This document shows positions 1 to 64,000 of a stretch of 64,000 nt of DNA, piece after piece. The notes beneath the pieces are model-generated. The model made no database searches, was not told where the DNA came from, and worked only from the letters and a program-made list of their open reading frames with translations. The first letter of the stretch is position 1, and the number at the start of each line of letters is the position of its first letter. A program made the position numbers and the translations under genes. The DNA is from Heterostelium album PN500 (lineage: Eukaryota > Evosea > Eumycetozoa > Acytosteliales > Acytosteliaceae), in the NCBI RefSeq assembly GCF_000004825.1, contig NW_008805104.1:124001-188000 (forward strand). Reading direction: 5' to 3'.

Positions 1-602
1 TATTTATATTCCCAACCTTTATTTTCTCACATGGTTTGGCGTACGAGTCGGGTCGTGTCATTGACTTGTTCTCTGTTGGTACCGTCGCCTACACCTGTAT
101 CGTCATCACAGTCAACCTCAAGTTGGCACTGGAAATTCGCTACTGGACTTGGATTAACCATCTCACTGTCTGGGGATCGATTGGACTTTACATTCTCTGG
201 CTACTGGTGTTTGGAAAGTTCTGGGAGATTGAATCACTCGATGTTGGAGTAGACCTCTTTGATATTGTCTATCGTATTGGTCAATCCTCTTTGTTCTATC
301 TCTCAATCATTTGCGTACCTGTCATCTGTCTATGGAGAGATTTTACATGGAAATACTTGTTGAGAACGAATATTCCTCGTTCCTACCATATCGTACAAGA
401 GCTGCATCAAAAGAAACCAAAACAAAAATCACAACAAAATACCAATCCAAAGAAACTATGTAAGTTTTAATTAATTAATCTTTTTTTTTTTAAGAACAAA
501 TATTAATATATTGTTTTTTTTTTTAAATTATTAGATACTGGCTATTCATTCTCACAAGAACCTGGACAAGCAGATGTTATAAATAAAAAATATAGCCAAT
601 AA
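1..602 (+). CDS. P4-type phospholipid-translocating ATPase (flippase), C-terminal end, partial
   Basis: Only the 3' end of the gene is in the window; the frame is open from base 3. Exon 1 ends at 459, a GTAAGT intron runs 460-534, and the last exon is 535-602, with TAA at 600-602. The product is the C-terminal membrane domain of a P4-ATPase. It shows a G-rich segment, the conserved VNLKLALE helix start, a TWINH loop and several hydrophobic helices. The last exon carries the GYSFSQ motif that closes the regulatory tail in P4-ATPases. P4-ATPases move aminophospholipids from the outer to the inner leaflet of plasma or Golgi membranes. The pump, phosphorylation and nucleotide domains must lie left of the window. 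Family assignment is firm; the subtype cannot be told from this part. Confidence 0.85.
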
Positions 603-662
603 TGTGTAATATACATTATTATTTATTATCAAAATTTTTTTTTGATTTATTTATTTTAAATA

Positions 663-1015
663 TTAAATACATCTTTTGCCTCGTGGCTGGCATGTACCTC
701 TACAAAATATTTGGTTATTTTCACATATAATACCCATAAAGCAATGCTGAGTAAGATAATTCATACATTTGTGACCACAAACAACATGTCCTAACGGACA
801 TATTAAGCCTGGTTTAGGACATGTATATAAACCTGGATCATAACATCTGATATTAATAAAAAAATGATTAGTTAAAATTTGTATTTAAAAGATGATAAAT
901 ATTATTCTTACCTCTTTGATCCACATGGAAGTTGGAAAACTGGACACCTAATTGAATTTACATAATCTATATTTAAGATAAATATAATTATCAAAAATAA
1001 TAAAACTATTTTCAT
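663..1015 (-). CDS. Small secreted cysteine-rich protein, two exons, carbohydrate-binding-like
   Basis: This gene is split by an intron, so neither exon stands out as an open frame. Exon 1 is 912-1015 and exon 2 is 663-846 (minus strand). The 65-base intron 847-911 has a GTAAGA donor and a TATCAG acceptor. The 95-residue product starts with a hydrophobic signal peptide (MKIVLLFLIIIFILNI), followed by about 70 residues containing 11 cysteines. The pattern CYDPGLYTC...CPLGHVVCGHKC resembles small glucan-binding Cys modules (CYDPxxYxC, then CPxG and CG) seen in fungal endoglucanase binding domains and in dictyostelid secreted proteins. That family link is tentative. The end CQPRGKRCI is followed directly by TAA. 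It lies tail-to-tail with the flippase gene, 60 bases away. No catalytic motif is present; secretion is the solid inference. Confidence 0.7.
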
Positions 1016-1743
1016 ACATATATATATTTTTTAAATATTTTCCTCTTCTTTATTGTTCTAAACACTAGTAACTATCAATCATCAAATTTGGGATTGAATT
1101 AAAAAGAAATTATTTTTTAAATTATCACTTGTATGTCATTATTTTTATTATGTAAGTTGACTATGTGAATTATTTATTGTTTTATATGAAACCAATATAA
1201 ATACAATTTTGAATAGTATTAAGTTCATTGGTGTGATTACTGATCGGTTATTAATCATCTAATAGTATAAAAACATTGATTTTAAAGTAACATCATTAAA
1301 AATACACTAACACCAACATTTTTCACTCTATTGTTGTTGGTGTAGTGTGGTGGTTAATCACTTCTATTTTTTTTTTTTTTTGTACATCACTAATGACAAA
1401 ATTCGAACCGTTTGATTGTTTTGTACAAATTGTTATAACTTTTGATTAGTTAGGGATAAAAAAAATTATATTTATTTATTTGTGTTCAACCTAATATTTA
1501 ACTTTATTATTTTGGTCTTATCCAGTTAGTATTATAATTTAGAGATGACAAAAATTATAAAGTTGATCTTCTAACTTCAAATCTCTATTGTTTTTCTAAA
1601 AGTCAATTTAAAATATAATTTTAAATGTACTAATTTATGAAATAAAACATAATAAATAAATAAAAAAAAACAATTTTTTTCAGTGACATTGATTTTTAAA
1701 GAGATAAAATTTGATATTTATTTTTTGCAGGATTTATTTGAAG
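1016..1743. other. Intergenic, no gene seen
   Basis: Very AT-rich sequence upstream of the small secreted-protein gene and downstream of the desuccinylase gene. A T-run near 1367-1381 and scattered A/T tracts are present. I see no supported coding exon on either strand. Confidence 0.6.
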
Positions 1744-2769
1744 TTAAATTGGAACTATTATTATTCCAGCTCTTAAACCATTTCTGACACTTGGATTTGG
1801 AAATAAAATCTTAGCATTGTCTTCATAAACTGAATATTCTTCTTCTGTGCTTCCATGTGACAGCAAGAATCCTTTTTCCAAATGTGTAAAATTTTCAATA
1901 CTAAGATCTAGGTTCAATTTGAAACTATCTGTCTTTTTAATTATTTCTCTAGATACTTTAAATAGTTGTAGATTGTTAGCACTGTCCAAGTCGATACATC
2001 CTTCACTTCCATCGATCATAGATATTAATTTATTCTCTAATCGGCTGAGATCTATTTCCTGATTTTGTTTGAATGGACTTGCCTTTCCCAACTCCAGAGT
2101 GAATGACTCTACTTTAGCTTTGCTATGAGTGAACCAACTGAATGATCTTCCAACCTCGTTTTGAATTACCACAGCTTCGAGATCTGACTGTGCCAAACGT
2201 GCCAACTGTTTTGGAGAAGAAGCATTACTTTTAGGATAGATTGCAAACTTTTCTATCTTGGATCCTCGTATGGCAGTATGCATATCATAATGTATTTGCT
2301 CAACCACCAAGTTTGACTTTGGTTTCAGCGCTGTAAAGAACTCCAAAGAAATTCTTTCCAACAACTCTGCTCTCTTTGACTCTAGACAACCAGAGTACTC
2401 TTGGTCACTATGTCTTCCATTGAATAGCCTATTGATATCTACATCAATGAAACGTTTACCTGCTCTAATTGAATCAGGATTTCCATAAATAAACAACAGT
2501 CTACAACCAACGGGAATCAATTGATCTGTTGATATCATTTGTAGAATTTTATCCATCAACTCGATCGGTGCAGTTTCATTTCCATGAATACCAGAAGATA
2601 ATAAGAAATCCAATCGATTTGTTTCCAATTGCTTTGGAGTTACTCTAACTACACCTTCGCATATCCACTCTAACAAAGTTCCACTCGAAGTATATTGATT
2701 CTTAACATCAGGAATCACTTGATTCAGTGTTAAATCTAATAAATTTCCTAAAGATATATTACAATCCAT
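1744..2769 (-). CDS. astE: Succinylglutamate desuccinylase (AstE/aspartoacylase family), M14-type zinc amidohydrolase
   Basis: This intronless 341-residue protein belongs to the AstE/AspA branch of the zinc carboxypeptidase fold. Zinc ligands are visible as IHGNETAP (His62, Glu65) and DMHTAIRG (His164). The substrate-binding Asn-Arg lies in DINRLF (about 112-116). The catalytic glutamate is Glu226 in TLELGKA. The C-terminal block FPNP...GLRAG is the conserved end of bacterial AstE. AstE releases succinate and glutamate from N-succinylglutamate, the last step of the AST arginine-degradation pathway. Similarity to the bacterial enzyme runs end to end and the length is close to the usual 320-340 residues. 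No other AST gene is in the window, so the substrate here is inferred; a related N-acyl amino acid is possible. Absence of introns and the bacterial type suggest transfer from bacteria. Confidence 0.85.
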   Translation of the reverse strand: MDCNISLGNLLDLTLNQVIPDVKNQYTSSGTLLEWICEGVVRVTPKQLETNRLDFLLSSGIHGNETAPIELMDKILQMISTDQLIPVGCRLLFIYGNPDSIRAGKRFIDVDINRLFNGRHSDQEYSGCLESKRAELLERISLEFFTALKPKSNLVVEQIHYDMHTAIRGSKIEKFAIYPKSNASSPKQLARLAQSDLEAVVIQNEVGRSFSWFTHSKAKVESFTLELGKASPFKQNQEIDLSRLENKLISMIDGSEGCIDLDSANNLQLFKVSREIIKKTDSFKLNLDLSIENFTHLEKGFLLSHGSTEEEYSVYEDNAKILFPNPSVRNGLRAGIIIVPI

Positions 2770-2951
2770 ATTTAAAAATTAAATAATGAAATGATCAAGT
2801 TAAAAAGAAAATAAAAAAAATTAAACAAGAAGTTGTTGAGTTTAAACCCAATGAGCATCTTTGACCCATCTCGATTTTTTATTTTTTTTTTGATCAAAAA
2901 AATCTGAATAAATTTTATTGTTACCAGGTTAAAAAATCGGTGTTTAGATAT

Positions 2952-4627
2952 TTACAGTTGAGCTTCGAATTGAATAGTAGTTACAAATGGATACATTATG
3001 GTTGGCATGAAATCAATGAATGAATGTGAATGCAAGAGTATGCTAATCACTCTCTCGAGATTGGTAAAGTCGACTGGTTTTACATTGTTTGACATCGCTA
3101 TCTCTCTTGCACTCTTCAATACATATTGGAAACTAATTAATACACCTTCTTTAGTTTTAATATGTGATCTTATCCATCTCCAAAGCAATGCCTATTTAAA
3201 TGAATAAACAAACAATTAATAAATATGATCTTATAAAACAAATAAAAATAATTATTTACTCTATTAATTTCAGCAGTTGCCAAATCCTCTACGACTCCAT
3301 TAATTGCTGTAGCACCGACACCTTTTAACCACTTTAGAATATATAGTACTAATACTGTGATGGATGAATTGACACCGGCCAATGTGATGTCGCCTTTTGG
3401 AATGGCTAATAGCGATTTGTGGTAATGCCAAATGTCACCGTCGATCGATGCAACCTTGATGTCTGATCGGTTTGAAAATGCTTTACGACAGGCTTCTACT
3501 GCTGAACGATGTGCAACCAAAGCACCGTCGAATCCTAGCTCTGCCTCTGCCAGCTTGCCTTTGTACACACTCTCCAGTTCCTCCGGTGACAACTCTGTTG
3601 CCGCGCCACTTGGGAAGAGTGGCGACATTCCACCGGTTGCAGCAATGCCGCGTTGATGTGCGATGGCAACAAGAAGCTTGTAGTATGCCAAGAGAAACTC
3701 TTGGTTGAGTCCGAGTTGCGATCTCTCAGGGAATGCATCGCACTCTTTGTTGGCGATCGTCGACTTCACTATGGAGAAAATGTAGTCCCAGCGACCAGTG
3801 TTTAGCCCCACAATATGGTCGCGCAAATAATAGATAATCTCTGTCATTTCGAATGCAGCCTGGACGTTTTCAATGAGAACGATCACCTTGATCGATCCAT
3901 GTGGTAGTCCCAAGCGTTGCTCGCTAAATGACAGTACGTGACTCCACCAGAGCGCTTCATAGCGCGACTCCAACTTTGGCAGATAGAAAAACGGTCCTTT
4001 GCCATGCTCAAACAGCAACTTACCACTGTGAAACATATGCACACCGAAATCAAATAGCGAACCAGAGACTGGCGCGCCATCGACCAACACATGAAACTCT
4101 GAGAGATTCAACGAGCGCGGACGCACCAGCAGAACGGCGTCGGAAGTCTCCGAGGCGGTTCGCGTCGCCACCACATTTTTCAGGGTGGTATGTGAATTGC
4201 GAACGTTTTGCCAGCCACATTGGAAGCCATCGTCAAAGTCCACTTGCACACCGTTGGCACCGCTTGTCATACAGGCGATGAGCGACTGCTCAGTGGTGGC
4301 ATCCATGCAGACAATGTCAACGGTGCGATCTTTTAGAGCTGGAGGTATGCTTGTTTGAACGCGCCACGACGGATCACAACGGATGCTCTCCGTATCCTGT
4401 GGGAGTGTAAGCACACCGCCAGCCACAAGAAAAGCACTTCTTCGTACACGCTCGTCCAACAGCGAAACACGCTCCGTTCCAAACACTCGATGTAACTCTG
4501 CCAGGAAACGTAAACAATCGACAGGTGCAACATCGAAATCTATTTGATTGGCAACGTAATCGATTCCCTCTGACTCTAGTTGTTTCTTAAAACTAGAGAA
4601 ATAATCCATTTCTACTACATTTGCCAT
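2952..4627 (-). CDS. Malate synthase (MSA type)
   Basis: There are two exons: 3260-4627 and 2952-3191. They are joined across a 68-base intron (GTAAAT...TAG) that restores the conserved TAEINR/ALLWRW junction. The 535-residue product condenses glyoxylate with acetyl-CoA to malate in the glyoxylate cycle, normally in peroxisomes. Visible family blocks are RPRSLNL, LVDGAPVSGSLFDFG and LPKLESR. The signature region follows, with VLIENVQAAFEM and GLNTGRWDYIFS, then GGMSP and VEDLATAEINR, whose Asp corresponds to the catalytic base. Length matches plant and fungal enzymes (about 540). Several usually invariant positions differ: RPRG is RPRS, and the DFEDS block reads DFDDG. The C-terminus is AQL, not a canonical SKL-type peroxisomal signal. 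It is divergently arranged with the ketoacyl-CoA synthase gene. Confidence 0.9.
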
Positions 4628-6086
4628 TATTTATTATTATTATTATTGTTCAATCTTTAATTATTTTCTTTCTTTCTTTCTTTCTTTCTTTCTTTATAAT
4701 ATTTTAATTAACATATTGAAAATAATGAAAAAACAAAAAAATGATATTTGAAATTTAATTAAAAAAAAAAAAAAACAACAGACAGAGAATCTGTTTTTGA
4801 CCAACAACAAACCACACATATCTTCTCTTTTTGTTTCTAGAATGAATCTCCTGACAATGATGAAAATCAAATTGTTTAAACAAAAAGAAATATGAAATGA
4901 TACAAAATCGATCGATTTTCTTAAAATTATAATAGAATCTTTGTTTTATTTCACCTACAAAAATGAGTTTTGAAATAAATGAATATTCATTTATCTTATT
5001 TTTAACTAATCAGAGATATTTTGTTTTTTTTTTTTTGTTTATTTTTAATGATGTAAATGTTCATCAAGAGTCGACGATGGAATGACATTATGATGTTTCT
5101 TGTTCAAAAACGGGTAAAAATGTCGTAATTTAAATTGAATTGCAAATTTTCGATTACTACCCCCTTTGTTTTTAAATTAAAAAATGAATTTTTCTTTAAA
5201 AATGGGAGGCGCAAAATGATCTTTATACAAGATTGGACCTTTAAAAACTCACTTGCCCACAAATTTTATTTTTTAAAATTTTTTTTTATTTTGTTTGAAA
5301 ATAACAACACACTTAACGAACTGAACTAAAACTATAGACCAACAAAGACACCCACTTAAACACAAAAACAAACACTCATTTGCCAATAACAACAATAACA
5401 ATTCTGTCTAAAGTAAGGCATACCTCTTTGTTAAACAAAAAAACAATATATAATAAAAATATTATTATTACATAACAAGAAACACACAAAACACAAAACA
5501 CCATACACACACATTGTTATTATTATTATTATTTTCGTTTTTACATAAAATAGAGGGTAGAGTTACCAGGTAAGACATCAAACAACAACCACCAACTCAA
5601 AAAAAAAAAAAAAAAAAAAAGGAAAATAAAAACAAAAACAAAAATAAAGATTAGAAAAGAATAGAATAGAATCTAATAGACATTCATTCTACTATTACTC
5701 AACTCAGCACAACACAACTCAACACAACTCAATAACCAAAGAATATAACGACGAACGACCTACATAAAACACCCACACACTCACTCATTCATTCACAAAA
5801 ATCCTCTTTGATATTTTTTTTTTATTGTTATACTTTTTTTTATATTAAAATTTTAATAATCATAAAATTAAGGTTAGTTTTGTTTTATCAAATTCTTCTT
5901 GTGTATTACAAAAAAATATATTATTTTACATTATAATATTCTATTACTACTTTACTTATGTTCTAACATTTAATTAATTATTTATATTTTTTTAGATTTA
6001 TATAATTTATATTGTATTTTAACTTTGTATTTAAGTTTTGTTCATTATTCTTGAATTTACAGATAGGATAGTTAGATAGAAAAGAA
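4628..6086. promoter_or_regulatory. Divergent promoter region between malate synthase and ketoacyl-CoA synthase
   Basis: About 1.46 kb without a supported gene, between two divergently transcribed genes, so it should hold both promoters and 5' leaders. It contains a (TTTC)n tract next to the malate synthase start, several poly-A/T runs, and a CA-rich low-complexity stretch at about 5330-5790. A possible 5'-leader intron (GGTTAG at about 5870 to TTTTTAG near 5994) precedes the synthase start, but nothing proves it. Confidence 0.45.
4664..4696. repeat. (TTTC)n microsatellite
   Basis: About eight uninterrupted TTTC units, 37 bases upstream of the malate synthase start codon, in its promoter or leader. 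Confidence 0.9.
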
Positions 6087-7732
6087 ATGGACAAAAATAA
6101 TAATAATAACAATGAAGCTGGAAGTGCCAGTGGTGATAAGAGTAACAGCAGTAACACTGCTGCTCAAATACCAGAGGTGAAATCATATTACTATCCAGAT
6201 CGTGATGCCAATCTCACAGAGGTCAAAACTGGTTACAGTGCATGGAAAACAAATTCATTCATGAGTTTCATCGTTTTGTTGGTCCCAGTGATCGTCATCA
6301 ATGTGCTCTACGTCTACAACAAGGGTGATCTCTTTGTCGATCTCATCTCCAAGTTCCAAGAGATGATTATCCACGAGTTCCGTAATCAGGAGCCACAGAC
6401 CATCTACGTGGCAATCACAATCGCTTTCGTTTCGCTACTCTTGATCGAGTTGGTCATCAGTGTGCTGATGTCAAAGCGTAGAAAGCCAGTGTACTTGGTC
6501 GACTTCTCGGTGTTCCAACCCGACGACAAATACAAGATCACTCACGACTTCTTCATTAAGCACACCGAGCGTGTTGGATGGTTCGACCAAGATTCAATCG
6601 AATTCCAAAAGAAGTTGCTCTATCGTACCGGTCTCGGAAACGATACCTACTTCCCAGCCGGTATCACCAAAGACGTACCAGACACCAGCATGGAATCCGC
6701 ACGTCAAGAAGCCGACATGGTTCTCTCTGGTTGTCTCGACGATCTCTTTGCCAAGACCAAGATTAAACCAACCGACATTGATATCTTGATTGTCAATTGC
6801 AGTTTATTCAATCCAACTCCATCGTTAGCTGCTATGGTAAGTTTGCATCAAATCCCGAAAAAAGTTCGGTTCATTTCAATTTTGTTACTTACCCATTCAA
6901 ACATTTGTTAACAATACTTTAGATGATTAATAAATATAAGATGAGACACGATATTTTGAGTTACAATTTATCTGGTATGGGATGTTCAGCAAGTGTTGTT
7001 TCGATCGACTTGGCCAAACAATTGTTACAAGTTCACAAGAATGCAACTGCTGTCGTTTTGAGTACTGAGAATATCACTCAGAACTGGTATCGTGGAAATG
7101 AAAAGGCAATGTTGCTCACCAACACACTCTTCCGTATGGGTGGTGCAGCAATTATGCTCTCCAACAAATCGAAATACTACTGGAGCGGTAAATACAAGTT
7201 GGTCACATCGGTTCGTGTCACCAAATCCACTGACACTGCTTACAACGCTGTCTATCAGACCGAAGATTGCAAGGGTAACAAGGGTGTTCGTCTGGCCACT
7301 GGCCGTGATCTCATGGCGGTGGTCGGTGACGCCTTGAAGACCAACTTGACCATCCTCGGTCCAATGGTGCTGCCATGGAGCGAACAAATCAAGTTCTTCT
7401 TGCATCTCTGCTATAGAAAGTTTGTCAACAAAAAGGCAGCACCCTATGTACCAGACTTTAAGAAGGCATTCGACCACTACTGTATCCATGCCGGTGGTCG
7501 TGCCGTCATCGACGGTCTCGAAGAGAACTTCAAGCTCTCGCCATACGATGTAGAACCATCGCGTGCCACTCTCTACAGATATGGTAACACTTCTTCATCT
7601 TCAATCTGGTACGAACTCAACTTTATCGAGAAGCAACACCATGTCAAATCCGGTGAGAAAGTATGGCAATTGGCTTTTGGTTCTGGATTTAAATGTAATA
7701 GTGCTGTATGGGAAGCCATCAGAGATATTTAA
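6087..7732 (+). CDS. 3-ketoacyl-CoA synthase (plant FAE1/KCS-type very-long-chain fatty acid elongase)
   Basis: Exons are 6087-6836 and 6923-7732, split by an 86-base GTAAGT...TTTAG intron; the product is 519 residues. It has an Asn/Ser-rich N-terminus, two membrane segments (about 58-77 and 105-128) and a thiolase-fold condensing domain. Catalytic residues are Cys271 in GMGCSAS, His439 in HAGGRAVID and Asn472 in YGNTSSSS. The end motif [11 protein letters not shown] is intact. The enzyme condenses malonyl-CoA with long acyl-CoA in the endoplasmic reticulum, the first step of fatty acid elongation. This is the plant-type KCS rather than the ELO-type elongase of animals and fungi. The intron falls exactly between SLAAM and MINKYK, inside a block that is continuous in plant enzymes, which confirms the join. 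It converges with the PRXL2-like gene. Confidence 0.92.
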
Positions 7733-7974
7733 AAGAATTAAATGTTATTCACATTTAATAAAAGATAAAAAAACAAAAAAAACATTTATAAAAACAAAAC
7801 AAAAACAAAACAATTAGTTTAATCAATGAAATCAAATTGATTTGGAAGAAAAGATTTATGTTTAAAGTTAAAAAAAAAACTAAAAAGGGATTTTTAAAAT
7901 TTATTCTAATTTTTTTGGAGTATTTTTTTTCTATAGTTAGTTTAGTTAGAGTCACATTCCAAGCTAATCTAATT

Positions 7975-10229
7975 TTAATAGGGATAATAAACAACATGAT
8001 TATTATTGTGATTGGTTGCAATTTTACCTCCAAACTTTCTGGTGAGTGTTGAGATTTTGCCGCTGGAGGAAATGGCAGAGGGCGCAGTTGATGACTTTTG
8101 AAATACGATTGTCTTGGTGGCCTCGTGACCATTGTTATTGTTGATATTGTTGGAGTTGTTATGATTGGAGTTGTCGATATTGTTCTGGAGTTTCGCAATG
8201 AATGTACTGACATTTACCATTTCCAACGATGATACGTCGTATTTGAATTCAAAGGTCGTTGTCTTTGGTGTGTAGTTGTAAATATATTTCTTTGGTGATG
8301 GTTCTGTCTTGGATGATGGACTACTCAATGGTGATTTCACTGAGGATGATGATGTAGAGGTAGATGTCGAGTTGGATGTGGAAATCGATGAAGATGAATT
8401 GACGAGTGACGTTGAAGAGGACGATGGGGAGAGAGTAATTGGTGATTTGTTGCTGCTATTGTTGTTTATATTCGAGGCGGAAACTAAAGGCGGTGTTGTA
8501 GGTGGTGTTGTCGTTGTCTTTGATGATGAATGCGCTATCAGCATATTACCGGACGACAGTGATTTTACCAATGGTGAGGTATTTGGTGAATAGATGCCTT
8601 TGAGTGTTGGTGAATTATTATTTGAAAAAGTTTGTTGTTGTTGTTGTTGTGGAGATGATGGAGATAATGGTGTTTGTGGTTGACTAATATTATTATGATT
8701 ATGATTATAATTATGATTACCATTTTCATGATTATAAATATGATTATTATTTACAGATGATTCGTTATTATTTATATTTATATTATTAATTGAAATGGTT
8801 CTATTATTATTATGATTATTATTATTATTATTATAATGGTGAATATTATTTCCATAGAGTGGTGGTGATTGATTTGGAGTTGGTATTTTATTGCTATTTA
8901 CATGGAACGGATTATATGTCTCTGGATTGGATTCGATTTTAACTTTGGTTTCTTTTGGTATGGTGAATTGGAGAGCGGGTGCGTCGACTCTGACTGGCGA
9001 AGGTAGAGAAACCAGTAGTTTGCTCATTTGATTTTCGATATGATTCAATTTCTCTATTGTCTGAATCTTTGGATACGGTTGTTTACATGCTTTCAATATC
9101 TTATTGAGATCGAAAACATCCAGAAAATTCTTTTGTCTAAAATCATAATGAGCACCCTGTGGTTTTGGTCCAACAACTAATGTTGCACCTAATTGTCTGT
9201 AGTAGTAGTAGTAGGAACATTAGCATTAAACAGCAAAAAGAAAGAAAGAAAGAAAATATCTAATTAAATTATACATACAATCCATCACCTCTAAAATTTG
9301 AAGGTAAACCTTTTTCTTTTGCTTCTTTTCTATATACCGATAGTCTTGGATCCATTAAACCAATGGTTGTATCCCAGAAACCCATTCTCTTTAAGCTCAA
9401 AGCTCTATAAACTGATCTCGATCTATCTATATATATTTCACCATTAAAAAATCCACCAGCTATAAACTAAAGATTCATGAAACAAACAAAAAAAAAAAAA
9501 AAAAGGTGTTAGTGGAAACGTCGTTATGAATTATTGTCGTTGTAATCAAATTAAAATGTTACTTACATCCTCTAATCCAACTCTTTCGAAACCAATTGCT
9601 ATCAATGCAATTCCCATTCTATCTAGTTTTGGCTTGAGTGAAGATAGATCCATACACTGCAGTCTACACACTAGACATCCAAATCTTCTGAGTACTGCAA
9701 TTACACAACGCTTGTTATTCCACAGACTTGTAAACGGTAGCATTGTTCCATTGATGTCTTCCACATTGATTCCAGCCAATGCGAAATTCAATGGAATCGT
9801 AGGTGATTCACTTAGTTGATCGTCGGAAGCTATCAATGCCGTTGATTTATTATTATTTAAATGACTATTGATTTTGTTATTACCTGTAGTAGTTGTTGTT
9901 GATGATGATGATGATGATGATGATGGTGATGAAGAGGAATTAGAAGAAGACGAAGAGGAATTGGAAGAAGAAGAAGAAGAAGAAGAAGAAGTGGCTGTTG
10001 CTGCTATTGTTGCTGGAGAACTGGATGGTGGTGAGGACGATGTTGTAGGCGGTGATTCTTTCGATAGCTTCTTCTCAGTGGACTTCTCCTCTTCTTTATT
10101 CTTCTTGGCGGCGGCAGCTACCTTTAGCCTGAGACTCTGTATCATTTTCAGTATGTCCTCTAACATGAAAATAATAAATAATGTCAGATAGACTGCGCCT
10201 TTTATTAAATTAAATAACTTCATTATCAT
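7975..10229 (-). CDS. PRXL2/FAM213-like thioredoxin-fold protein (prostamide/prostaglandin F synthase-like) with long low-complexity tails
   Basis: Three exons on the minus strand: 9567-10229, 9279-9466 and 7975-9196. The introns are 100 and 82 bases (GTAAGT...TTTAG and GTATGT...CTACAG), giving 690 residues. An N-terminal hydrophobic segment (about 9-27) is followed by a charged stretch, a long Ser run, and then the AhpC/TSA-like domain (about 150-320). The domain shows RRFGCLVCR with the redox CxxC, LSSLKPKLDRMG, and a middle exon FIAGGFFNGEIYIDRSRSVY. It ends with LQLGATLVVGPKPQGAHYD. This order is that of PRXL2A/B, where PRXL2B reduces prostamide H2. The last ~370 residues are an Asn/Ser/Thr-rich extension absent from animal homologues. 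The domain assignment is secure; the substrate is not known. Confidence 0.85.
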
Positions 10230-12987
10230 TTTTGCAGCTTTTTCTCAGCAGTGTGCTAAACACTGCCCAACAGCAACTGGAGACACAATAGCAAAGATAT
10301 TGGAAAAACTTTAATCTGATAAAACCACCATTTAGTGGTTGTTTTAATAATTTCAACCAACTAACAAACAACAATATTGGTGTATATCAAATGTTTGCTA
10401 CTATTATTATTGTAATGTAATATAATATTTGTTTTTCTTTTTGTTGTTCAAATTTGGTTTTTGTAAAGAAAAATCGTTTCGAATCTCTTTTCACGTTGTT
10501 GGTAAGGTAATTGCTACTATTACTACTACTATTAATATGAAAATGGATGATTATTATAGTAAATGGATGGATGTATGTGGGTATTGTAATTGTCGTTGTG
10601 GTTATTTTGGCAATGGGGGTATGAATGAGAATAAGAGCATAAATTCCAATTCCTCCAATTAAATAATGTTTGCCACAATAATCTTGATATGATAAATAAA
10701 TAGTTTAGCTGTATGGATTTGTTGTTATTAATATTATTTTGACATAATTATGAATTATATGTTAATTAATTCATAATTTATGATAAATTATATTTTAATT
10801 TAAAATTTAATTTAAAAACAACAAAATCTTATTTAACTACTGTATTTATTATTATTATTTTATTATTATTATTATGGTGGAAAAGAGTATAAGATTAGAG
10901 AAAGAAAATTGAATGGATTCAATAATATGACACGGCGTGATGTGATGTGGTGTGGTTATTGTTTTAGTAAGGGTGTGTGAATATTAATTTTACATGTAAG
11001 TAATAAGATAAGAGTTTGAATGTTGTAACTATCTCATGATCTACAATTTTAAATTTAAAATAGAGATAATAATGATAATAACAGTCACATCCAATCAAAG
11101 AAATAAAAAGAGAATGTAAAAACAGGAAATATAAATTATTTATTAACCAATAATAATATAAAATAAAATAAAATCAATCTGTATCTTTGTTTTACTGCTA
11201 ATAATAGTAGTTGTGTGTGTTTTATGTGTGATTATGTGATTGAATTTGAGTGTTTAATCTGAAAGTTAGGATATAATTATATGTGAAATGGCTAATATTA
11301 TTGATGCGAAGTTTATTCTTGCGTGTAGAAGTTTTTGAATTCGTTGGCTCCAATGAATTTATGTTTATAATAATATATTATTGTTTTATTATTATTATTA
11401 GTATGAGTGTTATTCTTATTGTGAAAAAAGACAAATGTGTTGAATATATCTCATTGAGCAAAAGGTAATGTAAGGTAAGCTAAAGAAAGTTAAAAAACAT
11501 TGTTTGTTTGTTTGATGTTCTTTTCCTAATAATCCTTATATTTTTGCATCATCTTCAGAAGTTATTATTGTATTGCTGTTGGTCATTAGAATTTATTTTT
11601 ATCAATCCAATTTAAATAGAGAACCACCCCAAAATAAACATTTTGCCAATTAAACTTTTTGAATATTTTGTTACTGGATTGTGTGTTTGTGATTTTTTTT
11701 TTCTTTGGTTTATTTTGTAAAGTTATTGTCTGTCCTGTCAGAGATCATTTCATTCAATTTCATGATTCTGAAGGGCACACATCACATTAATTACAAACAA
11801 TAATAAATAATATTAATTTCATTTTTTTTTTTTTAGAATTTTTTAAAAACAAAAAAGTTATTGGAGAGAGTGTGAGTACTGACTGTATTTAATGAATTAT
11901 TGCATGTGTATTTTGGGGTGAAGTCATAGAGCTTATGATACTGTATCATTGTTGTTGATTGATTCTGTGGGTATAGGAATGTGTGTGGGATACCAAGAGA
12001 TAAATATATCCGTGTCGTGGTTTTCAACAAAACATGTTTTTGTTTGTTATTTTTTTAGCGAATTTGAATTAATCGTAATCAAAAATTGTTTTTTTTTTGC
12101 CAAACTACAACAAATCCTGAACACCACGTGACTTCTTAACAGATGTTACTAGATGGATCATGAAGGATATGATTGAGTGAAGGTATAAATTGTATTTTGC
12201 TAATGATTTAATCAAAATTTTTTAAAACAAAAACAACAACTTTTGAACAAACAACTTACAATATTCTATTCTGTTCTATTCTTTCTTTATATACAAAAAT
12301 AAAATAATACATTTATTACAAATAATAATTTATTATGATTACAATTAGAGTTATTAATTAATGAAAATACAAGAAAGTAAAATTAAAGTAACATTTTATA
12401 TAATTTAAGGTGATGTTATCAAATTTAAAAATAAATATTTGAAACAATGAAGATGACATTCCAAAAGGTTATTTTTGTTCACTTGTGTGTCGGACCATAA
12501 TTGTGAACATTCTAACCCACACTCCGCACAAATATAAACATTAAACTAATTATACACAACAACAACAAAAGTTTGGATTTTTTTTTTTGCAACAATAAAA
12601 AAAACCGTTATCTTAATTTGCAAAAAAAATATCACAAAAAAATATCTATTTTTGGCAATGAAAGGATGGAGACCAATAAAAACACCCAAAAACAAAAAAA
12701 AACATCTTTATTGTTTTTTAGATAATGGGATTTAGAAGTCAGTAGTTATATGAAAAAAAAAAAACAAATCAATAAAAAATCTGTAATCCTAATCTAATAC
12801 AACACACACACACAACCACTAGCAAACAAAAAATCAAATTTATCAATCCAAATGTTTGGGCGATGCATCCCACCATATCATATCCAAGTGATAAACAATG
12901 ATAACAACTGATAGGATAGGTGTTTTTTTTTACAATGTGATTTTGTGCTAACCTGTCTGCTGTTTGTCTGTCTTGATGATAACGAAG
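10230..12987. other. Gene-poor 2.75 kb stretch
   Basis: I find no coding exon with splice or homology support on either strand. Small open frames at 10429-10662 (+), 11283-11468 (+) and 11833-12030 (-) have low-complexity or AT-biased translations and look accidental. The stretch includes the PRXL2-like promoter at its left end and the 3' side of the next gene at its right. It is unusually long for intergenic DNA in this window. Confidence 0.5.
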
Positions 12988-13671
12988 TTATATTGTTTTT
13001 TTTTTTTTTTTCAAGATTATAATCTTACCCTCTGTTATTGTTTTCATATCGATGTTTGTCCTATTGAGTATTGAGAGACCTGCATTCTGAAATAGATTGA
13101 TTGGATTGAGTTTTGCGCGTAGGTTTGATATGGTTGTTGGAAAGTCGTTGCTGCTATTGCTATTGTTGGTATGCTTGCTAGCATAGTCTTGTTCATATTT
13201 CTTCTGTTGTTCCGCTGCCACTGAATCCAAGTATTCATCAGTGATATGTTCGTATTTTCTGTGTTCCTCCAATAGAATTCTAAAAATCTCTTTCTTTTCC
13301 TCATAGGTAAGTTCCCATTCTTCCTTCTCCATCGAAGGTGCACGAACTACACCACCATTTGAATTTGAAGTATAATATGATGGTGGTGTAGTTATTGTTG
13401 AATTTAAATTTAAATTTGAATTTGAAGTTGATAATTTTGTAGTTGTATTGCTGTAGTTGTTGTTATTCGTGTTGGTGGTAGTGGTATTAATCCTCGATGG
13501 TGATGATTGTGTTGTGTTTGTCGTCGTTGTCGTCGTTGTAGTGGTTGTTGTAGTTGACATTTCTGAATCAGCTTTATCAGCTGTTGTCTCTGTAATACGA
13601 TCTATAGATCTATCTCTTTCGATTTCCGTTGATAATGATTCTAATTCTATTCCCTCTCTTTCTTCTCTCAT
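12988..13671 (-). CDS. Thr/Asn-rich protein with acidic helical segment, unrecognised
   Basis: I start the protein at the Met at 13671 (MREEREGIELESL). The 24 upstream in-frame codons are poly-A/T leader-like. As read it has 227 residues. An acidic Arg/Glu N-terminus is followed by a Thr run, Asn/Ser/Thr low complexity (about 45-105) and a charged helical stretch (about 112-165: EKEEWELTYEEKKEIF and onward). A basic end finishes the protein. A GTAAGA donor-like site at 13023-13028 would remove the odd Lys-rich tail and join a further exon to the left, possibly at about 12770-12965, where an open frame follows a CAG acceptor. That exon is not convincing. I do not recognise the family. The dense charged segment suggests a coiled-coil or interaction domain. 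Confidence 0.55.
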   Translation of the reverse strand: MREEREGIELESLSTEIERDRSIDRITETTADKADSEMSTTTTTTTTTTTTNTTQSSPSRINTTTTNTNNNNYSNTTTKLSTSNSNLNLNSTITTPPSYYTSNSNGGVVRAPSMEKEEWELTYEEKKEIFRILLEEHRKYEHITDEYLDSVAAEQQKKYEQDYASKHTNNSNSSNDFPTTISNLRAKLNPINLFQNAGLSILNRTNIDMKTITEGKIIILKKKKKTI

Positions 13672-14299
13672 TTTATAAAAAAAAAAAATCACAAAAAAAT
13701 AAAAAAAATTTTGTTGTGATCGACTTTGGACTAATTTTGACACTTATGTTGATGTAAAAATTTGGTCCTATATAAAAAGTGTAAAATATAAACAATATAT
13801 TTAAAATAATGGAAAGATAAAATAAAACAAGATTTATAAACCGGTAATAAAGAAAAAAAAAAAAAAAAAAGACTTCATCGTTTGTTTTGGTCTGGACAAA
13901 CAAATCAAAAAAAAATAATAAAAAAACAATTATTTATTTTAATTAAAATAATAGGGGTAGGATCAAAACTCTGCCCTTTTTGAAAAAAAAAAGATAGTTT
14001 TGCAAAAAAATCTTGTTTGGGGGTGTGGTTCAAAAAAAAGTTTTTTTTTTTTTTCTTTTTTGTAAATTGTTTGTTTTTTAAATTTTGGTCACACAAGAGA
14101 CAAAATTATATTGCGATCACACGAATATTGTTTATCAAAATCTCTTGTTTATTGAGGAAATTAGTTGTTCATTGTTATTTTATTTAAACTTGGTTATCTA
14201 ATTCTCTGGTCACATAGTTTTCAATTGTTTATTGTTTGTTATATTTATTAATCTACCAACATAGATAAAAATGTAGTTAATGTTAATAGTTTTAAGGAT
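13672..14299. other. Intergenic, promoter of the Thr/Asn-rich gene and 3' side of the P450 gene
   Basis: AT-rich with several A/T homopolymers longer than ten bases (13675-13690, 13853-13870, 14039-14054). No supported exon. Confidence 0.5.
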
Positions 14300-16339
14300 T
14301 TATTTAAACTTTTCAAATAGTCTAATTTTTTGATCACTCTTTTCTGAGTGTGTTCTTTCTGATAGTTTTACACCAAAATCACTTGCATGTATTGTTAATC
14401 CGAAATCTATAGTTATTTGGTATTAGTTATTTGTTGTTTATAGATTTTACCCAAATCATACAATCATATATAGATAGATATATTAGATAGGATAGACAGA
14501 CTTACGTTCTGTATCATCAACTAATTGACCATTTGCAGAGGTTATTTTATAATTTAATAGTATATTTGTAATAGCAAGATAGATCTCATCAAGTGCCATA
14601 CTATATTGTAAAAGTTTATAACATTCAATATTAGTAATTCTATTAACTTTAAACTATATTGTATTGAAATATGTAATTGTTATACAAACTTTATTCCAAG
14701 ACAATTTCTTGGACCAAGACCAAATGGAATCCAATTCTCGGCATTATTATTATCTATAAATCTTTCAGGTTCAAATACTTTTGGATCTTTCCAATATTTC
14801 TCATTGTGATGAATTGCAAATATATTCATTAGAACAAGATCCTATTTGTTAAAATAAAACAAATAATTATTAGTTCACAACCACCATATAAAATATTGTT
14901 TAAATAACCACTTACACCTTGATTGATATGTATATCACCAATTGTAAAATCTTCACCACAGAGTCTCGGAACACCTAGCGGAGCAATCGGTCTAATACGA
15001 AGTATCTCTTTGATGAGAGCAGCAACATAGGGAGTGTTGATTCTATCGGATATATGTGGCTGACGGTCTTGACCGATGACTTCTTGTAGTTCTCGAAAGG
15101 CTTTCTCTTGAACCTTTGGATAGTTACACATATACAAGAAGAACCATGTCAGAGATGAAGAACTCGTGTCAGTGCCAACACCAATCAAATCACTTCCAAT
15201 TCCTATAATATTGTTTTCCTTATCATGTGGATAGTCAGCTGATATTATAATATCAAACAAATCTCTTGGACTGTGTTTATTCAAAATAAAATAAATTGTT
15301 AAAATTGAAACAAAAATAATAACAAATTCGATTTAATATTAATTCTTACTTTTTTGGTATCTATTTCAAGTAGATGATCTTGATAGAGTTCATAGATATA
15401 AGATCTTATATAGTTGAGATCATCTCCAACGCTATACTTCAAGTAGAGCATTGAAAGTGGATGTAAAGATTTAATATAATCGAAAAGATTTCCTGTTCCA
15501 GTAGTTTCAAACACTCTATTCAATGGTTCTCCCAACTCTTCTGAGGTGCGACAAGATACGGTTTCGTCATAGGGTATCTCTGTACTAAATACCATTTTCA
15601 ACATTACATTCATAGAGAATTTCTTTAAATGATTCTTGGGATAAAACTAGATTTATTTAAACATATACTATTAGTATTAATTAATACTTGTTAAATTTGT
15701 TTAAATACTTACAATTTCATTTGAATCTTGATATTCTTTCATTCTTTTCAATAATAGTTTACATTGATTTTCAATTATTGGTGTTATCACTTTTAGATTG
15801 ATTTTGGAGAACGAGTTGGCGATGATCCCACGATTGTTCTTCCATAGAGAATAGTCGGCTGTAGAAACATCGTGGAATCCACAGGTGAAAAACTCATAGG
15901 TAGGTAGATGTGGTCGGTCAGAGAATTTGTCAAAGTTTTTTACCCACACCTCTCTAATCTTCATTGGATCAGCCAAAACTACAGTTCTATAGTCACCCAT
16001 ATACATTTTGAAATCTCCATATTTATCTGACCTACTTTTTTAAAGTATGATGAGGTTTACTTCCTATTTTTTAATAAATCAATCTTAATAAATGATTTAC
16101 ATATTTTAATTGAATACAACCAAGTAAATAAAACTTACCAAAATATAATAAACTACCTAATATTGGTAATTCCCAAGGTCCTATTAATTTATCTTTTGAA
16201 TTAAAGTTCTTTTTTATCTATATATTTATTAAATTAGAAATTAAACTAATTGTTTATATATTTATCAATATATTCTACTTACAAAAGAATTAACCATAAA
16301 GAAAACTACAGTAATTATTAATAAAGATATTAAATTCAT
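14300..16339 (-). CDS. Cytochrome P450, eight exons, two apparent +1 frameshifts
   Basis: Minus-strand exons: 16283-16339, 16139-16217, 15713-16063, 15350-15646, 14916-15270, 14690-14841, 14506-14600 and 14300-14406. The N-terminus [15 protein letters not shown] is an ER membrane anchor, followed by the hinge [12 protein letters not shown]. The I-helix reads [13 protein letters not shown], the K-helix has EILRIRP, and the haem loop is [10 protein letters not shown]. The order and the C-terminus ([10 protein letters not shown]) resemble the dictyostelid CYP508 group; that sub-family call is tentative. The frame breaks twice, each time in an A6 run on the coding strand. One is at 16036-16041, between KPHHTLK and RSDKYGD. 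The other is at 15350-15355, the last bases of exon 4, before PRDLFD. Removing one A from each would give 496 residues. It is either a young pseudogene or carries homopolymer assembly errors. All catalytic motifs are intact. Confidence 0.85.
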
Positions 16340-17137
16340 TTTTGATATTTCAATATTAGATAAATAATAAAGTGATGAGTTTATTTAAGAAATCTCATTT
16401 TATGATTGTTTCAAAATTTGTCAATATTATTAAAATAGAAATAATTACCTAAATTAGATGTATTCGTTTGTTTTTTTTGTGTAATTTGAATTTTCGAAAA
16501 TAGAAAATGGGTGTGTGTGTGATTAACAAAAAAAGTAACAATTGAGTTAAATTAATAGATCACTATTAATGGTTTATATTTATTACTTCTTTAACAATTT
16601 TATTTATTTTGGGATGTGAATTGTATTTAATAAAAATTGATTTTGTTTTGTTTTGTTTTTTACCTAACTATCATCAGTGACGCGTCACTGAAAACATATC
16701 TGATGAATATTTATTTTAGTGATAATATATTAATTAATTCGATTTATTATTGGAATTTAAAATATATATATTTTGTTCAATATATTATTATCTTTAATTT
16801 AGGATGTATTCTATATTCTATGTTTTTAGCTCTTCATTCATTCTTATTCAGATATGATAGTTACTTTGGGAGCTTTTATTGTTTAAATTAATATAAATAA
16901 TTTAATAACAAACTCTTTATTATAAAGATTTGCTGCCTTATCTGGCGAAAAAAAAGTGCCGATCATTAAAAAGATCTATTGACGGGGTGTCAAATCAATT
17001 TTTTTGTTAATTTTTATTTTGATCTAACTTTTTCTTTCAATGAATTTTCAAAATTGTTGATCTGTAGCGACTTTATTTTTTTAAGATATATATCAAAGTG
17101 AGTATAATTTATTATTATTTTAAACATAATAACAGTT
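16340..17137. promoter_or_regulatory. Divergent promoter region, P450 gene and array copy A
   Basis: About 800 bases between the P450 start and the start of array copy A, which are transcribed away from each other. The + strand frame at 16637-16891 has an AT-driven hydrophobic translation and no support. A short GC-richer patch sits at about 16930-16990. Confidence 0.5.
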
Positions 17138-20100
17138 ATGAATTCAAATTTTACTTATTTATTTGTATTATATCTATTTATTAATATTCTTGGTATAGGC
17201 AACAATGTTGTCGAATCTTTAGAATGCGGTAGCAATGCTCTTCCCTTAGGAAAGTATTCATTCCCACCTCTCATAAAGTATTGGTATGCCGAGTTCGTCT
17301 ATCAGGACACTACCAACTCGGTTGTTGACTATGGTGCAGTAGGACGTGTCAGTGGTGCCGTACCAGAGAAGATCTACGTGGTCGACGGTATCAACTATCT
17401 ACGTTTACGATTCTATGTCAATGATGTCTACGACCTGTTCTTGACGGTCAACAGCTACAGTGGTGCACTTTGTAATCATACGATCATCTCCAACACAACG
17501 ACTCTAATGATTCCACACGTAGATATCGTCCAACCGAAATGTCTATATGCCAATGCCACTCTCACCCCAATCAACAACACGCTTATCAATCTTCCATTTT
17601 TCCAGGTGGATTGTCTTTCTTATCCAGATCCCACTCTATCGATGGCGGCATACACTCCCACCTTCCAATACAAAGTAGATATCAACGGTGTCTATCGTAT
17701 TACCTATGGAAACCTCCAGTATCTATTCAATCTTGAAGCTCAAAATCCATTGATACCAATCTTTAGTTTTTCCTCTGCCATTATTGGTCAGAACAGTACG
17801 ATGTCCATTCAGAACTCCCAGATGTTCAGCTCCATCCAATTAGTCGATTACCAAGGAAATCTAGTTACACCAACCAATATTAACCAATTCCCAATTGTAA
17901 ATAGTATGCGATATAAATTGATTGCTGTTTCCAATACATGTGGAACTCAGGTAATGGATGTAGTTGCCAACCTCTACCCTTACTTGAAATCAAAAGTTCT
18001 TAATTACAGTTGCGCCAATTCCACTGTTGATGTTTCATTCGACTTTGACTTCCAGGTACCTGGTATTGGAACACAGAATAATATCACTATTGGAGATTTC
18101 GCCTATCAATTGGGTACCCCTATTACCTTAAGACAAGGATCGCTTATTAGCGTCGGAATAAAAGGTCAATACAACTTTGACTACCTCTACCCCTTACCGA
18201 GATTGAACCCATCGATAGGATACACCATAGATTCCTACCCAACATGTTCAACAACCGGTATATTTACCATCCACTACGATGGTAATATCACTGATGTCTC
18301 TGTGAACTACCATAAGGTCACTTCCAACAAAGTTTCTTTCGAGTTTGGCCGACAATACTCCGTTCAAACTTTATGTGGACAAGAGATTGTTGTTTTCTAT
18401 AACAACCCTCCAATCTATTCGATTGACTCGTCAACCGACGATTGTCTTGGAATCATGTCGGTTGTTGTTAGAAACTACCAATCATACTCTGAAATAATTT
18501 TAATCGATTCAGCATTAGGTATCGATTATACAGCAATCGATGGTATCTTCTATAATGTTTACCCATCTTCTCAATTGTCATTTTCCTACAAAGAGAATAG
18601 CAGCTGCTATTCTTCCGGAATTAGGGTTCCATACACTTTGGCTCCCCAAGATTCCAGTCAAATCCAGGTCAAACATCAAATTCTTCAACCATCATCGTCA
18701 TGTAGTGATAAAGTGTTATTCAATTATCAAGTCATTAACAAAGGTGTCATACTCGAAAATGTTACCGATAGTTTCTATTATGGTCAAAATATAACACATA
18801 ACTTAGGATATGGAACATGTGGTGATTATATCAATATTCCACTCGTTGTAGATAGTATGTATTAGAACAGATATTTAATTATGACAGAGGTGAAATTATC
18901 AATATTTATTAATAATTTGTAAATTTTTTATTAAACAAAAAAACAGATTTATTAAATGTAACAACATATAAAATTGTAAAGTCAGCAGTTTGTAAATATT
19001 CATTAGCAACTATTCAATTGGAATCTGTTGATATCATTAATTTACAATCTATATACATTAATGGAATACAAGAAGCTCTCAATTCTGTTGACGCCACTTA
19101 CCAAATTCCAACTGGACAACATACTATTGAACTTACCTATTCTAATCCAAACGGAAATTGTGAAACTATATTGAATGTCGACATACCATTCACAAACAAC
19201 ACTGAATTGACACACACCATAACCAATCAAGATTCAACAAAATGTGATGAATTAACAGGTTCAGTACGATTTGCCAATTTCAATGATTTTATTACATTGC
19301 AAATCGATGGAGAAAATTCCTCGATTGGAGCATTCAATCATCTAAATCCCGATATCTACACCATCAAATTCAATCATTCAGTTTGTGGAGTTGGTCAAAT
19401 CGTAGTTCCAATCATTACCGACGGTGAAGTTACATTCGAAGAAATCTACAGACCTACATGTTCCGTTACAGTTGGACCATCTGATGGTATCTATAGAATG
19501 AATGTTCGTGATAGATTTGGAAATCAAATTAAAAACTCTTCCATTAGTTCACCTTATGCCTATCAAACTATGGGTATTGTGACTGGTCAAACCTATGGAG
19601 AATATATTTTTGAAGTTCAATCCGGAGATTTTTGTATTTGGAATCTAAATGGTGAATTTAAACAACAGGAAATCAGTATGTATATCATTTCTTCTAAGAT
19701 TCAAATTAAATGTTTTCTAACTTTTTTTTTTCAGGCTTCAGCTACTCTAATATTAAACCATTAACTACTTACCCTGGATCATTTAATTTCAACACCAATA
19801 CATATATTAGAATTGATAGTGCATCTATTAATTCTGGAGGCTTCTTTGTCTACCCTAAACATATGGGATTCGCAATAATGCCGGGCACACAATTCACCAT
19901 TTCTCTAGAGTACAATGATTTTTGTAAGCTCGACACACTAGCTCCAGCCAATCCACCAACTCCAGATTTCGATTTCGAAATAATTAGACAATGTGGAACA
20001 ATGGATACCATATTGCAGATTCCTCAGAGTGTAGTCGATGAATATTACGTTGTAACTCAAAATGGTAACATTGATGCAAACAATCAAATCAACATGTACA

Positions 20101-21039
20101 GTTCCACTTTCGTTGTTTTGACATCGAAATCAAATGGAACTCAATACTATTACAACATTGGAAATTCCAACTATGAGATGCCACCACCCGTTCAATATTC
20201 AACCAAAGATGAATCATGCTCTTCAAGTGGCGATGGTTCAATCACTATCACCAATACACAAACAAATTACAGCTACACTCTAGTCGATTCACAAACTTTA
20301 AATTCAGTACAACAACCAGCGACCAGTGGTGTTTGGACAAATCTACCTGCAAGCACTTACCGATTGACAGTTGTCAACAACACTGGTCCAACCTGCCAAT
20401 CATCTATTGATATTATTGTCGGTAGCAAAGCACCAGTACTCTCAACATCAATTGTTAACATATGTTCCGCTGCTGTATTGAATTCAGTTGCAACATTCTC
20501 AACAACTGTTAACAATCAAGCAGTTAACAATGTTAATTATTCAGTTGATGGTGTCCAGATTAATTCAAACAAGATCGAATTGACACCAGGTAATTACACA
20601 GTGAAAGCATTTGTAAATGAAAGTACCTGTAGACAATTCACCAGCCAAACATTCACAGTTCAATCGAATATCGTCGAAGCAGAAGTTACATCATCGATTT
20701 GTTCGACAGCCAGTATCAAAGCAACATCAGAACTCCAAGATCAATTGACAATTAAATTGATTAATGTTACAAATGGTGGTAATTCATTGGTTGGTCAAGC
20801 AATCAATGGAAACACAGCCAACATCACCAACCTCTCTCGTGGAACCTATCAATTCACAGTTGCCGAATCATCTGGTGTGTTCAATTACAACAACATCATT
20901 CAACATTCTTGAATGTCCAACACAACCACCAACTGAAACTCCAACACAAACACCTGTCAATCATTCATACCAACTTTCACCATCCACTTTATTATTATTC
21001 ATATTCTCCATTCTTTCATTATTCTTTTTATTTGTTTAA
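17138..21039 (+). CDS. Array copy A: Cys-patterned repeat surface protein, frameshifted before its GPI-type tail
   Basis: Exons are 17138-18854, 18947-19675 and 19735 onward, with the two phase-1 introns common to all copies. As read, translation stops at 20910-20912 after 1,207 residues. Against copy B there is one extra base within 20876-20883 (TCTGGTGTGTTC versus TCTGGATGTTC). Past that point the true ending (FNILECPTQPPTETPTQTP, hydrophobic tail) continues in the next frame to 21039. Everything before the break is intact and closest to copy B: the signal peptide, the ECGSNALPLG start, FYVNDVYDLFLT, DIVQPKCLYANATLTP, the exon-2 FNHSVCGVGQIVVPII block and the SSGDGSITITN module. If the shift is real, the product loses stalk and anchor and would be secreted. 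If it is an assembly error, the protein is like its neighbours. Confidence 0.85.
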
Positions 21040-21360
21040 AATATAATTAAAATTTAATATCTGAATAAATAAAATGGCTTTATTTTGATTTAATTTTGCT
21101 AAAAACTATCATAGTTTGTTTAAATTATTTTTAACAATAGTGCGCTTCTCGCAAAACACCAAACAAGTTTAGGTTGAAACAAGTTTTTTTTGTTTTTTTC
21201 AAAAAGCATTTTGTTTTTTCAAAGAATTCAACTTCAACTAAAATTAACTAAAACAAGAACAGTCTTTTTCGATCATCAAAAAACCCATTTTTTATTTTTA
21301 TTTTTGATCAAGAGAATTTTTAGTTTGTATACAAAATTTAAATCATTAATTGAGTTAGTT

Positions 21361-24300
21361 ATGAATTCAAAATTTATTTATTTATTTGTATTATATATAT
21401 TTTTTAATTTGATTAACCACAATTTTGTGGAATCTTTGGATTGTGGTAGTAATGCTCTTCCATTGCAACAGTATAATTTCCCACCAATAACAAAGTATTG
21501 GTATGCCGAGTTCATCTATGAAGATATTGCAAATGCTTTGGTGGACTTTGGTGCTGTCGGTCGAAATACTCATGCCATTCCCGAGAAAGTGATCACCGTC
21601 GAAATCCCAAAATATCTTCATCTTAGATTCTATGTCAATGATATCTACGATATATTCTTGACTGCCAGAGACTACAATGGTGAACTTTGTAATCATACTA
21701 TCATCTCCAATACAACGACTCTGATGATTCCACACGTAGATATCGTTCAACCGAAATGTCTATATTCCAATGCCACTCTAACCCCGATCAACAATTCAGT
21801 TATCAATCTTCCATTTTTCACTGTCAAAGGGGTCTCCAATACAGATCCTGCCAATTCACTGATAGCCGACACTCCAAGCTTCGAATATAGAGTCAATATG
21901 AATGGTGTCTATTCTATTACCTATCCTCCCAATATTGTATATTATTTCCATCTATTTGCTCAAAATCCATTGGTACCAGTTATTGGTTTCTCCCCCGCCA
22001 TCATTGGTCAGAACAGTTATTTATCCGTTCAAAACACCCAGATGTTCAGCTCCATCCAATTAATTAATATCCAAGGAAATCTAGTTACACCAACCAGTCC
22101 AAACCAATTCCCAACTACAATTGGAATGCCCTATCAATTGATTGCTGTTTCAGATACCTGTGGAACTCAAGTTATGAGTGTCACTCCAGGATTAACACCA
22201 TCGTTAAAATCTACTATCTTAGGTTATAATTGTTCAGACTCTACCGTGGAGATGTCATTTGACTTTGGATACCCAGTTACAGGTTATATTGATATGTCTA
22301 TTGAAAATATAGGTCCATATCAGTTGGGTACCCCAGTTAAATTAGCCCAAGGATCATATGTTAGAGTTTCTATATCTGGTGATTTCCAAAATTCCTATAT
22401 TTTCAGTGTTCCATCTATCACACAAAACCAAAGCTACACCGTCAGTACATATCCAACTTGTACCACGAATGGATCTTTTTCAGTCAACTATGATGGCAAT
22501 ATCTCTGATATTAAAGTTAATAGTATCCCACTTACTTCCCATCAAGTTCCATTCGAGTTCAACCAACAATACACCATTCAAGGACTTTGTGGAGCACCAA
22601 TCAGTTTATTATATAACAACCGACCACTATATTCAATTGATTCAACTTCCTACGATTGTCTTGGAATCATGTCAGTTGTTGTTCAGAATTACCAATCATA
22701 CTCTGAAATTATTTTGAATGACCACATGCTAAATATCAATTATACGACAATCAATGGTATCTTCCAAAATGTATATCCATCTTCCCAACTGTCATTTATC
22801 TACACTTTGGATAAGAGCTGCCAATCCTATCAATATTCCATCCCATACACTATGACTATCCAAGATTCCAGTCAAATCCAGATTAAACAAAAAATACTTC
22901 AATCATCATCATCATGTAGTGAAAAAGTGTTATTCAATTATCAAGTCATTAACAATGGTGTCATACTCGGAAATTTTACCGATAGTTTCTACTATGGTCA
23001 AAGTATAGGACATAAATATAGATATGGAACATGTAATAATATCATTATTGTAGCCATGGTCGATAGTATGTATTCGATCAATATTTAATTATTAATCTAA
23101 TATTCAAAATATTAATCTAAACTAAAATTTTTATAATTAAATGAAAACAGATTCATTAAATGTAACATCATATAAAATTATACAACCAGCAGTTTGTAAA
23201 GATTCAATAGCCACTATTCAATTGGAATCTGTTGATATCATGAATTTAAAAACGGTCTTCATTGATGATATCCAGTCAGATGTAACTTCTGATGGCCTTT
23301 TACAAGTTCCAACTGGACAACATACTATTGAACTTACCTATGCTAATCCATTTGGAAATTGTAAAACTATATTGAATGTCGACATACCATTCACAAACAA
23401 CACTGAATTGACACACACCATAACCAATCAAGATTCAACAAAATGTCACCAATCAACAGGTTCTGTTCAATTTGCTAATTTCAATGGTTTTATTTCATTG
23501 CAAATCGATGGAGAAAATTCCACAAATGGAACCTTTAGTAATCTTCCTCCTGATATCTACACCATCAAATTCAATCATTCAGTTTGTGGAGTTGGTCAAT
23601 TCGTTGTTCCAATCATTACCGATGGTGAAGTTACATTCGAGGAAATCTACAGACCAACATGTTCCAAACCAGATGGAGAATCAGATGGTGTCTATAGAAT
23701 GAATGTTCGTGATAGATTAAGAAATCAAATCCAAAACTCCTCCATTAACACACCTTATGTATATCAAACTATGGGTATTCTTGCTGGTCAGTCTTATGGA
23801 AATTATCAGTTTGAAGTTCAATCCGGAGATTTTTGTATTTGGAATCTAAATGGTGAATTTTCAAAACAAGAAATCAGTATGTTTTCTCAAAAACTATAAC
23901 CAAATCAAATTTATATTTACTAATCCAATTTTTATTTTTATTATTATTAATTTTTTCAGGTGTTAATTATTATAATGTTACACCTTACACTTCTTTCCCT
24001 GGATCCTTTTATTTTAACGCCAGTACATACATTAGAATTGATGATGCGTTTTTATCTAGTATTACAGGTATATATGTGTATCCAGGATATGTTGATTTCG
24101 CACTTTTCTCAAATTTTCAAGCCACATTCACTATAAATTATAATGATAATTGTCAGATCTATGTACCTGCTCCTCTCACTCCACCAACACCAGACTTTGG
24201 AATCACCACATTCAGACAATGTGGATCAATGGACACCATATTACAAGTTCCACAAAGTGTTGTCAATGAATACTATGTAACAACAAACAATGGTAATTTG

Positions 24301-25263
24301 GATACCAACAACCAAATGTACATTTTCGACTCGATTTATATTATTTTGACATCGAAATCAAATGGAACTCAATATTTCTACAATGCCCAAAATACATACA
24401 CTGCATCCGCACTAGCCATTCAATATACATCGAAAGATGAATCATGTTCTGGAAGTGGTGATGGTTCAATAACTGTTACCAATCCAATACCAAACGTTGT
24501 ATACTCACTTACAGATACTGGAATTGCAGGTCAATTGCCACAACCAGCAACCAATGGAATCTGGAAAAATCTACACGTCAGCAAATATCTTTTGACAGCT
24601 GTCAACACCACAGACCCCACATGCCAATCATCTATTGATGTTTATATCCGTAGCAATTCACCAGTACTCTCAACATCAATTGTTAACATATGTTCCGCTG
24701 CTGTATTGAATTCAGTTGCAACATTCTCAACAACTGTAAACAATCAAGCAGTTAACAATGTTTATTATTCAGTTGATGGTGTCCAGATTAATTCAAACAA
24801 GATCGAATTGACACCAGGTAATTACACTGTGAAAGCATTTGTAAATGAAAGTACCTGTAGACAATTCACCAGCCAAACATTCACTGTTCAATCGAATATC
24901 GTCGAAGCAGAAGTTACATCATCGATTTGTTCGACAGCCAGTATCAAAGCAACATCAGAACTTCAAGATCAATTGACAATTAGATTGATTAATATTACAA
25001 ATGGTGGTAATTCATTGGTTGGTCAAGCAATCAACGGAAACACAGCCAACATCACCAACCTCTCTCGTGGAACCTATCAATTCACAATCACTGAATCATC
25101 TGGATGTTCGATTACAACAACATCATTCAACATTCTTGAATGTCCAACACAACCACCAACTGAAACTCCAACACAAACACCTGTCAATCATTCATATCAA
25201 CTTTCACCATCCACGTCATTGTTCTTATTCTCCATTCTTTCATTATTCATTTTACTTAATTAA
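21361..25263 (+). CDS. Array copy B: full-length GPI-type surface repeat protein (reference copy)
   Basis: Exons 21361-23065, 23151-23876 and 23960-25263 encode 1,244 residues. The start chosen is the MNSKF Met, shared with copies A, E and F and followed by a signal peptide (about 1-26). The mature protein begins DCGSNALPL. An N-terminal domain (about 30-135: AEFIYEDI, DFGAVGR, FYVNDIYDIFLT) is followed by many modules of roughly 80-100 residues with paired Cys. Recurrent motifs are NYDGNISDI, DSTSYDCLGIMSVVVQNY and LNINYTT. Exon 2 gives VTNQDSTKC-like and FNHSVCGVGQ motifs, and exon 3 gives SCSGSGDGSITVTN. These resemble SprB-type repeats of bacterial adhesins. N-x-S/T sites are abundant. 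The C-terminus is PTQPPTETPTQTPVNHS, a Ser-rich cleavage zone and about 15 hydrophobic residues without a cytosolic tail, as in GPI-anchor signals. I do not recognise a named family; an adhesion or recognition role is inferred. Confidence 0.88.
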
Positions 25264-25843
25264 AATTTGTTGCAAAAAACTTACGAAAAAAATTAGACAT
25301 GAAACGTTTCATCTGTTTAAAAACAATTTGTTCATGGAAAATAAAAAAAAAATTGCTTTTTTTGAAAAAAGTTTTGGCTGTTTTTTTTTAGCTCTGAGCA
25401 ATGTTAAAATTAATAAAAGTAAAGATGCAACTGTATGCCTTTCATTCTTCTTTACATCAGCAACAATACGGAGTTGGGAACCCTCGCAAGGAAATTTAAA
25501 ATTAAATAAATTAGATGCTAAAGATTTGTTTTTGCGGCTGTTTTGATAAAAACTTGATCAGATCTGCAATTATTTTTAGTTTCAAAAAAAAAAAGATTTG
25601 AACAATCAATTCATCGAAAAAACAAAATCATTTTTAGTTTGAATGGTTGTGCACAACTTACTTAAGTTATTTTTAAATATATCAATTAAATTATTTATTT
25701 TTTGTTTTTTTTTTGTTAAAATGATATTATTATCAATCTACCGGGGTTAGGACCTCAACTACTTTTGGTTCATTCTTTTTTAAACACACAGATAAATTTG
25801 ATTTTTTTAATTCTTTATTATTTATAATTATTTATTATCTAGA

Positions 25844-28800
25844 ATGAAATCGAAATTTATTTATTTATTTGTAATATATTTAATTTACAATTTCGCTAAT
25901 GTTGTTAATTCAGCAGAATGTGGCAGCAATGCTCCTCCTTTAGAACAATACCAAATAGATAATCCAAATCCTTGGTCTCATTCTCTATCCTTAATCGATT
26001 CCAACCGTTTACTGCTTGACTTCGGTGGAGTTGGTCAATTTAGTCGTGCCGTTGCAGAGAAAATCTATTTTAATATACCAAGATCAGTTCAACTAAGATT
26101 CTATATCAACGATATCTATGACCTGTTCTTCACTGTCTACGATTTCAATGGAGTACCATGTAATCATACCACCTCTATCAATTCAACATTGACACTGCCA
26201 AAGATAGATATTGTCCAACCAAAGTGCCTTTACGCCAATGCCACAATCACTCCAATCAATAATACCTATATCAATGCTCAATCATTCATCATCGAAAATC
26301 CCCTTTTCCCAGCGCCAGAATTTGAAATGACAGCATATACTCCAACTTTCCAATATAGAGTTGGTATGAACGGTGTCTATTCTCTTAAATATGATACCGG
26401 ATATCCATCACTTATTAATCTACAAGCCCAGAATGACTTGGTTCCATTGGTTAATTACCCAGCAGGTATACTTGGAAAGAACAATTCTATGACCATCTTG
26501 AATCCACAGAGTTTCACTTCGATCAAGTTATACGATCCACAAGGTGTTGAAGTTGCTCCAACCTCTACAAACACATACACAATTGTGAATTCAATAACCT
26601 ATCAAATGGTTGCTGTTTCAAATACATGTGGAACTCAAGTACTGCCAGTCAATTCTGACAATATTCCAGTTCTTAAAAGTAATGTCCACTCATACAATTG
26701 CGAAAGCCGGACTGTCGATGTTTCCTTTGGATTCGACTACAATGTCACTGGAACCGACTATTCATTATCGTATCTAGGATATCCATATGTAGCTGATTCA
26801 ATCCTTACACTTGAAGAATCGTCGAGCGTAACTATTAAACTCGATGGCCAATTCTCGACAAGTTATTATTTTTTGATCTCACCATTCATCAGCAATCTCA
26901 CATACACAGTCGATTCCTATCCAACTTGTTTCTCTGATGGATCGATTCAATTCAATTACGATGGTGATATTTCCAAGGTCAAAGTAGATGGTGCACCACT
27001 CCAAAGTAAAACAATGCCATTTTTATATGACAATATTCATACTATTAAACCATTGTGTGGATATAGTTTTACTCTTCGTCACAATGTCTTTCCACTGTAT
27101 TCCGTAGACTCAACATCAAGCGATTGTCTTGGAACTTCCAGTATTGTTATTACCAACTACAAATCTTTCCATGAATTGAATCTCACCGATACAAAACTCA
27201 ATATCAACTATACAATCAACTCTGACGGGGTTTTCACAGACGTTATCAACTCTAACAATTTGTTACTCAGTTATAGAAATTACGCCAATTGTTCAATTAT
27301 CCAAACCACTCTTAATTATATTATTAAAAATGAACCCGATGTTTCAACATTTGATTTCAAAAGACAAATTCTTACTCCAACAACATCATGCCAAGATAAG
27401 GTATCAGTAAATTTCGAAATGGTCAACCATGGTATACTTATTGATAACGTTACATTGAATCTCAATATTGGAGAAATATATGCTCATCAAATCAAATATG
27501 GAGCATGTCCTCCAATTTCATACATCCTTGAAGTCGATGGTAAGTAAAAAAGATAATAGCTTTCTATTTATATTATAATTAATTCAATTTTGTTTTATTT
27601 TTCATTTTGTTTGAAACAGATTCATTAAATGCAACGACCTACAAAATAATTAGACCTGCCATTTGTAAAGATTCATTGGCATTGGTTCAATTCGAATCTG
27701 TAGATCTATTAAATTTGGATAGCTTGTATGTCGATGGATACAATAATGGTTTTGATAGCAACTCAGTAATTATCCAAGTTTCAACTGGAAAACACAGAGT
27801 CGAACTTATCTATTTTAATGACGAAGGAAGTTGTTTAACCGTGTTGGAAATCGATATTCCATACACAAAGGATATTGAAATCGCATACACTGTCACCAAT
27901 CAAGATTCAACCAACTGCAGCTTTGCAACTGGTGCCGTCCATTTCTCAAATATTACCGACTATTTTTCATTGGAGTATGATGGAATGAAAGTAGACTCCT
28001 CAGGAACAATGAATAATTTCCAAGCAGGTGATTACTTTTTTGAATTTAATCATACAGTTTGTGGAGTTGGTCAAATCACAATTCCAATCGTTACCGATGG
28101 TCAAGTTATCCTAGAGGAAATCTATCAACCAACCTGTATTAATAACCAACAATCTGATGGTATCCATCGTGTCACTGTATTTGATAGATTAGGAAATAGA
28201 ATTAGAAATATCACAACCAATCCAAGATATTCATTCGATAATATGGGAATTATTGCTGGTCTCTATGATGAATATGAAAATAGAATCCAATACCTCAACT
28301 GTGTTTGGATGATTAAAGGTGAAATTCCCTTTGCAGATATTGGTAAGTTGTTTATTATTATTTAATTCTTTTTTTTAACTCAATATTAATGTATATACGT
28401 ATTAAACTTCATTAGAAATCACATATTCTGATATTAAACCGTTTACCTCATACCCTGGATCATTTAATTTCCATCTTAGTAGACCTATTAGAATTAACAC
28501 TGCAACTATTTCTGGATATGGAGCTCCATTTGTTTACCCCAATCATATAGATTTCGCTTTGCTGCCAGGAAATCAAAATCCAGTCCAAATAATGTATAAT
28601 GATTTATGTCTTCTTTATAGACCACCACCAATCAGTCCAGCAGAACCAGATTTCGGTATCAAAGTTTTCACAAAATGTGGGACAATGGATAATTATGCTC
28701 AATTCCCACAGAGTGTTGTCGATAACTATTATATTGGTACGGACAATGGTGTTCCAGATGAAAATAATCTAATACCGATGAACAGAGGACTCTATATATT

Positions 28801-29716
28801 GTTAACATCGAAAGCTACTGGTCAACTCCATTTCATTCGATTGGATAATACAAATATTGAAGCACCATCCAATGTTCAATACACCTTCACCAGTGAATCA
28901 TGTTTTGGAAGTTCCGATGGTTCCATTACCATCATTAACCCAGATGCATCATTAACCTACAGTCTCTCTGGTTTTACAACCTACCCACTACCAGTCAATG
29001 GAAGTTGGACTGGTCTACCTGTTGGTGAATATCAATTATCTGTAACCAATACCTCCTCGATATCCTGTAATCAAATATATCCGATTATTATCAGTAGTAA
29101 CGAACCAGTTGTAAATCCATCAGTAGTAAGACAATGTGTTGCTGGAGGAAATGGAATTGTTGCATTCTCAACAATCGTTAGCAATCAACAAGCCAAGAAT
29201 GTAGTGTATTCAGTTGATGGTGTTGAAAGTAATTCCGAACAAGTATTATTGCCATCAGGTAATTACACAGTCAAGGCATTTGTTAAAGATAGTACTTGCC
29301 GTCAATTTGTAAACCAAGATTTCACAATCCAATCGAATATCATTGAAGCCGAAGTTACATCATCGATTTGTTCGACAGCCAGTATCAAAGCAACATCAGA
29401 ACTTCAAGATCAATTGATCATTAGATTGATTAATGTTACAAATGGTGGTAATTCATTGGTTGGTCAAGCAATCAATGGAAACACAGCCAACATCACCAAT
29501 CTCTCTCGTGGAACCTATCAATTCACAGTTGCCGAATCATCTGGATGTTTAATGACAACAACATCATTCAACATTCTTGAATGTCCAACACAACCACCAA
29601 CTGAAACTCCAACACAAACACCTGTCAATCATTCATACCAACTTTCACCATCATCCTCTTTATTATTATTCACTTTCTTTACAATTATTTCAATGTTATT
29701 CGTTTATAACAATTAA
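25844..29716 (+). CDS. Array copy C: GPI-type surface repeat protein
   Basis: Exons 25844-27539, 27620-28342 and 28416-29716 encode 1,239 residues. Copy C is closest to copy D: long blocks are almost identical, such as YPAGILGKNNSMTILNPQS and DRLGNRIRNITTNPRYSFD. It differs clearly from A and B in the N-terminal domain (ECGSNAPPLEQYQ, DFGGVGQ, FYINDIYDLFFTVYDFNG). It has its own motif set in the middle modules (CFSDGSIQFNYDGDIS, SSDCLGTSSIVITNY). The SprB-like module reads SCFGSSDGSITIINPD. The last ~170 codons converge on the sequence shared by copies A-E. The tail is QLSPSSSLLLFTFF and ends in YNN. It lies 580 bases downstream of copy B. Confidence 0.88.
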
Positions 29717-30254
29717 TTAATTTAAGACTAGTCGAAACAATAATATCTAAAAAAAAAAAAACGATTTACTGATTAATTCATAAAAAAAAATTAAATACAA
29801 ATCCATATCTATTATATCTTTTTTATTGAAATGATATTTATTACATTTTTATTTTTTTTTGTGCAACACAGATAATTCACAATCGGTGTTGTTAAAAAAC
29901 GATGGTAATTGATTTGATCAACAATGTGATGACTTTCATTGATTTAAAAAAAATTCTAAAAAATTCCAAAAAAGTTATCAAAATTTAATCTGAAGAAAGA
30001 TCGAGAATTGATCGACCGAGATTTACGATTATTTTTAGCCATCATAGCCCTCGTTCGAATGATCATTCCTCGAAAAAACAAAAACATTCTTAATTCGATC
30101 TATTATCAAGTTATTTTATTTTTAATTGTTTTTTGAGAATTAATTTGAGAATGGTTTCGGTGGTTTGTCTCTTGTCAGATGGGTTGTCCTCAATTCATTC
30201 TATATATTCAACTTCACTTTTGAATATCTATTATATATCTTTTATTATTTAAAA

Positions 30255-33200
30255 ATGAAATCTAATTATATTTATTATTTATTTGTAATATATTTAATTT
30301 ACAATTTCGCTAATGTTGTTCATTCAGCGGAATGTGGCAGCAATGCTCCTCCTTTGGAGCAATACCAAATAACAGCTCCTAACGGGTGGTCTCTGGATTT
30401 TGCCTTTGCCGATTACAATCGTTTACTCCTTGATTTCGGTGGTGTTGGTCAAGTCAGTAAAGCCGTTGCAGAGAAAATCTATTTGAATCAACCAAGATCG
30501 CTTCATCTTAGATTCTACACCAACGATATCTATGACCTGTACTTCACTGTCTACGATTTCAATGGAGTGCCATGTAATCATACCGCTTCTACCAATGCAA
30601 CTTTGGCCATTCCAAAGGTCGATATTATCCAACCAAAGTGCCTTTTCACCAATGCCACAATCACTCCAATCAATAATACCATTATCAACGCTCAATCATT
30701 CACCATCAAAAATGTAATGATGGCATCGCCAGACTTTGAAATGACAGCATATACTCCAACTTTCCAATATGGAGTTCTCATGAACGGTGTCTATTCTCTT
30801 ACATACTATCCCTCTGGATTTACATCACTATTGAATCTTCAAGCCAAGAATGACTTGGTTCCATTGGTTAATTACCCAGCAGGTATACTTGGAAAGAACA
30901 ATTCTATGACCATCTTGAATCCACAGAGTTTCACTTCGATCAAGTTATACGATCCACAAGGTGTTGAAGTTGCTCCAACCTCTCCAAACACATACACAAT
31001 TATGAATACTATATCTTATAATTTGGTTGCTGTTTCAAATACATGTGGAACTCAAGTACTGCCAGTCAATTCTGACAATATTCCAATTCTTAAGAGTACA
31101 GTTCACTCATACAATTGCGATGACCGGACTGTCGGTGTATCCTTTGGATTCGATTACAATGTCACTGGAACCGACTATTCCTTAACATACTTGGGTAATC
31201 CATATCAAATTGGTGAGATCCTTAAACTTGAACAATCTGATAGTGTATCAATTCAACTCAATGGACAATTCTCGACAAGATATTATTTTTATATATCACC
31301 ATTTTCGAGCAATCTCACATACACAGTCGATTCCTATCCAACTTGTTTCTCTGATGGATCGATTCAATTCAATTACGATGGTGATATTTCCAATGTCAGA
31401 TTAAATGGTCAACCACTCCTAAGTAAAACAATTCCATTCGAGTATGACACAGATTATATTGTGCAACCATTTTGTGGAGATAGCTTTTCAATTCGTCACA
31501 ACAACAATCCTCTCTATTCTGTAGACTCAACATCAAGGGATTGTCTTGGAACTTCCAGTATTGTCATCTCCAACTACAAATCTTTCCATGAATTGAATCT
31601 CACCGATACAAAACTCAATATCAACTATACAATCAACTCTGACGGGGTTTTCAAAGACGTTATCAACTCCGACAATTTGTTACTCAGTTATAGAAATTTC
31701 GCCAATTGTTCAATTTTCCAAACCACTCTTAATGATATTATTATTACCGATCCAGATGTTTCGACAATTGATCTCAAAAAACAAATACTTACACCAACAA
31801 CATCATGCCAAGATAAGGTTTCAGTAAATTTCGAAATGGTCAACCATGGTGTACTTATTGACAACGTTACATTGAATCTCTTCATGGGAGAATCATATCT
31901 ACATAAAATCAAATTTGGAACATGTCCTCCACTTTCTTACTATCTTGAAGTCGGTTGTAAGTATAAAAAGATAATATATCTTTCTATTTATATTATTATT
32001 AATTCAAACATTTTTTTTTTTTGTTTGAAACAGATTCATTAAATGCAACGACCTACAAAATAATTAGACCTGCCGTTTGTAAAGATTCATTGGCATTGGT
32101 TCAATTCGAATCTGTAGATCTATTAAATTTGGATAGCTTGTATGTCGATGGAAACAATTATGGTTTTGATAGAAACTCAGTAATTATCCAAGTTCCAACA
32201 GGAAAACATATAGTCGAACTTAACTATTGGAATGACATGGCAGGTTGTGTAGCGGTGTTGGAAATCGATATTCCATACACAAAGGATATTGAAATCGCAT
32301 ACACTGTCACCAATCAAGATTCCACAAATTGCAGTTTCGCAACTGGTTCTGTCCATTTCTCAAATATTGCCGACTTTTTTTCTTTGGAATTCGATGCCAT
32401 GCCACTAGATTCTTCTGGAACACTTGGTAAATTGAATACTGGTGATTACTTATTCGAATTTAATCATACAGTTTGTGGAGTTGGTCAAATCAATATTCCA
32501 ATCGTTACCGATGGTAAAGTTATTTTAGAGGAGATCTACCACCCAACTTGTATTAAGAAAGGCCAATCTGATGGTATTCATCGTGTCACTGTATTTGATA
32601 GATTGGGAAATAGAATTAGAAATATCACAACCAATCCAAGATATTCATTCGATAATATGGGAATTATTGCTGGTCTTTATGATGAATATGAAAATAGAAT
32701 CCAATACCTCAATTGTATTTGGCCGATTCAAGGTGAAATTCCATTAACAGATATTAGTAAGTTTTTATTATTATTAAATTTATGATCATCTTTAACCGAA
32801 TAATAATTTTATTGTTTTTCCAATTAAAATAGAAATCACATATTCTGATATTAAACCATTCACCTCATACCCTGGATCTTTTAATTTCAATGTCAATCAA
32901 CCCATTAGAATTAACCAAGCAGGTATAAGTGGATTTGGATCTCCATTTGTTTACCCCAACCATATAGATTTCGCTTTGGTGCCAGGAAATCAAAATCCAT
33001 TCCAAATAATGTATAATGATTTATGTGTTGTTTCTACACCAGGACCAGTCAGTCCAGCAGAACCAGATTTCGGTATCAAAATAACAACGAAATGTGGAAC
33101 TTTGGATAATTATGCTCAATTCCCACAGAGTGTTGTCGATAACTATTATATTACTACAAACAATGGAGTTCCAGATGAAAATAATCAAATACCAGTTTAC

Positions 33201-34130
33201 TCAGGACTTTATATATTGTTAACATCGAAAGCTACTGGTCAACTCCATTTCCTTCTAATGGATAACTCAAATATTGAAGCACCATCCAATGTTCAATACA
33301 CCTTAACCAATGAATCATGTTTTGGAAGTTCCGATGGTTCCATTACCATCATTAACCCAGATGCATCATTAACATACCGTCTCTCTGGTGATTCAACTTA
33401 TCCACAGCCAGTAAATGGAAGTTGGACTGGTCTACCTGTTGGTGAATATCAATTATCTGTAACCAATACCACTTCATTGTCGTGCAATCAATTATATTCA
33501 ATTATTATCAATAGTAACGAACCAGTTGTAAATCCATCAGTAGTAAGACAATGTGTTACTGGAGGAAATGGAATTGCTGCATTCTCAACAATCGTAAACA
33601 ATCAACAAGCCAAGAATGTAGTGTATTCAGTTGATGGTGTTGAAAGTAATTCCGAACAAGTATTATTGCCATCAGGTAATTACACAGTCAAGGCATTTGT
33701 TAAAGATAGTACTTGCCGTCAATTTGTAAACCAAGATTTCACAATCCAATCGAATATCATTGAAGCCGAAGTTGTATCATCGATTTGTTCGACAGCCAGT
33801 ATCAAAGCAACATCAGAACTTCAAGATCAATTGATCATTAGATTGATTAATGTTACAAATGGTGGTAATTCATTGGTTGGTCAAGCAATCAATGGAAACA
33901 CAGCCAACATCACCAATCTCTCTCGTGGAACCTATCAATTCACAGTTGCCGAATCATCTGGATGTTTAATGACAACAACATCATTCAACATTCTTGAATG
34001 TCCAACACAACCACCAACTGAAACTCCAACACAAACACCTGTCAATCATTCATACCAACTTTCACCATCATCCTCTTTATTATTCACTTTCCTAACAATT
34101 ATCTCTATGTTATTCATTTATCATAATTAA
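30255..34130 (+). CDS. Array copy D: GPI-type surface repeat protein
   Basis: Exons 30255-31956, 32034-32756 and 32833-34130 encode 1,240 residues. The frame is open 30 codons further upstream, but the Met at 30255 (MKSNYIYYLFVIYLIYN) matches the start of copy C and begins the signal peptide, so it is chosen. Copy D is the sister of copy C. The N-terminal domain differs mainly at ITAPNGWSLDFAFADYNR, and exon 2 keeps the DRLGNRIRNITTNPRYSFD block. The first intron begins after GGTT, giving a VGY junction instead of VDD. The C-terminus (QLSPSSSLLFTFLTIISML) keeps the anchor-type tail. Silent and replacement differences from C cluster in the middle modules, while 3' parts are nearly the same. 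Confidence 0.88.
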
Positions 34131-35186
34131 ACAAATAAATTATATTTAAATATTTAATAAAAAAAATTGAACAAAAATTATATAATATAAAATCTGCTGG
34201 TAGCATTGCATAAGTGTTTAGGAATGACATTAAACCATTCTTTTCTTTGACAGAATAATTTTTTTTTGACTTCTTCTTCTCTATGCTTTTGGATTAATAT
34301 TGTTCTCATTATTACTAACACCATCAACTGCAATGACATCATCTTCGTCTTTAGCTAATATAGGACTATCACTCTCTATTTGTTTTCCGCTAGCTTTGTT
34401 TCTAGTCTCTCATTACTTTCACTCAGGTTGATAAAGGCTTCTTTTGTCATTTCACGCTGTTTACTCGATCTTTATTCTATCCTTTGCCATAATTTCTCTT
34501 CATATTCATCTTCTGCATCATCCAACTTTCTTTTATAAATGGTAGATAGGACAATAAATAAAGAAACATTACTATGAGGATTATTAAATATAATAAATCA
34601 AAGCTCTTGACTTCTATATCATCAGTCAAGTGAGATTCTAGTGATTTATCACTATTTGTACCTCTATATATAGTTTTATTAATTTTGGTTTGTTTTATTT
34701 TAAAACTAATATTAATAAACTAGTAATATTGATATTAAAATTACTATTACTAATGTTATTTATCAATTTTAATAAAAAAAATTAAACTTCGAAAAGTTAT
34801 TTATTATATGTTCAAATTATTTGTAATGTGAACAAAGTAACGTTCAAAATGAAATGAAAGGTGCGACGTCTCACCTTTTATCAGTTTAGAAAATTTTGTT
34901 TTTTCAAATTCTTCACCCATACTGAGATCGAATTTAAAAAAGGCAAGACTGTGTTTTTTGTGTTTTTTTTTTTGTTCCTTTTTTCATGCCTCATCCGAAA
35001 ATTGATTTTGCCTTTAACAACGTGGTTGATATGCGCAATAGATATTAACATTCAAAGAATAGAAATAAAACAAAAATCTTTAACTATTTTTTTCTTTTGA
35101 CAAAACTGGTTTGAAAGGATCTATTTATTTCATCTATCTTGATCAAACAATAGCTAAACCGTTGATATCATTAGCTAATAATAATA
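34131..35186. other. Longest spacer inside the array, contains a decayed coding fragment
   Basis: At 1,056 bases this gap is two to four times the other spacers in the array. It holds a minus-strand pseudogene fragment (listed separately) and AT-rich sequence that includes the promoter of copy E. The + strand frame at 34861-35100 is low-complexity and not credible. Confidence 0.5.
34281..34540 (-). pseudogene. Decayed coding fragment, acidic coiled-coil-like
   Basis: On the minus strand, reading from 34537, the frame gives YKRKLDDAEDEYEEKLWQRI, a stop, then QREMTKEAFINLSESNERLE and a second stop. One frame over it continues as ESDSPILAKDEDDVIAVDGV and ends in TAG at 34281-34283. Codon choice and the acidic/helical character look like real former protein sequence with stops and a shift. 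No flanking exon is found. The family is not recognised. It lies opposite in orientation to the array and may be left from an insertion between copies D and E. Confidence 0.45.
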
Positions 35187-38100
35187 ATGAATTCAAATAT
35201 TATTTATTTATTAGTATTATCCTTAGTTTATTATGTTTGTACTTTAGATTTTGTTCTTTCAGCGGAATGCGGAAGTAATGCTCCTCCAATAGCAAAGTAT
35301 CAACAAGTATTCGAAAATTATTGGCGAGTCGATATAAACTATCCTGATGCCGATGGTTCTTTGATTGACTTTGGTGGTCTTGGTCGTAAGACTCATGCCG
35401 TTCCAGAAAAGATCTACCTAATATCTTTATATAAGAGGGTTGTTCGTCTTAGATTCCAAGTCAACGATATCTACGATGTTTACTTCACGGTTCGCGATTT
35501 CAATGGTGTTCCATGTAATCATAGTTTGGTATCTGACACCAACACTCAGAGTCTACCATCGATCGATATTGTCCAACCGGTTTGTTTGTACACCAATGCC
35601 ACTCTCACCCCATTCAACAACACCTACATGAACACACCTAATTTCCAAGTGAAATGCTCGACCTCTCCTTCATCCCTCTACGAAATGAAAGCCTACACTC
35701 CGACATTCCAATATAAAACATCGATCAATGGTGTCCATACTATTACCTATGGTAACGGTTATTCATTCCCATTCCAATTACAAGCTCAAAACTCATTGGT
35801 TCCAATCATTTCATATACAACTGGTGTGATTGGAAAGAAAAGTAACTTGACCGTTTTGAATGCCAATAGATTTACATCTATTAAGTTGTTTTCTTCGTCA
35901 GGTCCTGAAGTTATTCCAACCACTCCAAACAATTACCCAATAGTTAACAACCTGTTGTATTCATTGGTTGCTGTTTCCGATACTTGTGGAACTCAAATTA
36001 TGGATTTACAACCAGAAGTGGATATTAATGTTTATAGTACCGTACACTCATACAATTGTCAAGCAAACACTGTCGATGTTTCATTTGACTTTGGATACAA
36101 TGTATCACAGAGTGATTATACTATAAATGTTGCAGGTTCGGCTTACCAAGTTGGTAATAATCTCACCTTGGCACAAGGAACTACGTATACTATAAGTGTA
36201 ACTGGTATTAATGGATTGGCTAGTACCTATTCCTATTCTTCTCCATCACTTGGTTCGAGTGTTAGTTACACGATTGACAGCTATCCAACATGTTACTCAG
36301 ATGGCTTGGTGACATTCAACTATGCCGGTGATATTTCAGATATCAAAGTTAACAATATTCAACTTACCACTAAGCAGATCGCCGTGGAATATGGAACCAA
36401 TTACAATGTTTACCCGAAATGTGGTGGATCTTTCTATATCAACTTTAACACCGTACCATTATACTCAGTCGATCGTACCTCGGGTAATTGTTTTGGAACG
36501 GCATCTATTGTTGTTCAAAACTATCAGATATTCTCATCTATTTATTTGTTAGATTTAAATTCTAACTATACGGCAGTGGATGGTATCTTTAGTAATGTCT
36601 ATCTCTCGACCAACTACAAATTCGTCTACAAACTCAGCAACAATTGTACCGAGTCTGAATATTATATATCACTTCCAATGGATAATACAGGTTCAGAAAC
36701 AATCGAAATTCATCAACAAATAGTGAATCAACCAGATTCTTGTCAAGACTTAATTTCAGTGAATTTCCAACTTGAAAAAGGTGGTGTAGTTTTGGAGAAT
36801 TTCACACAACCCAATCTAATGTTGGGAAGTACTTTTAACCATTATTTAAAGTTTGGTACTTGCGGTACAAGTTTAATTGTTCTTACTGTTGATTCATTGA
36901 GTAAGTAAAATGATATTCATAAAGTTTTATCAAGTCTAATTATTTTTTAATTTATTATTTATAGATATTTTAAATACAACAACATACAAGATTATTAAAC
37001 CTGCAGTTTGTAAAGATTCATTTGCTCTCATCCAATTGGAATCGGTTGATCTTTTGAAATTATCTTCTATCAATATTGACTTGCAACCAGTTAATATCAA
37101 TAAGGATGATGCAACCTATTTAGTTCCAACAGGTAAACACTTGATTGATCTCAATTATCAGAACGATCGTGGACATTGTGGAACCAGATTGGAAATTGAC
37201 ATCCCATTCACAAGAGATGTTGAACTTTCATACAATGTAATCAACCAAGATTCAACGAAATGTAACCAAGCAACTGGTTCAATTCAATTCTCTAATTTCG
37301 CAGATTTCAGCAATCTTACACTCGTTAATGGAACCACATCCGACAATGGATCATTCAATAAATTATCAACAAACTATTACACAGTTCAATTCAATCATTC
37401 AGTTTGTGGAGTTGGTCAAATCAACAATATTTCGGTGGTTACTGATGGTCACGTTAGTATTGAAGAAATCTATCATCCAACTTGTGACAGAGGAATGGGA
37501 TATTCCGATGGTGTTTATCAATTGAATGTCTTTGATAGACTTGGAGATAGAATATCAAACCTGTCTCTCAATTCAACATATGGATTTGATGGTTTAGGTA
37601 TTATTGCTGGTCAAACTAAACTAGATTATAAAATTAAATCACAACAGTTTTGCTCTTGGGGTGTGCAAGCTACTTACCAACTGAATGAAATTAGTAAGTT
37701 ATTACAAATAAAAACTACTTACAAACTTAACAAATATTAATCATTATTTATTTAAAATCAAAGATGTTACCTTCTCAGATATCAAACAATATACCACCTA
37801 TCCAGGATCATTTAATTTCAATTTCAGTTCATATATTAGAATTGATGGTCCAGAAGTAGATGGAATTGGTGGTAGTTTTGTTTATCCTAATCATCTTGAT
37901 TTATCAGTTTATCCAAATACTGTCGATACATTCACAGCTTTTTATAATGACTATTGTAAAGTGATGACATCGGCACCACTAAATCCAGTGTTGAACCCGG
38001 ATTTCGGAATCAAACAAATCAAGAAATGTGGATCGATGGATACACAAATCCAATTCCCACAGAGTGTTGTCGACAACTATTATGTTAAGACCTCCAATGG

Positions 38101-39058
38101 TCTCCTGGATGCAAACAACATGGTTTATGCTTTCAATGGAATTGACATTGTTTTGACATCCAAGACAACTGGAGTTGCTACATACTTTACTCTTGAAACT
38201 CAAAACACTGAAGCATTGCCACCTGTTTCCTATAGTTTTACCAACGAGTCATGTATGGGTAGTGGTGATGCATCGATAACTATCGCCAATCAAGATCCAA
38301 ACCTAATATACTCTCTCTACAATGTCAATACAGAAATTAACTATGCTAATCCAATCAATGGAGGATGGAGTGGACTCACCAAAGGTATCTATTCTATCTA
38401 TGCAACAAACAACACTAATGTCGCATGTAAAACCTCTGAACAAGTCGAAATTCAAGTCAATTCACCAGTTACCATTGCCATTACCACCAATCAATGTTCT
38501 GCTCAATCCAATGGTGTTGTTTCATTCTCAACAACTGTTAACAATCAACCAGTAAACAATGTAGTTTATTCAGTTGATGTCCAGATTAATTCAACCAAAG
38601 TAATACTGCCATCAGGTGATTACACAGTCAAGGCATTTGTAAATGAAGGTACCTGTAGACAATTCGTAAACCAAGATTTCACAGTACAGTCGAATATCCT
38701 AGAAGCAGAAGTTGTATCATCGATTTGTTCGACAGCCAGTATCAAAGCAACATCAGAACTTCAAGATCAATTGACAATTAGATTGTATAATGTTACAAAT
38801 GGTGGTAATTCATTGGTTGGTCAAGCAATCAATGGAAACACAGCCAACATCACCAACCTCTCTCGTGGAACCTATCAATTCACAATCACTGAATCATCTG
38901 GATGTTCGATTACAACAGCATCATTCAACATTCTTGAATGTCCAACACAACCACCAACTGAAACTCCAACACAAACACCTATCAATCGATCATATCAACT
39001 TTCACCATACACTTCATTATTATTCTTCTCCATTCTTTCATTAATCTTTTTTGCTTAA
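35187..39058 (+). CDS. Array copy E: GPI-type surface repeat protein
   Basis: Exons 35187-36900, 36965-37693 and 37764-39058 encode 1,245 residues. The signal peptide is MNSNIIYLLVLSLVYYVC and the mature start ECGSNAPPIAKY. The copy is intermediate. Its N-terminal part has its own sequence (DFGGLGRKTHAVPEKIY, FQVNDIYDVYFTVRDFNG) and exon 2 has VCGVGQINNISVVTDG with one extra residue. Yet the final ~170 codons are nearly those of copies A and B, including the SITTASFNILECP end. One codon is missing in exon 3: SVDVQ where the others have SVDGVQ. The first intron is the shortest of the set (64 bases). The anchor-type tail ends FFSILSLIFFA. Confidence 0.88.
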
Positions 39059-39335
39059 TTAAAATTTGTTGCAAAAAAAATAATAATAATAAATAAAATT
39101 GAATATTATTAAATTAAGCATTTTTAACTATCTAGATTAAAATCTCTTAAACACCAAATTTTGTTTTTTTTTTTTTTAAACACATTTTGATTTTTCAAGG
39201 AATCGTTTCATGAAGAGTCTTTTTTTTTGATCAGTTTTTTTATCAAAAAAACCCATTTTTATCTTTTAGTTATACAACCAACCTAACTTTAAAGTACGTA
39301 AACAAAATTTAACTCATTTATTGATTAGAACAGTT

Positions 39336-42300
39336 ATGAATTCTAAATTTATTTATATATTTGTATTATATTTGTTTTATAGTATTGGAACTAGTGTTGT
39401 TCAATCTGTGGAATGTGGTAGTAATGCTCCTCCTCTAGGAAACTACCAATTTTTAAATCCAACTCGATATTGGTATGCCGATTTATACTACGAGGATAGT
39501 AATTCTTCACTGATTGATTTCGGTGCTGTCGGACGTAGCTCCCATGCCGTTCCAGAGAAGATATACAGTTACTACCAGTCTGCGAGTACTCGTATGAGAT
39601 TCACCGTCAACGATATCTACGATGTCTATTACACCTTTAGAGATTACAGTGGTGCTCCCTGTAATCGTACCGTCGTTTCCAATACGAAAACTCTGACTAT
39701 TCCATACACCAAAATTGTCCAACCCCTTTGTTTATATACCAATGCCACTCTCACGCCAATCAACAACACCCAAATCAATACGGAATCGTTTACCATCCAA
39801 TCCGTAGCTCCTCAGATACCCAATGAAATGATTGCTTTCACACCGACCTTCCAATATAGAGTGAAATCCAATGGAGTGCATAGTATAACTTTTCTAAATG
39901 GTTATACATTCCTTATCAGACTACAAGCTCAAAATCCGTTGGTCCCATCTCTTTCATTTTCCCAGGGAATCATTGGAAGCAATGGAACTGTAGCCATTTT
40001 AAACTACCAGAGTTTCAGCTCTGCCCACTTGTACGACTCTGAAGGAAATGAAGTTGCTCCAATCGATCCAAGCACTATGACGTTCCCATATGAAGACCAA
40101 AAGGTGTATACTCTCATCGCCAATTCCAATACTTGTGGAGCACAGTTAATGACTATCTCCTCCAACCTACTCCCAGTTTTAAGAAACAAAATCCATTCCT
40201 CCAATTGCCAAGATGGAACAGTCGATGTTTCATTCTACTTTGATAACAATGTAACTGGTGCCGATTATTCGATGTACATTCAGAATGGACCTAGATTCAT
40301 GGTTGGTGATATATTGACATTCCAAAGGGGAGCGTCACTCACGATTCATTTAAGCGGCCAATTCCAAGTTGCCTATAATTTCATTACTCCTAATCTCGGT
40401 ACCAATTTTACTTATTCTATCGATGCCATTCCAACCTGTGACACTCCTGGAATGATTAAGATCCAATATAACGGAAATTATTCTGATATTGTAGTGAACA
40501 ACGTTCCTATGACCAATATGTATATGACATTAGAATATGGCAAAGAATATCTAGTTCAGACATGTGGTGATCCTATTCCAATTAAATTCCAACGAGTACC
40601 TCTTTACTCGATTGAATCAACCTCCACCGATTGTCTTGGAATTTCGACCATTGCCCTTCAAAACTATAATCTATTCAATGAAATCGTCATTCATGATTCC
40701 AACTTGAATATTAACTATACAACAACCGATGGTATCTTCAAAAAAGTGTTTACCTCAAGCTCACTGCAATTTATTTACAAAGAGTCAGCTAATTGCAGCT
40801 ACTTTACATATGACATTGCACTGTCATTGCCAAATCCCAATACCACAACAATCAATGTCATAACAGAAGTAATTAGATCAACCACAACATGTTCCGATGC
40901 AGTCACTGTGAATTATTTGTTCATCAACCATGGTATTACCATTGACAATGTTACAGTGGATATTTATCCTGGAGAAACTCAAAAACATCAAATTACATTT
41001 GGATCTTGTCCACCAATTCAATTCCCACTTACAAGTAGCAGTATGTATATAAGATCATCAAAGAATTAGGAAAAAATCAAAATCGTAAAAAGACAATTTC
41101 TAATTTTAATTATAATTATTATTAGATGTAAAGAATCATACAACATACAAGATTATACAACCAGCAGTTTGTAAAGATTCTTTTATGGTTGCAGAATTGA
41201 TATCTGTTGATCTTTTAGATCTAATATATCTTGCAATTAACAATACAACACCAATAGGGTTTCGTAATGGACAAATTTTTCTCCCAGTTGGAAAATATTT
41301 CATCGTTGCTCTATATCAAACGAAAGTTTCTAGATGTTTCTCTGTTATAGATGTAGATATTCCATATAGTAAAGACTATGACCTCCAATACACAGTTACC
41401 AACCAAGATTCAACAAAATGCAACCAACCAACTGGATCGATTGTATTTTCCAATTTCTCAGACTATCATTTATTGGCAATTGGTGAGCAAGCAACAAGTA
41501 CAGGCGCTTTCACACAATTGGCAGTCTACCCAGATGGCTATTCCATTTATTTCAATCACACAGTTTGTGGAGTAGGTCTAAAGATAATACCCATCGTTAC
41601 CGATGGTCAAGTCAATCTAGAGGAAATCTATCGCCCAACTTGCAACAATGGTTTGGGAAGATCAGATGGTATCTATCGAGTCAAAGGTAAAGACAGATTA
41701 GGAAATGACATCCAAAATACGTCAGTCGACTCATTCAATTCCAATTATTATATCGGTGGAATGAAACTAATTGTCAACATTCCCACTGGAAATTATAACT
41801 TTAAAGTTAAATCTGGTGATTATTGTCAATGGAATTTTATAGGAACTGCGCAAACAAGTCCAGTCAGTAAGTTATCTTTTTTTTTTTAAACTATTTTAAT
41901 AATATACTAGTTACTGACGTTATTTTTGAAATAAAGATTTCACATTTTCAATAGATCAACCATTTAGATATCAACCTGGTTCAGTTAATTTTACAACTAA
42001 TACAAAGATTAGAATGGAAAGTATCGTAGCTTTCACCTCACAGTCAAGCTATGTTTATCCAGACTACATTGGTTCGATTTCATCAGATAACAGGGGTGTC
42101 TTTTTATATGATTACAATGATTATTGCTCTGCCTTTGTAGACATGCCAAAGAATCCACCAGAACCAGATTTCCAAATTCAAACTATCACGAAATGTGGAA
42201 CCAAAGATAAAACACTCCAAATCCCACAATCAATTGTCGACCAATATTATATTAGTACAAGCATCGGTAGTTTGGATTCAAACAATCAAATTCATACTTT

Positions 42301-43249
42301 GACGAATGTCGATTTTTATTTCACTTTGAAAGCAACCGGTCAACAATATACCTATTCCTACATCTATGTAGACACTCCACTATCACAAATACCAATCGAA
42401 ACATCAGTTACCAGTGAAACATGTATTGGAACTAGAGATGGTTCCATTACCATCACCAACCAAAATCCAGATTTCACTTATTTACTTTTCGATGTAGCTG
42501 GAGAATCGTTACTCCCTCAAGTACTCAAAGGACGTTGGGATTCACTGACTTCTGGTGTCTATCTATTAGCAACCATCAATAATACAGACTTGACATGCTT
42601 CACCTCTTCTGAAAATATATTTGTTAACGCCTCTTCACCAGTCATTACCGCATCAGTCATTAACCAATGCACTCCAGGTAAAAATGGAACAGTAACATTT
42701 TCTACTACGCAAGGAGGTAACAATATGGATAGTATTTACTTTGTGGGTGGCGCTGAGATTGGCTCAAGAAACTTGACATTGGCACCTGGTAGCTATACAG
42801 TGACTGGAGTTACGACTTCATCTTCATGTAGACAAGTTGTCAGCCAAACATTCACAGTACTATCGAATATCGTCGAAGCTGAAGTTACATCATCGATTTG
42901 CGCAACTGCCTCGATTGTAATAAGATCAGAACTTCAAAGTCAATTGGTTATTAGATTGTTTAATGTAACTAATAGTCCATTAGATGGAAACGGTAATTTG
43001 GTTGGACAAGTAATCAATGGAAACACAGCCAGCATTTCAAACCTCTCTCGTGGAACCTATCAATTCACAGTTACTGAATCATCTGGTTGTTACATCGCAA
43101 CACCACAATTCAACATTCTTGAATGTCCAACACAACCACCAACTGAAACTCCAACACAACCTATTAATCAATCACATCAACTTTCACCATCATCATCATT
43201 ACTCTCAATAATGACACTCATTATTTTGTCATTTTTAATGTTCAATTAA
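39336..43249 (+). CDS. Array copy F: GPI-type surface repeat protein, most divergent full copy
   Basis: Exons 39336-41040, 41126-41866 and 41937-43249 encode 1,252 residues, the longest copy. Five upstream codons are in frame, but MNSKFIYIFVLYLF aligns with the other starts. The middle modules differ most from the rest, for example CDTPGMIKIQYNGNYSDIVV and STDCLGISTIALQNY. The 3' end has escaped full homogenisation: where copies A-E read SIKATSELQDQL, F reads SIVIRSELQSQL and has a four-residue insertion (SPLDGN region). The stalk is shorter (PPTETPTQPINQS). The conserved VCGVG and DGSITI motifs, Cys spacing and anchor-type tail remain. The splice acceptor of intron 2 is AAAG. It lies 277 bases after copy E. 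Confidence 0.88.
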
Positions 43250-43410
43250 AAGCTGTGTTTTTAAAATTATGAAAGGTTTAAAAAAATAAACTGTTTTAAT
43301 CAATTAATGGGCAAAAGTTTGATATCAAAAAAGGGTTGGGGGAACAATCCTATTATTTCTTTAGAGATCTTCTTTTTAAAAAACAATAAAAAAGTTAAAA
43401 ATTACCATCG
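43250..43410. other. Short spacer between copy F and the seventh-copy remnant
   Basis: AT-rich; nothing seen beyond the copy F 3' region. Confidence 0.5.
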
Positions 43411-43638
43411 GATCCAGTTGAGCATTCCATTGCAAACTCAGAGAAAAGTAATAGCAATCCAATATTTTTGCCATCAGGATATAACGCATTAGTTATTTCA
43501 ATTAGTAAACCAAATTTATGTGAACAAACAGCACTGATGATTATTAATATACCATCGAATTTGATTGATACCAACGTTCAAGTTTTAGGTTCATCAGCAC
43601 ACTCCGAATTAATCGTACAATTAGCATCCTCATATTAA
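43411..43638 (+). pseudogene. Remnant of a seventh array copy, exon-3 middle part
   Basis: The frame from about 43414 to the stop at 43636-43638 translates to a short piece whose centre (about VEHSIANSEKSNSNPIFLPS) lines up with the exon-3 block YSVDGVESNSEQVLLPS of copies C and D. Similarity continues weakly through a lone Cys at the place of STCRQF. It has no exon 1 or 2, no start and no anchor. The match is diverged, so the assignment is by motif order only. Confidence 0.45.
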
Positions 43639-43844
43639 CCACACATTAATTTTTCAAATTTTAATTTTTACATATAAAAAAAAAAAAAGGTTGCTCACCA
43701 AATTTTTACAATGATCAATATCACAATTTTCAAAAATCAGAAGGTTTGCACTTTCATTTTTGCAAAAATAGCTGTTTTTCACTTTTTTTTTTTTTTTTTG
43801 TTGATCATTTCTTTTTTATTACTACTATTAGAATATGCAATGAA

Positions 43845-44917
43845 TTAATAGTTAATAAATTTATTTAAATAAGAAAAGTCAATAAACAATAATTTTATAT
43901 TAGATAATTTATATAGATTTATTATTGGGTAAATATCTTGTAAAAAATATTCAATTTTGAATGGTTCTACTCTTAAAAACTCATTTCTCTTTCTTTCTTT
44001 ACTGATTTGTATACCTGTGGAATTAAGAATATTATTTAAATCATAATTATTTGTACCTTCACATGCTACTTCTATCGCAGTCACCTTTCTTTTTCTTGTA
44101 TTAGATTGTTCAGTACCTTCTATTATTTCACCTTTATAGTATTTTTTTGTTGTTTTATCAAACACCAAAACATCCAATCTATCTTTAATGTTATTGACTG
44201 TGAATTCTTTATCCTCATCTATTGTTACTAAGTTGTGACCTATTAATGTTTCTAAACCTTCATTTCCTTGCTTAAACTTAATAGTATAACACCATTCGTT
44301 GTTTTCATTGCTGTATTCAATGCTTTTGACAGTAGCAGGCCACCATGTCCCAAAGTCTCTTCCATTGACCGCTTTTCCATAAACACTCTCACCTACAGAG
44401 AAGGCAGGAATAGGCAAATGATTTTCGTTAATTAATGGTTGTTGGTTCGCGAAAGTTGAAACTCTAGTTGTAGCAGTAGTAGTAGCAGTAGTAGTAGCAG
44501 CAGCAGTTGTAGTAGTAGTGGTAGCAACCGCATTGGTAATGCTTGGATCATTCATTAGGTTTGGCGCAGATGAGACCACCAGCCATCTGGAATCAGTAAC
44601 TCATCTTTCAATTGTGCCAGCTTTGCAATTGGAATATCATCTCTTGCGTTTCGCATTTCCTCTAACTCAATACATGGTAAGCATCCAGATGAAATACCAC
44701 AATTAGAATGGTATTTTTTTCTTTTCTCATGTTTTGACAAATTTGATTCACTATATTTCTTTCCACTGGTACAGCTGCGATGTCTACAAACTGATACTTT
44801 GGTTGCCGTGTTGGAACAGTAATCACAAGATTGTTGGCAGGGTTGCTTGTGATCTTTCTTATAATGTCTTGATCTACTAGAAGAGTGGTTATATTGGAGT
44901 CCACAATTAGCATGCAC
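43845..44917 (-). pseudogene. Zinc-finger plus Tudor-like protein gene, 5'-truncated and frame-shifted
   Basis: Two overlapping minus-strand frames form one protein. Frame 1 (44555-44917) has Cys/His-rich zinc-binding sequence: HANCGLQYNHSSSRSRHYKK, QPCQQSCDYC, then ESNLSKHEKRKKYH. It runs into a stop after DGWWSHLRQT. Frame 2 (43845 to about 44579) continues with Ala/Thr low complexity and a Tudor/PWWP-like part (VGESVYGKAV, TWWPATVKSIEY, CYTIKFKQGNEGLETLIGHN). A second similar module follows (DRLDVLVFDKTTKKYYKGE). No ATG starts frame 1: a stop lies just upstream, though a TAG acceptor could bring in a lost exon. Such proteins usually bind nucleic acid or chromatin; the family is unrecognised. 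Missing start and frame change suggest a decayed gene, possibly of mobile origin, though a small misassembly is possible. Confidence 0.55.
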
Positions 44918-45045
44918 ACACTACTACACCTATCAATAATAAGTATATAAAAATTTTTATATATCTATAATATAATTTATAGAGAATCATTTTCTATTTA
45001 TTATTTATAAATATTATTAAAATATATTAAAAAATAGCTAAAAAA

Positions 45046-45058
45046 GCTAAAAGTACGA
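45046..45058. repeat. 13-bp direct repeat, left copy (GCTAAAAGTACGA)
   Basis: Identical to 45194-45206. The pair brackets 135 bases directly before the 3' remnant of the seventh array copy. Confidence 0.8.
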
Positions 45059-45193
45059 ATTTCACTGTGGAGAGAGGTCACTATACGCTCTCTTTTGTGT
45101 GATTAGCTTTTATTTTTATTTTTTTATTTTTTTTTTGGTGGGTTTAATGTGTGATTGTTATTTAATTTGAATTTTTTTTTATTTTTCAGGGAT

Positions 45194-45206
45194 GCTAAAA
45201 GTACGA
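45194..45206. repeat. 13-bp direct repeat, right copy (GCTAAAAGTACGA)
   Basis: Second copy of the motif at 45046-45058, starting 11 bases before the readable part of the array remnant. Confidence 0.8.
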
Positions 45207-45522
45207 GTTAATCAGAGTGAGTATAAATGCAACTTCAGAATTATCAGATTCTTTAACTATCAAATTAATTAATATTACAAATGGATTAAATTCTTTGGTT
45301 GGAAATGAAACTCAAGGAAACGATTTGAATGTCACAAATCTATCAAATGGAACCTATCAATTCATCGTCACTGAATCATCAGGATGCATCCGTACAACTG
45401 ATCCTTTTAATATTGGAACAATAGAAAAGCCAACTTCAACTCCTACACCAACACCAGTTAATCAATCCTATCAACTTTTACCTCCTTCATTGTTTTTTAT
45501 TATTTTAACCATACTTTTTTAA
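45207..45522 (+). pseudogene. Remnant of a seventh array copy, C-terminal end with stalk and anchor-type tail
   Basis: The frame from 45217 gives about 100 residues matching the end of copies A-F in order: SINATSELSDSLTIKLINIT, a SLVG block, LSNGTYQFIVTESSGC, a TPTPTPVNQSYQL stalk and a hydrophobic tail ending ILTILF. Everything upstream (exons 1, 2 and most of 3) is missing. The preceding TTTTTCAGG looks like an acceptor site but no partner exon is visible. Similarity starts almost where the 43.4-43.6 kb remnant ends, so both may be halves of one broken copy. Confidence 0.7.
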
Positions 45523-45759
45523 AAAAATATATAAAATAGATAAACAAATTTAAACACAATTCTTTTGTTTTACTTAATTTAATTGTGCCATCATTTTTTT
45601 TACAAATCAACTAAATCCGGGCTAATACATGTAAAAGAGAGGATGAACAGATAATAGCGAGTCTTTGCAAATGATATTTTAGAGGGTTGGAACAGAACAA
45701 AAGATGAACCTTCTTACAAAAATCAACCTTTACCGCATCCGGGAATAAATTTTTATAAA

Positions 45760-45849
45760 TCCGACTTGCCAGACTCGAACTAGCAACCTTTTGATATCTC
45801 TTGTGATTCTTACTACAGTCAAACACTCTACCACTTGAGTTAAAGTCGG
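45760..45849 (-). tRNA. tRNA-Tyr (GTA) with a 17-base intron
   Basis: A full cloverleaf is visible on the minus strand: acceptor CCGACTT/AAGTCGG, D-arm ACTC/GAGT with AAGTGGTA loop, anticodon stem TTTGA/TCAAA, T-arm with TTCGAGT loop, and discriminator A. The anticodon GTA lies at 45814-45816. The intron 45796-45812 sits one base after the anticodon, the standard nuclear position. C1-G72 is the usual eukaryotic tRNA-Tyr pair. Confidence 0.93.
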
Positions 45850-46119
45850 ATGTTGAAAAAAATTTTTATTTTTTAAGAATTTATAGTTTTATTCCTTTTT
45901 TAATGCCAGAAAATGAAGGAATTGTTAGAGAAATATACAAGAATAAGAAATACCTTAGAATATGGAAACTGGCAAGAATACTAGCTAATCACAAACACTA
46001 TAAATATCATACATTTGTAAACTAATAAAGTCGTCTTATTTTATTCATATTAAATAACTGTATTACGTGTAATTCTTGTAACAGGAATTCATTCAATTTA
46101 ACAAATAAAAATACTTTAT

Positions 46120-47283
46120 TTAATCTAATGATGAAGAAGATTGTGATGTGGTGGCAGACAGTGATGGCTTGACCTTATAGGTGTCCATTGTGATCGGCTG
46201 ATTCTTTTCTTGTGACTCTTTCTCCCCTGTTGTCTCTACTTTTGTTGATGTAGTGGTGGTAGTTGATGTAGTCTCTGCAGCTGCAATATCTTCCTTATTG
46301 CTACTGTTGACTCCTGATGCTGTGTTATTGTCGAAATTGACTATTTTATGTGATTTATCGTTTGGATCTTGCACAGTTTCCAACATTGATTTCTGGTCGT
46401 TAATCTCTCTCAACACAGCATTGAAATCGAATCTCTGTGGATTGTAGGTGAATGTTTGCATAATATTAAATTTCTTATCGTCCAACAAGAAGATCTGTGT
46501 TTGATTATAAAGAAATTGTGCTTGAACTGTATTTAATACCTCGCTTTAATAATAATAATAATAATAATAGATTTACAATTATTTGTAATTAGACATTGAT
46601 TGATTGTTATTATTATAATATCAAATAAATATAACTTACAGATTTGGATCGGCTCTCATTAAAACAATACCTTTTGACTCTAGGAGATCGGTGTAATGAG
46701 CGGCTGATAACCATGGAACAGCGTTGACGGTGTACTTTTTGTACTGATCCAAATATGTATACATGAAATAGTCCTCTTGCCATTGATAGAGAATGGAGAT
46801 GTATCCTTTGTCACCTGGCAACGGGAAGACAAACAGTGGACACGACTTGGCACGTTGCTTCAGCTTGTTGTAGGTCTCAGCAGGGATGACGGCGCAGATC
46901 GAGTCCTTCTTGGAGTGATAACGCAACCAGATCTCTTTGATGGTCTCTGGTGACTCCTTCTGGAGTAACTCGAGCTTAACGATCTCATTGAGAGTTGGTG
47001 GTGGTCCTAAGTAGGGTGCCGGTTTGAATCCAGGCTTGGTCGAGTAGAATCTATTTCCCTGGAGTGCAGCAGCACATTGTGATATTTTTGGTAACTTTGC
47101 TTTAGTTTGAATAGTTGGTTTTTTCTTTTGTTGTGACATTATTAAAGTTGATATAGTCGTTGTCTTTGTTTGACTATTATTATTATTATTCAATGATCTG
47201 CTCAACAATGATGATGATGATGATGATTGTGATAATGTAGTAAATTTATCAACTACACTTTTAAGTTTATTAACTCTTAACAT
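46120..47283 (-). CDS. ATPAF1: ATP synthase mitochondrial F1 assembly factor 1 (Atp11/ATPAF1)
   Basis: Exons 46640-47283 and 46120-46543 are joined across a 96-base intron that contains an (AAT)n run, giving 355 residues. The N-terminus MLRVNKLKSVVDKF with a Ser run and no acidic residues after it fits a mitochondrial presequence. The ATP11 domain (about 95 to 270) shows LNEIVKLELL, EIWLRYHSKKDSICAVIPA, the PLFVFPLP strand and YTDLLESKGIVLMRADP. Exon 2 completes it (TVQAQFLYNQ) and then runs into a Thr/Ser/Glu-rich tail of about 100 residues not found in yeast or animals. The factor binds free F1 beta subunit in the matrix before alpha/beta assembly. It is 361 bases downstream of the lectin/TIG gene and on the same strand, with no sign of co-transcription. 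Confidence 0.92.
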
Positions 47284-47644
47284 TTACAAATTAAATATTA
47301 TATTATTTAATTTGTAATAATAGATGTTGAAATTAACAATGAATAAGAATTTCGCACGTTTTTTTTTTTAAATGACAAATCATTCATTTCCTTTTATTTT
47401 TTTTTTTTTTGATTTTTTTTTTTAAATTTACAAATCAGGAATTAGTTGTTCATCAAACAAACATATTTATTGTTCCATTCTGTTATTTTATCTAACTAAA
47501 CTAATAGATTTTGAATTGTATTTTTATTTTTTATTTTAGTTAATTTACAAACCAGGAGGAGCAAGAAATTAGATCAAAAAATAACTCTTTTAAATTGAAC
47601 TAATATATCATTTGAAATTTATTTTAATATTATTTTGTTTTATT
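47284..47644. other. Intergenic, ATPAF1 promoter and lectin/TIG gene 3' end
   Basis: 361 AT-rich bases with long T runs (47360-47368, 47399-47410). No gene seen. Confidence 0.5.
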
Positions 47645-50600
47645 TTATTTATTTAATCCACTCATTTTAGATGATATGGATTTATTTTCTTGGTTTTCTT
47701 TTCTTTTCTTGTGGATTGTGTAACCTACGATGGTACCGACGACAGCAGCTGCGGCTGCGGCACCAATAGCAATACCAACGATTTGGCTGGTCGAGAGTTT
47801 CTTCTTTGATGAATTACAGATACTGCCTGATTTGTCTTTGGCATTACCGGTGAGAAGTAGCGAGAAATCCGGATCGATCTCTGCAGATCTCTCGTAGTTG
47901 GTCGGCGCGATGATCATTCCTACCAATGCCTTGGCTTTGGTCGATGTCGAAGTATCGTTGGATTCGAGAACTCTCGAGGTGGTAGCGAAAGTTTTGCCAT
48001 CGAGAATTACACTGTTTTGGAAACGTCCGTAGAGTGTTTGTCCATTGATTTGCAGTGAGATCGAACGGAGTGAGTTGTTCTCGTCGTATTCGTACGAGGT
48101 GTAGGAACATGTGTCTTTGCTCTCTTTGGTATCACCAAGAGTCGCTGAGAATACCAATTCCAGCTTATTGTAGAGTGCTGCGAAATTATATTTGGAGATC
48201 GAGGCAGAGTATTTGATGGCGCCCGGTGCCATCGTTGAGATTTGACCGGCAAACTCCACTGTGGTGGTGGCATTGAATGTATCGATGATGATACTCAAAA
48301 CGGTGGTGCCAACAACTGTTGTCTTGTAGACGAGACGTCTAGAGGTTGTCAGATTGGTTTGAGTCATTGTCCAGTTGCCCAATGGGTATTCCTTGACCAA
48401 GGCATCTCCATAGGTCAACTCACGAAGCGAGACAATATCGATCTTGATTTCCGAGTTGGTTTGGTCATTGGTTTGATTGGTGGATGGTTTCTCTGGGTCT
48501 GGGATAATTGGAGTGGTTGGTGGAACGTAGGTACCACCACAATCAGCGCCGCTATATCCTGGATGACATTGACACAACAGAGTTGTAGAGTTACAAAGAC
48601 CGTGACCACCACATACTGGATGACCTGGACATGATTTATATGGACCGGTTGTACCTGTAGTAGATGTTGTAATAGTTGGAATAGATGATCCTGTGATAGT
48701 AGAAGTGGTTGGACCGTCTACTTGTCCATTGGTAGTTGAAGTAGTTTCAGTGGTGGTTGCAGTTGTTGTTTGAGTGGTGGTTGGGGTGGAAGTTGGATTT
48801 GACGAGGTTGGGGTGGAAGTTGTTTGAGTGGTGGTTGGAGTGGAAGTAGTTGCAGTTGTTGCATCTCCAGTTGTTGCGGTTGAAGTAGCGGTTGAAGTAG
48901 CAGTCGCTGTAGCAGTTGCGGTTGTGATGGTAGGCACGGGTGTAGGTGTGGAAGGTGGAGTACATTTATTAGTTCCATTGATACGATAGGCAGAGAAAGA
49001 TGGATCGAATTGTGCGTACGATTCAAACACTGGGATGTTGACTGCAACCAAAGTCTTGAGATGTCCGTCCTTCGATGGCCAAATTGGATCGGACAACTCG
49101 ATAGCTGTCACTGACAACACTGACAAGTAACCATCTTTAATCAAACGGGTTGAGAATCTACCAGTAAAGATACCGAGCTTATTTTCAATGTCGAATGATA
49201 GCAAACGTTGTTGTCCATCGAGTGAATTGAACAGTGTTAGGTTGGAGACACTTGCTTCGTTACAATTCTCTAGGTTGACGGATGCGGGTGCATCGGCAAG
49301 GTAGATCAACTGCAGAGTATTTTGGAGACTATCGAAACGCCAGTTATTAACTTTTACATTCTGTTTGAAGGAATGAGTATCGACAGAGATTCTCTCACCT
49401 GCAAACTCGAATACTCTTCCATACTTGAGAGTGTAGGTATCGATTTCAATGGAGAATCGCGAGTTTGGATTTGGATTGACTTCAACACCAATCGATTTCT
49501 GAAGGATGTAGTCACCGACCTCTTGAGTTGAGACGACGGTAAAGCTGAGAGTGTCAGTTGGGATGGTACGCACGGTGACGAAACCAACCGTAACTTCACG
49601 AATGAATGCAAGTCCCGCTGTGAATACATCTTGGTCGATGGTAAAGACACCAGAGGTTGAGTTTACTTCTGGGAGCGGCACGGTGAGGTTGACTGCGGTG
49701 TGACAGAGTGCACCACCGAATCCGATGTTACAGCTGCACTGACCGTTGAAACAACGACCGTTGTTGGTACAGTTGTTCTGACAACTGATATCGTCGTAGG
49801 CAAAGATATTGGCGGTTGTTTTGATATTCGAGGAGAAGATCGACACTGGCAAGAGCGAGATCGATGGTTGAACGGTGGCATCGAAATCGCACTTCAACGA
49901 TTGCGAATCCATTACAATGACGTTGGTACATTCAACATCGGCAATATACACTGATAGTGGATCGTAGAAATTGGTACCGGCCATTGTAATGATAGCAGGC
50001 ACATTGAAAAGAGTACTCTTGATCATTCCAGTGGCGGTTGGACCATTCGATGAATAAACGGCAGATGCTACTTTACCATCGATGGTAACATTCAATTGTT
50101 TGTTGAGGATGTTGGCAGCTGGTAAAGTACAAATAACACCGACATTGGAAATAGTCGATTTAAATACACAAACAGTAGTATTGATATTGACAGAGATTGG
50201 TGTTGCAGTACCATCAGCACGTCTTGTATTGAAATAATATCCACTAAAAAAAAAAAGGATTGTTAACAATTTTTTATGAATTTGAGTCAAATTCTTAACA
50301 ACTTACTTTATGGTAATATCACCACCTGTAATTGGTACTGAGATGATGGATGTGATGATTGGTGTTAGTTTGGCGTCGAAAGTTGGGGAGAGTTGGCTAT
50401 CTACTGAAACAGAGAATGGACCGTTTTGAGCAGACGATGGGATGTTGACTGTGAGAGCATGGTCACTGACACTGGCGATGGTGAACGATGGGAGTAATGT
50501 CACCTTGGCGATATCGCTACCAAAGTTATTACCGATGAATGTGAGTTGTTGACCTTTTTGGGTGGTCGATTGGATCACTGGTGGTTGGTAACCGAATGTG

Positions 50601-53600
50601 TTGATCGATGCTTTCAAACCTTCGATGTTAACGGTGACTGGGTAGTTGAGACCGGTGCCGGGTGGTGAGGTGACAATCACCAGAGTAGTATTGCCTGGGT
50701 TGGTGTACAAGATCGCAGAGCTTATGGTCTTGTTAAAGGTAACTGTGAAGCTGGTGTAGAGATTACCGAGTTTCAATGGATTCAAGTAGGAACCGTAAAT
50801 TGTGACACGTCCACCTTCTGTGAGGGATTGTGTTACCGAGGTGATGATTGGATAGAGTTGGACATAGAATTGAGTCGATTGTTTACCGTTACGATTGGAG
50901 ACGACATAGAGGTAGTCATTCATTGCGGTCAACGGTGCTTTGAATGTGATTTGATCGTTGGCGATTGAGAGTAGAGTGGTGATGTTATTACCACCAAATA
51001 CAACGGTGATCAACGATGCATTCGTTCCAAATTGGTCACCGGTAATGGTGATGGTGTTGTCAACTGAGACATCGACTCTGTTGATGAGAGGTGATCCGTA
51101 GGTGAACAAAGTGGTGACCGATACACCATCGATGGTGATAACAACGGGAATGTCAATGGTGTTGGTTCCTTTCGATGCTGGAGCAATGCAAGTCATACGA
51201 GTCTGCTTGGCAATTGGATCGCTTGGTAGCATTTGAACGCTGGCACATTGTTCTTCGTTGGGGAAGAGAACTGTTGGATTGGTTGTCAAACCATCGTAAC
51301 GAATGTCATTCAAGAACAGTCCGTAGATAGTCAAGACACCTCCAGTTCTATCAACCGAGGAAACACCTTGGATGACAGGTGTCAACTTGTAGGAGTAGTT
51401 GTTTGATAGCTGACCGGATACCAATACTGATAGATTACCATTGAGTGAATTCCATGGGATTGAAGTTGTGGTTTGATTGTGGGAGACAGCGGATGGCGAG
51501 GAAGTGAGGTTGTTGAACAAAACAGAGGCGGTAAGACGTGATACACCGAAATTGGTACCGTTGACTTGGACTGTCGATGATGATTGGGTGACTGCTGATA
51601 CAGTTGGTGGTTGATAGGTGTAGGCAACGTAGTTGGATGCCAAGTCATCGCTGACATAGGTGAGTGTGTTAGTTGTTCCAGTTCCAGGACCCATCAAACA
51701 AGTTAGATTGTGAAGATCGAATGTTTGGAGTTGACAGATATAACCACCATACCAAATGTAGGAATTGACAAAGCTACCACCTTGTTTAACATTTCTAAAG
51801 TGATTACCGTAGACTGTGATCAATCCACCCGATGTTGGAATATTACTAACGACACTGGTGATCGCTGGTTGAATCTTTTGGTAGAGAACATTCGATTTGA
51901 GACCGTCAAGAATCAAGTAGATGTTACTGTTGTAACTGTCCTCGGGGATGATGAATTGTACTTTTTGCACTTGTTTATCGCCGTAGGAGTTGTATGGTAG
52001 AAGAATAGCGGTGTCGGTTGGCTCTCCAGCAGCGATATAGAGTGACATCATATCTAGTTGGAATCCAATGTTGGTACCGATGACGGTGAGTGTTTCATTC
52101 AATGGATTGAAAGCAGTCGATGCAATTACGGGTGGAATATAATTGTAGAATTGGTTGATTGTACTGTTACCAAGTTTAAAGACAAAGTCTTTAATACCGG
52201 TACCAGCAACAACATTACAAACGACTTGAAGATTAACTTTTTGAATTTGAGGATTGGCGCAAACAGTACCACCGATTGTGACACTCAGTGTTTGTGGATT
52301 GGAGTTGGAATCGTTGATATTGAAGAATAGACCGTTGATTAATACTGGTCCACCAAAGATCGATGCCTGAGAGATTGTATCGATGACTGGAACGAGAGAG
52401 AGTGGAACAATGTTGGAATATTGACTGTCGACAATCACCTTGATGTAACCGTTGGTAAGACTGGTTGGGAGTGTTGCAAATATTCTCGATGGATTGGTAG
52501 CGAGTGAAGTAACCAAGAAGAGATTACCATTGATTTCCAAACGTACCTTTCCAGTGTCCGGACCAAAGTTGGCACCAAAGATAGTGAGAGTGTTTCTGTT
52601 TTGTGTGTAAGAGGAGATGGTTGGAGCTGGATATCCGAGTTGTAAAGTGTTACTAGCTCTACCGTCGATTGTTACTATGACATTCGAACTGACACCAGTA
52701 CCTGCAGTGGCAACACAGTGGATATAGGTGTAGTTGGTGTCGTATGAGAATTGCGGTGAGAGACATTGACGTCCACCAATAGCGATACTGCAACTGGTCT
52801 GAGTGTTATCGGTACGATACTGAGTGAGGAAACGACCTTTGAGAAGTACTGGACCACCCTCAGTGGTTGGAAGCATTGCCGGTGTAATTGACTCCAAGAA
52901 AGGCTGGTAGGTGAATGGGTACGATCCACTTTGTCCACCGACCGAAACAACGACACGACCGTTCTGTGCATAGACCGGTACGGTTGTAGTTAGGATTTGG
53001 GGATCGGTCAGTGTCATCGATGGAGTTGAATTGTATGGAACGTAGACGGTTGGAATGAATTGGGTGGTACCCATACTACGACCGACGATGGTAAGGAGAG
53101 TATCCTGTTGTTGGACATCTTCAATCGAGGGTGGCAAATAGGAGAATGTGGCGTTGGACGACGAGTTACCGGCGTTGACAACGAGCAGATGATTAGCACC
53201 GACACCTGGAGGGAGGACACAAGAGAGAACGGTATTCTCCACGAGAAGACGTGGATTTGCACACTCTTTGTCGTCGAGCGTCACGTGGATAGCAGACTCG
53301 TCAGCACCGAAACTGAAACCGTAGACAGTGATTGGACCACCGAGAGTGGAGATTGGCTTCACAGAGACAATGGTGGGTGGAGTGTATTCAACAGAGATAT
53401 TGTTGAAGGTGTAACCTTCGATGGTAACGGTGACATTGAAAGTGGTTAAGACACCTGGTGGAATGGGCAGACCGAGAGTACGCGAGTCGAGTACAGCGAT
53501 TGTTGCGTTCTGTGGGATTCCATTGATGGTGTACGATCTCTTGGTATACTTGAATCCAACGCTGCCACTTGAGAGCGGTACAATCACCATTCCACCGCCG

Positions 53601-55414
53601 GCGTCTATCAAGAAGGTTTGCGGTTGAATAACTGGACGACCTCCAAACTGGATGTAAGATCCACTAATGGCAGAGTTGTCGGTGACAGCCTGGTAGATGC
53701 CATTGTACATGGTACCTTGGTTCAGTAGTAAACCACCAGTGAAATTACTGGTACAGTAGAGCATGTTTGGAAGACAACGGTTGTTGTCTACACAAATCTG
53801 ACCGTCATATGGACCACCTCCGTTTCTAACTCTTACCATTCCATTGCCAAGACCGATGGTACCGAGGAAGACAGTACCGAAGCTACCGAATCCAAAGACA
53901 GAAGCAATGAGTGACTGTTGTTTGGCGGAATCAATGAGACCAGAGTAAGCAGTATTTCCATCCAATAGGTAATTGGCTTGAGCATCGATAATTGAATTTA
54001 AAACATTCTGAGAAGTACTAATTGAAGGTGAAAATTTAAGCATCTTTATATTTTCAGGATCATCTAAAATTTTATAGTTATTAATAAATTGGGTATCAAT
54101 AAATAACTATTTTAAATATTACTTACAGAATGGAATCTTTGTAGAGATAACATTTGGTGAAGTACCAACTTGAATTGCAATTGGATAAAGGAAAACCAAG
54201 TTGGTAACATAATGAGTGACAACACAGCTAATAACTTTGTGATCTTCAATGATCTTGACATAGGTACATGGGTTTGAAAGCAAACCGGTTGTAACTTTGA
54301 TAATTGATTTATCAACACCAAAGTTATCACCAACAATCGTAAGTAATGTATTGAGTTGGAATGTTGGATAAACTGATAAAGCAGCAGGTGCTATAATAAT
54401 TAGAAAAAAAAAAAATTAATATTATTAAAAATTAAGTTTATAAAATATTTATAATATTTACCTTTATATCTATAATTTGAAATATTAAAATCTGGTGTAA
54501 CCATCGTCGACAATAATAAAATTAAGACCGGTTCCCATCAATGGTGGCATTTGGAAAACGACTCTCTTGTAGTGGGCGTCTCTTGAAATGACAGTCAAAT
54601 TGACTGGGAGCATTCCATTCGGTATCAATGTGATATTTACAAAATCGACAACAAAGTTATCGAGATAACTCATTGTGACTTGAGCACCTTGAGTGTCGAC
54701 AGGTGGTACATACGGTTCTTTTGGATCCGACCATTCAACTAAATAGTACCAATAATTAGCAGTTGGTACAAATTGTGTATTTCTAAAAATATTTAATAAG
54801 ATAAATTGAATGTAATTAATAATTAATAAATAATTTTTAGTTATTAAAAAATTAATTAATATTATATTTTTACCTTAGTGTCATTTCATTTTTGCTAAAA
54901 TAAAGAAAATTTTCAGTTGGACTATCAGTTGGATATTGAGTGGTCCAGAATGAAAAGTAATTATATTGTCCAGAGGATTGAGTGAATAGTGTTTGGTTTA
55001 CTTCTGGACCGGACAGATAACGCCATTGGTCCCACTTGTCCATACGAGAACCGGAAATAAGTGCATTACCATATTGGGGTAGATATTGATTTACAAAAGC
55101 CAATTCTTCAATACTTGTAATAGTACCAAGATATCTAAAAAAAAAAAAAAATAATAATAATAAAAATAATAATTAATAATTATAAATAATTTAATAAATT
55201 TGTGATTTTTCTTCTATTTATTTATTTATACATACGGTAGAGCATTTCCAACTGTTTTCATTTTGGAAATTTTTTGTAAACAATCACTGATTGAGTTGGC
55301 AGCAGCCGGTATAAAATCATAATAATGTCCATTGTCATTGAATTTATATTGACCTTGAACTAATGATACAAATAATGATACAAACAATATTAATAAAAAA
55401 TAATTTCTATTCAT
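47645..55414 (-). CDS. Giant surface protein: C-type-lectin-like domain, IPT/TIG repeats, EGF modules, mucin stalk, transmembrane helix; one frameshift
   Basis: Minus-strand exons: 55236-55414, 54874-55134, 54462-54782, 54127-54390, 50307-54063 and 47645-50243, about 2,459 residues. Order: signal peptide (1-22); lectin-like domain (about 30-160: NALISGSRMDKWDQWRYLSG, GQYNYFSFW); many TIG repeats (to about 1,690), recognisable by TGGxLTIYG starts and Cys-x-GTG ends. EGF-1 follows (about 1744-1774: CTNNGRCFNGQCSCNIGFGG), then a Thr/Pro/Ala stalk (about 2020-2125), EGF-2 (about 2129-2164) and one membrane helix (about 2411-2434). The basic tail begins HKKRK. TIG plus EGF membrane proteins of dictyostelids include ComC-like and Tgr adhesion/recognition proteins; this is the nearest group, not a proven orthologue. 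In exon 3 the frame breaks at 54499-54505: VDDG is followed by a stop, while TPDFNISNYRYK continues one frame over to a good donor. Confidence 0.85.
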
Positions 55415-57742
55415 TTTTTTATTGATGTTGATTTATTTATTTATTTTTATTGTTTAAAAAAATAGATAAAAATAAATACAATCGACAAAAATATAAAAAA
55501 AAAAGTAAAGAGTAGAAAGTAGGTATTGAAAATGAAATGAACTCAAAAATCTAAAGAGCTACTATTTAAATCAATGGATAAACGATTCATCAAGATCAAA
55601 AAACCTTGATTTAATAAATAATTAGATTTCCAAAAAAAAAAAAAAAAAAAATTATAAATAAAAAAAAAACTCTATGGGATATGTAGGGGACCCTTTAGAA
55701 TAAGGCTATAGATAGTATCTAGATTCTTTGATAAGATTTCCCTATGAGGAACGCACAGTCCCTACCTCTGGAGGATCAGAAAAACAACCTCCACTACAAA
55801 AAAAATCATATCTTTGATATGAATTAAAGTAGTTTCGAAAAACCAAACACAAAAAAAAAAAAAAAATATCGATGTTTCGAATCGAAACCAAACAAAAACA
55901 AAAAAAAAAAAACTAAACACAAACTCAACAACTCTGGAATCATCAATAAAAAAAGAATAATCGAGTTGTTTTTTCCAACCTTGTTTATGAGACTATACTT
56001 AATAATGGGGCAATTAAATTGCGTTGGAATCATTTCCTGGCAAACGTTAGAGTGTACTCCATCCGTTAAAACAAATGTGTGTGATTATCATACTGTTGTT
56101 GACAAGTTTGGTTTATTAATTATTTAATTTTGTGACTTGTCAAATTTAAAACACAAAAAAAACAAAAACTTTGTGTGAAAAAGGACATCATTATTGTCTC
56201 CTTTGAATTGTCCTAGGGTTTACAAGATCAGATCTAGATTCGCACAAAATAATTGAAAAAAAACAAAATCTGAAAATGTGTTTTTTTGTTGGACGGTTTG
56301 GGTGCCCAAACCATCTTTTTTTGTTGACCACATCAAATGTGATTTTTGAGTAAATGGCAAGATTTTTTTCCAAAAAAACAAAACACATTAAACAAACTAG
56401 TTTAAAGTGTAACTGGCGTGTCTTAAAAATAGGATGTAGTTAATGAAACTATAAAAAAAAAAAAACGGAACAGGATATAAATGATATAAATATGATTATA
56501 TATAATATTTAGTAGATCATCTTAATTAACAACAAAAAAACAATAATAATATATTATAAAAAACTATAGATCTATCATAAAAAAAAAGATCATTTTTTGG
56601 TTTTAGATTTTCGGGTTGAGTGAGGGTTCATCTCCTAATTTTTAGTATATATTTTTTTTTATATGATCATTTATGTGGTTTTAGATATATGTTGTTAATA
56701 TATTCTAAACACTTTTTTTTTTTCGCAAAACCAACTTAAATCGGATATTATGTGGTTTTTCGCGTGAACTTTCATCAATCAATGAGTTATAGATTCTTTT
56801 TGCTTTTTTCTCCTTCTTCATGCCTGTTTTGTTAGAGTTAGATTGCTGCAACTTCAAAACAAAAAACACTAACTGGTGATGGATGAATGATCACTGTGAT
56901 TGATTCGATAGATAGATAGATAGGTGATGAGAAAGAAGTGAAAGATACAATGAAATTGACAACCCTGTGAATTGCGACATATTTAATATAGATTTAAACC
57001 AGTAAGTTAACTTACTTTGAACATTAAACTGGTTAAACTTGAAGTTGTAGTTGAGGTAAACTATAATTTAAACGAATTAGGTAAAAAGAAAGCAACCCAA
57101 CCACATTTTTCATTTTTATAGAGATAGTCAGTCGATAATCGATTCTTTGATGAAAATATCTACAAATTTTGATGCTTACAATTACTTTTCTTACTTTCGG
57201 GGCAATTGCTCGAAAACAATTATCTAGATAATACTGAATCTATTTACATTTTTTCGACTTGTTACATAATTACAAATTTAATATAACTTGAATTAACTTA
57301 AATAAACATTTATAAACATTCATTCATAATGTTTTTTAATTTATTTTTATTTTTTTTCCCACAAGTGTGTGGTTTGTATGTAAGTTTGATTGATTTTTGA
57401 TTTAAAAAGTGATGTAAAATATTGATATATATCACTCGATTCTTTTGATTTATTTAAAAATAAGAAAGCAATCAATAACTGAATCCAGAATATTCTAAAA
57501 ATTAAAGTTCAATTAAATTATTTATTAATAAAAAAAAAAAAAAAAAGAATTTGATTATTATTATTATTTTAAAATATATCTTTATCTAATTGAATATTCC
57601 AAATGGATCATAAATCATCTGACCAAACTACTTCTTTAAAATTTTGGTGAAAGCTATCAAAAAATTTTTTTTTAAAAAGTTCCTGATACTTTTATTTTTT
57701 CAAGTAAAGTAATAAATAAATATTATAATTTATAAATAGGTT
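55415..57742. other. 2.3 kb gene-poor stretch with palindromes
   Basis: No supported exon on either strand. The minus frame at 56191-56388 exists only because it crosses A-rich DNA and a palindrome. The stretch contains a perfect 18-base palindrome-like inverted repeat (56295-56312), A/T homopolymers and the promoter of the lectin/TIG gene at its left end. Confidence 0.5.
56295..56312. repeat. Short inverted repeat GGTTTGGG/CCCAAACC
   Basis: Two perfect 8-base arms separated by TG, GC-rich inside an AT-rich region. It could form a hairpin or be a dimer binding site. Confidence 0.75.
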
Positions 57743-60073
57743 TTATGATATTTTAAAATTTAGGTTGATTTCACATTTATGATTTTTACAGATGAAAGGT
57801 TTACAGTTTTCGCGGTTTGCATCATCGGATTCACAGGTCGGATCAGCACTCTTACAGTGAGCGGTTGGACAGGTCAGAGGATAGGGCGGTGGGTTGGTGT
57901 TGCAGTCGGTTTCGTCGAGACAACATCCTCCCATTCTAATGGGAATATTGTTACACTTTTTGGTCGAGTTGTTGCAAGAGTCGTACGTGCAGGCGTTGTC
58001 GTCGTTGCAACCGTGCGGTAGATACACACAGGTGTTGTCGGCGGTGCATACAGCAGCTGTGCAATCGGGACCGTCGACACAGTCGCTAGCGACACCGGTT
58101 CTGCAGCAGTTTGGAATCGGTGTGAACTGACACCGACTGGTGTCGCTACTGCAGCTGTCGAGTGTACACTCGTTGAAATCCTCACAGTACTCTGGCTTGT
58201 AGATACATTGGTGACTGGAACTATCGCATATCGCCACCGAACAAGTTTGTTTCGGACAGTCTTTAGCGGTGTTGCAGCAACCTTCGATCTGTTGGAATTG
58301 GCAGTTGTTAGTGGCGTTGTTACAGCTGTCTAGCGTACACTCGTTGTAGTCGTCGCAAAAGTTTGGCTTGAGAACACATTGGTTGTTGAGACACACCGCC
58401 GTAGTGCAAGAAGGACGACGATCGTTTTGTTTAACTTTACAATCGTTGACGTGGTTACAACATCCTTTGATACGAGTGAATTTACATGCGTGAGTCTCAC
58501 TGTCGCAGTGGTCAACAGTGCAGACGTCGTAGTCCTCGCAAGTCGGCTTGTATATACATTGATTGTTCTCGCAGGCCGCTGTCTCGCAAACGTTAGATTG
58601 TTCGTGTTGCTTGCAATCCGATAGCTCTCTGCAGCAATTCGGTATGGGATCGGCTTGACATTGGTTCAGCGTGTGATTGCACACGTCGTTCGTACAGATA
58701 TTGGAATCTTCACACACCATTGCTCTGTAGCTACACTGATGATTGACACACGTTGCTGTCGAACAAGGTGGTGCGCTACTAGAGCATTCCGAGTCGGAGT
58801 AGCAGCATCCCGCGATGTGTGTGAATGAACACTGGCGAGTGGTGTTGTCGCAATGGTCGAGTGTGCACACATTGTTATCCTCGCAATCCAGTTCCTTGTA
58901 GAAACATTGGTTCAGTTCACAATAGGTTGCCTGGCACGGTAGACTGTCTTTACAGTCGGATACGGTGTCACAGCAATTGGGAATAGCGATATTCTGACAG
59001 AGTCCGCTTGTCTTGTTGCAGCTGTCGTACGTGCATATTTTGGCGTCGGCACAATTGATCTCGTTGTAGACACACTGGTTATTCTCACAGGTCGGAGCAG
59101 TACAAGGATGAACAGCGGTACACTCTGACGCGCTATGACAACAATTGACAATGGGATCGTGTAGACAAGTATTGTTATCATTACTACAACTATCGAGTGT
59201 ACAGACATCGGAATCTGAACAATTGATCAGTTGGAAGACACATTGGTTGTCTTGGCAAGTGGCAGTGGAGCAAGCCGGACCGAAATCGCAATCGTCGACC
59301 GTCTGACAGCAGTTGGGAATCGGTGTATTCTCACATTGGTTGGTGATGTTAACACAGTGGTCGAGTGTACAGATATCGTCGTCGCCACAATCGATCTCGT
59401 CGTAGAAGCAGATGTTCGACTCGCATATTCCGAGCGAGCACGCCGGACCGTCGTTGCAATCGTCGTCACACGTGCACTCCAGGTTGAGCAGCTTGTTGAC
59501 GTTGCAACCCAGTATAGGTATGTGCACACACGTACCGTTGGCGCGACAGAAGTCCCACGTACAAATACTGTTGTCACGACACTCGAAGTGTTGCCGACAG
59601 CAGTTCTCATTGTCGTTGTTGGGACGCGTCTTGCATCGATTCTCCGAGCAGTAGCCGTCGTTACAGCTATCGCTCGGACAGTCGGAATCTTCATGACAAC
59701 ATACTATCAGCGGAATATACTCACACGATTCCGTTGCATTATTGTAGATATCCTCTGTGCATATATCACCATCATCGCACGACTCTAGTGGTTCATCGTC
59801 GACCGCAATCATCTTCTGTGGAAACTTCAGAGGATGACACCCTGCACCTCGACAAGTATACACCTCTGGACATGTTCCTCTAATAATACATTCAATACAT
59901 TCATATCTTTCTCCTATTATAATTTCATTTATTATTAAGTTATTCGATCCAATATTTAATAATAATAATAATAATAATTACCTACCATTTACTATTATAT
60001 TATTATCATTTTTATATATTAAAATTATTATTAAAAATGTAAAAACTAGATTTATAGATTTATATAACTTCAT
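57743..60073 (-). CDS. Secreted CTDC-repeat protein (extracellular-matrix type, EcmA/EcmB-like)
   Basis: Exon 1 (59986-60073) encodes a signal peptide, MKLYKSINLVFTFLIIILIY. A 72-base intron (GTAGGT...AATAG) follows, then exon 2 (57743-59913), for 752 residues. After a Cys-rich start (YECIECIIRGTCPEVYTCRG) come about ten tandem units of roughly 57 residues. Each has the form CC-x3-S(D/E)C ... CxxNxCxY ... CxDxxxCTxDxCxxxxxxC, i.e. pairs of the dictyostelid CTDC repeat (for example CDDYNECTLDSCNN). The last unit is degenerate and there is no membrane helix or anchor. In D. discoideum such proteins (EcmA, EcmB) build the slug sheath and stalk matrix through disulfides. The gene is locally much more GC-rich than its surroundings, as Cys/Asp codons require. 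Function as matrix protein is inferred from the family. Confidence 0.9.
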
Positions 60074-60604
60074 TGTGTACTAGTAGTTATAATAATAATA
60101 TATAATTTTTTTATTTATTTATTTGTTATTTTTAGATTTAATTTTAAATATATGATTCATTAACTATTGTAAGGTTATAACTAATGAGTTATTGTTAATT
60201 GATCTGGTATGGTTATTTGAATGATTCATCGTTTAAATATCGTACGATAGGTTTTCGGGGTTAACAATAACTCTACCTCCCCCTCCTCTACTACTATTTA
60301 CTACAACTGCACTTTGAAGTTTGTAGAGTTATTAGAATTTTAAATAAAATCGATTCCCCTGTCTCTTTGATTTCATTGTTTAAATGTATGATATGCTCTC
60401 TGCTCAAGACTCTCTACCTCTATAGTCACTCTTTCAAATTTATTGATTGATTGATTGATTAATAGATTGATTAATAGATAGATCACATGAATGTTTGTTT
60501 GATTGATTGATTGATTGATTGATCAAACATAAATATGAAAGGTGTGTGTTGGATTTATATATTGTTGTTACAAAAACTTACGATTACACAGTGACATTCA
60601 CCAG
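60074..60604. other. Intergenic with (GATT)n tracts
   Basis: Promoter side of the CTDC-repeat gene. GATT/GATA short tandem repeats occupy about 60443-60483 and 60499-60523. No exon seen. Confidence 0.5.
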
Positions 60605-60643
60605 GTGCACTCCTAAATAGAAGTAAGAAGAAGAAGAGTGCAC
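60605..60643. repeat. Hairpin: GTGCACTC ... GAGTGCAC with purine-rich loop
   Basis: Perfect 8-base arms 60605-60612 and 60636-60643 enclose a 23-base loop rich in AAG. It ends ten bases before the Met of the small-protein candidate, so it could be a leader hairpin of that transcript or a regulatory site. Confidence 0.6.
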
Positions 60644-60652
60644 ACTTTGAAC

Positions 60653-60984
60653 ATGTACAAAACCATTTTTTCTACAATAATTGTAATGTCAATCAATTCA
60701 AAAATAAGAAGTATATTAATTAAAGTTTTTCTTCTTCTTCTTTGGTTGTTGCTAACAGCAAACACTCCTGCTGTATGTACTTATATGTGTCTATCATTAA
60801 TATTACTGTATCTGTTATTCAGATATATCAACTATATAGGTGTATCGATCATCAATTAAATCTGATGTTTCGTGAAACAATGGGGTTGTTTGTATCATTA
60901 GTGATACACACACTCCACTCACTACCCGAGTTTTGCAAACGAGTATACTATTTTTGGTTATGCACATCACCACTAAATCATTGA
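60653..60984 (+). CDS. Candidate small secreted protein, two exons
   Basis: Exon 1 (60653-60772) ends at a GTATGT donor. Removing 60773-60822 (ends TTCAG) joins in frame to exon 2 (60823-60984). The join gives a basic start and a hydrophobic core (IKVFLLLLWLLLTANTPA), typical of a signal peptide, followed by 53 residues with three Cys (YRCIDH, FCKRVY, WLCTSP). A 50-base intron is short. The unspliced readings (a 68-codon hydrophobic frame, or an 80-codon frame from 60742) are alternatives. Family unknown. Confidence 0.3.
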
Positions 60985-61456
60985 TCATACATATAAATAT
61001 CTTCTTCTAGAGTGTGTGTGGTACCACAAAGTATAAAGAATGGTATCAAAAGTAAAAAATTATGTGTCAATTTACTTGTTAAAAATGTCAAAGACATTAC
61101 ATTTCGGAATTGATTTCCTGAGATTTATTAAGACATATTAATGAAAATGTCTTTTATAATCTCTATTTCATTCCCGAGATTATGTTTTTTTTTTTTTTGA
61201 AAATAGAGAGTGAATTGTTATGATTTATCTTCAAATCTTTCTTGGAGTTCAAACTATTTTAATTAATAAATATAAACTAGATGAGAATGAAAAAAAGTTG
61301 TTTGAAAAATGTTTGAAGAGGATTAAAGAATCTGAAAAATCCTGGTTTTATAAGATTTAAGTAATATTTAAAAAAAAAAACTTGAATTTATAATATGATT
61401 TTTTTATTTGTACTCTTTATTTTTAAAGTATTTATAATTTATTTTATTTATAATAT
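60985..61456. other. Intergenic, no gene seen
   Basis: AT-rich with a T-run at 61186-61199. No exon with support. Confidence 0.5.
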
Positions 61457-61693
61457 TTAATTGTATTCTGGAGCAAATAATAAATTGATATCGCAAAACT
61501 TTATTATACAAGCAAAGAAACAATTGTTTCTTCTCAAAATGAAATCGTAAGTGAGTTCTGGGAATGCCTTTTCACATTCAAACATACATTGCTCTTGGCA
61601 TTGTCCATTTTTCTTGATCCATGGTATTAATGAACTTGTATTATTAATAAATAACACTATTAAAAAGATAAAAGTTAAATTATATACTATCAT
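61457..61693 (-). CDS. Small secreted cysteine-motif protein (CX3C pairs)
   Basis: This intronless frame encodes 78 residues. A clear signal peptide (MIVYNLTFIFLIVLFI) precedes a 58-residue mature part with six Cys in two helical sets, CQEQCMFEC and CFFACIIKFC. These are CX3CX3C and CX3CX4C spacings separated by about 20 residues. Paired CX3C helices suggest a disulfide-locked alpha-hairpin. The protein ends FAPEYN with no anchor. It is not recognised as a known family. It is the third small secreted-type protein in the window and lies 325 bases upstream of the tRNA-Leu gene. Confidence 0.6.
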   Translation of the reverse strand: MIVYNLTFIFLIVLFINNTSSLIPWIKKNGQCQEQCMFECEKAFPELTYDFILRRNNCFFACIIKFCDINLLFAPEYN

Positions 61694-62018
61694 ATATTTT
61701 TGTTTTTGTAAACTATATTGCTATGAAAGTATAGAATCTATTATTATTTTTGAAATTAGAAGTTACAGATTGTTTTTCATCAAAAATAACAATAAAATAA
61801 ATAAAGTCACACCACTATTTAAAGCAATAAACAAAAATTATTTAATATTTATTGTGATATATATAGATATCCATCCATTATTTATATAATTAAAAATTTA
61901 TAACAATTTCGGTGTTGAAAAAATATATATATCTATACATCATTAAAAACTCCAAGAAATCAACCTCATTTAAACAAAGGATTTAAAAAAGGACAAATTT
62001 GATTTTCATCATCAGCAA
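61694..62018. other. Intergenic, upstream of tRNA-Leu
   Basis: AT-rich; an open frame at 61551-61889 on + is antisense to the small-protein gene and low-complexity. Nothing else seen. Confidence 0.5.
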
Positions 62019-62099
62019 GCAAGCTTAGGAAAGTGGTTAAATCCGCTAGACTCAAGTTCTAGTCCGCAAGGTTCGGGAGTTCGAATCTCCCAGCTTGCA
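62019..62099 (+). tRNA. tRNA-Leu (CAA), type II with long variable arm
   Basis: Acceptor GCAAGCT/AGCTTGC with discriminator A, D-arm with GTGGTTAAA loop, anticodon stem CTAGA/TCTAG around loop CTCAAGT (anticodon CAA), an extra arm (CCGCAAGGTTCGG) and a T-arm GGGAG-TTCGAAT-CTCCC. No intron. A T5 run (62104-62108) just downstream is a pol III terminator. Confidence 0.95.
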
Positions 62100-62103
62100 A
62101 ACC

Positions 62104-62108
62104 TTTTT
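62104..62108 (+). terminator. Pol III terminator of tRNA-Leu (T5)
   Basis: Five T residues five bases after the tRNA 3' end. Confidence 0.8.
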
Positions 62109-62145
62109 AACTAGAAAATACCGCATGCGGACAGACTATTTCAGG

Positions 62146-62166
62146 TGTAACAAGATGGATTTATCT
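62146..62166. repeat. 21-bp inverted repeat, left arm
   Basis: The 21 bases match the reverse complement of 62807-62827 at 20 positions. It starts 47 bases downstream of tRNA-Leu. Confidence 0.8.
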
Positions 62167-62806
62167 AAAAAAATCAACACCAACCCAAACTCAAATCAAA
62201 TCAACCAAATATCTTTTTATGTTTAAGGGTGTGGCCGTTCTCTCAACAAACCATGAAGACTCCATCATTTTCTTTAGCAGATTAAACTTCTTTTTATGTT
62301 TACTTTGTATGTCCAAACCGAACAAAACAGGGTATATCTTGGCAGCTGTAGGTGTTATCTATCGATATATACCTATTTAACATGCTAATAAATTGATTTG
62401 ATATAAAAGTGATGACCTTGAGCTTGGGTGTGTTTTTGAAAAACAAAAATAATTATCTGTACATATTTATTTTAATCATAATCTTATTAGTTATCAATTT
62501 AAATTATATGCATTACTACAATTTGTTTGGGATAGTTGTTATCCATACATTCATGTTTCTACCTATTGATTATAAAAATTTAATTTATATGTAGATAATA
62601 TTTTTCTTGAAAAAATAATTTTTATAACTTATAAGATAAGTAGATCTAACAAAATTAATTATACCATTATTTAAGTTATAATAAATAGTATATAATGCAA
62701 TTACTTTCATTTCTCTATCTCTTTATTTGATATAAAGACAATTATTAATCTGAACTCTCAAGTGTTCTCTCTTTGATTGTATTATATACAATACTCTGAT
62801 TTATTT
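62167..62806. mobile_element. 640-bp interior between inverted repeats, possible non-autonomous element
   Basis: Bounded by the 21-bp inverted repeats. It has no credible gene (a 61-codon AT-rich frame at 62409-62594 only). A CTTTTTATGTTTA(A/C) motif occurs twice (about 62212 and 62290). It could be a small terminal-repeat element or an untranslated part of the adjacent retrotransposon remnant. No clear target-site duplication is visible. Confidence 0.35.
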
Positions 62807-62827
62807 AGATAAATCCATCCTGTTACA
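62807..62827. repeat. 21-bp inverted repeat, right arm
   Basis: Right partner of 62146-62166, one mismatch. It ends ten bases before the retrotransposon-like coding remnant. Confidence 0.8.
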
Positions 62828-62836
62828 TACAGGTCT

Positions 62837-63683
62837 TGGTTCTCCAAGAAGTATAAAAACACAATGAAAAATACCAGAGCTATACAACCATGGTTACGTG
62901 GTGGCATCTCGCTATGGGACATCCAACTTCGTAATGATGCTCAACATGTGTGGATATTCAACAGATTCCTACTTTCATCATCTGATCCTTCCAAAGTTTG
63001 ATATTTTATACCAGTTGGCTATCTCAAATCCAATGCAGATCTATCACCTCGCCATATCTCAATATATGCTACACTGAGTACACTCTGTGGCACCAATTGG
63101 CAGTTCATCTCAAACATCTGGACAACAAGATCAGATCTGTTAAACCTATTCTGATTGATGGTCTACCACCCACTCTAAAGCAAATCTACGACCACCTATT
63201 GACCATCAAAAATGACACTCCACCACTAACTGATAGCCAGTTCCAACTATCTCTACCACCAACCAAATTCGACTACACATCTTATGACAGTATCTTCACC
63301 TATATCGCTTATCAAACATCAGCGTGGACGAAACACTGTCTTCCGGTTCTTCCCTCTAGCTTCCTGGATTGGCTTACAACAAAAACAATGAATGTGAACT
63401 GTGCTACACATACTGCTCTGATCAATATTTCCATACATTCTTTAATTGTCGAGCAGTTATGCACAGATTCAATCTTAACACCATTCTTGATTCCTTACAG
63501 CTTTCAGGTGGTCAACGATTCGATTGGACTATTGAAGACGCGTATCAGTTGGTTAGAAGAAGGACAACATCACTACTCTCGCTTCACTTGTCTTTCATCA
63601 AATCTGGAAATTCTATTGTAAATCCTATTTTGGCGGTACACCTCTCCACGATAACAACATACTATCTACTGAATCTATCATAA
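62837..63683 (+). mobile_element. Decayed non-LTR retrotransposon ORF2, C-terminal part (tRNA-targeting TRE-like)
   Basis: Three frames in succession give one former protein. Frame one (62837-63001) reads PWLRGGISLWDIQLRNDAQH, the GG(I/L)xLxD block that follows the reverse transcriptase in LINE-type ORF2 proteins; it ends in a stop. Frame two (from 62998) continues WLSQIQCRS ... LPPTLKQIYDHLLTIKND to about 63390. Frame three (from 63369) has the CCHC-like knuckle ECELCYTYCSDQYFHTFFNC and a C-terminal part ending at 63683. No reverse transcriptase or endonuclease domain is present, so the copy is 5'-truncated and frame-shifted. Position downstream of a tRNA gene fits dictyostelid TRE elements. 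Confidence 0.6.
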
Positions 63684-64000
63684 ATGAATATATACAGCAC
63701 ATATCAGTAATGAAATTAATTATAAATAACAGTATCAGTTACTTACAATCCAAAATTAAATAATCAGTTATCACTCAAATGTCAACAAACTATTATTTCC
63801 TCTTCTTCACTTCATCTTTTTCAATTGACCAAATTTGTAAAACACTGTTTTAGCTACTCACAGAAAAACCATAAATACCCTATGAATCTTATAAAACAAT
63901 TTGAATCAAATAATCATAAACTATGTATATCTTAATCCTAAATTGATTTTTAAGAAAATAAATTTAAATCTATAAAAACAAAAAGTATTTTATTGTAGCA
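63684..64000. other. Right edge, no gene seen
   Basis: AT-rich sequence after the retrotransposon remnant; possibly its 3' untranslated part. No exon seen. Confidence 0.4.

Follow-up and report, generated by a model that had tools for sequence, protein, structure and literature searches.

Six genes standing head to tail in Heterostelium album PN500 encode large proteins whose outer ectodomains have diverged strongly, while the approximately 150 residues before the stalk are homogenised by gene conversion. The array occupies positions 17138-43249 on the + strand of the window, by which the whole analysed stretch of 64,000 nucleotides is meant, and judging from its sequence we lean towards a dictyostelid family of GPI-anchored adhesion or recognition ectodomains. 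The pattern of divergent outer parts and a homogenised base suits cell adhesion or recognition, without being proof of it. Variable surface proteins in tandem families are a known kind, yet the present family is not Tgr, the exon pieces scanned matched hardly any curated profile, and the sharp split between the diverging outer ectodomain and the conversion-homogenised base turned up in each of two arrays in this genome. The family is apparently undescribed so far, and no description of it was found in the open-licence literature among the matches listed.

Gene models and family members

The six genes follow each other in succession with three exons apiece: copy 1 at 17138..20912 (exons 17138-18854, 18947-19675 and 19735-20912), copy 2 at 21361..25263 (21361-23065, 23151-23876, 23960-25263), copy 3 at 25844..29716 (25844-27539, 27620-28342, 28416-29716), copy 4 at 30255..34130 (30255-31956, 32034-32756, 32833-34130), copy 5 at 35187..39058 (35187-36900, 36965-37693, 37764-39058) and copy 6 at 39336..43249 (39336-41040, 41126-41866, 41937-43249). 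All 12 introns are GT-AG introns of 59-92 bases in phase 1 at matching places, which bears out the arrangement of six consecutive three-exon genes described in the initial annotation. As assembled, the proteins measure 1207, 1244, 1239, 1240, 1245 and 1252 aa from copy 1 to copy 6. Between array copies, exon 1 is 42-79% and exon 2 is 42-84% identical, and because of this identity together with the matching introns a chance resemblance is excluded.

In copy 1 as assembled, a one-base frame change near 20881 leads to the stop at 20912, and stalk and anchor are lost. A three-frame translation of 20871-21040 (+ strand) showed the stalk and hydrophobic tail to be open in another frame at ~20881..21039; since they are readable as far as 21039, the frame change is either very recent or a sequencing error. 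Copy 1 was trimmed before this position for dN/dS and tree work.

The family comprises nine full genes in the same genome, dispersed over three different contigs: the six array copies, a seventh full copy unlinked to the array (C16) and a diverged two-gene pair (C17).

Protein ends and ectodomain

Protein ends were assessed by a hydropathy scan (17-residue mean over 1.6; no dedicated predictor). The N-terminus exceeded the threshold in five of the six array copies, copy 2 staying below it, and a Pro/Thr stalk with a hydrophobic C-terminus was present in five of six, with the exception of the frame-changed copy 1 as assembled. In all eight family genes with intact ends the hydrophobic segment stops 0-1 residues short of the C-terminus, with no cytoplasmic tail behind it, and the array proteins probably carry a GPI anchor. 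Each of them contains 25-28 cysteines; 21 cysteine columns are invariant across all nine full genes and 26 across copies 2-6 and C16. N-glycosylation enrichment was not notable, the 23-27 sites being barely above shuffles in most copies.

The designation as repeat proteins found weak support: the profile self-comparison, made with no shuffled control, yielded one fair internal pair (~212-314 with 972-1077; probability 73%, 55% in reverse), and the other pairs were weaker (33-40%). Twenty exon pieces were scanned against Pfam, namely 15 of the 18 array exons (exons 1 and 3 of all six copies, exon 2 of copies 1, 5 and 6), two of C16 and three of the C17 pair. Y_Y_Y reached 30.8 bits in exon 3 of copy 4 and 29.9 bits in that of copy 3 (cut-off 26.6) and stayed under the cut-off in copies 1, 2, 5, 6 and C16, SprB attained at best 21.9 in exon 3 (cut-off 28), and the weak matches to SdrD_B and Ig_7 were likewise under their cut-offs. 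From these weak matches, the ectodomain would probably be a string of Ig-like beta modules. The likeness to such bacterial-type surface Ig-like repeats is weak, with no profile but Y_Y_Y over its cut-off, and the array genes differ from them in possessing introns and a GPI-type tail. A prokaryotic and a viral origin were both rejected, as pattern-seeded scans of prokaryotic and of viral contigs gave no relative, although distant relatives may escape the two peptide patterns used in each scan. Among solved structures no relative was convincing by sequence: the exon 1 profile was at chance level, and the cell surface protein 2l0d was dismissed, since its match (E 0.016) was confined to exon 3 of copy 6 and was not repeated by the exon 3 profile.

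No TIG domain was matched in the 20 exon pieces (limit E 10, with program filters removing most matches above ~0.1). Profile-profile comparison (hhalign) of 12 windows with 18 TIG domains of the same genome, which remained from 30 loci after subtraction of 10 with stops in the frame taken and 2 duplicates, gave probabilities of at most 0.4%; the two stretches used as positive controls reached 96% in one case and no more than 31% in the second. One weak match to a TIG protein (E 0.0025), in exon 2 of copy 5, did not hold up in the profiles.

Homogenisation of the membrane-proximal region

In the approximately 150 residues before the stalk, dS amounts to 0.01-0.41 among copies 1-5 and to 0.02 in the C17 pair, and in exon 1 it is 1.23-1.84 for 13 of the 15 array pairs. 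Within the array, the likeness extends to the stalk and tail behind the homogenised region (dS 0.09-0.54). For all 15 array pairs and the C17 pair, the synonymous difference of the exon-3 C-terminal region was below that of every equal-size upstream window (0 of 177-181 windows as low per pair, step 5 codons), and for the six pairs with C16 between 17 and 89 upstream windows were as low. When single codon columns were shuffled, values as extreme occurred in 0 of 2000 cases for each of the ten pairs formed by copies 1-5 and likewise for the C17 pair, in 0, 2, 8, 4 and 31 of 2000 for copies 1-5 paired with copy 6, and in between 221 and 1050 of 2000 for the six C16 pairs. It is highly improbable that functional constraint on the protein accounts for this likeness: the high protein identity in the membrane-proximal part (58-97% within the array) would fit constraint, but synonymous sites are frozen as well within the arrays and not against the unlinked C16, which carries the same module (dS 1.12-1.74 in the exon-3 C-terminal region).

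Copy 2 appears as a mosaic, in which all 60 informative sites at positions 1040-1119 side with copy 1 over copy 5; beyond these, copy 1 is favoured by four of six sites at 1120-1159 and copy 5 by all five sites at 1160-1199. When copy 1 was left out, the tree of the last ~105 codons gave no supported grouping of copies 2 and 5, and their pairing is rejected by the whole exon-3 end (p 0.002); hence the tract shared by copies 2 and 5 is short, and it is less certain than the homogenisation as such. A changed topology in the homogenised region was rejected, for the tested clades are not in conflict between outer and inner trees; in the inner tree C16 falls among the array copies without support, and the within-array branch lengths shrink.

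In exon 1, exon 2 and outer exon 3, dN/dS was below 1 for all pairs computed (0.31-0.60 for the outer regions of copies 3-4, the closest pair), and thus there is no sign of pervasive diversifying selection. Values above 1 were restricted to signal or tail stretches of 23-41 codons (six pairs) and to the nearly unchanged exon-3 end of copies 3-4.

Relation to Tgr and other surface proteins

Membership in Tgr was rejected, as no TIG was detected, no cytoplasmic domain follows the hydrophobic segment and the sequences are unrelated by profile. The absence of detected TIG is set against a gene 4.4 kb downstream with seven TIG stretches, which likewise argues that the array is not Tgr. This ComC-like neighbour (47645-54106, - strand) is also a probable surface protein in the same genome region, and its TIG, EGF and ComC_SSD domains were not found in the array. 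The stop codon at 50303-50305, which had seemed to split it, lies inside a GTAAGT...TTTAG intron and was discarded. The initial interpretation is supported in part: the genes form a tandem family distinct from Tgr, and the large ectodomains that they encode are rich in cysteine and probably held by a GPI anchor. Contact site A (gp80) and Polysphondylium gp64 are dictyostelid GPI-anchored surface glycoproteins with adhesive roles; they are much smaller than the array proteins and are likened here by description, not sequence. The resemblance to tgr genes concerns large surface ectodomains, multigene turnover, intralocus recombination, partial copies next to intact genes, and dN/dS values under 1, features reported for tgr (PMC12324515).

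Possible functions

The sequences directly show the gene structure, the number of family members in this genome, the conserved cysteines, the type of tail, the lack of detectable TIG, the conversion pattern and the fragments; that the array proteins are GPI-anchored, have a beta fold and bind a partner we infer as follows. They would enter the secretory pathway and fold into a long chain of probably Ig-like beta modules pinned by disulphides, which a short Pro/Thr stalk and a GPI anchor would hold to the outer leaflet of the membrane. The ~1,000 outer residues, strongly different between copies, may provide each with a different binding face, and the ~150 residues in front of the stalk, which gene conversion has repeatedly overwritten between neighbouring copies, would serve as a common base. 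Other amoebae would be the binding partner, most likely in aggregation. The 110 TIG proteins listed for P. pallidum (PMC4931340) weigh against this reading, since with so many present no extra recognition system is required.

A more specific role in kin or self/non-self recognition apart from Tgr, where strain repertoires differ and matching outer faces permit joint aggregation, is rather unlikely in our estimation. In its favour are surface genes that stand in tandem, diverge between copies, undergo conversion and leave dead fragments. PMC4931340 lists tgrB1 as restricted to group 4 and tgrC1 as restricted to D. discoideum, so that other dictyostelids may rely on different genes; the array offers a concrete, deletable 26-kb candidate for kin sorting outside the tgrB1/tgrC1 range. 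The dN/dS values below 1 in the outer regions speak against it, as do the abundant TIG genes in the array's own genome. A weak hint came from upstream sequence: GATC, preferred in vitro by the GtaC DNA-binding domain according to PMC4506546, occurs 18 times against 7.0 expected in the six 400-base upstream stretches of the array, but it was picked after looking, as second of 122 tetramers (P 0.0004 uncorrected), and upstream of the three other family genes it was found 7 times against 3.5 expected (P 0.066). No promoter words of 7-10 bases with at least three G/C were shared by five of seven genes. Codon bias did not point to unusually high expression: GC3 was 0.21-0.40 across the ectodomain regions of the array genes and 0.27-0.53 across seven neighbouring frames.

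Growth-phase binding of prey or substrate, diversified for different bacteria or surfaces, would be served equally well by large anchored ectodomains whose outer faces diverge, and the remote Pfam likeness to bacterial-type surface repeats points the same way; considering that no lectin or carbohydrate-binding domain reached the Pfam cut-off in the 20 pieces and that galectin-8 matches to the exon 1 profile were at chance level (E 0.25 or worse), this role appears unlikely, if worth bearing in mind. It is quite doubtful that a tandem bank of GPI-anchored receptors arose in group 2 dictyostelids as a second recognition system, free of TIG and parallel to TgrB/TgrC, with outer faces conferring identity, bases interchangeable by conversion and neighbouring fragments as possible donors. 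Gamete surface proteins are often multicopy and fast-evolving. Strains of P. pallidum and P. album have been sorted by mating groups (PMC3041686), but with two arrays and a seventh copy on three different contigs, mating-type or sexual fusion proteins acting in macrocyst formation are very unlikely.

Family fragments

Under the favoured reading as adhesion or recognition ectodomains, new family copies would arise via tandem duplication and die as fragments. At least seven family fragments were detected in the same genome, two of them inside the window. Downstream of copy 6, a 3'-end relic at 45217..45519 (+ strand) matches copy 3 at E 1e-21 and retains the final ~100 residues of exon 3, including stalk and hydrophobic tail, and a probable degraded exon 3 end lies at ~43399..43638 (+ strand), whose last ~35 residues are family-like as judged by eye, without E-value; both relics were absent from the initial annotation.

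Gene structure and protein anatomy

Stop-to-stop reading frames and splice-site enumeration resolved the array, window 17138-43249 (window = C39:124001-188000, GC about 34%, in a genome of 32.9 Mb and 39 contigs), as six three-exon genes on the + strand, just as the initial annotation had described them, including the phase of the introns. All 12 introns were GT-AG, in phase 1 and short (59-92 bases), and neighbouring genes were spaced by 277-1056 bases. Genes of dictyostelid type (Dicty_CTDC, ComC_SSD, TIG) were found nearby.

The proteins begin with a hydrophobic segment; about 1,150 residues follow, holding most of the 25-28 cysteines, and lead to a stalk and a hydrophobic tail which stops 0-1 residue short of the C-terminus. 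The ECPTQPPTETPTQ-type stalk was present in the five array copies with an intact end, and the stalk and hydrophobic terminus formerly ascribed to all six are thus confirmed for these five but not for copy 1, where a one-base difference from copies 2-6 near 20881 shifts the frame and stops the protein at 20912. Stalk and tail of copy 1 were legible in another frame, to 21039; the change may be real biology or a base-calling error, a single assembly being compatible with both. Apart from both ends, the hydropathy scan flagged a single inner stretch in each of three proteins: at 1048-1064 in copy 1, at 588-606 in copy 6 and at 255-271 in one gene of the diverged pair on contig C17. Pfam gave weak Ig-like matches in exon 3 only, with Y_Y_Y above cut-off in copies 3 and 4 and SprB below it; the scanned exon 1 and exon 2 pieces yielded no match above cut-off. 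NCBIfam gave no match at all in the four pieces searched. Profile self-comparison supported an internal likeness for a single pair of segments, at about 212-314 and 972-1077.

Family members in the genome

Protein searches of this genome, whose counts are lower bounds, recovered at least seven fragments beside nine full genes, of which one has lost its intact end. The seventh full gene (C16, about 419.6-423.5 kb, - strand) has both introns as in the array, while a tandem pair (C17:512314-520369, - strand; 22-29% identity in alignments of at least 400 residues) shares the first intron with the array but has the second at a different place. Cysteine columns were invariant at 21 positions across all nine genes and at 26 across copies 2-6 and the C16 copy. 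Relics were found at window 45217-45519 by protein searches and, judged by eye, at about 43399-43638; a relic of an exon 3 end just right of the window (C39:188628-189004, - strand) resembles the former by eye. Further fragments comprise a degraded copy on C30, C17-like ends on C10 and C2, and one on C11.

No relative was detected in prokaryotic and viral contigs by pattern-seeded scans, no convincing one among solved structures, and no curated family corresponds to the proteins. The open-licence papers searched provided no published description, and an earlier one may exist.

Gene conversion in the membrane-proximal region

Exons 1 and 2 and the beginning of exon 3 showed high synonymous divergence. 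Exon 1 dS amounted to 1.23-1.84 in 13 of the 15 array pairs, 0.75 in copies 1-2 and 0.24 in copies 3-4. Over the last ~150 residues before the stalk it was 0.08 (copies 1-2), 0.01 (3-4), 0.26-0.41 (remaining pairs among copies 1-5) and 0.57-0.78 (pairs involving copy 6). For every pair within the array (15 of 15), and likewise for the C17 pair, none of the 177-181 equal-size upstream windows per pair was as low; the C17 pair showed 0.02 in this region versus 0.70-1.55 across the other ectodomain regions. The C16 copy carries the same module, yet dS there against the array is still 1.12-1.74, and in its six pairs 17 to 89 upstream windows were equally low.

Constraint on the protein might be held responsible for this likeness; however, synonymous sites are frozen too, and solely between linked copies, so that on sequence grounds the likeness is attributed to repeated gene conversion or unequal exchange and not to constraint. 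Copy 2 sides with copy 1 at 60/60 informative sites at positions 1040-1119 and at 4/6 at 1120-1159, and with copy 5 at 5/5 at 1160-1199, and hence looks like a mosaic of copy 1-like and copy 5-like tracts, although the tree of the last ~105 codons taken alone does not support the link between copies 2 and 5. Outer and inner trees showed no conflict in the clades tested and both rejected a pairing of copy 2 with copy 5; the inner tree had shorter branch lengths within the array. Copies 1 and 2 share an extra low-divergence patch at about positions 480-800 (pS 0.13-0.23).

Relation to TIG-domain proteins

The array was said to have no TIG domains, and indeed none was detectable by domain scans of exon pieces or profile comparison, although a TIG model gave at least 150 scored matches in the same genome. 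The proteins therefore differ from the TIG-bearing Tgr proteins, and membership of that family is rejected on the basis of these scans. A weak match of copy 5 exon 2 to a TIG protein on C5 (E 0.0025) failed to hold in profile comparison. As controls, one known TIG stretch was recovered at 96% and another at just 31%; because of the latter, a very distant TIG kinship is possible.

Three TIG-gene stretches on C15 (503864-505923, 958288-960332, 990336-992374) scored equally or nearly so and are probably recent duplicates, and two closely alike TIG-repeat genes lie on the - strand of C5 (L029 4749-5940; L030 4126-5274) with about 77 kb between them.

Selection and putative function

Copies 3-4, which form the closest pair, had a dN/dS of 0.55 in exon 1, 0.38 in exon 2, and 0.60 and 0.31 in the N-terminal and SprB-like parts of exon 3; most remaining pairs were near synonymous saturation. 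Ratios above 1 were confined to brief signal or tail segments of six pairs and to the exon 3 end of copies 3-4, which has hardly changed, and dN/dS of family pairs gave no sign of pervasive positive selection. Since published values for tgrB1/tgrC1 are likewise below 1 (PMC12324515), this speaks neither for nor against recognition.

By their predicted anatomy the proteins may be anchored ectodomains for adhesion or recognition, and a common base with a divergent outer part would fit copies having different partners; prey binding, substrate adhesion or mating may also be considered as roles. Upstream of the array genes GATC occurred 18 times where 7.0 would be expected, which ranks it second among the 122 tetramers examined (uncorrected P 0.0004); upstream of three other family genes it occurred 7 times (3.5 expected, P 0.066). 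In vitro, the DNA-binding domain of the aggregation regulator GtaC has a preference for GATC (PMC4506546), and the excess is a hint, no more, of developmental control.

Neighbouring genes

A ComC-like gene with seven TIG stretches, EGF and ComC_SSD (window 47645-54106, - strand) follows the array at a distance of 4.4 kb on the downstream side and runs convergent to it; its apparent stop (50303-50305) falls within a short intron. At 57746-59977 (- strand) a protein with six Dicty_CTDC repeat stretches is encoded in GC-rich surroundings (47%). Upstream of the array, a type III polyketide-synthase-like exon (FAE1_CUT1_RppA; 6072-6908, + strand) is adjoined by malate synthase and an aspartoacylase-like gene.
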